Under the pieces are notes generated by a model, which was not told where the DNA came from, searched no databases, and was given only the letters and a program-made list of their open reading frames with translations. A DNA stretch of 34,346 bases from positions 1 through 34,346 of the forward strand of contig JAFUWF010000025.1 of the NCBI GenBank assembly GCA_017483575.1. Direction: 5' to 3'. Origin of the DNA: Bacteroidales bacterium (GTDB lineage Bacteria > Bacteroidota > Bacteroidia > Bacteroidales > P3). The translations under genes were made by a program, and so were the position numbers. Positions 1-34,346 of the stretch are shown here, piece after piece. Numbering within the stretch: the stretch's first letter is position 1; each line of letters begins with the position of its first letter.

Positions 1-40
1 AAATTGGCATAGAAATCATCGGCATATCAGAAACATTTTG

Positions 41-50
41 TATCTTTGCA
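41..50 (+). promoter_or_regulatory. Bacteroidota -7 box (TATCTTTGCA) without a clear -33 box
   Basis: A perfect Bacteroidota -7 sequence followed by CA, as in the better promoters of this window. No TTTG lies 19-21 bases upstream; the nearest is TTG at 5-7, which is too far. No plausible gene follows on this strand: the only ATG nearby (59) opens an 8-codon frame. It could start a short untranslated RNA or be the remnant of a promoter. The rest of 1-296 holds a 7-bp inverted repeat (86-92 with 125-131), a TATATGTATAC tandem repeat and a terminator, but no gene. Confidence 0.35.
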
Positions 51-153
51 CCGTCAAAATGACTGCGCGGACACTCGAAATTTAAGGGTTCTGTTTCGGG
101 TGAACGTGGAAATAAGGAATAAATAGAACCCGCCATAAATACTATATGAGAAG

Positions 154-180
154 TATATGTATACTATATGTATACTATAT
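154..180. repeat. 11-bp tandem repeat, unit TATATGTATAC
   Basis: Two exact copies (154-164 and 165-175) plus a partial third. AT-rich and non-coding, between the -7-like box at 41 and the terminator at 235. No function can be read from it. Confidence 0.6.
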
Positions 181-225
181 AAGAACAGTCGAATAAAACA
201 GTACTTTGACCCCTGTTGGAGGGGG

Positions 226-260
226 TAAAAACGACACCGCGATCCCGAGGGACCGCGGTG
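226..260 (-). terminator. Rho-independent terminator of the leftward lipoprotein cluster
   Basis: The arms CACCGCG (235-241) and CGCGGTG (254-260) form a 7-bp stem, extended inside by TCCC/GGGA. On the minus strand it is followed by TCGTTTTTA. It lies about 37 bases past the stop of the 319-aa lipoprotein gene, so it probably ends the leftward transcript. Confidence 0.75.
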
Positions 261-296
261 GCAACTAATATGAAAAAAACAATTTTTCCGGTAGCG

Positions 297-1256
297 TTAG
301 TTCACACGGGTGAACACGATGTTGGTGGGGAGGTCGCTCAGCGGAATGTCGACACCTTCGGGAATGTTGGCGGCCAGGACGGTCCAGATGTCGCTGGGCA
401 GCGTGATGACGATGGTGTTGTCGGTGCTGTTGTAGCTGAAGGGAACCTCCTCGCTGGCGGTGCCGGACAGATGGCCGTTGGCCATGCCGGTGCCGGTGGT
501 GGCGTCGTAGGTGTAGGTGAAGGAGGCTGTCTCCTCAACGCCGTAGCCGGGTATCGACATCCAGCCCACATAGGGCATCTGGGCCTCGGGGTTGGCGGTG
601 ACGTTCAGGGTGCCGGTGTTGCCGGTGGCGTCGAAGCTGAGGGCCATGTTGATGTTGATGCGGGCGTTGACCTCAGCGTTGTTGTATTCGATGGAGAAAG
701 CAGAGGTGGTGTAGTCGTAGTTCCAGTTGGTGGCAGCGGGGAAGTTGTCGGGCTGGGGGTCGGGGTCGGGATTGGGGTTGGGATCAGGATCCGGGTTGGG
801 ATCGGGGTCGGGGTCAGGGTTGGGCTGGGGGGTGGGGTCGGCATCCTTCACCATGTGGAGGCTGATGTTGCCCGTTATGGGGGTGAAGGGGACCACGGTG
901 CCGGTGATGTTGCACTCGGTGTCGGTCAGCAGGGTGATGGTGTATTCCAAAGGGCTCTGGCTACCATTGGGGGTGATGGTCAGCGTGTTGCCGTTCTTGG
1001 TCCAGCTGAAGGGGATGTTGTTCTGCTGGTAGATGCCAACGCCGGTGCCATCGGCGTTGATGTCGATGAACATCTGCAGTTCGCCGGTGTTGCCGGAGCT
1101 GCCGTTCATGGAGACTTTGTCGACGGTCCAGTTGCCGACGATGCTGCCGTTGGTGTCGCCGCTGATGGGCTCGCTGTCGTCTTTTTCGCAGCCCACGGCC
1201 ATGCCGAGGGTGGCGATGGACATGAAGGCCACCATCATTTTACGTAAAGTTTTCAT
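297..1256 (-). CDS. Two-domain lipoprotein with an Asp/Asn-Pro linker
   Basis: A 319-aa predicted lipoprotein. The signal peptide ends in a lipobox (AVGC, Cys23) followed by Glu-Lys-Asp-Asp, consistent with outer-membrane sorting or surface display. Residues about 38-135 contain GNWTVDKV and other features of lipocalin-like domains common in Bacteroidales lipoproteins. A proline-rich linker made of PDP and PNP units (about 139-170) joins this to a second beta-rich domain (about 175-319) containing a YDATTGTG stretch. It is the last gene of the leftward cluster, 37 bp after a smaller lipoprotein of similar design, and is followed by a terminator. The ligand or partner is unknown. The lipoprotein call is firm; the lipocalin-like call is by general resemblance only. 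Confidence 0.82.
   Translation of the reverse strand: MKTLRKMMVAFMSIATLGMAVGCEKDDSEPISGDTNGSIVGNWTVDKVSMNGSSGNTGELQMFIDINADGTGVGIYQQNNIPFSWTKNGNTLTITPNGSQSPLEYTITLLTDTECNITGTVVPFTPITGNISLHMVKDADPTPQPNPDPDPDPNPDPDPNPNPDPDPQPDNFPAATNWNYDYTTSAFSIEYNNAEVNARININMALSFDATGNTGTLNVTANPEAQMPYVGWMSIPGYGVEETASFTYTYDATTGTGMANGHLSGTASEEVPFSYNSTDNTIVITLPSDIWTVLAANIPEGVDIPLSDLPTNIVFTRVN
745..840 (-). repeat. Coding 6-bp repeat for the (Asp/Asn)-Pro linker
   Basis: An imperfect run of 6-bp units (GGGRTC-like on the plus strand) inside the lipoprotein gene. It encodes alternating PDP/PNP units with PQP at each end. Such repeats can change length by whole units without breaking frame, so the spacer between the two domains may vary between strains. 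Confidence 0.75.
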
Positions 1257-1293
1257 TTTTATTGTTTTTTAATGTGCTGATGAATTGATTTGC

Positions 1294-1734
1294 TTACTGG
1301 AGATAGAAGCTCACGGGGAACTCTTCCATGGTGCCCACGAGGGCGGTCTTGTCGCTGTTGAGGGTAAGGGTGACGATCTCGCCGTCCTCGTCGGTCATGG
1401 ACATGGTCTGGCCGTCGAAGGTGTAGGTGAACGGGGTGGGGCCAGCGGTGATGTCTTCGGTGTATTCCTGGCCCATGAAGCTGGAGCTCATGGAGCCGGA
1501 GGAGGAGCCGGTGCCGGTGGTCTCGGTGATGAATTTCATAGTGAAGGTGGCGTTGATTTTGAAGCTGACGGTCTGGCCTTCGTAGGTCTGGGTCTGGTTT
1601 TCGTTGACGTGGGCGACCCAGGTGGTTCCCGCGAGGGTGTCGCCGGAGAAGGTTTTCTGATCGTCGTCTTTGCCACAGCTGACGGCCATCAGCATGGTGG
1701 CGGCCGCAAAGGCCATCATAAGGAATTTCTTCAT
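1294..1734 (-). CDS. Small lipoprotein, lipocalin-like
   Basis: A 146-aa lipoprotein. The signal peptide MKKFLMMAFAAATMLMAVSC has its lipid-modified Cys at position 20, followed by Gly-Lys-Asp-Asp-Asp. The mature part has GTTWVAHVNE, FKINATFTMKF and PFTYTFDGQTMSM, a series of short beta strands like those of lipocalin-like proteins. It lies directly upstream of the larger lipoprotein (37-bp gap) and 55 bp after the 438-aa gene, all on one strand, so cotranscription is likely. The two lipoproteins share their general plan and may be diverged duplicates. Function unknown. Confidence 0.82.
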   Translation of the reverse strand: MKKFLMMAFAAATMLMAVSCGKDDDQKTFSGDTLAGTTWVAHVNENQTQTYEGQTVSFKINATFTMKFITETTGTGSSSGSMSSSFMGQEYTEDITAGPTPFTYTFDGQTMSMTDEDGEIVTLTLNSDKTALVGTMEEFPVSFYLQ

Positions 1735-1789
1735 AATTTTTTTTGTGTTTTTTGGTTAATAATGATATGATAACGTCGTTTCTGTTGTT

Positions 1790-3106
1790 TTATTGTGCGG
1801 TGTGGTTGATTGGTTTCACTTCGTCGTGGTTGACGCCGAAGGGGTCGGGCTTTTCCTGCGGGGCGGATGTTGCAGAGGAGTCGTGGCGGTATTCGAGTCC
1901 GCGTTCGGGGCGGTTGCAGTCGCTGACGCCGGCCTGTATGCGTGCCACCTCTTCGGGCGTCAGTGGGCGCTGGTTGGTGGCGAAGCGTTCCTTCTCGAAG
2001 GGGAAGACGTCGGCCATCTCGCCGCTGTAGTAGAAGTCGAAGCCCAGTGCGCCGAAGGTGTAGGTGTCGTCGCCCACCTTGATGTGGCTGCCGCCGGGGA
2101 CGGGGTTGGGTTTGGGCACAGACTGCGAGAAGCCCACGTTGAAGAGGGTGAAGAGCACGTCGGGCCGGTCGCTGATGTCGTAGCCCGCGCGGCGCCATTG
2201 CAGCATGGTCTGGTGGAGGATGCAGCCGGTGTAGAGGTAGGAGTAGAGGTGGTTGCGGTAGTCCACGAGGCGGTTGTAGCGCTCGGTGGTGTGGTCGTCG
2301 GTGGCGAAGTCGAGCAGGTGTTCGTAGGCGGGGCCCATGTAGAACTCCGAGGTGGGGTCCTGCAGGTGTTCCTCGACGGCTTTGGCCGTGAAGTCCTTGA
2401 TGCCGTTGACGCCGTAGCTGAACTGGCTCTGCACGCTGAGGACTTTGACGGGGCCGAGGTACTTCTTGAACATCTCGCGTTTGGAGTTGAAGAGGCGTAT
2501 CTGTTCGCCTACGAGGCAGCCCACGATGAGGCGTGGTTCGACGCCGGAGAGGCGTCCGGCCTCGCGGATGAGGGCGCTGTCGCGCAGGATGGCCTGCTTG
2601 AGGGCCGGCCATTCCACTCCCTGCATCCAGGGGATGACGTTGCCGTACTGTTGCTGCGGTACTTCACTGATGATCTGTGAGATGCGCTGGCTGAGGCGGT
2701 CCAGGCCCTTGGGGTCGTCGATGTAGATGCGTGCCGCTGCCAGCATGCGGTCGATGGTGTTGGGGTCGTCGCTGTGTTGCGCCGCGGTGAGGATCAGGCG
2801 GGCGTTGGCGGGGTAGAAGCGTGCCAGGGCGGCCACGCGGCCGTATTGCAGCGCCCATTCGCCGTCCAGTTCCTGACGGGAGAGCTGGGAGGACTTGAGT
2901 TCTTCGATTTCGGACACTTCGAGGAGCGAGCGGTAGTTCTTGTCCACGGCGCCGCGGTTGTTGGTGACGCCGAGTTGATAGAGCCCCCAGGCGCCGATGA
3001 TGGCGGCGCCTGCGAGGGCGAATATCGTTGTTGCGATGTTGAGGGCCTTGCGCCACCAGGGGCGCAGGCGCCACAGCCGCCAAGCTATGCTAAGTCTCTT
3101 AACCAT
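1790..3106 (-). CDS. Uncharacterised membrane-anchored periplasmic protein
   Basis: A 438-aa protein. The basic N-terminus and one membrane segment (about residues 21-45) predict an inner-membrane anchor with most of the chain in the periplasm. The middle part, with EPRLIVGCLVGEQIRLF and later FSYGVNGIKDFTAKAVEEHL, recalls the helical lysozyme-like fold of lytic transglycosylases: a Glu in a helix, then a Gly-rich 'runs through this one' segment. I cannot confirm a catalytic residue. The C-terminus is polar and probably disordered. Its start codon lies inside the end of nhaD (22-bp overlap), which suggests translational coupling. A cell-wall role is an inference from the fold resemblance. Confidence 0.7.
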   Translation of the reverse strand: MVKRLSIAWRLWRLRPWWRKALNIATTIFALAGAAIIGAWGLYQLGVTNNRGAVDKNYRSLLEVSEIEELKSSQLSRQELDGEWALQYGRVAALARFYPANARLILTAAQHSDDPNTIDRMLAAARIYIDDPKGLDRLSQRISQIISEVPQQQYGNVIPWMQGVEWPALKQAILRDSALIREAGRLSGVEPRLIVGCLVGEQIRLFNSKREMFKKYLGPVKVLSVQSQFSYGVNGIKDFTAKAVEEHLQDPTSEFYMGPAYEHLLDFATDDHTTERYNRLVDYRNHLYSYLYTGCILHQTMLQWRRAGYDISDRPDVLFTLFNVGFSQSVPKPNPVPGGSHIKVGDDTYTFGALGFDFYYSGEMADVFPFEKERFATNQRPLTPEEVARIQAGVSDCNRPERGLEYRHDSSATSAPQEKPDPFGVNHDEVKPINHTAQ

Positions 3107-4440
3107 GCCACCTGCTCAAAGAGGGTCACATCCATCAGGATGAACACTATGGCGCCGGCCACGTAGCCTGCCAAAGCGAGGAGGGATATTTTCTTGAGAT
3201 ACCAGATGAAGTCGATTTTTTCCATGCCCATGACGGCCACGCCGGCGGCGGAGCCGATGATGAGGAGGCTACCACCGGTACCGGCGCAGTAGGCCAGGAA
3301 CTCCCAGAAGGGGTGGTTGACGTCGAAGATGGCACCGTCGCCCAGGGGGTACATGCCCATGGAGGCTGCCACCAGCGGCACGTTGTCCACCACGGAGGAG
3401 AGGACGCCGATGATGAGGTCGATGAAGAAGAAGCCGGGGGCTTCGGTGCCGAAGGCGCTGTTGAGGCCCGTGGCCAGGCTGCCGAGGATGCCGCTGACCT
3501 TGAGGCAGGAGACGGCCATCAGGATGCCGAGGAAGAAGAGGATGGTGGGGGTGTCGATGTGCTCGAGGGTGGAGACGGCCGTGGGCAGCTTGTGGCCCTC
3601 TTTCTCGTACTTGCGGCTGAGGATTTCGGTGGTCACCCAGAGGATGGCCAGGCCGAAGAGCATGCCCAGGTAGGGGGGCAGATGGGTGATGGTCTTGAAG
3701 ACGGGGACGAAGATGAGGGCGGCGATGCCCATGAAGAGGACGAGCTTGCGCAGCTTGGCGGGGATTTCCACGCCGCTGTTGGAGTCCTCGGGGCGCTGGA
3801 TTTCGCCCTTGAGGGTGGCACCGATGATGAGCACGGGCACCACCATGCAGACGAGCGAGGCGATGAGGGTCTTGACGATGATGTTGACGGTGGTGACCTG
3901 GCCGCCGATCCAGAGCATGATGGTCGTCACGTCGCCGATGGGGCTCCAGGCGCCGCCGGCGTTGGCGGCAAGGATGACCATGCCGGCATAGAGCCAGCGT
4001 TCCTTCTTATCGGCGATGAGTTTGCGCAGCAGGGCCACCATGACGATGGCGGTGGTCATGTTGTCCAGGAGGGCCGAGAGGAAGAAGGTGAGGATCGAGA
4101 TGACCCAGAGGAGCTTCTTCTTGTCGGTGGTGGTGATCTTGTCGGTGATGACGCGGAAGCCCTGATAGTCCTCGATCAGGGTGACGATGGTCATGGCGCC
4201 GAGGAGGAAGAAGACGATTTCGGCTGTCTCGCCGAGGTTCTCCACCAGGTGGCCGGAGATGAAGTTGTGCCATGCTTCTTCGCTCATGCTGGGGTCGAAG
4301 ATGTTGTGGCAGAAGACGAAGACCGTCCACAGCAGGGTGCCCAGCATCAGGGCCGATGCCGTTTTGTTGATTTTGAACGGATGCTCCATCGCGATGAAGA
4401 AGTATCCGACAATGAATATGGTAACAAGTGTTACAACCAT
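3085..4440 (-). CDS. nhaD: Sodium:proton antiporter NhaD
   Basis: A 451-aa inner-membrane antiporter of the NhaD family (ion transporter superfamily), exchanging sodium or lithium for protons. About a dozen hydrophobic segments are visible. Family-type motifs in the two inverted halves are SALLDNMTTAIVM with SPIGDVTTIMLW, and SSVVDNVPLVAA followed by the GTGGSLLIIGSAAG segment. The acidic residues of DNMT and DNVP are those expected in ion binding. Length is near the family norm. Upstream (4456-5075) lies the repeat-bounded cassette that separates it from yidC; the left repeat array ends only 15 bases from its start codon, so the cassette may have changed its leader. The next gene overlaps its 3' end by 22 bp. 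Confidence 0.93.
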   Translation of the reverse strand: MVVTLVTIFIVGYFFIAMEHPFKINKTASALMLGTLLWTVFVFCHNIFDPSMSEEAWHNFISGHLVENLGETAEIVFFLLGAMTIVTLIEDYQGFRVITDKITTTDKKKLLWVISILTFFLSALLDNMTTAIVMVALLRKLIADKKERWLYAGMVILAANAGGAWSPIGDVTTIMLWIGGQVTTVNIIVKTLIASLVCMVVPVLIIGATLKGEIQRPEDSNSGVEIPAKLRKLVLFMGIAALIFVPVFKTITHLPPYLGMLFGLAILWVTTEILSRKYEKEGHKLPTAVSTLEHIDTPTILFFLGILMAVSCLKVSGILGSLATGLNSAFGTEAPGFFFIDLIIGVLSSVVDNVPLVAASMGMYPLGDGAIFDVNHPFWEFLAYCAGTGGSLLIIGSAAGVAVMGMEKIDFIWYLKKISLLALAGYVAGAIVFILMDVTLFEQVAWLRDLA

Positions 4441-4455
4441 AGTTTTTGTGTTTTT

Positions 4456-4495
4456 TAGTGGTCAGTGGCCAGTAGTCAGTGGTCAGTTGGCTGAC
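4456..4495. repeat. Left array of the 7-bp repeat TCAGTGG
   Basis: About four and a half units of a 7-bp repeat (TCAGTGG, with variants CCAGTAG and TCAGTTGG) on the plus strand, ending in a small hairpin (GTCAG TTGG CTGAC, 4482-4495). It is the inverse of the longer array at 4910-5075. It lies just upstream of the nhaD start codon. Confidence 0.9.
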
Positions 4496-4535
4496 GCGTC
4501 CTCGAACCGGTCACATGGCCTGGTTAATATTGTAT

Positions 4536-4898
4536 TTACTTCTCTTTTACGGTGTTAATCAATGAATTTGTCATTTTGCCTAATTCGGTCAGATTATCAA
4601 TGATGGGGTCGACATCATTCTGGTCGAAATAACCGATAAGGCATCCTATATTTAGCTGTGTCTCCAGTTCTGCACGAGAACCTTGTGCAATGTGAAGAAA
4701 ACGGATAAATTCAGTAGTCGAGTTCCTTTCTTGGCCTTCTGCTATATTTGATGGTATCGAAACAGCGGATCTGCGGATTTGGTCGGATAGGGCGTATGTC
4801 TCCTCTTTGGGCAGTTTTTTGACTAGCAAATACACCTCTTTAGTGATTTGCATGGCCTTCTGCCAAATGAGCAATTCTTTATAACTTTTTACTTTCAT
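4536..4898 (-). CDS. Four-helix-bundle protein (23S rRNA IVS / S23 family)
   Basis: A 120-aa protein with the hallmark motifs of the four-helix-bundle (S23, IVS-encoded) family: YKELLIWQKAM near the N-terminus, then LSDQIRRSAVSIPSNIAEGQ, then EFIRFLHIAQGSRAELETQL. Relatives are encoded in intervening sequences of 23S rRNA genes and as free-standing genes. They form pentameric barrels and are related to the Avd protein of diversity-generating retroelements. Here there is no rRNA and no reverse transcriptase. The gene is AT-rich compared with yidC and nhaD, and is bounded by inverted 7-bp repeat arrays, which suggests recent arrival as a unit. A nucleic-acid-binding role is plausible from family knowledge but not shown. 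Confidence 0.92.
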   Translation of the reverse strand: MKVKSYKELLIWQKAMQITKEVYLLVKKLPKEETYALSDQIRRSAVSIPSNIAEGQERNSTTEFIRFLHIAQGSRAELETQLNIGCLIGYFDQNDVDPIIDNLTELGKMTNSLINTVKEK

Positions 4899-4909
4899 AT
4901 TTTAATTTT

Positions 4910-5075
4910 AACCACTGATTACTAACCACTGACCACTGACCACTAACCACTGACCACTAACCACTGACCACTGACCACTGACCACTAACCACTAACCACT
5001 GACCACTAACCACTGACCACTGACCACTGACCACTGGCCACTGACCACTGGCCACTGGCCACTGACCACTGACTA
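4910..5075. repeat. Right array of about 23 units of CCACTRA
   Basis: A 166-bp run of 7-bp units, mostly CCACTGA and CCACTAA, with a few CCACTGG near the right end. The phase is kept throughout. There are no unique spacers, so this is not a CRISPR. Its right end contains the yidC stop codon (TAG on the minus strand, within TAGTCAGTGG). Read on the minus strand it is the inverse of the left array. Confidence 0.95.
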
Positions 5076-7028
5076 CTTCTTCTGCTGTTTTTGCATCTGT
5101 TCGGCCATTTTCTGCATCTCCTCGAGTCTCTTGGCGAAGTTGCTTTTCTTTTTGGGTTTGCCGTTGGTGCCGGCGTGCTTCTGGTCGTAGGCGGCCATGT
5201 GGGCGCGGACCTTCTTCTCGCTGGTGAAGCGGCGGATGAGCATCATGGTGGCCATGGTGAAGGTCAGCGAGATGAGGTAGTAGAGGTTCAGTCCGGCGCT
5301 CTGGCTGTTGAAGATGAAGAGCATCATGAAGGGCATGAAGTACATCATGAACTTCATGCCGGGCATGCCGCCGGACATGTTCTGGTTGCGCATGGTGTAC
5401 CAGGTGTAGAAGAACTGCATGCCGAACATCAGGAGGCAGAAGAGGGAGATGTGGTCGCCGTAGAGCGGGATGTTGAAGCCGAAGTCGAGGATGGAGTCGT
5501 AGGTGGAGAGGTCGTCGCACCAGAGGAAGGGCTTCTGGCGGAGCTCGATGGCGATGGGGAAGAACATGAACATGGCCGTCAGGAAGGGCATCTGGATGAG
5601 CACGGGGAGGCAGCCTGCCATGGGGCTGTAGCCTGCGCGCTTCTGCAGGGCCATGGCGGCCTGCTGCTTCTGCATGGCCTGCTCGGGCTTGGAATACTTG
5701 GCGCTCAGGGCGTCCATCTCGGGCTTGAGGATGCGCATGATGGCGCTGCCGCGGTAGCTCTTGTAGACCAGGGGCAGGAGGATGAGGCGGATGATGAGGG
5801 TGAAGAGGATGATGATGAGGCCGTAGTTGGAGAGGAAGTTCTCCAGGAAGTTGAAGGCCGGGATGATGAGCCAGCGGCTGATGCTCTTGGAGATGACGGT
5901 CCAGCCCAGGGGCAGCATCTTCTCGAAGCCGCGGTCCATGGCCTTGAGGTCGCGGTATTTGGTGGGGCCGAAGTAGAAGCCCATCCGCATCTGGCGCGTG
6001 CCGGGGGTGTAGGGGATGCCGATGACGGCGCGCATGTCGGTGAGGTAGTTGAGGGCGGTGTCCTTGGCGTTGGTGCTGACGGCGATGTCGGCGTTCTCGA
6101 AGGGTTCGCCCTCGGCGGTGATGATGGCGCAGAAGTACTGCTGCTTGAAGGCTATCCAGTCGAGGTAGGTCTTCACCTGCTCCGACTTGTCGCTGCCCAT
6201 GGTGAGGTAGTCCACGTCGTCAGAGGGGCTCTTGTAGTAGATGCTGCTGTAGTAGCGCTCGCGGTCGCTGTTGCGGTTGCCTTTGCCGCGGTTGCTGGCG
6301 GAGACCTTCTCCTGGCGGGCCATGCGGTTGTGCCACTGCAGGTCGAGGTAGTTGTTGGTGCGGATGACGTCGGAGAGGCCCACGAAGTTGATGTCGAAGC
6401 CCACCTCGTAGCTGTTGCCGCGCACGGTGTAGCGGAACTCCAGGTAGCCCTCGTGGAGACTGTCGGCCAGCTCGGCGCGGAAACTCACCACCGTCGAGTC
6501 GTCGCCTACTACGGCGGAGGTGGAGTTTATCTCGTTCCACGGTGTACCGTTGAGGTAGGGGGTGAAGACGAGGTCCTTGGTGTTCACCACGCGGTTGTCG
6601 GTGGTGGAGAAGACGAGGTTCAGGTTGTCCTCCGACGGGGTGATGAGCTGCAGGTCGCTGCTGTCGTAGGTCTTGTAGTCGTTGAGCACCAGGCTGTTGA
6701 TGCTGCCGCCGAGGTCGCTGAAGTGGATTTTCATGAGCTCGGTGTTGAGCTCGAAGGTCTGCGCCTCGGCCTGCACGGCATTGCCGAAGACGCCCATGTC
6801 CACCACCTTGACGGCCGTGCTGTCGCCGGCGGCGGCCAGCGAGTCGAGGCGTGCCTGCTCGGTGGCCACCGAGTCGGCCACGCGTTGTGCGTTGGCCATC
6901 GAGTCCAGCATGTGTTGCCGTTCGGCCTCCATCTTGGCGCGCTCCTCGGCCGAGGGCGACACCCACCACATGTAGCCTACAAAGATTCCGAAAATCAAAA
7001 CCAGTCCAATAATCGACTTTTTATCCAT
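5073..7028 (-). CDS. yidC: Membrane protein insertase YidC
   Basis: A 651-aa YidC/Oxa1/Alb3 family insertase, which places proteins in the inner membrane alone or with SecYEG. The N-terminal membrane helix (IIGLVLIFGIFVGYMWW) is followed by a short coiled-coil region, then the large periplasmic beta domain (about 70-370). The C-terminal core has the remaining membrane helices, including LIIILFTLIIRLILLPL and GCLPVLIQMPFLTAMFMFF, with the family's conserved Arg in the first core helix. The tail is Lys/Gln-rich, as expected for ribosome contact. It has its own promoter at 7108-7139. The stop codon is formed within the first unit of the heptamer array, so the array abuts the gene exactly; the C-terminus itself looks intact. 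Confidence 0.97.
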   Translation of the reverse strand: MDKKSIIGLVLIFGIFVGYMWWVSPSAEERAKMEAERQHMLDSMANAQRVADSVATEQARLDSLAAAGDSTAVKVVDMGVFGNAVQAEAQTFELNTELMKIHFSDLGGSINSLVLNDYKTYDSSDLQLITPSEDNLNLVFSTTDNRVVNTKDLVFTPYLNGTPWNEINSTSAVVGDDSTVVSFRAELADSLHEGYLEFRYTVRGNSYEVGFDINFVGLSDVIRTNNYLDLQWHNRMARQEKVSASNRGKGNRNSDRERYYSSIYYKSPSDDVDYLTMGSDKSEQVKTYLDWIAFKQQYFCAIITAEGEPFENADIAVSTNAKDTALNYLTDMRAVIGIPYTPGTRQMRMGFYFGPTKYRDLKAMDRGFEKMLPLGWTVISKSISRWLIIPAFNFLENFLSNYGLIIILFTLIIRLILLPLVYKSYRGSAIMRILKPEMDALSAKYSKPEQAMQKQQAAMALQKRAGYSPMAGCLPVLIQMPFLTAMFMFFPIAIELRQKPFLWCDDLSTYDSILDFGFNIPLYGDHISLFCLLMFGMQFFYTWYTMRNQNMSGGMPGMKFMMYFMPFMMLFIFNSQSAGLNLYYLISLTFTMATMMLIRRFTSEKKVRAHMAAYDQKHAGTNGKPKKKSNFAKRLEEMQKMAEQMQKQQKK

Positions 7029-7107
7029 ACTTCGTCTGTTCTTTTTTCTTTATTTTGTACTTATATTACAATTCATTACACTCAGCCTCCCGCTATGGGA
7101 GAAAATG

Positions 7108-7139
7108 CAAAGATACGAATTATTTCCTACATTGCCAAA
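7108..7139 (-). promoter_or_regulatory. Promoter of yidC
   Basis: On the minus strand: -33 TTTG (7136-7139), a 20-base spacer, then TATCTTTG (7108-7115) followed by CA. This fits the Bacteroidota primary sigma factor consensus. The leader to the start codon is about 75 bases and includes a small inverted repeat (CTCCCGCTATGGGAG, 7087-7101). Confidence 0.85.
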
Positions 7140-7167
7140 TCTTTTTCGTTTGAGCTCCTTTGGCAAT
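7131..7167. promoter_or_regulatory. 9-bp inverted repeat overlapping the yidC -33 box
   Basis: ATTGCCAAA (7131-7139) and TTTGGCAAT (7159-7167) are perfect inverted copies 19 bases apart. One arm covers the -33 box of yidC. It may be an operator or an RNA hairpin on the other strand. A similar TTGCC/GGCAA pair overlaps the purA promoter. Confidence 0.4.
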
Positions 7168-7267
7168 GCCTTACGGCATGGTATTTTCCGGAGGGTGGGG
7201 GAGGTGTTTTTTGTATTTTGTACGGTTTGCCCACAATAAAAATGGCGTGGGAGCGTTATGGGGTAAT

Positions 7268-8515
7268 ATGAAAAAATTGGCAACACTTTTCCTGTTTTGC
7301 GCTGCGTCCGCGGTGGCTTTCGCCCAGGACTTCTCGTTGGAGGTCGGCAGTGGACAGACGCTCTATTTCAATGTGATAGCCAGTGGCGTCGAGGTGACGT
7401 ACCCCAATCACACGGGGTTGGCTGTCAACGGTTGGGACGGCTATACGCGTCCTGTCGGGGACCTGCACATACCGTCGAGTGTGAACTATGGCGGACAGGT
7501 CTACGATGTTGTCCAAGTGGGGCAGTTGTCCCTCTATGGCTGCACGGGATTGTCCAGTGTGACGGTTGGCAACGGGGTCACCTGGCTGGGCAACAGCGCT
7601 TTCAATGGATGCAGCGGTCTGCAGTCGGTGGTGATTCCTGCCACGGTGGACACGGTGGGACTGCGTGTCTTCGAAGGCTGCACGGCGTTGGCCCATGTGT
7701 GGTGCAACTGCCCTGTGCCGCCGCGCACGTCGCCATACGCTTTCTATAACCTCTCGCTCGCTTCCAGTACGTTGCATGTCTTGCCGGAGAGCCAGGTGGC
7801 CTATGCTGCTGCCGCCCCGTGGAGTTCGTTCGGAAGTGTGGTGGGCAACGGCCCGTTGGCCACCCTTACCCTGGCTGCCAACGACCCGCAACGCGGCAGC
7901 GTGGATGGCAGCGGTTCCTATGAGGTGGGCACGTCGTTGAGCATCAGCGCGTTGCCTGCCACAGGTTATGCCTTTATCTGTTGGAACGACGGCGACGAGC
8001 GCAATCCGCGCCCGTTGACCGTGATGGGCGACAAGACGCTGTGGGCCATGTTCTTTCCGAGACTGACCGACACCGTTGCCCTGCAGACATGCAGTCTGAG
8101 TGTACGCACATCGGACGAGAACCTGGGCGTTGGTGTTGGAACGGCGGATGTGGCTGAGGGTACGGTGGTTGAGATTTGCGCCTTGCCGTTGGCGGGGAGT
8201 TTTGCCGGATGGAGCGACGGGTCGCACGACAATCCGCGGCGTGTCGTTGTGAACAGCGACATGGTTCTGACAGCTTTTTTTGAACAGCTTGCAATGCCCT
8301 CCGTCGCACAGCCGCAGTGGCAGGTCCGCAGTGAGGGCCGCTCGGTGGTAGTTGACGGCGCAAGTGGCATGGAGATAGTGGTTTATGATGCTGCGGGGCG
8401 TATGGTTTCGGCCGTTTATGCCCTTGGCGACGGGGTAAGAATCGACCTTCCGGCGGCGGGTGTTTATGTTGTCCGCGTGGGCGAAGCGGGGGGCAGGAAA
8501 GTGAGTGTTGAATAA
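7268..8515 (+). CDS. BspA-like leucine-rich-repeat protein with probable T9SS tail
   Basis: A 415-aa exported protein. I place the start at 7268, where MKKLATLFLFCAASAVAFAQ forms a clean signal peptide; the frame is open further upstream but begins with unlikely sequence. Residues about 65-170 are BspA-type repeats (LYGCTGLSSVTVGNGV, FNGCSGLQSVVIP, FEGCTALAHVWC). Next come two copies of a short domain ending in AFICWNDGDERNPR and FAGWSDGSHDNPR, each followed by a strand ending in F (AMFF, AFFEQ), like the bacterial repeats of Bacteroides and Listeria surface proteins. The last ~75 residues (IVVYDAAGRMVSA, AAGVYVVRVGEAGGRKVSV) match the type A T9SS sorting tail. It is probably secreted to the surface by the system that PorX (19250) controls. 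It is divergent from yidC. Confidence 0.87.
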   Translation: MKKLATLFLFCAASAVAFAQDFSLEVGSGQTLYFNVIASGVEVTYPNHTGLAVNGWDGYTRPVGDLHIPSSVNYGGQVYDVVQVGQLSLYGCTGLSSVTVGNGVTWLGNSAFNGCSGLQSVVIPATVDTVGLRVFEGCTALAHVWCNCPVPPRTSPYAFYNLSLASSTLHVLPESQVAYAAAAPWSSFGSVVGNGPLATLTLAANDPQRGSVDGSGSYEVGTSLSISALPATGYAFICWNDGDERNPRPLTVMGDKTLWAMFFPRLTDTVALQTCSLSVRTSDENLGVGVGTADVAEGTVVEICALPLAGSFAGWSDGSHDNPRRVVVNSDMVLTAFFEQLAMPSVAQPQWQVRSEGRSVVVDGASGMEIVVYDAAGRMVSAVYALGDGVRIDLPAAGVYVVRVGEAGGRKVSVE

Positions 8516-8519
8516 CTTT

Positions 8520-8552
8520 TTTGTTGTGATTGGAGAAAAATTCGTATATTTG
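8520..8552 (+). promoter_or_regulatory. Promoter of the MBL-fold gene
   Basis: TTTG (8520-8523), 21-base spacer, TATATTTG (8545-8552) then CA. The start codon is 27 bases further on. It is the likely promoter for the rightward run beginning with the MBL hydrolase. Confidence 0.8.
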
Positions 8553-8579
8553 CATTTTGAAATAAAACGATAAATAACG

Positions 8580-9980
8580 ATGAAACTGCAATTTATGGGC
8601 GCTACCCGCGAAGTGACGGGTAGCAAACACCTGATAACGACCAAGAGTGGACTGAAAATACTGCTTGATTGCGGCATGTACCAAGGCAAGGGCCTGGAGA
8701 CCGATGCCATGAACCGAGACCTTGGGCTCAACCCTTCCGAGATTGACTATCTGATTCTCAGCCATGCACATATCGACCATTCCGGCCTCATTCCCTATAT
8801 CTACAAGCTGGGCTTCCGAGGTACGGTGCTCTGCACCCCTGCCACGCGCGACCTCTGCGCCATCATGCTGGCCGATGCCGGCCGCATACAGATGCAGGAC
8901 ACCCAGACCTTCAACAAGAAGCGCAAGGCCCAGGGCCTCGACCCGGTGGAGCCCATCTACGACGAGCAGGACGCCCAGCAGTGCATGAGTTGTTTCATCA
9001 GTGTGCCGTATCACAAGAAGTTCAATATCGAAGGCGAGGTGACGGTGGAGTTCTTCGATGCCGGCCATATCCTCGGCTCCGCTTGTGTCTATCTGGAAAT
9101 CAAGGACGGACGCCGCAAGATACGCCTCGGCTTCACCGGTGATATCGGCCGCTATGGCAAGCAGATCCTGAAGGACCCCGAGCCGTTTCCCCAGGTGGAC
9201 TACCTCATCATGGAGAGCACCTACGGCGACCGCCGCCACGAGAGCATCAAGGATGCTGAGCAGGAGCTTCTGATGGCGGTGCTCGACACCTGCACCAAGA
9301 AGAAGGGCAAGCTCATCGTTCCCAGCTTCGCCATCGGCCGTGCGCAGGAGATTATCTACGCCCTCGACCGCCTGGAGCATGCCAAGTTGCTGCCGGATAT
9401 CGACGTCTTCGTCGACAGTCCGCTGAGTGTCAGCGCCACCAACATCATGCGTCTGCATACGGAGAGTTTCAACGACGACATCGCCGAGTACTGCAAGACC
9501 GACCCCGACCCCTTTGGGTTCGACCGTCTGCACTATATCCAGAGCGTCATGGAGAGCAAGCAGCTCAATGTGCGCCACAAACCCTGCGTCATTATCTCGG
9601 CCAGCGGCATGATGGAGGCCGGACGTGTGAAACACCACCTGGCCAACCACATCGAGAACCCCGCCACGACGGTGCTCTGCGTGGGCTACTGCGAGCCGTC
9701 GACCCTCGGCGCCAAGATTATGCGTGGCGACGAGGAGGTGTCCATCTTCGGCCAGCGCCACAAGGTGCGTGCCGAGCTGCGCCGCATAGACTCCCTCTCC
9801 GGTCACGGCGACTACGAGGAGATGATACGCTACATCTCCTGCCAGGACAAGAAGAAGGTCAAAGGCCTGTTCATTGTCCACGGCGAGGAGGAGACGCAGC
9901 AGCACTTTGCCCAGACCCTCGGCGAACGCGGATGGAAGCACGTCAGCGTGCCCACGTTCCGCGAGGAGGTGGAGTTGTAG
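8580..9980 (+). CDS. Beta-CASP metallo-beta-lactamase-fold RNA exonuclease-like protein
   Basis: A 466-aa cytoplasmic MBL-fold protein of the beta-CASP group (YsH1/CPSF73-like), zinc-dependent hydrolases that act mainly on RNA. The metal site SHAHIDHSG gives His62, His64, Asp66 and His67. Further ligands are in FDAGHILGSA (His near 165) and FTGDIGR (Asp near 186). The beta-CASP cap follows, with IVPSFAIGRAQE, then SASGMMEAGRVKHHL and the C-terminal LSGHGDY and FIVHGEEE motifs. Length fits the family. The substrate cannot be told from sequence. It opens a rightward cluster of closely spaced genes. Just after the stop is GGAAATGAGAAA, the start of a heptamer repeat also seen after porX. Confidence 0.92.
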   Translation: MKLQFMGATREVTGSKHLITTKSGLKILLDCGMYQGKGLETDAMNRDLGLNPSEIDYLILSHAHIDHSGLIPYIYKLGFRGTVLCTPATRDLCAIMLADAGRIQMQDTQTFNKKRKAQGLDPVEPIYDEQDAQQCMSCFISVPYHKKFNIEGEVTVEFFDAGHILGSACVYLEIKDGRRKIRLGFTGDIGRYGKQILKDPEPFPQVDYLIMESTYGDRRHESIKDAEQELLMAVLDTCTKKKGKLIVPSFAIGRAQEIIYALDRLEHAKLLPDIDVFVDSPLSVSATNIMRLHTESFNDDIAEYCKTDPDPFGFDRLHYIQSVMESKQLNVRHKPCVIISASGMMEAGRVKHHLANHIENPATTVLCVGYCEPSTLGAKIMRGDEEVSIFGQRHKVRAELRRIDSLSGHGDYEEMIRYISCQDKKKVKGLFIVHGEEETQQHFAQTLGERGWKHVSVPTFREEVEL

Positions 9981-10016
9981 GAAATGAGAAAAAAAAAATA
10001 AAAAATTGTAAAACAA

Positions 10017-10757
10017 TTGAAGGTACTGGCGTTTATATCGTTGTTTCTGCTGGCCACCTGCTCGTCTCAGGTGCCGCAGGTGCCGTCGTCGGATTCCGCA
10101 GGACTTGAACTGCCGGCCTACGGGCCAGAGGAGGACATCATTGTCCACCTGGGCTACACCGCCTCCTATAATCATACCACGCTGTGCCCCGACTGGGTGG
10201 CGTGGGAGCTGACGGCCGAGGAGGCCGACGGCCAGAACGACGGCCAGTTCAGTTTCAGCCGCGACCCCGATGTCCAGTTCCCCAAGGCCAGCCGCGAGGA
10301 TTACAGCCGTAGTGGCTACGACAAAGGCCACATGGCCCCGAGGGCCGACATGCGGTGGAGCTGCCAGGCGTTGGAGGAGAGTTACTATTTCACCAATATC
10401 TGCCCGCAGGACCACGAGATGAACTCCCAGGCCTGGCGCAAGATCGAGGAGCTGACACGCCGTCTGGCCAAGCGCTATGGGAGCGTATGGGTCGTCTGCG
10501 GCCCCATTTTCGACGACAGTGGACGGAAGATTGGCGGCGTTGCCGTGCCCAGTGCTTTCTTCAAGGCGCTGGCGGTAAATACCGCGGAGGGCTACCGCAC
10601 GGTGGGCTTCCTGGTGGACAACGACGCACAGAGTTTCTCGCCGCGCCACTATGCCGTCAGTGTAGACAGCGTGGAAGTCGCCATTGGACGCAACCTCTTC
10701 CCCCTCGTCGACGAGGCGGCCGAGGCGGAGTATGATTGGAAAGTTTGGAACCATTAA
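10017..10757 (+). CDS. DNA/RNA non-specific endonuclease (NUC1 / EndoG family)
   Basis: A 246-aa nuclease of the beta-beta-alpha metal group. The signature appears as DKGHMAPRADM (DRGH in most relatives), giving catalytic His105, followed by YYFTNICPQDHEMNSQAWRKIE with the metal-binding Asn and the Asn-Trp-Glu pattern. These enzymes cut single- and double-stranded DNA and RNA. The N-terminus (KVLAFISLFLLATC) is a signal peptide with a possible but atypical lipobox at Cys15, so it is exported, perhaps for nucleic-acid scavenging. The start appears to be TTG at 10017: an in-frame stop lies at 9999 and there is no ATG between. An A10 tract just upstream could affect expression. Close spacing to its neighbours suggests an operon. 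Confidence 0.9.
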   Translation: MKVLAFISLFLLATCSSQVPQVPSSDSAGLELPAYGPEEDIIVHLGYTASYNHTTLCPDWVAWELTAEEADGQNDGQFSFSRDPDVQFPKASREDYSRSGYDKGHMAPRADMRWSCQALEESYYFTNICPQDHEMNSQAWRKIEELTRRLAKRYGSVWVVCGPIFDDSGRKIGGVAVPSAFFKALAVNTAEGYRTVGFLVDNDAQSFSPRHYAVSVDSVEVAIGRNLFPLVDEAAEAEYDWKVWNH

Positions 10758-10771
10758 TAATTATATGTAAT

Positions 10772-11236
10772 ATGAAGAAGAGTACGATTTCGACGGTAAT
10801 GGCCCTGGTGTCCCTCACGATGCTGCCGGGATGCAAACAGCAAGGCTCCGAGGCCGACAGCGTTCCCGGCATGCAGGTGGTCATCGAGGGTTTCACCGAC
10901 ACCGTGGAGCTGTCGCTGGTACCCATGGATGCCCCTGACCCCGAACCTGCCGTCAAGCCGGCCCGCAAGCCTGTTGCCGCCGTAACCCAAGCCCCGGCTC
11001 CCAAGAAAGCCGTCGCCCCCAAGGCCACCGGCAAGGCCGAGACCATCTACGTCGAGACCGAGGGCGCCCAGGGACGTGTCTGGGGCCACGTCACCATGCG
11101 TGGCGACCGTGGCACCGGCACCATCCACGACTGGGACGAGAACACCCTCTCCGTCTCCGTCACCCGCCACGGCAACGAACTCTTCGCCGTCGACCAGAAC
11201 TCGCGGCAGTATGTGTTTAAACTGAAGAATAAATAA
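10772..11236 (+). CDS. Small lipoprotein with Pro/Ala/Lys linker
   Basis: A 154-aa lipoprotein. I chose ATG 10772, which gives the signal peptide MKKSTISTVMALVSLTMLPGC with the lipid-modified Cys21; an earlier TTG would add twelve residues inside the preceding gene. Residues about 55-90 are rich in Pro, Ala and Lys, a periplasmic spacer. The C-terminal ~65 residues (GRVWGHVTMRGDRGTGTIHDWDENTLSVSVTRHG and on) look like a small beta domain. I do not recognise the family. It starts 14 bases after the nuclease gene and ends 13 bases before the transketolase gene, so it is probably cotranscribed. Confidence 0.8.
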   Translation: MKKSTISTVMALVSLTMLPGCKQQGSEADSVPGMQVVIEGFTDTVELSLVPMDAPDPEPAVKPARKPVAAVTQAPAPKKAVAPKATGKAETIYVETEGAQGRVWGHVTMRGDRGTGTIHDWDENTLSVSVTRHGNELFAVDQNSRQYVFKLKNK

Positions 11237-11249
11237 AAAATACATAATA

Positions 11250-12098
11250 ATGAAAACAACACAAGAACTTCAGCAGATTGCGACGCAGGTGCGGCGCGAC
11301 ATTTTGAGAATGACCACCAACGCCAAGAGCGGCCACCCCGGCGGCTCGATGGGCACGGCGGACTGGTTTGTGGCCATGGAGTGGAACATTATGGATTTCG
11401 ATCCTAAGAACTTCACCATGAGTGGCGAAGGCGAGGACATGCTCTTCGTCAGCCAGGGCCACATCACTCCGGTCATCTACAGCACCATGGCCCGCCGCGG
11501 ATACTTTCCTGTCAGCGAGTTGAGCACCTTCCGCAAGTTCGGCACCCGCCTGCAGGGCCACCCCTCCACGGCCCACAACCTGCCGGGCATCCGCATGGCC
11601 AGCGGCTCGCTGGGCCAGGGCCTCAGTGTCGGCGTCGGCGCCGCCCTCGGAAAGAAGATGACGGGCGACAAGCACCTCGTCTTCACCATGCACGGCGACG
11701 GCGAGCTCGAGGAAGGCCAGATCTGGGAGGCCGCCATGTTCGCCGGCGCCAAGAAGGTGGACAACCTCATCGCCACCATCGACTACAACAACCAGCAGAT
11801 CGACGCCACCGTGGACGAGGTGATGTCCCTCGGCAACCTTCAGGCCAAGTTCGAGAGCTTCATGTGGAAAGTCGTTGTCATCGAGAACGGCAACGACATG
11901 CAGCTGGTGCTCGACGGCATGGCCCGCGCCAAGGCCCTCACCGGCCAGGGCAGCCCCGTGTGCGTCATCCTGAAGACCAAGATGGGCTACGGTGTCGACT
12001 TCATGCAGGACACCAACAAGTACCATGGTGCCGTCCTCAGCGCCGACGACCTGCCCAAGGCCCTCGCCCAACTCCCCGAGACCCTCGGCGACTTCTAA
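11250..12098 (+). CDS. Transketolase, N-terminal subunit (split enzyme)
   Basis: A 282-aa protein matching the thiamine-diphosphate-binding N-terminal half of transketolase. It has KSGHPGGSMG (His29), LGQGLSVGVGAALGKK, the TPP motif HGDGELEEGQIWEAA (Gly-Asp-Gly near 149) and IDYNNQQID. Split transketolases are common in bacteria, and the C-terminal (pyrimidine-binding) half normally follows at once. Here the next gene, 9 bases later, encodes a tRNA-binding protein and no second half is found in the window. The protein ends naturally (LPETLGDF), so this is not a truncation. An active enzyme would need a partner encoded elsewhere, acting in the non-oxidative pentose phosphate pathway. Confidence 0.92.
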   Translation: MKTTQELQQIATQVRRDILRMTTNAKSGHPGGSMGTADWFVAMEWNIMDFDPKNFTMSGEGEDMLFVSQGHITPVIYSTMARRGYFPVSELSTFRKFGTRLQGHPSTAHNLPGIRMASGSLGQGLSVGVGAALGKKMTGDKHLVFTMHGDGELEEGQIWEAAMFAGAKKVDNLIATIDYNNQQIDATVDEVMSLGNLQAKFESFMWKVVVIENGNDMQLVLDGMARAKALTGQGSPVCVILKTKMGYGVDFMQDTNKYHGAVLSADDLPKALAQLPETLGDF

Positions 12099-12107
12099 AA
12101 AGAAACT

Positions 12108-12440
12108 ATGCAGATAACAGTAGAAGACTTCGACCGCGTGGATGTGCGCATCGGGACCATCGTGGCGGTGGACATCAACAAGAAGGCCCGAAAACCGGCC
12201 TACAAGCTCACCGTTGATCTCGGCGAGGAACTGGGCATCAAGACCTCGTCGGCACAGATCACCGACCTCTATGCTCCGGAAGACCTTGTAGGCCGTCAGG
12301 CCGTTTTCTGCGTCAACCTTGTGCCGATGCACATCGGGAGCGTCCGCAGCGAGGTGCGCATCCTCGGCAGCGAGAGCGAGGGCGGCGTGGTGCTCCTCCA
12401 GCCTTCGATGGCGGTCAAAAACGGCGACCGCGTGTTCTGA
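12108..12440 (+). CDS. CsaA-like tRNA-binding domain protein
   Basis: A 110-aa stand-alone tRNA-binding (OB-fold) protein of the CsaA / methionyl-tRNA synthetase C-terminal family. Typical motifs are FDRVDVRIGTIVAVD, ARKPAYKLTVDLGEELGIKTSSAQIT, GRQAVFCVNL and GVVLLQPSMAVKNGDRVF. CsaA has been described as a dimeric chaperone-like protein, and relatives bind tRNA. Length is normal. The start ATG is 9 bases after the transketolase stop. Its place between transketolase and purA gives no obvious functional link. Confidence 0.93.
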   Translation: MQITVEDFDRVDVRIGTIVAVDINKKARKPAYKLTVDLGEELGIKTSSAQITDLYAPEDLVGRQAVFCVNLVPMHIGSVRSEVRILGSESEGGVVLLQPSMAVKNGDRVF

Positions 12441-12448
12441 CTCTTCGG

Positions 12449-12510
12449 GAAGCTCCCCTAAAACAAGGGAGTGGTACGTTGTCGTTGGCGTGGTGGGAGG
12501 GGGACTGTTG
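12449..12510. repeat. Intergenic palindromic element starting CTCCCCTAA
   Basis: CTCCCCTAAAACAAGGGAG forms a short hairpin, followed by GTTGTC...GTTGGC and GGAGG. The same order (CTCCCCTAA, a G-rich arm, GTTGTC, GTTGGGC, GGAG) occurs inside mfd at 17753-17800, so the two are probably one repeat family. It lies between the CsaA-like gene and the purA promoter and may also serve as a weak terminator. Confidence 0.5.
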
Positions 12511-12532
12511 TTGCGATGGCGGAAAAATAAAT

Positions 12533-12563
12533 TTTGCCATGTCGGCAAAAAGTCGTACCTTTG
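12533..12563 (+). promoter_or_regulatory. Promoter of purA
   Basis: TTTG (12533-12536), 19-base spacer, TACCTTTG (12556-12563) then CA. A perfect 7-bp inverted repeat (TTTTGCC 12532-12538, GGCAAAA 12544-12550) covers the -33 box and part of the spacer and could be an operator. The leader is about 56 bases. Confidence 0.85.
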
Positions 12564-12626
12564 CAATTTTGTTGAGGGTGTGTGGTGTGTGGGAAAAATT
12601 GATTAAGAATTGAAAATAAAGTATAT

Positions 12627-13922
12627 ATGACAAAGATAGACGTACTGTTAGGCCTCCAGTGGGGCGACGAAGGCAAAGGCAAGATTGTCGACGTTTTGAC
12701 GCCGCGCTACGATGTTGTGGCCCGTTTCCAGGGTGGCCCCAACGCTGGCCATACTCTCGAGTTCAACGGTTCCAAGCATGTGTTGCACATCATCCCCAGC
12801 GGAATCTTCCATCAGGAGAAAATCAACCTCATCGGCAACGGTGTGCTCATCGAACCCCGTATCTTCCGTCAGGAGATCGAAGCCCTGGCCGAGAAGGGCG
12901 TCGATGCCGTGAAGAACCTCTTCATCAGCAAGAAAGCCCACCTCATCCTGCCCAGCCACCGCATGATGGACGCCGCCAACGAGCAGGCCAAGGGCAACAG
13001 CAAAATCGGGTCGACGCTGAAGGGTATCGGCCCCGCCTACACCGACAAGATTGCCCGTACCGGTATCCGTGTGGGCGACATCATGGCTCCGGACTTCATT
13101 GAGCGCTACGGCCAGCTGAAGCGTCAGCACCTGATGATGGCCCATGCTATGGGTTTCGACGTGGACGGGTTCCGCATCGACGGCATGAGCCTCGGCGAGT
13201 ACGAGAAGGTGTGGCTGGAGAGTCTGGCCACGCTGAAGAAGTTCCGCTTTGTCAACAGCGAGTATTTCATCAACCAGTGCCTCCGCGAGGACAAGAAGGT
13301 CCTGGCCGAGGGCGCGCAGGCCATGATGCTGGACATCGATTTCGGCACCTATCCGTTCGTCACCAGCAGCAACACCATCACCGCCGGAGTCTGCACCGGT
13401 CTTGGTGTGGCGCCCAGTGCCATCGGCAAGGTGATGGGTATCACCAAGGCCTATTGCACCCGCGTTGGTGCGGGCCCCTTCCCGACGGAGTGCTTCGACG
13501 AGGTGGGTAGCCGTCTCTGTGAGTTGGGCCACGAGTATGGTGCCACCACCGGCCGTCCGCGCCGTTGCGGTTGGCTGGATATCACCGCTTTGCGCTATGC
13601 CTGCATGATCAACGGCGTCACCGAGCTCTATGTCACCAAGCCCGACGTGATGAACGACTTCGAGACCGTCAAGATGTGCACCGCCTACGACATCGACGGC
13701 CAGCGCACCGAGGAGATTCCCTTCGAGTACAACACGGCGAACATCGTCCCGGTACTGACGCCCTACGAGGGCTGGAAGCAGAGCTTGGAGGGCATCACCG
13801 CCTACGGCCAGTTGCCGGAGCGTCTACGCACCTATCTGGCTGCCGTCGAGGAGCGTACGGGTGTGCCTATCGCTGCCGTCAGCATCAGCCCGGACCGCAA
13901 GGACGTGGTGTTCAAGAATTAA
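12627..13922 (+). CDS. purA: Adenylosuccinate synthetase
   Basis: A 431-aa cytoplasmic enzyme joining IMP and aspartate with GTP to give adenylosuccinate, the first committed step to AMP. The P-loop LQWGDEGKGK includes the catalytic Asp14, and GGPNAGHTLEF carries His42. Other family motifs are IGSTLKGIGPAYTDKIARTGIRVGD, EGAQAMMLDIDFGTYPFVTSSNTITAGVCTGLG, the Arg/Thr segment TGRPRRCGWLD, and KPDVMNDFETVK near the base-binding site. Length is as expected. It has its own promoter at 12533-12563 and is followed 51 bases later by a PepSY-like gene. Confidence 0.98.
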   Translation: MTKIDVLLGLQWGDEGKGKIVDVLTPRYDVVARFQGGPNAGHTLEFNGSKHVLHIIPSGIFHQEKINLIGNGVLIEPRIFRQEIEALAEKGVDAVKNLFISKKAHLILPSHRMMDAANEQAKGNSKIGSTLKGIGPAYTDKIARTGIRVGDIMAPDFIERYGQLKRQHLMMAHAMGFDVDGFRIDGMSLGEYEKVWLESLATLKKFRFVNSEYFINQCLREDKKVLAEGAQAMMLDIDFGTYPFVTSSNTITAGVCTGLGVAPSAIGKVMGITKAYCTRVGAGPFPTECFDEVGSRLCELGHEYGATTGRPRRCGWLDITALRYACMINGVTELYVTKPDVMNDFETVKMCTAYDIDGQRTEEIPFEYNTANIVPVLTPYEGWKQSLEGITAYGQLPERLRTYLAAVEERTGVPIAAVSISPDRKDVVFKN

Positions 13923-13973
13923 AAATGCAAGAAAAAATCCCCAAGGGGTACTGAATAGAAAAACCTTAATGAT

Positions 13974-15026
13974 ATGAAGAAGATAGTTTTTGCCCTGGCG
14001 ATGATGCTCCCCCTGATGGTGGGCGCACAGACCAAAATCAAAGAGACCGCCGTGCCGCGTTCGGTGCTGCTGTCGCTCGAGAAGACCTACGACTCCTATA
14101 AGGTCAAAACCTGGTATCAGGCTCCGGGACAATACATTGCCGAAGTCATCATCGACGGTCAGGAAGGCCGCAGCTATTTCACTGCTGGCGGCGACTGGCA
14201 GTATTCCTCTTTCCCCGTGAAGATGGAAGAGTGCCCCACGATGCTCACCAGCTACTTCACCAACAACTATCCCGGCTATCGTGTGAAGACCCTCGATTAT
14301 GTTGAGGAGATGAGCGGCGACAACTACTACCGTATGATCATCACGAAGAAAGGTATCTCCGACACGGACTTTGAGCTTATCTTCGACACCCGTGGAAAGC
14401 TGCAGAGGAGCAACGCTCCCGACCCCGCGGCCGTCAAGCGCGACTACTACACGCACAATAATCCCGATGCTACGGACGAGGAGGTCACCAAGGCTACGAA
14501 GACCGAGACCAGCCGCACGCGTACCCGTCCGGCCCCCAAGGCCGACGAGCCCCAGGTGGAGCCTTTCGCCCCCTGCCAGGCCGCTGTCGATAACTTCGAG
14601 AAGAACATTGGCAAGAAGCGCTGCAAGGCAGGCCCCGAATGGATCAACCGCAACGACCAGTATGCCGTGGCCTACTTCACCGACAAGCAGAAGGTGGAAA
14701 AGGAAGCTGTCTACGACATCAATGACGGCAGACCCATCATGACCGGCAAGGTGCTGCCCAAGGACCGCTACAGCAACGGTATCCTGAAGTATCTGGCCGA
14801 GAAGTTCAACGGCGAGAAGTACAAGATTGAGAAGATGGTTGTCTACGAGTACAACTCCAAGTTCCGCGGCGCCGACGGCAAGAAGCCCAAACCCTATACC
14901 TACGTCGTCATCAGCCAGAAGGTCAAGGGCACACGCCAGACCAAGTTCACCCGCATGGAGTTCGACAGCAAGGGCAACTTCCTCAACCTCCTTGCCCAGC
15001 CCCTCGACGAGAAGGACGTGCAGTAA
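13974..15026 (+). CDS. Exported PepSY-like (BLIP-like) domain protein
   Basis: A 350-aa protein with a signal peptide cleaved near MVGAQ (residue 19). The mature part appears to hold two or more PepSY-like / beta-lactamase-inhibitor-like units: residues about 24-140 (VPRSVLLSLEKTYDSYKVKTWYQAPGQY..., RSYFTAGGDWQYSSFPV) and 185-345 (AVDNFEKNIGKKRCKAGPEWINRNDQYAVAYFTD..., FTRMEFDSKGNFL). A polar linker rich in Thr, Arg and Pro separates them. Such proteins are common in the periplasm of Bacteroidales; partners are unknown. It may share the purA transcript, and is followed by a strong terminator. Confidence 0.8.
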   Translation: MKKIVFALAMMLPLMVGAQTKIKETAVPRSVLLSLEKTYDSYKVKTWYQAPGQYIAEVIIDGQEGRSYFTAGGDWQYSSFPVKMEECPTMLTSYFTNNYPGYRVKTLDYVEEMSGDNYYRMIITKKGISDTDFELIFDTRGKLQRSNAPDPAAVKRDYYTHNNPDATDEEVTKATKTETSRTRTRPAPKADEPQVEPFAPCQAAVDNFEKNIGKKRCKAGPEWINRNDQYAVAYFTDKQKVEKEAVYDINDGRPIMTGKVLPKDRYSNGILKYLAEKFNGEKYKIEKMVVYEYNSKFRGADGKKPKPYTYVVISQKVKGTRQTKFTRMEFDSKGNFLNLLAQPLDEKDVQ

Positions 15027-15046
15027 TCGCACACAGTATCAAAAAC

Positions 15047-15087
15047 AAAACGGGTCGATCCGAAAGGGTCGACCCGTTTTCTTTTTT
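15047..15087. terminator. Bidirectional terminator between the PepSY-like gene and mfd
   Basis: A 12-bp stem, AAAACGGGTCGA (15047-15058) with TCGACCCGTTTT (15069-15080), with T-runs on both sides (CTTTTTT on plus; TTTTGTTTTTG on minus). It ends both converging transcripts. The mfd stop codon overlaps its right T-run. Confidence 0.93.
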
Positions 15088-18000
15088 ATGCCGTCATCAG
15101 TCTTAGCGTCGCCAGGGCCTGCGTGATGGAGGTGATGTTGGCCACGCTGACGGTGAGCTTGTCGGGGGTCTCCTTGAGCCGTGTCTCGGTGGGATGGCTC
15201 TGGATGTAGCGGATGACCTTCATGAAGTTGTCGCTCTGGTAGAAGGGGCTCTGCTGGTTGCTGACGAGGTGTAGCACCATGCGGTCCTGCTTCAGCACAA
15301 TCTTTTCTATGCCGAACTCCTTGGCTATGCGGCGCAAGGTGATGGTGCGGATGAGCTCGTCCGTGGCCACGGGCACGGGCCCGAAGCGGTCCTCCAGGCG
15401 GCTGCGGTAGGCGGCCAGCTCCTCCTCCGTGCTCAGTTCATTTAATTCTTTGTAGAGTAGCAGGCGTTCGGAGACGGAGGTGACGTAGTCGTCGGGCAGC
15501 AGCACCTCGAGGTCGGTCTCGATGGTGCATTCGTGCACGTACTCCTTCTTCTCCTCGGCCTCGGCCACAAAGAGGTCTTTGAAGTCGCTCTCCTTCAGCT
15601 CCTCGATGGCCTCGTTGAGGATCTTGTGGTACATGTCGTAGCCTATCTCGGAGATGAAGCCGCTCTGCTCGGCGCCGAGGATGTTGCCGGCGCCGCGGAT
15701 GTCGAGGTCGCGCATGGCGATGTTGAAGCCGCTGCCGATGGTGGAGAACTCCTCGATGGCCTTGAGGCGTTTCTGTGCGTCGGGCGTGAGGGTGAGGTAG
15801 GAGGGGATGAGCATGTAGCAGAAGGCCTTCTTGTTCGAGCGCCCCACGCGGCCGCGCATCTGGTGCAGGTCGCTGAGACCGAACTGGTGGGCGTTGTTGA
15901 TAATCATGGTGTTGGCGTTGGGGATGTCCAGTCCATTCTCGACGATGGAGGTGGCCACAAGCACGTCGATGTCGCCCTCGAGGAAGCGCATCAGCGTCTC
16001 CTCGGCCTCCTTGCCGTCCATGCGTCCGTGGGCCATGGCCACGCGGGCGTCGGGCAGCAGGCGCTGCACGAGGCCGGCCATCTCCGGCAGGTTCTCCACA
16101 CGGTTGGAGATGAAGAAGGTCTGGCCGCCGCGGCTCATCTCGTAGCTGATGGCATCGCGGATCAGCTCCTCGCTGAAGTCGCTGAGTTCCGTCTCGATGG
16201 GCTGGCGGTTGGGGGGCGGCGTCTGGATGACGCTGAGGTCGCGCGCTCCCATCAGCGAGAACTGCAGCGTGCGCGGGATGGGCGTGGCGGTGAGGGTCAG
16301 GCAGTCGACGCCCACCTTCATCTCCTTCAGTTTCTCCTTGACGCTGACGCCGAATTTCTGCTCCTCGTCGACGATGAGCAGTCCGAGGTCCTTGAACTTC
16401 AGCTGCTTGTTGGTGATGGCGTGGGTGCCGATGAGGATGTCTATCTTGCCTTCCTCCACGTCCTTGTATATCTGGTTCTTCTCTTTGGTGGTGCGGAAAC
16501 GGTTGAGGTAGTCCACGCGCACGGGCATGCCTTTCAGGCGTTCGCAGAAGGTGTTGTAGTGCTGGAAGGCGAGGATGGTGCTGGGCACGAGGACGGCCAC
16601 CTGCTTGGAGTCGCAGCAGGCCTTGAAGGCGGCGCGTATGGCCACCTCGGTCTTGCCGAAGCCCACGTCGCCGCACACCAGGCGGTCCATGGGGGCGCGG
16701 TCCTCCATGTCGTGCTTCACGGCCACGGAGGCCTTCATCTGGTCCGGCGTGTCCTCGTACTGGAAGGAGGCTTCCATCTGCTCCTGCAGGGAGTTGTCGG
16801 CGCTGTAGGCAAAGCCCTGCGAGGCTTTGCGCTTGGCGTAGAGGGCTATGAGGTCCTTGGCGATGTCCTTCACCTGCCGCTTGGTCTTCTGTTTGAGCAC
16901 CTGCCAGGTGTTGCTGCCCAGGCGGTTGAGCTGCGGTGCTTCGCCCTCGCGGCCCACGTAGCGGCTGATCTTGTGCAGGCCGTGGATGGAAATGTAGAGG
17001 ACGTCGTTGTTCTTGTATATCAGGCGTATGAGCTCCTGGCTCTTGCCGTCGACGGTCACCTTCTCCAGCCCGCTGAAACGGCCCACGCCGTAGTCGATGT
17101 GGGTGACGAAGTCGCCGGGCTTCAGCTCGAAGAGCTCCTTCAGCGTCAGCGCCTCGTGGGCGGCGCTGAGGTTTTTCACCGTGTATTTGTGGTAGCGGTC
17201 GAAGATCTCGTGGTCGGTGTAGCAGAGCACGCGCTGACCGTGGTCGATGAAGCCGTGGGAGAGGTTTGTATTTAGGAGTGAAAGGGAGTGAAAGGGAGTG
17301 ACTCCCTTCTCACTCCCTGTCACTCCCAGGATTTTTTGCAGCCGTTTCTCTTGACTTTCGTTGCTGACGGTGATGAGGAGATGGTAGCCGCGCTCGGCGT
17401 AGTCGGAGAGGTTGGCGGTGAGGAGGTCGAACTGCTTGTTGAAGGAGGGCTGGGGCTCGCTCTGGGCTTTGAGGGTTTCGGCTTGGCTGAAGTAGTGGCT
17501 GTTGCCGTACTCCACAATCTTGCACTCCAGCAGGCGGTGGAGGAACTCGTTGGCGGGACAGCTGATCTCCTCGGGCTTGGGCAGGGTGCCGGCAATGGGG
17601 TGGGCCTTGTCGGCCAGGCGTTCGGCATAGGCCTTGCGGGTCTCCGCCAGAATCTTCTCCATGGTCTCCGCGGTCATCATCAGGCTCTGCGTCCAGACGA
17701 TGTCCTCGCTGCCAAAGTATTCCATCAGCGACACCATTTTGCTTTCTTTCTGCTCCCCTAAGTTAGGGGCGTTGTCAGCCGTTGGGCTGACTGAGGAGTG
17801 TGTCTGGTTGAGGTTGGGCACGATGTCGATGCGGTCCAACTGCTTGACACTGAGCTGCGACACGGTGTCGTAGGTGCGGAGGGAGTCCACTTCGTCGTCG
17901 AAGAACTCGATGCGGAAGGGCAGGTCGGAGGCGAAGGAGAAGACGTCGACGATGCCGCCGCGCACGGCGAAGTGGCCCGGGTCCACCACGAAGTCTTCGC

Positions 18001-18529
18001 GCTCGAAGCCCAGGTTCTCCAGCTTCTCCACGAGGTCCCACATGTCCATCTTGCTGCCCTTGGCCACGCGCAGCGTCTTGGCACCCAGCGTGCGCGGCGC
18101 CACCACCTTCTCGGCCAGCGCCTCGGGGTAGGAGACGACGATGGCGGGCTCCGAGCCTCCGAGGGTCTTCACCACCTCCGTGCGCATCAGCAGGTTGGCG
18201 TTGTCGGTGAGGTCGGTGTCGTAGTGGTAGGCCTTGCGGTAGCTCGTGGGGAATAGCATCACCTGGAGCGCCGGCGTCCCGCCGGCATTGATAGTGTCTT
18301 TGTCCCCCAGCAACGCTTCGATGTCGTTCTGCAGATAGAAAGCCTCCTCCTTCGTGGGGGCGATGACGAGGTGGCTCACGGTGGGGCATCGGCGCGCCAT
18401 GGCGGCAACGAGGACGGCGGGCAACGACCCCACGAGGCCGTCCACATGGAGACGTGCACGTTCCTTGCCCAGACGTTCGATTATCTGGGCTAGGAGCGCA
18501 CTCTCTTGGTAGAGTTCGGTTAGTATCAT
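15086..18529 (-). CDS. mfd: Transcription-repair coupling factor Mfd
   Basis: A 1147-aa DNA translocase that frees RNA polymerase stalled at lesions and recruits UvrA. The N-terminal UvrB-like part (about 1-420) includes RGGIVDVFSFASDLPFRIEFFDDEVDSLR. The RNA-polymerase-interaction domain (about 480-560) has LKPGDFVTHIDYGVGRF. The helicase core has Walker A GDVGFGKTEVAIRAAF (about 618-633), LLIVDEEQKFGV, TLTATPIPRTLQ and MRGRVGRSNKKAF, with a C-terminal TRCF domain. It seems longer than most Bacteroidota Mfd proteins, and three in-frame stretches look like inserted repeats: about residues 78-89, 243-259 and 401-419. All lie in the N-terminal half, outside the helicase core. uvrA, its repair partner, is also in the window. 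Confidence 0.97.
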   Translation of the reverse strand: MILTELYQESALLAQIIERLGKERARLHVDGLVGSLPAVLVAAMARRCPTVSHLVIAPTKEEAFYLQNDIEALLGDKDTINAGGTPALQVMLFPTSYRKAYHYDTDLTDNANLLMRTEVVKTLGGSEPAIVVSYPEALAEKVVAPRTLGAKTLRVAKGSKMDMWDLVEKLENLGFEREDFVVDPGHFAVRGGIVDVFSFASDLPFRIEFFDDEVDSLRTYDTVSQLSVKQLDRIDIVPNLNQTHSSVSPTADNAPNLGEQKESKMVSLMEYFGSEDIVWTQSLMMTAETMEKILAETRKAYAERLADKAHPIAGTLPKPEEISCPANEFLHRLLECKIVEYGNSHYFSQAETLKAQSEPQPSFNKQFDLLTANLSDYAERGYHLLITVSNESQEKRLQKILGVTGSEKGVTPFHSLSLLNTNLSHGFIDHGQRVLCYTDHEIFDRYHKYTVKNLSAAHEALTLKELFELKPGDFVTHIDYGVGRFSGLEKVTVDGKSQELIRLIYKNNDVLYISIHGLHKISRYVGREGEAPQLNRLGSNTWQVLKQKTKRQVKDIAKDLIALYAKRKASQGFAYSADNSLQEQMEASFQYEDTPDQMKASVAVKHDMEDRAPMDRLVCGDVGFGKTEVAIRAAFKACCDSKQVAVLVPSTILAFQHYNTFCERLKGMPVRVDYLNRFRTTKEKNQIYKDVEEGKIDILIGTHAITNKQLKFKDLGLLIVDEEQKFGVSVKEKLKEMKVGVDCLTLTATPIPRTLQFSLMGARDLSVIQTPPPNRQPIETELSDFSEELIRDAISYEMSRGGQTFFISNRVENLPEMAGLVQRLLPDARVAMAHGRMDGKEAEETLMRFLEGDIDVLVATSIVENGLDIPNANTMIINNAHQFGLSDLHQMRGRVGRSNKKAFCYMLIPSYLTLTPDAQKRLKAIEEFSTIGSGFNIAMRDLDIRGAGNILGAEQSGFISEIGYDMYHKILNEAIEELKESDFKDLFVAEAEEKKEYVHECTIETDLEVLLPDDYVTSVSERLLLYKELNELSTEEELAAYRSRLEDRFGPVPVATDELIRTITLRRIAKEFGIEKIVLKQDRMVLHLVSNQQSPFYQSDNFMKVIRYIQSHPTETRLKETPDKLTVSVANITSITQALATLRLMTA
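17274..17327. repeat. In-frame GGGAGTGA inverted repeat inside mfd
   Basis: Three GGAGTGA-type units (GGGAGTGAAA period of 10) are followed by their inverse (CACTCCC twice), making a hairpin. It encodes about residues 401-419 of Mfd (GVTGSEKGVTPFHSLSLL), low-complexity sequence between two conserved stretches. The frame is kept and there are no stops. Confidence 0.75.
17753..17800. repeat. In-frame double-hairpin palindromic element inside mfd
   Basis: Two perfect small stems in a row: CCCCTAA-G-TTAGGGG (17755-17769) and GTCAGCC-GTTG-GGCTGAC (17774-17791), enclosed by CTCC...GGAG. It encodes SSVSPTADNAPNLGEQ of Mfd (about residues 243-259). It resembles the intergenic element at 12449. Confidence 0.78.
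18270..18298. repeat. In-frame GCCGGC-N5-GCCGGC palindrome inside mfd
   Basis: GCCGGC GTCCC GCCGGC followed by ATTGATAGTG. It encodes TINAGGTPAL of Mfd (about residues 78-89). The same arrangement, GCCGGC-N5-GCCGGCATT...GATAGTG, lies inside glmM at 30966-30995, so this is a repeat family present in two unrelated genes. Confidence 0.78.
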
Positions 18530-18610
18530 AATTCCATAACGGCAAAAAAAACAAAATATTATTTATCTGTAGCAATTATTAGTTGAACTTAAGGACCCTT
18601 GGAAGCATGG

Positions 18611-18739
18611 TTACGTGAAAGGGTTTGCTGTATCGCGGGAGTTGTTACGGGTGTGCTGGTGGGCAATGGCATGGTAACGAACTTCGATAGGTCTCGTCCA
18701 ATCGGCAAATAAATTATCAAATATCAATAAAAATCGCAT
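18611..18739 (-). CDS. Possible small ORF upstream of mfd (42 aa)
   Basis: A short open frame with ATG at 18739 and TAA at 18611, 81 bases upstream of mfd on the same strand. The product begins MRFLLIFDNLFADWTRPIEV and ends RNNSRDTANPFT. I recognise no family, and no promoter is visible. It may be an uncalled small gene, a leader peptide or chance. The 411-bp gap it lies in (18530-18940) otherwise holds only the dispersed repeat at 18773. Confidence 0.25.
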   Translation of the reverse strand: MRFLLIFDNLFADWTRPIEVRYHAIAHQHTRNNSRDTANPFT

Positions 18740-18772
18740 TTTTGTAATTACTTATAAATCAGTATTTTATAC

Positions 18773-18848
18773 TATCATACTCTTCCCATCCTGTTACCAT
18801 CGTCATATTCCCTTCATACCAACCTCCCGTGGGGCAGAATTTGATAGG
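18773..18848 (+). repeat. Dispersed 76-bp intergenic element, copy A
   Basis: Aligns without gaps to 32420-32495: the first 20 bases (starting TATCATACTCTTCCC) are identical, and about two thirds of the 76 positions match overall, including TACCA, CCTC and ATTTGA. Both copies lie in divergent intergenic regions, in the same orientation, upstream of a rightward gene. Confidence 0.75.
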
Positions 18849-18940
18849 GTAAGGGGACGAGTTTATAATGTTAGTTTCTGGAAAAAAGGACACAATAAAA
18901 TGAAAAGAATGGCGTTATTGAAAAAAATAATAGAATTAAA

Positions 18941-19156
18941 ATGTGTACAATATCATTGACATACGATCAGAATAATGTGCTGGCTCAGCGCAAGTTGGCT
19001 GACTTGTTGGCCTCTGGCCTCTTCAAGAAGGCAAAGGCCGAGACCGCGGTGAAAAAGGAGATGAAAGAACTGGAACGCCGTATGGAAGCCTTTGAGAAGG
19101 GTGAGATGGAGACGGTGCCGCAGTCGGAGGTGTATAGTCGTGTAATGGCGTCGTAA
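18941..19156 (+). CDS. Small protein of unknown function (71 aa), possible antitoxin-like
   Basis: A 71-aa protein. The start (TISLTYDQNNVLAQRKLADLLASGLF) resembles small Bacteroidales proteins often found near toxin genes; the rest is a charged helix (KKAKAETAVKKEMKELERRMEAFEKG). No toxin follows. In the +1 frame after its stop there is a short open stretch (RQDPDALVRMLLRRDAIDVNDFENK, ending at 19234) that looks protein-like but has no good start codon, so a decayed partner or a frameshift is possible. It lies 94 bases before porX. The antitoxin suggestion is weak. Confidence 0.55.
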   Translation: MCTISLTYDQNNVLAQRKLADLLASGLFKKAKAETAVKKEMKELERRMEAFEKGEMETVPQSEVYSRVMAS

Positions 19157-19249
19157 TACCCGCCAGGATCCGGATGCGCTTGTGCGCATGTTGTTGCGAC
19201 GTGATGCAATTGATGTAAATGATTTTGAAAACAAATAAAAAAGAAAGAT

Positions 19250-20878
19250 ATGCAGACTAGGATTTTATGGGCCGATGACGAGATAGAGCTGTTGAAGCCT
19301 CATGTGTTGTTTCTGAAGGAAAAGGGATGCGAGGTGACGGCTGTGCAGAGCGGCGGCGATGCGCTGGACGAGCTGGAGGGGGGAGTGCTGCCGGACGTGG
19401 TGTTCCTGGACGAGCAGATGCCCGGCCTGAGCGGCATCGAGACGCTGCGCAGGGTGAAGGAGCGCTGGCCGCAGTTGCCGGTGGTGATGGTGACCAAGAG
19501 CGAGGAGGAGGGGCTGATGGAAGACGCCCTGGGCGGCAAGATCAGCGACTACCTCATCAAGCCCGTGAGCCCGAGCCAGCTGTGGCTGATGGTGAAGAAG
19601 CACACCGAGCGCAAGCGCCTGCAGAGCGAGCGCAGCACGATGAACTACCAGCAGGAGTTTCGCGAGATTGGCAATATGATTGGTGGCAGGATGGATGCCG
19701 AGGAGTGGAAGGATGTGTACCGCAAGCTGGTCTACTGGGACCTGGAGCTTGCCGGGAGCGAGGACGAGAACATCCACGAGATTTTCATGTCGCAGAAGGA
19801 GGATGCCAACCGTCAGTTCTGCCGTTTCTACGAGGAGAAGTACCTGAACTGGGTGGCCGGTGGGCAGGGGAGACCCTTGATGTCGCCGACGGTGCTGAAG
19901 GAGCGGATGTTCCCGCTGCTGAGTGGAGTGGAGAGTGGAGAACGGAGGGTGGAGAACAGAACTACGCAGGACCGTGGCAGCCGGTTCCCCACTCCCCACT
20001 CGCCTCTCTCCACTTTCCTCATCGTGATAGACAACTTCCGTTTCGACCAGTGGAAGTTCGTCCAGCCGTTGCTGGAGCAGTATTTCCGCACCGAGCGCGA
20101 AGACATGTACTACGCCATCCTGCCCACGACGACGCAGTTTGCGCGCAACGCCATGTTCGCCGGCTTGATGCCGAGCGAGATAGAGCGGATGTATCCGCAG
20201 TACTGGGTGAACGAGGACCAGGAGGGCTGGAAGAACCAGTACGAGGCCGAGCTGCTGGGCGAGAACCTGAGGCGCAACGGCATAGGGGTGAAGATGAGCT
20301 ACAACAAGGTGCTCAACGCACAGTACGGCAAGAAGCTCGTTGACCGCCTGCCGGAGCTGATGAGGAACGGACTGAACGTGATCATATACAACTTCATCGA
20401 CATGCTGAGTCATGCGCGTACGGATAGCGACATTGTGCGCGAGCTGGCGGAGGACGAGAAGGCCTACCGCAGCGTGACGCTGAGCTGGCTGGAGCATTCG
20501 CCGCTGATGGAGATACTGAAGGCGCTGAGCGAGAAGGATGTGAACGTCATCATCACCACCGACCACGGCAGCGTGAAGATAGACCATCCGGTGAGGGTGA
20601 AGGGCGACCGCGAGGTCAGCGTCAACCTGCGCTACAAGCAGGGACGGTTGCTGGACTACAATGCGAAGGATGTCTTCGAGGTGAAGGACCCGAAGCGGGC
20701 GTTCCTGCCGAAGCTGCACGTGACGAGCCCATACATCTTCTGCCGCGGGAACGATTTTTTCGCCTACCCGAACAACTACAACGAGTATGTGCGCTATTAC
20801 ACGAACACCTTCCAGCACGGCGGACTGTCGATGGAGGAGGTGCTGGTGCCGTTTGTGGTGCTGAGGAACAGGAAATGA
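19250..20878 (+). CDS. porX: PorX-type response regulator with PglZ domain (T9SS control)
   Basis: A 542-aa PorX homologue. The receiver domain (1-120) has acidic Asp9/Asp10, the phospho-accepting Asp54 in VVFLDEQMPG, Thr82 and Lys104 in DYLIKPVSP. A helical linker follows, then a C-terminal PglZ (alkaline-phosphatase-fold) domain, with FLIVIDNFRFDQW, DMLSHARTDSD and ITTDHGSVKI holding likely metal ligands. In Porphyromonas and relatives PorX with PorY and SigP controls T9SS, and the PglZ part acts on cyclic oligonucleotides. Residues 225-255 are a 31-aa in-frame insertion, encoded by an inverted repeat and placed just before the first PglZ strand; without it the length is near the usual ~515. 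The stop codon lies in a heptamer repeat. Confidence 0.94.
   Translation: MQTRILWADDEIELLKPHVLFLKEKGCEVTAVQSGGDALDELEGGVLPDVVFLDEQMPGLSGIETLRRVKERWPQLPVVMVTKSEEEGLMEDALGGKISDYLIKPVSPSQLWLMVKKHTERKRLQSERSTMNYQQEFREIGNMIGGRMDAEEWKDVYRKLVYWDLELAGSEDENIHEIFMSQKEDANRQFCRFYEEKYLNWVAGGQGRPLMSPTVLKERMFPLLSGVESGERRVENRTTQDRGSRFPTPHSPLSTFLIVIDNFRFDQWKFVQPLLEQYFRTEREDMYYAILPTTTQFARNAMFAGLMPSEIERMYPQYWVNEDQEGWKNQYEAELLGENLRRNGIGVKMSYNKVLNAQYGKKLVDRLPELMRNGLNVIIYNFIDMLSHARTDSDIVRELAEDEKAYRSVTLSWLEHSPLMEILKALSEKDVNVIITTDHGSVKIDHPVRVKGDREVSVNLRYKQGRLLDYNAKDVFEVKDPKRAFLPKLHVTSPYIFCRGNDFFAYPNNYNEYVRYYTNTFQHGGLSMEEVLVPFVVLRNRK
19921..20017. repeat. In-frame inverted array of GTGGAGA units inside porX
   Basis: Left arm: 7-bp units GTGGAGA, GTGGAGA, ACGGAGG, GTGGAGA (19921-19957). 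Right arm: CCCACTC, CCCACTC, GCCTCTC, TCCACTT (about 19987-20015), the inverse. Between them is about 27 bp of unique sequence. It adds 31 codons without a stop. The layout, two inverted heptamer arrays around a core, matches on a small scale the cassette at 4456-5075. Confidence 0.85.
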
Positions 20879-20898
20879 GAAATGGGAAATGAGAAATG
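20871..20898. repeat. Heptamer array RGAAATG across the porX stop codon
   Basis: Four 7-bp units: GGAAATG, AGAAATG, GGAAATG, AGAAATG, then A-rich sequence. The porX stop codon (TGA, 20876-20878) is formed by the first two units. The same start, GGAAATGAGAAA, directly follows the stop of the MBL gene at 9980. Confidence 0.85.
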
Positions 20899-20912
20899 AA
20901 AAATAAAAAGAT

Positions 20913-22400
20913 ATGAAGAGGTTTTTGACGATGATATGCGCTCTGGTGGCTATGTGCTGTGTGGTGCAGGGCCAGAGCATTACAATCACCAAAGGGGCGG
21001 TCGGCAAGCAGCTGGACGAGGAGTCGGTGCTGAACGGCTGGTACCTCGGCAGGCACGGCAAGAACGACTGCTGGCTGACGCGGACCGAGGACGGCCCGAA
21101 GAGTTTTGTGCGTAGCGACGACTGGCAGCTGGTGGAACTGGACCGCAACCTGAATGTGTATGGACGGCTGGAACTGCCGATGAGCAGGAACTGCAAGGTG
21201 GTGGCGGCAAGGACGCTGGACCGCTATGCGGACGTCATCATGGTGGACAGCAGCGAGGCCCGCAGGTTGACCCTGGTGAAGTTCGAAGTGGACCTGGACA
21301 GCATGAAGCTGACGGGAGACAAGATGGACACGCTGGCACAGTATGTGAAGGAACCGGCAGACAGGGGCTTTGTGTGGGGCGCGGTGAGCGAGAACGGCGA
21401 GTATGTGGGTGTGCTGACCCTGCTGCAGATGACCAAGAAGAAGCAGTATGTGGCCGAGGCAAGGATGTACGGCACGGAGCTGGATGAGGAGCTGTGGAGC
21501 AAGGAGTATGCCGTGGGTACGACAAGCAGCATCGCTGTGAGCAACGACGGCGACATGGTGACGTTCGGATATGAGGATGTGGATGCCGAGGAGCACTTCA
21601 CCATCAGCGTGCTTGGGAGCAAGAGCGGCGACACCTATGGAATCAAGATGAACTGCGACCGCGTGAAGGATATGCAGATTGTGAACATCGTCGGCCGCAA
21701 GGTGCTGTGTGCCGGCTTGTTCTCGCCCCGGAAGAGCAACCCGCGGGACAACATGGTGGGTGGCACGGTGTCGATGGCATTCGATATGGATTCCGCGAAG
21801 GTGTCGAATTTCATTGTCCGTTCGTTCATGAACGAGGACATGAACATCCTGCTGAACAAGAAGACGAAGAAGGTGCAGAAGAGCCAAGAGGCGCAGATGG
21901 TGGTGCCGCTGTCGTATGTGGCCATGCCCTATGGCGCCGTGCTGGCTGTAGGCCACAGGCATACGATGCGCTATGTGAACGCCAACGGCACGGTGGAAAC
22001 AAGCTTCTATGCCCAGGGCATACACCTGGTGGCGCTGGACGAGGACGGCAATGTGAAGTGGGCAAGGAATGTGCGCCGCAACGACATGCAGAAGCATACG
22101 GACGAGAAGCTGTACATGGGGCTGTTCGCCATGGGCGACACGGTGTGCCTCGTCAAGAGTGAGCATCCCAAGTATCCCGCCACGTACGATATCGCCAAGG
22201 ATGTGAAGGAACTGGAGATGGGCGACAAGAGCAACCTGGTGCTGTACGCCATCACCGAGAACGGCGATGTTAAAAAGACCGTACTGGAGCAGAAAACGAA
22301 ACACTCGCTGGTGTCGGCAGCCAAGAGAGGTGGCGGCGAGGTGGTGATGCTGACGCTGGACAACGGCAAGAGCCGCATGGTGGAGATGAAGATTGAATAA
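20913..22400 (+). CDS. Exported protein of unknown function (495 aa)
   Basis: A 495-aa protein with a signal peptide (about 1-21, MKRFLTMICALVAMCCVVQG). The mature chain is a series of beta strands with recurring patterns such as DRYADVIMVDSSEARRLTLVKF, GVLTLLQMTKKKQYVAEARMY, SIAVSNDGDMVTFGYED and GIHLVALDEDGNVKWARNV, suggesting a beta-propeller. No lipobox, membrane segment or sorting tail is evident, so it is probably periplasmic. It starts 34 bases after porX and may be cotranscribed with it, but I do not know it as a T9SS component. Confidence 0.75.
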   Translation: MKRFLTMICALVAMCCVVQGQSITITKGAVGKQLDEESVLNGWYLGRHGKNDCWLTRTEDGPKSFVRSDDWQLVELDRNLNVYGRLELPMSRNCKVVAARTLDRYADVIMVDSSEARRLTLVKFEVDLDSMKLTGDKMDTLAQYVKEPADRGFVWGAVSENGEYVGVLTLLQMTKKKQYVAEARMYGTELDEELWSKEYAVGTTSSIAVSNDGDMVTFGYEDVDAEEHFTISVLGSKSGDTYGIKMNCDRVKDMQIVNIVGRKVLCAGLFSPRKSNPRDNMVGGTVSMAFDMDSAKVSNFIVRSFMNEDMNILLNKKTKKVQKSQEAQMVVPLSYVAMPYGAVLAVGHRHTMRYVNANGTVETSFYAQGIHLVALDEDGNVKWARNVRRNDMQKHTDEKLYMGLFAMGDTVCLVKSEHPKYPATYDIAKDVKELEMGDKSNLVLYAITENGDVKKTVLEQKTKHSLVSAAKRGGGEVVMLTLDNGKSRMVEMKIE

Positions 22401-22423
22401 AAAAAAGAACTAAGCAACGAGAA

Positions 22424-25186
22424 GTGGATATTTTTATCAAAGGAGCACGGGCGAACAACCTGAAGAATATTGATGTCACGATACCGCAAGGGAAGCTGGT
22501 GGTCATCACCGGCCTGAGCGGCAGCGGCAAGTCGAGCCTGGCCTTCGACACCTTGTTTGCCGAGGGGCAGCGGCGCTATGTGGAGAGCATGAGCTCGTAT
22601 GCCAGACAGTTTCTGGGACGCATGACGAAGCCTGAGGTGGACTATATCCACGGTCTGGCGCCGGCCGTGGCCATCGAACAGAAGGTCAACACGTCGAATC
22701 CGCGCAGCACCGTGGGCACGAGCACCGAAATCTACGAATACCTGAAGCTGCTCTTTGCCCGCATTGGCAGGACCTACTCGCCCGTGTCGGGCTGCGAGGT
22801 GAAACGCCACTCGGTGAGCGACGTGGTGGACTATGTGTTGCAGCAGAAAGAGGGCGAGAAGGTGCTCATCATGGCGCCGCTGGCGGGTACGAAAGAACGT
22901 CCGTTGAAGAACCAGCTCGAGATACTGAAGCAGGAAGGATACGTGAGGGTGATGGTGAAAGGGTCCATTGTGAAGATAGAGGACTGGCTGGAGAACCCGA
23001 GTGGCGACGATACGGCGGAGTGTCTGCTGGTGGTGGACCGCATAGAGGTGCATGCCGGAGACGACGAGCAGGCCGCGAGGGTAGGGGAGAGCGTGCAGAG
23101 CGCTTTCTTCGAAGGACGTGGCGCCTGTGTGGTGGGAGTCATCGGCGGCCAGTTCAGGGAGTTCTCGAACCGCTTCGAGGCCGATGGCATCACCTTCGAG
23201 AAACCTAACCCTAACTTCTTCTCGTTCAACAATCCTTACGGTGCCTGCCCTACCTGTCAGGGCTATGGCAACATCATTGGTATCGACGAGAACATGGTGG
23301 TGCCGAACAAGAGCCGCAGCATATACGAGAACGCCGTGGTGTGCTGGAATGGCGACAAGATGCAGGAGGTGAAGCGTGAGTTCATCCGTCATGCTGCGGC
23401 GATCGATTTCCCGATACACACCCCCTATTTCCAGCTCACCGAGGAACAGAAGAACATCCTCTGGCACGGCGACGGGGTGTGGGAAGGCATCGACGGATTC
23501 TTCAAGTGGGTTGAAAGCCAGAGCTACAAGATACAGTACCGCGTCATGTTGGCCCGATACAGAGGCAAGACCGTCTGCCCCGACTGCAAGGGACGGCGGT
23601 TGAGAAAGGACGCTGAGTATGTGAAGGTCGACGGACGGAGTATCAGCGAGCTGGTGGAGATGCCGGTGTCGAGCCTTACGGAATGGTTTGCCGACATCGA
23701 GCAGCGGCTGCGTCCCCACGAGGTGGAGATGACGGCCCGTCTGGTTACCGAAATCAAGAACCGTCTGGGCTACCTGATGGACGTCGGTCTGGGCTACCTG
23801 ACGTTGAACCGCGCCAGCAACAGCCTCAGCGGTGGCGAGAGCCAGCGTATCAACCTGGCCACCTCGCTGGGCAGTTCGCTTGTCGGGTCGATGTATATCC
23901 TCGACGAACCGTCCATCGGTCTCCATTCCCGTGATACCGGACAGTTGATCAATGTGTTGAAGAAATTGCGCGACCTGGGCAATACCGTCATCGTGGTGGA
24001 ACACGACGAGGACATCATCCGTTCGGCCGACTGGCTGATAGACATCGGTCCCGGCGCCGGCAGGCTGGGTGGCGAGGTGGTCTTTGCCGGGGCTCCTAAG
24101 GGGCTGGCGAAAGCCAAGAACTCGCTGACGGCAGACTATCTCACGGGCAAGAAAACCATCGCCGTGCCGCAGAGCCGTCGCCCATGGCGCGACCGGATAA
24201 CCATCCATGGCGCCTATTGCAACAACCTGAAGCATATCGATGTGGACATCCCCCTGGGTGTGCTGACGGTGGTGACGGGAGTGTCCGGCTCGGGCAAGAC
24301 GAGCCTGGTGCGCAGGGTGCTCTACGATGTGCTGCAACACCGCTTCGACGGGGCTGCGGACTACGTGGGCAGCTGCATGGCGATGGACGGCGACGTGCGT
24401 CGTATCGCCGCCGTGGAGATGGTGGACCAGAACCCCATCGGTCGCTCGTCGCGAAGCAATCCGGCCACCTATATGAAGGTCTTCGACGAGGTGCGCAACC
24501 TCTATGCCCGCCAGCCGTTGGCGAAGACCCGCGGCTACAAGAGCGGCTTCTTCTCGTTCAACGTAGAGGGCGGTCGCTGCGAGAACTGCCAGGGCGAGGG
24601 CTATGTGACCGTCAGCATGCAGTTTATGAGCGATGTGCACCTGCTCTGCGAGGAGTGCCACGGCAGCCGCTACACCGAGGAGGCCCTCGAGGTGCTCTAC
24701 AAGGGCAAGACCATCAGCGATGTGCTGGAGATGACTGTCGACCAGGCTGTCGACTTCTTCGACGACGACGATACGCGCTCCATTCATTCCCGCCTCACCC
24801 CGTTGCAGGACGTCGGCCTGGGCTACCTGAAGCTGGGCCAGTCGTCCAGCTCGCTCTCCGGCGGCGAGTGCCAGCGCATCAAGCTGGCCTCCTACCTCGT
24901 GAAGGGCGAGGCCGAGCAGCCTATGCTCTTCATCTTCGACGAGCCGTCGACGGGCCTGCACTTCCACGACATACAGAAACTCCTATCGGCCTTCTCCCGC
25001 CTCATCGAGCGGGGCCACAGCATCGTCGTCATCGAGCACCACCACGACATCATCAAGGTGGCCGACTGGGTGATAGACATGGGGCCCGAAGGGGGCAACG
25101 AGGGCGGCAATGTGGTCTTCGCCGGCACGCCGGAGGACCTCGTGAAATGCAAACAGTCATATACAGCAAAATACCTTAAATTGTAG
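22424..25186 (+). CDS. uvrA: Excinuclease ABC subunit A
   Basis: A 920-aa UvrA, the damage-sensing ATPase of nucleotide excision repair. The first ABC module has Walker A GLSGSGKSS (30-38) and signature NSLSGGESQR (about 466-475); the second has GVSGSGKTS (about 620-628) and SSLSGGECQR (about 810). Two zinc modules are visible: CPTCQG (about 274) with CPDCKG (about 385), and CENCQG (about 719) with CEECHG (about 742). The region at about 128-245 looks like the UvrB-binding domain, which argues for a UvrA1-type protein, although Bacteroidota often carry a second copy. The start is GTG at 22424, 23 bases after the preceding gene. It may work with the Mfd encoded 4 kb away. Confidence 0.96.
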   Translation: MDIFIKGARANNLKNIDVTIPQGKLVVITGLSGSGKSSLAFDTLFAEGQRRYVESMSSYARQFLGRMTKPEVDYIHGLAPAVAIEQKVNTSNPRSTVGTSTEIYEYLKLLFARIGRTYSPVSGCEVKRHSVSDVVDYVLQQKEGEKVLIMAPLAGTKERPLKNQLEILKQEGYVRVMVKGSIVKIEDWLENPSGDDTAECLLVVDRIEVHAGDDEQAARVGESVQSAFFEGRGACVVGVIGGQFREFSNRFEADGITFEKPNPNFFSFNNPYGACPTCQGYGNIIGIDENMVVPNKSRSIYENAVVCWNGDKMQEVKREFIRHAAAIDFPIHTPYFQLTEEQKNILWHGDGVWEGIDGFFKWVESQSYKIQYRVMLARYRGKTVCPDCKGRRLRKDAEYVKVDGRSISELVEMPVSSLTEWFADIEQRLRPHEVEMTARLVTEIKNRLGYLMDVGLGYLTLNRASNSLSGGESQRINLATSLGSSLVGSMYILDEPSIGLHSRDTGQLINVLKKLRDLGNTVIVVEHDEDIIRSADWLIDIGPGAGRLGGEVVFAGAPKGLAKAKNSLTADYLTGKKTIAVPQSRRPWRDRITIHGAYCNNLKHIDVDIPLGVLTVVTGVSGSGKTSLVRRVLYDVLQHRFDGAADYVGSCMAMDGDVRRIAAVEMVDQNPIGRSSRSNPATYMKVFDEVRNLYARQPLAKTRGYKSGFFSFNVEGGRCENCQGEGYVTVSMQFMSDVHLLCEECHGSRYTEEALEVLYKGKTISDVLEMTVDQAVDFFDDDDTRSIHSRLTPLQDVGLGYLKLGQSSSSLSGGECQRIKLASYLVKGEAEQPMLFIFDEPSTGLHFHDIQKLLSAFSRLIERGHSIVVIEHHHDIIKVADWVIDMGPEGGNEGGNVVFAGTPEDLVKCKQSYTAKYLKL

Positions 25187-25192
25187 ATAGCC

Positions 25193-25693
25193 ATGTTTGA
25201 AAAAGAAACCAAAAAGATAAAGAATACATCGCAGGTGGGCCTTTGGGGGTCGGCAGCAGTGGTCATTTTGGCGGCCCTCTTCCTGTATGCCAGCCCTTGG
25301 CGTTTCCCGATGCAGAGCGAATATGTCAACCGTTGGATGCTCATAGTGGGCAGTGTGCTGGCGGTGCTGTCGCTCAGCATGGCCCTTCTGGTCATCCGCA
25401 AGCAGGTGCCTCGTCTGCGTCAGACCGAGGGCCTCGGAGCCAAGCTGGCGGGCTATGCCGGCTATATCCAGTCGCTCTACCTCTCCATCCTCGCGGTGGT
25501 GGTGGTCCTTTGCCTGATGACGATGATTTCCAATCAGAATGTCCTGCTGATGCTGGCCATGGTGACTGTGCTGATGCTCATCCTGGCATACCCTAATATC
25601 TATAAGGTGAAGGTCGACCTCGGCCTCACCGACGAAGAGATGAAGTCGCTCTACGGCGACCGCTATATCGTTGAACAGAAGGATGAAAAATGA
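25193..25693 (+). CDS. Four-helix integral membrane protein of unknown function
   Basis: A 166-aa protein with four predicted membrane helices (about 17-37, 47-66, 93-110 and 113-131) and a short polar C-terminus (LTDEEMKSLYGDRYIVEQKDEK). No catalytic motif is visible. It starts 6 bases after uvrA and overlaps mnmE by 11 bases, so it belongs to the same transcript and is probably translationally coupled to mnmE. Confidence 0.8.
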   Translation: MFEKETKKIKNTSQVGLWGSAAVVILAALFLYASPWRFPMQSEYVNRWMLIVGSVLAVLSLSMALLVIRKQVPRLRQTEGLGAKLAGYAGYIQSLYLSILAVVVVLCLMTMISNQNVLLMLAMVTVLMLILAYPNIYKVKVDLGLTDEEMKSLYGDRYIVEQKDEK

Positions 25694-27020
25694 TACCATA
25701 GTGGCAATCTCCACTCCTCGCGGGGTGGGGGGTGTGGCGGTGGTGCGCCTCAGCGGACCGCAAGCCAAGGAGTTGGCGCTGCGTCATCTCTCGACGGACA
25801 CGCTGGCTCCACGCCACTCCCATTTCACTCGTTTCTCCGATTCGGAGGGCATGATCGACGAGGTGCTGGCGGTATGGTTCCCGGCACCCCATAGCTACAC
25901 GGGCGAAGAGATGGTCGAAATCTCCTGCCACGGCTCGCTCTATGTCCAACAAGCCATCGTGCAGTCTTTGCTCGATGACGGTGCCCGCCTGGCCGAGGCC
26001 GGCGAGTTCACGCTCAGGGCTTTCACCAACGGCAAACTCAACCTCTCGCAGGCCGAGGCTGTGGCCGACCTCATAGATGCCGTTACGCCGGCACAGCACA
26101 GGTTGGCCGTAAGCCAGCTCCGTGGAGGCTATGCGCAGACCCTCCGGGAACTGCGGCAACAGTTGCTCGACCTCACCTCGCTGCTCGAGCTGGAGTTGGA
26201 CTTCAGCCAGGAGGATGTCGAGTTCGCCGACCGTAGACAACTGGTACGGTTGGTTGACACACTCAGCATTCGGATCAACGAATTGCGCAGCACCTTCCAG
26301 CAGGGCAATGCCCTCAAACGGGGTATCCCCGTGGCAATCGTTGGCCGTCCCAATGCTGGCAAGTCGTCGCTGCTCAATGCATTGCTCAACGACAACAGGG
26401 CCATTGTCTCTCCAATCCCCGGCACCACCCGCGATACCATTGAGGAAACTTTCACCGCCGACGGGGTGACCTTTCGTATCATCGACACCGCAGGCCTTCG
26501 CCGCAGCGACGACCCCCTGGAGGCAATGGGGGTCCGCCGTACACTCGCTGCTGTGGTCCAGTCGGATATAATACTCTTTGTCTACGACATAACGGAACCC
26601 TTCTCCCAGGTCCTCGACGATGTACAGGAAATTCAGGACGCCTATCCCATCAAGGGCAAACACCTGTTCCTGGTGGCCAACAAGGCCGATTTGGTCCAGG
26701 AAATCAAGCCCTTTCATCACATTGCCGTGTCGGCAAAGGAGTCTGTCGGTATCGACCGCCTCAAGGGGATGCTTGTCAAGGTGGCAGGACAGGCCAATAC
26801 CGACGATGTGATTCTTACCAACGCCCGCCATTACGAGGCCCTGGGTCGTGTCGACCAGGCGTTGCGCCAAGTGGCTCTGGGCTTGCAGACCTCCCTCCCG
26901 TCCGATCTTGTCGCCATCGATCTCCGCGATGCCCTCTACCACCTCGGAACCATCACCGGCGAAGTGGCCAACGACGAGGTGCTGACCAACATCTTCTCCC
27001 GTTTCTGCATCGGAAAATAA
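25683..27020 (+). CDS. mnmE: tRNA modification GTPase MnmE
   Basis: A 445-aa GTPase which with MnmG modifies the wobble uridine (cmnm5U) of certain tRNAs. The N-terminal tetrahydrofolate-binding domain has TPRGVGGVAVVRLSG. The helical domain carries the inserted G domain: G1 GRPNAGKSSLLN (from residue 221), G2 GTTRDTIEE, G3 DTAGLRR and G4 NKAD. The C-terminus is FCIGK, with the family's essential Cys. I chose ATG 25683, overlapping the preceding gene by 11 bases, rather than TTG 25671. Confidence 0.97.
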   Translation: MKNDTIVAISTPRGVGGVAVVRLSGPQAKELALRHLSTDTLAPRHSHFTRFSDSEGMIDEVLAVWFPAPHSYTGEEMVEISCHGSLYVQQAIVQSLLDDGARLAEAGEFTLRAFTNGKLNLSQAEAVADLIDAVTPAQHRLAVSQLRGGYAQTLRELRQQLLDLTSLLELELDFSQEDVEFADRRQLVRLVDTLSIRINELRSTFQQGNALKRGIPVAIVGRPNAGKSSLLNALLNDNRAIVSPIPGTTRDTIEETFTADGVTFRIIDTAGLRRSDDPLEAMGVRRTLAAVVQSDIILFVYDITEPFSQVLDDVQEIQDAYPIKGKHLFLVANKADLVQEIKPFHHIAVSAKESVGIDRLKGMLVKVAGQANTDDVILTNARHYEALGRVDQALRQVALGLQTSLPSDLVAIDLRDALYHLGTITGEVANDEVLTNIFSRFCIGK

Positions 27021-27044
27021 ATGAAAGCAAAATAAATGAAAGAT

Positions 27045-28460
27045 ATGAAAAAATACACATTCACTCTTCTCCTGGCTCTTCTGCCGCTGCTCTCTGTGGC
27101 CGCCAAGCCCAGCTACAAGATCACCTTCATTGCCGAGGGCAACAAGGACTCCGTACTCTACATGGGATTCTATCTGGCTCAGTACAAGTACTTCTGCGAC
27201 ACGGCCTACAACAACGGCAAGGGCAAGTTTGTCTTCGAAGGCAACCAGGAGCTCGACCCCGGCCTCTATTACATCACCAACAACAGCGACCGCTTTGTCG
27301 AGTTTGCCGTCTATCATGAGAAACCCTTTTTCACCCTCCGCACCGACAACGACAACTGGAAACTCGGCATGTCCGCCAAGGGCTCGCACGAGAACGAGGT
27401 GTTCTTCAACTTCAACCGTGCCAACGAGTCGCTCTATCAGGATCTCATCTCGGCGAGCAAGACCATGGACTCCGCCGAGTTCCATGATGTCTACGCCCCG
27501 GCCCAGCGCTTGCGGCTCGACAGTGTCCGCCTCGGGTTCATCCGTCAGTACCCCGATTGTATGCTCTCTCGCATGATGATGGCTACCAAGGATGTGGAGG
27601 TCCCCACCGAGTTGCCCGACGGCACCCCCATGTCCTATCGCGAGCGGTACGACTGGCTCATGGCGCACTTCTTCGACAACGTGCCCCTCGACGACCCCTT
27701 CATCCTCCGCACCCCCAAGGAGGTCTTCTACGACCGCGTGATGGAGTATGTCGACAAACGCATGAACCGCATGCCGCCGGAGATGATTTGCCCGCTGCTC
27801 GACAGCATGATCGACCGCTCCAAGCCCGCCCCTGTGGTCTACCGCTGGCTTATCCTCAACATGACCAATCACTTCCTCCAGAGCAAGGTGATGGTCTACG
27901 ACGAGGTCTATGTCCACCTCGTGCAGCGCTATTTCGCCACCGGCGAGGTCACCGGCCTTGCCCCCTCGGTCATCGACGAGCAGATAGAACGCGCCACCAA
28001 GTGGGACCGCCTGCTCGTCGGCAAGGTGGCCCCCGAACTCATCCTCTTCGACACCAACCACCACGCCGCCTCGCTCCATCGCATGCCGGGCCGCTATACT
28101 TTGCTGCTGTTCTGGAGCCCCACCTGCGGCCACTGCCGCGAAATCATCCCGGAAGTGTACAAGGTCTACGAACGCTACGCCGACTCCCTCAACCTCAGCG
28201 CCTTCGCCATCCTCACCGAGCCCGACGACCAGACGGTTGTCAAATGGAAGAAGTTCCTCGCCGACCACCACATGTCCCATCCCTATTGGATTGACCTCAA
28301 CGGCGGCGAGGCCAATGTCGACTGGCGCGAGGTCTACGACGTCACCACCACTCCCCAGATCTACCTCATCGACAACCGCGACCACAAGTTCGTGGCCAAA
28401 AAACTCAGCGCCGACATCCTGGAAACCATTCTCCAGGCCATCATTAAGAATAATGAATAA
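27045..28460 (+). CDS. Exported thioredoxin-fold protein (DUF5106 / TlpA-like)
   Basis: A 471-aa exported protein. The start could be 27036 or 27045; the latter gives a cleaner signal peptide (MKKYTFTLLLALLPLLSVAA). Residues about 25-115 resemble the DUF4369-like beta domain found before TlpA domains. A helical middle region (about 115-320) follows, as in DUF5106 proteins. The C-terminal 140 residues are a TlpA-like thioredoxin domain with LLFWSPTCGHCREIIPEV (Cys361-Gly-His-Cys364) and the cis-Pro loop TTTPQIYLID. It is probably a periplasmic thiol-disulfide reductase. It lies between mnmE and the M3 peptidase with short gaps. Confidence 0.88.
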   Translation: MKKYTFTLLLALLPLLSVAAKPSYKITFIAEGNKDSVLYMGFYLAQYKYFCDTAYNNGKGKFVFEGNQELDPGLYYITNNSDRFVEFAVYHEKPFFTLRTDNDNWKLGMSAKGSHENEVFFNFNRANESLYQDLISASKTMDSAEFHDVYAPAQRLRLDSVRLGFIRQYPDCMLSRMMMATKDVEVPTELPDGTPMSYRERYDWLMAHFFDNVPLDDPFILRTPKEVFYDRVMEYVDKRMNRMPPEMICPLLDSMIDRSKPAPVVYRWLILNMTNHFLQSKVMVYDEVYVHLVQRYFATGEVTGLAPSVIDEQIERATKWDRLLVGKVAPELILFDTNHHAASLHRMPGRYTLLLFWSPTCGHCREIIPEVYKVYERYADSLNLSAFAILTEPDDQTVVKWKKFLADHHMSHPYWIDLNGGEANVDWREVYDVTTTPQIYLIDNRDHKFVAKKLSADILETILQAIIKNNE

Positions 28461-28480
28461 ATAAAGTAAAATACATCAAC

Positions 28481-30508
28481 ATGAAACGTACATTGTTCAT
28501 TGCCGCTATGGCCGCATTGCTGGCCACCGGCTGTAAAAATCAGAATGATATGGAAAATCCCTTCTTCTCCGCGTGGAACACGCCCTACGAGATTCCCGAC
28601 TTCTCGCGCATCAAGACCGAACACTACCTCCCTGCCTTCAAGGAGGGCATGGCCCGCCAACAGGCCGAAATCCAGTCCATTGTCGACAACCCCGAAGCAC
28701 CTACCTTCGAGAACACCATCCTCGCCTATGAATACAGCGGCCAGCTGCTCAAGGACGTCAGCGGCGTCTTCTTCAACCTCACCGAGTGCGAGAGCAACGA
28801 CGAGATGGACGCCATCGCCGAGACCGTGACGCCTCTCCTCTCCAAGCACGAGGACGACATCGCCCTCAACGCCCCCCTCTTCGCCCGCATCAAGGCCGTC
28901 TACGACCAGCACGAGCATGGAAAACTGGACCTCAAAGCCGAGCAGGCACGCCTCCTCTCCGAGACCTATAAGGGCTTCGTCCGCGCCGGCGCCAACGTCC
29001 CCGAGGAACAGCAGCCCCGCTTCCGCGAGCTCAACGAGCAGATAGCTTCCCTCACCCTCCGCTTCGCGCAGAACGTGCTGAAGGCCACCAACGCCTACAA
29101 GAAAGCCCTCCCCGGCGGCGACACCGTCACCCTCGACATCCCCACCTGGGAACCCTTCATGCAGTCCTGCACCGACCGCAAGCTCCGCGAGGAGGTGTGG
29201 CACGCCTATGCCGACCGTTGCCAGGGCGGCGAGTTCGACAACACCAAGATCATCGACACCCTCGTCAACCTCCGCCTCGAGCGCGCCAATATCCTCGGCT
29301 TCCCCACCCATGCCGACTACGTCCTCGACGACTGCCTGGCCAAGACCCCTGCCGCCGTCTACAGCTGCCTCAACGCCATCTGGGGCCCCGCCCTCAAGGT
29401 GGCCAAGCAGGAACGCGACCTCTACCAGGCAATGCTCGAGAAGGACGAGTCCGGCGCCAAGCTCCAGCCCTGGGACTGGCGCTACTACGCTGAGAAATAC
29501 CGCGTCGAGAAATACGCCATCGACGACGCCGAGGTGCGCCCCTACTTCGCCCTCGACAGCGTCCGCGAAGGGGCCTTCATGGTGGCCAACCGCCTCTACG
29601 GCCTCACCTTCCGCGAGCGCACCGACCTGCCCACCTACGACCGCGAGGCCCGCTGCTTCGAGGTCCGCCAGGGCGACTCCACCGTCGGCATCCTCTACAT
29701 GGACTTCCACCCCCGCGCCTCCAAGCGCAGCGGAGCCTGGATGACCGAGTTCCGCGGCCAGCACCGCACCCTCGACGGCCAGAACGTCATGCCCATCATC
29801 CAGGTGGTATGCAACTTCACCAAGCCCACGGCCGACCGCCCGTCGCTCCTCAACTTCGACGAGAGCGAGACCCTCTTCCACGAGTTCGGCCACGCCCTCC
29901 ACGGCCTCCTCTCCAACTGCACCTACCCCTCCATCGCCGGCACCAACGTGCCGCGCGACTTTGTCGAGCTGCCCTCGCAGGTCATGGAGAACTGGTGCCG
30001 CCATCCGCAAATCATGAAGATGTACGCCCACCACTACCAGACCGGCGCCGCCATCCCCGACGCCCTCATCCAGAAGATTGCCGCCGCACAGACCTACGGC
30101 CAGGGCTTCATGACCACCGAGCTCCTTGCAGCCTCCCTGCTCGACATGGACTACTATACTATCAAGGAGAAGCAGCACATCGACCCGCTGCAGTTCGAAC
30201 AGCAGGCCATGGACAAAATCGGCCTCATCCCCGAAATCATCAGCCGCTACCGCTCGCCCTATTTCCAGCACATCTTCACCACCGGCTACGACGCCGGCTA
30301 CTACTCCTACACCTGGACGGCCATCCTCGACGCCGACGCCTTCGAGGCCTTCGCCGAGAGCGGCGACCTCTTCAATCCCGAGTTGGCCAGGAAGTTCCGC
30401 CACCTCCTCGAGAGCGGCAATACCGTCGAGCCCATGGACCTCTACCGCGCCTTCCGCGGCAAAGACCCCAGTGCCAACGCCCTGCTCAAACGCAAAGGCA
30501 TGCTGTGA
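28481..30508 (+). CDS. M3 family zinc metallopeptidase, lipoprotein (dipeptidyl carboxypeptidase-like)
   Basis: A 675-aa peptidase of family M3, close to dipeptidyl carboxypeptidase Dcp, which removes dipeptides from C-termini of short peptides. The zinc site is HEFGHALHG (His467, Glu468, His471), with the third ligand Glu in FVELPSQVMENW. Other M3 features are the Tyr/Gly-rich GYDAGYYSYTW segment and the C-terminal MDLYRAFRGKDP. The signal peptide ends in a lipobox (ATGC, Cys18), so unlike cytoplasmic Dcp it is membrane-anchored outside the cytoplasm, as often in Bacteroidales. It starts 20 bases after the TlpA-like gene. Confidence 0.95.
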   Translation: MKRTLFIAAMAALLATGCKNQNDMENPFFSAWNTPYEIPDFSRIKTEHYLPAFKEGMARQQAEIQSIVDNPEAPTFENTILAYEYSGQLLKDVSGVFFNLTECESNDEMDAIAETVTPLLSKHEDDIALNAPLFARIKAVYDQHEHGKLDLKAEQARLLSETYKGFVRAGANVPEEQQPRFRELNEQIASLTLRFAQNVLKATNAYKKALPGGDTVTLDIPTWEPFMQSCTDRKLREEVWHAYADRCQGGEFDNTKIIDTLVNLRLERANILGFPTHADYVLDDCLAKTPAAVYSCLNAIWGPALKVAKQERDLYQAMLEKDESGAKLQPWDWRYYAEKYRVEKYAIDDAEVRPYFALDSVREGAFMVANRLYGLTFRERTDLPTYDREARCFEVRQGDSTVGILYMDFHPRASKRSGAWMTEFRGQHRTLDGQNVMPIIQVVCNFTKPTADRPSLLNFDESETLFHEFGHALHGLLSNCTYPSIAGTNVPRDFVELPSQVMENWCRHPQIMKMYAHHYQTGAAIPDALIQKIAAAQTYGQGFMTTELLAASLLDMDYYTIKEKQHIDPLQFEQQAMDKIGLIPEIISRYRSPYFQHIFTTGYDAGYYSYTWTAILDADAFEAFAESGDLFNPELARKFRHLLESGNTVEPMDLYRAFRGKDPSANALLKRKGML

Positions 30509-30569
30509 TTAGTTGTCCTGCGTAGCTTCGAGTAATTAGTTTAATTCGCCGTTAAAAAAAAATAGCAAC

Positions 30570-30764
30570 ATGGAAAACTACAGTTACCGCCGCCTCACCC
30601 GCAGCACCACCAATCGCAAAATCGCCGGTGTCTGCGGTGGCATCGCCCGTTACCTCAACCTCGACCCCACGGTCGTCCGCATCGTCTTCCTCCTCGCCCT
30701 CTTCTGCGGCTCCTTCGGCTTCTGGGCCTACGTCATCGTCTGGCTCGCCGCCCCCGAGGAATAA
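30570..30764 (+). CDS. PspC domain protein
   Basis: A 64-aa protein that is nearly all PspC domain: RRLTRSTTNRKIAGVCGGIARYLNLDPTVVRIVFLLALF then one membrane helix ending VWLAAPEE. PspC domains take part in phage-shock-type envelope stress responses as small inner-membrane proteins; no pspA is seen here. It is the last gene of the rightward run and ends a few bases before a strong terminator. Confidence 0.93.
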   Translation: MENYSYRRLTRSTTNRKIAGVCGGIARYLNLDPTVVRIVFLLALFCGSFGFWAYVIVWLAAPEE

Positions 30765-30806
30765 AAAAAAAACGGGCCCCGCCGTTCGGCGGGGCCCGTT
30801 TTTTTA
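30765..30806. terminator. Strong bidirectional terminator between the PspC gene and glmM
   Basis: A 14-bp perfect stem, AACGGGCCCCGCCG (30771-30784) with its inverse (30787-30800), a two-base TT gap, and T-runs on both sides (T7 on plus; A-run at 30763-30772 giving T's on minus). The glmM stop codon overlaps the right T-run. Confidence 0.96.
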
Positions 30807-32219
30807 TATCTGCTGCATCACCTGCTGCGCCAGCTCGCCCGCGCGGGCCTCGGTGGCGGCTTCGCTGTAGATGCGGATGATGGGCTCGGTGTTGCTCTTG
30901 CGCAGGTGCACCCAGCCGTCGGCGAAGTCAATCTTCACGCCGTCGATGGTGGTCACCGTTGGACCGCCGGCATCTTGCCGGCATTCGCGATAGTGGCTTG
31001 CAACTTTCTCCAGCAACGCGTCGACGTCCATCTCCGGCGTCAGGTCCTTGCGGTTCTTGCTGATGATGTATTCGGGGTAGGTCTTGCGCAATTCGCTGAT
31101 CTTCATGCCCTTCTTGGCTAGCAGGGTGAGGAAGAGCGCCACGCCAACGAGGGCGTCGCGGCCGTAGTGCAGCTCGGGATAGATGACGCCTCCGTTGCCC
31201 TCGCCGCCGATGACGGCGTGGGTCTCGCGCATCAGGGTGGTGACATTCACCTCGCCCACGGCGGCGGCGTTGTACTCACAACCGGCGTACCGGCGCGTGA
31301 CGTCGCGCAGGGCGCGGCTGGACGAGAGGTTGCTCACCGTGTTGCCCGGCGTATGGCTGAGCACGTAGTCGGCCACACTGACCAGCGTGTACTCCTCGCC
31401 GAACATCTCGCCCGTCTCGCACACCAGGGCCAGACGGTCCACATCGGGATCGACGACGATGCCCAGGTCGCAATGGTTCTCGCGCACACAGTCGCTTATC
31501 TGCGTCAGGTTCTGCGGAATAGGCTCGGGGTTGTGGGCGAAGTGACCCGTAGGCTCGCAGTTGAGCTCCACCACCTGCTCCACGCCCAGGCGGCGCAGCA
31601 GACGCGGAATGGCCAGGCCGCCGGTGCTGTTGACGGCATCCACGGCTACCTTGAAGCCGGCCTTGCGGATGGCCTCGGTGTCAACGAGCTTCAGACCCAG
31701 CACGCGCTCGATGTGGCGGTCGATCCAGTCCTCCTCGACGGTCACCTGCCCCAGGTCGTCCACCTCGGCATACTGCAAATCCGGGCTCTCGGCCAGACGC
31801 AGCACCTCTTTGCCCTCGGCGTCAGAGATGAATTCGCCCTTGGCGTTCAGCAGCTTGAGGGCGTTCCAGTGCTTGGGGTTGTGGCTGGCGGTGATGATGA
31901 TGCCGCCGTCGCAGTGGCCGTCGATGACGGTCATCTCGGTCGTCGGGGTCGTGCTCAGGCCCGTCTCCAGCACGTCGACACCCATGCCCTGCAGGGTGCC
32001 CACCACGAGGCGGTCCACCATGGCGCCGCTCAGGCGTGCGTCGCGCCCCACGGCCAGCTTCAGCCGGCGACTCTGCGACGCTGCGTCTTTGCAACTTTGC
32101 GACTTCAAAAATGTAGCAAATGCTGTGGTGAACTTCACCACGTCTATGGGGCTCAGCCCCTCGCCCGGACGGCCACCGATGGTGCCGCGGATTCCGGAAA
32201 TCGATTTGATAAGGCTCAT
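30804..32219 (-). CDS. glmM: Phosphoglucosamine mutase (phosphohexomutase family)
   Basis: A 471-aa enzyme converting glucosamine-6-phosphate to glucosamine-1-phosphate for UDP-GlcNAc synthesis. The active-site loop is ITASHNPKHWNALK with phosphoserine Ser112. The metal loop is VDPDVDRLAL, the sugar loop GEGNGGVIYP and the phosphate loop KSNTEPIIRIYSEA. The start is set at ATG 32219 (SLIKSISGIRGT), which fits the family; an earlier ATG would add 14 unlikely residues. Two in-frame stretches look like repeat insertions: residues about 39-51 (8-bp GTCGCAAA units) and about 409-418 (GCCGGC palindrome). Both lie outside the active-site loops. Its stop lies in the terminator. No clear promoter upstream. 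Confidence 0.92.
   Translation of the reverse strand: MSLIKSISGIRGTIGGRPGEGLSPIDVVKFTTAFATFLKSQSCKDAASQSRRLKLAVGRDARLSGAMVDRLVVGTLQGMGVDVLETGLSTTPTTEMTVIDGHCDGGIIITASHNPKHWNALKLLNAKGEFISDAEGKEVLRLAESPDLQYAEVDDLGQVTVEEDWIDRHIERVLGLKLVDTEAIRKAGFKVAVDAVNSTGGLAIPRLLRRLGVEQVVELNCEPTGHFAHNPEPIPQNLTQISDCVRENHCDLGIVVDPDVDRLALVCETGEMFGEEYTLVSVADYVLSHTPGNTVSNLSSSRALRDVTRRYAGCEYNAAAVGEVNVTTLMRETHAVIGGEGNGGVIYPELHYGRDALVGVALFLTLLAKKGMKISELRKTYPEYIISKNRKDLTPEMDVDALLEKVASHYRECRQDAGGPTVTTIDGVKIDFADGWVHLRKSNTEPIIRIYSEAATEARAGELAQQVMQQI
30966..30996. repeat. In-frame GCCGGC-N5-GCCGGC palindrome inside glmM
   Basis: GCCGGC ATCTT GCCGGC followed by ATTCGCGATAGTGG; it encodes ECRQDAGGPT of GlmM. It matches the mfd element at 18270 in layout and flanking bases (GCCGGCATT then GATAGTG). 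Same strand orientation in both. Confidence 0.78.
32067..32105. repeat. In-frame 8-bp tandem repeat (GTCGCAAA) inside glmM
   Basis: On the minus strand: GTCGCAAA, GTTGCAAA, GACGCAGC, GTCGCAGA, GTCGC. It encodes SQSCKDAASQSRR between the conserved ATFLK helix and the KLAVGRDARLSG strand. The 39-bp length keeps the frame. Confidence 0.78.
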
Positions 32220-32419
32220 AGTGTTATTTATATCATTATTGTTTTCAATAGTCAGTCCCATAACGCCCCGCCGCCCGCTTTATTGTGTCGCGACCAAAAT
32301 TTTCTTTTCCGTTCACGCACCAACGGAACCCGTAAAACAACCTATCCTATTCGTTAAACAATAATAAACCACCTCTAAAACGTCTCTTTCTAACTTGCAC
32401 GTTTCCAGTGCTTTTGATG

Positions 32420-32495
32420 TATCATACTCTTCCCATCCTCCACCCATTCTCTTTTCCCCCTCGTACCACCCTCTTCGCCGGTAGGATTTGAAGAG
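32420..32495 (+). repeat. Dispersed 76-bp intergenic element, copy B
   Basis: Partner of 18773-18848, gap-free, with the first 20 bases identical. It lies 63 bases upstream of the rpsP -33 box. This copy ends in an inverted repeat (CTCTTC 32471-32476, GAAGAG 32490-32495). The rest of the 423-bp glmM-rpsP gap holds a weak hairpin (TTCCGTT/AACGGAA, 32307-32328) and the rpsP promoter; I see no gene in it. Confidence 0.75.
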
Positions 32496-32558
32496 CCCAT
32501 GGAAACATTATTTTATATTTTTCTCGATAGATTTTTTTACCGGTGGGACAAAAAAATT

Positions 32559-32589
32559 TTTGCCAGTTCGAAAAAAGTTCGTATCTTTG
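32559..32589 (+). promoter_or_regulatory. Promoter of rpsP
   Basis: TTTG (32559-32562), 19-base spacer, TATCTTTG (32582-32589) then CA. A 50-base A-rich leader without a Shine-Dalgarno site leads to the start codon, as expected for highly expressed Bacteroidota genes. Confidence 0.9.
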
Positions 32590-32642
32590 CAGTCTGTTAA
32601 TTTAACAACAAATAGTAATAACAACTTAAAAAACAAACAATT

Positions 32643-33203
32643 ATGCCAGCAAGAATTAGACTTCAGCGTCATGGTAAGAAGAATCAGCCTTTCTACCACA
32701 TCGTTGTTGCGGATGGTCGTGCACCTCGAGATGGAAGATTTATCGAGAAGCTTGGCACCTACAATCCGTTGACCAACCCCGCCACCATCGACCTCAACTT
32801 CGACCGCGCCGTCGAGTGGGTGAAGAATGGTGCCCAGCCCAGCGACACTGTCCGTCGCATCCTCAGCTATAAGGGCGTCCTGCTCCGCCGCCACCTCCAG
32901 ATCGGCGTCGAGAAGGGTGCCATCAGCCAGGAGACCGCCGATGTGCGTTTCAACGAGTGGCTGCAGGCCAAAGAGGCCAAAATCAACAACGTGAAGAGCG
33001 AGGCTGAGAACAACGCCCGCAACACCCGCAAGGCTCGCCTCGAGGCCGAGAAGAAGGCCAACGAGACCAAGGCTGCCGCCGTCGCCGCCAAGCGTCAGGC
33101 TGCCGCCGAAGCCGAGGCTGCCGCCAAGGCCGCTGCCGAAGCCGCCGAGAACGCCGAGGGCGATGCCCCCGCCGCCGAGACCGAGGCTCCCGCCGAGGCC
33201 TAA
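32643..33203 (+). CDS. rpsP: 30S ribosomal protein S16 with long Ala/Glu/Lys tail
   Basis: A 186-aa S16. The first ~85 residues are the conserved ribosomal domain: [56 protein letters not shown]. The rest is a long charged, Ala-rich extension ([20 protein letters not shown]-like), absent from the ~80-residue E. coli protein but usual in Bacteroidota. It has its own promoter and a strong terminator 77 bases after the stop. Confidence 0.97.
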
Positions 33204-33255
33204 GACGACAACGGTCCCTTTGTTCAACGACAATTGTTCTCTTTTGTTATTTAAC

Positions 33256-33282
33256 GACAACAGAGACAACAAAGACAACAGA
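33256..33282. repeat. 9-bp tandem repeat GACAACARA
   Basis: Three units (GACAACAGA, GACAACAAA, GACAACAGA) between the rpsP stop and its terminator. Upstream, CTTTGTT (33218-33224) can pair with AACAAAG (33268-33274). Confidence 0.65.
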
Positions 33283-33312
33283 AGGAAGCGCAATATGCGC
33301 TTCCTTCTTTTT
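33280..33312 (+). terminator. Rho-independent terminator of rpsP
   Basis: A 13-bp stem, AGAAGGAAGCGCA (33280-33292) with TGCGCTTCCTTCT (33296-33308), loop ATA, followed by T's to 33312. There is no T-run on the minus strand. Confidence 0.95.
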
Positions 33313-33324
33313 GAAATGGCAAAA

Positions 33325-33341
33325 ATGTACTAGTAGTACAT
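33325..33341. repeat. Perfect palindrome ATGTACTA-G-TAGTACAT at the end of the toxin remnant
   Basis: Two 8-bp arms around one central base. It covers the stop codon of the truncated toxin frame, so it may mark where the toxin gene was broken. Confidence 0.6.
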
Positions 33342-33425
33342 GCCGTTTACGGGTATCAGCCGGAGATGTTCCGGTGACCTTTTCAACTGGCGTTTGAACT
33401 CGACGGTGTAATTGAATACTACCAT
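33330..33425 (-). pseudogene. Truncated RelE/YafQ-like toxin remnant
   Basis: A 31-aa frame starting MVVFNYTVEFKRQLKR, which looks like the first strand and helix of RelE/YafQ-family toxins (usually about 85-100 aa). After about 16 residues it turns into unrelated sequence and stops. It begins 6 bases after the stop of the gene upstream on the same strand, the usual spacing in toxin-antitoxin operons. The catalytic C-terminal part is missing, so it should be inactive. The family call is by resemblance of a short stretch. Confidence 0.5.
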
Positions 33426-33431
33426 GCCTGT

Positions 33432-33686
33432 CTATGCTTCCGCTCTCAGTTCGGCAATCAAATCGTCGAGTGTGGCAAGGTTCTTGCCCGCGAATTTACC
33501 CTCCGTGGCTTCCTGGTAGCCCGTTGTTATCGTTTCGGTGATGAAACGCATCTGGGCATCCTCGGCCTCGTCGGTTGCAACCATTCGGTCAATCGTCACA
33601 CCCTTGATGGCACCGAGGATTTGTTTCAGGCTGGGCAGGAGGCTCACATCGTTGACATTCAAAACAATCTGTGTCGTAATATCCAA
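33432..33686 (-). CDS. Probable antitoxin of a broken toxin-antitoxin pair
   Basis: An 84-aa protein: DITTQIVLNVNDVSLLPSLKQILGAIKGVTIDRM, then a charged helical part ending LATLDDLIAELRAEA. A beta strand, helices and an acidic Leu-rich C-terminus are typical of antitoxins found before RelE/YafQ-like toxins in Bacteroidales. The start is TTG 33686; the frame is open further upstream but runs into the promoter of the neighbouring rightward gene. The partner downstream is truncated, so this is an orphan antitoxin. No promoter of its own is clear. Confidence 0.6.
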   Translation of the reverse strand: MDITTQIVLNVNDVSLLPSLKQILGAIKGVTIDRMVATDEAEDAQMRFITETITTGYQEATEGKFAGKNLATLDDLIAELRAEA

Positions 33687-33746
33687 AAATCTTACATGTT
33701 CCCAATTGCAAAAAAACGCAAATTTTTCGAAACGGCGAAATTCTGT

Positions 33747-33778
33747 TTTGGTTATGTCGGAGAAAAGTTGTATCTTTG
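33747..33778 (+). promoter_or_regulatory. Promoter of the glycine-rich secreted protein gene
   Basis: TTTG (33747-33750), 20-base spacer, TATCTTTG (33771-33778) then CA. The leader to the start codon is about 127 bases, longer than the others here, and A-rich at its end. Confidence 0.87.
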
Positions 33779-33912
33779 CAGGCGTATTTTTGAAGACGAT
33801 GCGAGGTGTGACTGCATATAACTCTTTGATTATTACCTCCTCCTATTAATACTCAGACACTTAGCAAATAATAGAAACGAAAATAAAAAAAAACAACAAA
33901 TAAACAACAACA

Positions 33913-34346
33913 ATGAAACGAAGATTACTTTTGCTGCTTGCCCTGCTGTGCGCAGTCGCGCAGGGGGCATGGGCACAAGCCGACTGGTCTGAAGTCTACA
34001 CATTGACGCAGACCACCTCGGCCGACTGGACGGCCCTGAATACGGGCTCCACCACGGGGCAGACGCTCGGCAGCGCGGGCAATACGACGTACTATTACGT
34101 CAACAGTGACCTTACGTTCACCAACAGCAACGCTGGCGGCAGCGGCCTAACCATCCAAGGCACGGTCTATCTCTACATCCCCTCGGGCGTGACCGTGACC
34201 TGCACGGGCCACAATGCCAGCGGGACCACCGGCGCCGGTGCCGGCGTTGAGCTGGCGGCGGGCAACACGCTCTGCCTTATCGGCGGCGGCACGCTGAACG
34301 CCACGGGCGGCAACGCTGCCAATGGCGGCACCGGCGCGAGCGGCGG
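33913..34346 (+). CDS. Glycine/threonine-rich secreted protein, 3' end beyond the window
   Basis: An open frame from ATG 33913 to the window edge, 144 complete codons. The signal peptide (MKRRLLLLLALLCAVAQGAWAQ) is followed by a beta-rich repetitive region: TYYYVNSDLTFTNSNAGGSGLTIQGTVYLYIPSGVTVTCTG, then GAGAGVELAAGNTLCLIGGGTL and runs of GGN/GGT. This is like beta-helix surface proteins of Bacteroidales, often T9SS cargo with a C-terminal sorting tail; that end is not visible. It has its own strong promoter. Confidence 0.85.
   Translation, partial: MKRRLLLLLALLCAVAQGAWAQADWSEVYTLTQTTSADWTALNTGSTTGQTLGSAGNTTYYYVNSDLTFTNSNAGGSGLTIQGTVYLYIPSGVTVTCTGHNASGTTGAGAGVELAAGNTLCLIGGGTLNATGGNAANGGTGASG

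What the first reader, a model, noticed from the sequence alone, without database searches (positions are those of the whole stretch)
15086..32219. Short repeats inserted in frame into several conserved genes
mfd (three places), glmM (two) and porX (one) each contain low-complexity stretches that coincide with hairpins or tandem units in the DNA and sit between conserved protein segments. At least four repeat families are involved. All keep the frame and avoid stops. This recalls Rickettsia palindromic elements, which insert into protein genes, and suggests a general process that seeds repeats across this genome, with only frame-neutral insertions surviving in essential genes.
Basis: partly seen in the sequence, partly recalled or inferred. 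Interest (0 to 1): 0.82.

Follow-up and report, generated by a model that had tools for sequence, protein, structure and literature searches.

The report
Hairpin repeat elements inside conserved genes
In this group of uncultured gut bacteria, short hairpin DNA elements built of 7- to 10-letter repeats keep turning up in frame inside everyday genes, and they look like stripped-down copies of a little-known element that carries the gene for a small "four-helix bundle" protein.

Summary
The porX insert is real (net +25 residues; absent from 29 of 29 other fetched genus orthologues). The mfd stretches sit in linkers of variable length, each with a different dispersed repeat. One glmM stretch is a small extra; the second is conserved sequence.

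Following it up: period 7 is the commonest of periods 3-25 in a 41% sample of this genome (45 arrays inside predicted genes, 38 not wholly inside). Near the window, arrays in conserved genes favour variable linkers (106 against 2.4 per 100 kb). Some form hairpins: purine-rich arm, loop, GCGTCAGC-like core (11 of 22), pyrimidine-rich arm. One HtpG position carries inserts in 9 of 19 species, on my tree gained several times.

At 4457-5077 the same architecture encloses a PF05635 gene (23S rRNA intervening-sequence protein). Inverted flanks enclose such genes at 21 of 27 tested genus loci and 10 of 20 tested plasmid loci, mostly cyanobacterial. I propose that the heptamer and decamer hairpins in genes are gene-less derivatives. 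Movement is not shown. Rickettsia palindromic elements are an analogy, not a shown relationship.

The parts
19922..20011 (+). in-frame insert in porX (aa 225-254); heptamer-arm hairpin (arms 19920-19957 and 19984-20021)
18269..18286 (-). mfd site 1: palindrome GCCGGCGGGACGCCGGCG in the linker after NDIEALLG; 21 hits in the 798-kb sample
17752..17800 (-). mfd site 2: piece of a palindromic family (35 hits in the 798-kb sample), in a variable linker
17274..17327 (-). mfd site 3: inverted GGGAGTGAAA decamers; unit resembles the arms around PF05635 genes of G007, G008, G002, G045
32067..32105 (-). glmM site 1 (aa 53-65): two GCAAAGT-like heptamers and GACGCAGCGTC; about 6 extra aa; weak
31308..31337 (-). 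glmM site 2: conserved sequence, NOT an insert
4911..5077 (-). 5' arm of the gene-bearing hairpin element: about 24 AGTGGTC-type heptamers, reaching the yidC stop codon
4536..4898 (-). PF05635 / TIGR02436 gene (23S rRNA intervening-sequence protein, four-helix bundle), 120 aa, inside the hairpin loop
4489..4500 (-). core GACGCGTCAGCC at the junction with the 3' arm
4457..4488 (-). 3' arm: AACTGACCACTGACTACTGGCCACTGACCACT, complementary to the 5' arm

Best explanation
The heptamer and decamer inserts are miniature hairpin elements. The full element has a purine-rich arm of tandem 7- to 10-bp units, a loop with a PF05635 gene and (in one type) a core like GACGCGTCAGCC, then a pyrimidine-rich arm that pairs with the first. 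Gene-less copies keep arms, loop and, in half of those found, the core. Shown: the architecture, its presence over the genus and on plasmids of other phyla, inserts at one HtpG position in several lineages, in-frame residence in linkers. Inferred: that the gene-less hairpins derive from the gene-bearing ones; that the PF05635 protein or its RNA helps them move; that arms lengthen, shrink and change by slippage, which gives each species its own repeat 'dialect'. Survival in genes would need only a stop-free frame and a tolerant linker, leader or loop. mfd sites 1 and 2 are other palindromic families, so more than one process is at work in this window.
For: Period 7 dominates non-triplet periods in genes (45, against 0 to 5 for periods 4, 5, 8, 10, 11, 13). 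In 13 orthologue groups (152 proteins): 14 period-7 arrays in 13.2 kb of variable segments, 5 in 212 kb of conserved ones. GCG(T/C)CAGC lies in the purine-first loop of 11 of 22 period-7 hairpins, and on either strand of the loop in 4 of 126 other hairpins (the motif was first seen in these same hairpins). Independent of that, GCGTCAGC is followed by a period-7 array in G007 4 of 20 (40 permuted motifs: 3 of 383) and G002 5 of 33 (3 of 334); in G000 8 of 127 (11 of 1721); the array is pyrimidine-rich in 11 and purine-rich in 0 classed cases. HtpG: inserts in 9 of 19 species, five Fitch steps, or seven losses if inserted once; G007, G002 and G008/G023 share a core though their arms differ. PF05635: 57 of 59 genus genomes over cut-off, 0 of 14 control genomes; inverted flanks above the control 95th percentile at 21 of 27 testable loci (281 control genes, Mann-Whitney p = 3e-12) and 1 of 26 shifted flanks; tandem runs 16 of 27 against 80 of 281 and 4 of 26 shifted. 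Plasmids: inverted score over 17 at 10 of 20 against 1 of 20 shifted; tandem runs 15 of 20 against 1 of 20.
Against: No movement, target-site duplication or strain-level empty site was seen; the porX flanks show no duplication. The core test gave 0 of 10 in G036; 11 of 22 hairpins lack the core; among 18 gene-bearing loci read only 3 have the core downstream. Six of 27 genus loci and 10 of 20 plasmid loci lack strong inverted flanks. The loci tested were the best-scoring 30 that were fetched, not a random draw. G001 carries the gene-bearing element at the same yidC place, so that copy need not be recent. The window element aligns with the gene-less hairpin at L095 6250-6315 in both orientations (scores 31 and 36), which is weak proof of descent because arms are simple repeats. 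At HtpG my period test flags 5 of the 9 inserts; in the rest repeats are seen by eye or not at all. Six of 16 in-gene arrays add no length.
Confidence: 0.55

Rival explanations
1. In-place slippage. Replication slippage makes 7-bp tandem repeats anywhere; constraint removes them except in intergenic DNA and tolerant linkers. Nothing moves.
For: Heptamers are the most abundant long simple repeats in most genomes of one survey (Mrazek 2007, as cited in PMC4679880, section 3 read). Linkers behave like intergenic DNA. Arms differ between species at one site.
Against: Does not by itself give hairpins around a shared core, the same core at HtpG in separate lineages, sharing of units between unlinked loci of one genome (0.0595 within against 0.0268 between genomes, 0 of 5000 label shuffles, 183 arrays from 6 genomes; 2 of 5000 when units of extreme GC are left out), or the PF05635 link.
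Confidence: 0.25
2. REP or RPE-like palindromes moved by a Y1 (RAYT) transposase.
For: Y1 transposases in 29 of 41 genus genomes, three matches in this one; REP-like palindromes beside several of them; intragenic REPs are known in other bacteria (PMC3733652, section 15 read). Fits mfd site 1, whose palindrome also lies near the partial Y1 match in L133.
Against: No period-7 array in the flanks of 12 of 12 Y1 genes scanned, and their hairpins have other sequences.
Confidence: 0.1
3. A reverse transcriptase writes the repeats, telomerase-like.
For: Fixed unit length with free sequence would fit; PF05635 is remotely similar to Avd, a partner of retroelement reverse transcriptases (matches under the cut-offs).
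Against: No RVT_1 match in G000, G002 or G007 (15 of 41 genomes have one), yet all three are rich in arrays. G000 is only 77.7% complete.
Confidence: 0.04
4. Loss of the hairpin nuclease SbcCD lets palindromes persist (a permissive cause, not a source).
For: SbcD over cut-off in 26 of 59 genus genomes, in 0 of the 14 sampled genomes whose full-length Mfd is at least 78% identical, the group richest in in-gene arrays. That SbcCD cuts hairpins is recalled.
Against: G025 and G054 have SbcD and in-gene arrays; the 14 genomes are close relatives, so perhaps one event; genomes with split Mfd matches were left out of the grouping.
Confidence: 0.15

Closest known systems
[quoted passage not shown]
   Same: S23-family ORF in the loop of a stem made by terminal inverted repeats; called selfish, once proposed to be mobile; IVSs replace a small loop in a conserved gene.
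   Different: Here the elements lie between and inside protein genes, many arms are tandem 7-10-bp repeats, and gene-less forms occur. Excision by RNase III untested here.
Rickettsia palindromic elements (Ogata 2000, 2002, as told in PMC10969869, passages read)
   Same: Palindromes inserted in frame into unrelated, conserved genes.
   Different: RPEs are about 150 bp in ten families; here arms are short tandem repeats that differ by species.
Intragenic REPs, GTAG/CGTC-tagged (PMC3733652, passages and section 15 read)
   Same: Short palindromes in coding frames, many in DNA repair genes, in recB at about the same site in two species. mfd site 1 is closest to this.
   Different: Heptamer hairpins showed no link with Y1 transposase genes here.
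Heptanucleotide repeats: LSSR (Mrazek 2007, as cited in PMC4679880), TAACTGA arrays (PMC4679880, abstract and sections 3, 12, 15 read), cyanobacterial STRR (recalled)
   Same: Unit of 7 bp; TAACTGA arrays mostly intergenic, some in genes.
   Different: What I read treats direct repeats; here many are arms of hairpins, some round a PF05635 gene.
BrickBuilt MITE of Porphyromonas gingivalis (PMC4596501, search listing only)
   Same: Miniature inverted-repeat element holding a minisatellite, in Bacteroidales.
   Different: Not compared.

Membership tests
23S rRNA IVS / S23 element | PF05635 ORF | tested here: met
   134 bits, cut-off 33.8
23S rRNA IVS / S23 element | ORF in the loop of a stem of terminal inverted repeats | tested here: met
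   window 4457-5077, inverted score 29; 21 of 27 genus loci above the control 95th percentile
23S rRNA IVS / S23 element | located in a 23S rRNA gene | tested here: not met
   the window copy lies between yidC and the next protein gene
23S rRNA IVS / S23 element | excised from RNA by RNase III | not testable with these tools
   needs RNA
Rickettsia palindromic elements | palindrome inserted in frame in conserved genes | tested here: met
   porX, HtpG, L133 gene
Rickettsia palindromic elements | sequence of an RPE family | not tested
   no RPE consensus was compared
REP with RAYT | same repeats flank the Y1 transposase gene | tested here: not met
   period-7 arrays beside 0 of 12 Y1 genes
MITE | target-site duplication | tested here: inconclusive
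   none seen at porX; other sites not examined
Heptanucleotide long simple sequence repeats | tandem 7-bp arrays far above expectation | tested here: met
   44 against 1

The most novel reading that the evidence does not exclude
PF05635 four-helix-bundle proteins are the resident genes of a widespread class of mobile hairpin elements without a known transposase; 23S intervening sequences are the special case in rRNA, and many of the unexplained heptamer repeats of cyanobacteria and Bacteroidota are their gene-less offspring, which also supply new linkers and leader peptides to proteins.
Probability: 0.35. Interest if true: 0.92.

Novelty: new variant of a known kind. Interest (0 to 1): 0.8.

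Why it matters
It would tie together three unexplained things: 7-bp tandem repeats in bacteria, the small S23/four-helix-bundle gene family found in 87 of 118 sampled Bacteroidota genomes, and low-complexity inserts in conserved proteins. It also gives a testable case in which repeat DNA becomes protein: arrays start within the first 40 codons in 11 of 33 array-bearing genes, several in leaders that look like signal peptides by eye, and one chaperone position seems to have been filled several times. I did not find the PF05635-repeat link in print, but only one search asked for it (three papers listed, one read in part); the others asked about repeats, REPs, RPEs or MITEs. The library holds open-licence papers only.

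Tried and rejected
Rejected or weakened: glmM site 2 as an insert; RAYT as mover of the heptamer hairpins; reverse transcriptase as writer; SbcCD loss as sufficient or necessary cause; the full 16-bp palindrome GGCTGACGCGTCAGCC as a general mark: 20 of 119 genus genomes, none in G000, against 9 of 119 for the reversed control pattern; 0 of 198 in the order sample against 2 of 198 for the control; 7 of 22 sites inspected had a period-7 neighbour by my threshold, some others looked period-8 by eye. An empty-site test at the yidC place gave no empty relative: among the loci held only G001 had both neighbours, and it carries the element too. In-gene arrays are concentrated near G000: 90 in 1.52 Mb of sampled DNA (798 kb of it G000) from 14 genomes with full-length Mfd at least 78% identical, 3 in 320 kb from 16 others; four genomes with split Mfd matches were left out of that sum (3 arrays, all in G025). 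There were 0 in 192 kb of coding DNA at 30 loci outside the group, though 7 period-7 arrays lay outside genes there. Phage records held no PF05635 match. A first look at PF05635 flanks used a motif that missed 12 of 30 loci and was replaced. Gene calls come from a small codon-usage script of mine, not a standard gene finder; no signal-peptide predictor was run; HtpG and methyltransferase are names given by eye. Rows dropped: 3 of 30 PF05635 loci with cut flanks; G010 (match does not reach the site), G024 and G025 (no match) at HtpG; 21 of 41 plasmid records not fetched.
Full report
Setting. The window is contig C13 of a 1.96-Mb draft genome (30 contigs, 77.7% complete).

The three genes. porX carries 30 residues where its closest relative has 5 (net +25), made by a hairpin of GTGGAGA-type heptamers; 29 of 29 other fetched orthologues lack it, and in the best solved PorX the two parts it separates are 2 residues apart. 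Among 80 named porX loci, three others have inserts of 8 or more residues by my column threshold, at this place or elsewhere. mfd has three variable linkers, each holding a different dispersed repeat; in relatives the same linkers hold other repeats or none. glmM has one small extra stretch; its second stretch is conserved in 29 of 29.

The general pattern. In the 798-kb sample of this genome, period-7 arrays number 45 inside predicted genes and 38 not wholly inside; in genes, periods 4, 5, 8, 10, 11 and 13 give 0, 0, 5, 2, 1 and 0. An AT-rich 11-bp family has 76 hits, 75 of them outside predicted genes. In 13 orthologue groups around the window, period-7 arrays occur at 106 per 100 kb in variable segments and 2.4 in conserved ones; apart from the double period 14, period 8 comes next with 45.

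Inserted or rewritten. I tested 16 of 41 in-gene arrays against 7 relatives with one joined query. Three segments are at least 5 residues longer here than in every relative measured, seven longer than in some, six than in none; the lengths are over the whole matched segment. In a gene that looks like an RNA methyltransferase a ten-residue linker of nearly constant length is written in AATTCTC here, CACTCAT in G002, CTCTCAC in G036 and, by eye, a 9-bp unit in G056, with no flagged repeat in G046. Units are shared within a genome more than between genomes (0.0595 against 0.0268; 0 of 5000 shuffles).

A hot spot. In HtpG (L104 6835-8799) ten of 19 species have 14 residues between ADKLEEM and WDD, nine of them close to SKKKEGEEKSALE; nine species have 19-33 residues there, of which my period test flags repeats in five. 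On an Mfd+HtpG tree this takes five changes, or seven losses if inserted once (several deep branches weakly supported). G007, G002 and the pair G008/G023 carry GACGC- or GACGCGTCAGCC-type cores with different arms. Because the short form is nearly the same in clades on both sides, I read it as ancestral and the inserts as repeated gains.

The core. Eleven of 22 period-7 hairpins have GCG(T/C)CAGC in the purine-first loop, mostly just before the pyrimidine-rich arm; 4 of 126 other hairpins have it on either strand. In the porX hairpin only a looser form, GTGGCAGCC, is seen. The motif is followed by an array about ten times more often than permuted motifs in G000, with the same direction in G007 and G002 and nothing in G036. 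One frame of the core reads TGA, which limits in-gene frames.

The gene-bearing form. At 5077-4457 (minus strand) lie about 24 AGTGGTC-type units, a 120-aa PF05635 gene, GACGCGTCAGCC, then AACTGACCACTGACTACTGGCCACTGACCACT. A gene-less hairpin with the same units and core lies at L095 6250-6315. PF05635 genes are in 57 of 59 genus genomes over cut-off, up to 18 matches per genome. At 27 testable loci of the 30 fetched the inverted-flank score has median 23 against 11 for 281 control genes; 21 exceed the control 95th percentile; flanks shifted by 220 nt give 1 of 26. Tandem runs are beside 16 of 27. The arms at G007, G008, G002 and G045 resemble the decamer of mfd site 3. The core was seen downstream at only 3 of 18 loci.

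Beyond the genus. Of 41 plasmid records with a match I fetched 20 of the best (18 cyanobacteria, one Gemmatimonadota, one Azospirillum). Tandem 7- to 9-bp runs lie beside the gene in 15 of 20 (shifted flanks 1 of 20); strong inverted flanks in 10 of 20 (1 of 20). Among strong cases of both sets the 5' arm is over 60% purine in 22 of 31 and under 40% in 1. In Bacteroidota at large the gene is in 87 of 118 genomes over cut-off, but flanks could not be read there.

Protein consequences. Arrays start within the first 40 codons of 11 of 33 array-bearing genes (671 predicted genes), although those codons are 11.5% of coding DNA. Several give leaders that look like signal peptides by eye; in L091 3140-4480 the purine arm gives MKNKKGKMKNKK and the pyrimidine arm LFLISHFSFLI, before a lipobox-like LIVSC.

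Verdict. Best reading: gene-less relatives of PF05635 hairpin elements, together with other palindromic families in the same window. Movement, ends and the role of the protein are inferred.

Noticed in passing
G000 sample loci L091 4360-4484, L094 13096 and 14167, L140 6119, L144 13054, L145 1888: Heptamer arrays encode the hydrophobic part of leaders that look like signal peptides; in L094 13096 and 14167 the core TGCGTCAGC gives the residues CVS.
   Followed up: partly
14 sampled genomes with full-length Mfd at least 78% identical to G000: No SbcD over cut-off in 14 of 14, against 26 of 59 genus genomes overall; possible link to palindrome tolerance, with counterexamples G025 and G054.
   Followed up: partly
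L112 1957-2298, L114 3309-3650, L313, L314: Y1 (RAYT-like) genes with REP-like palindromes beside them, different between genomes.
   Followed up: partly
window 139-180 and other hits in the 798-kb sample: AT-rich 11-bp tandem family (ACTATATGTAT): 76 hits, 75 outside predicted genes.
   Followed up: no
L397, L399, L405, L406 (cyanobacterial plasmids): The PF05635 gene sits between genes of one system: two ribonucleotide reductase subunits, cas6 and cas4 (twice), cas10 and a Cmr3-family gene.
   Followed up: no
window 5073-5077: The yidC stop codon lies in the first repeat of the 5' arm of the gene-bearing element.
   Followed up: no
window 747-845: Hexamer-based repeat encoding an NPDPDP tract in a gene with a lipoprotein-like start.
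   Followed up: no
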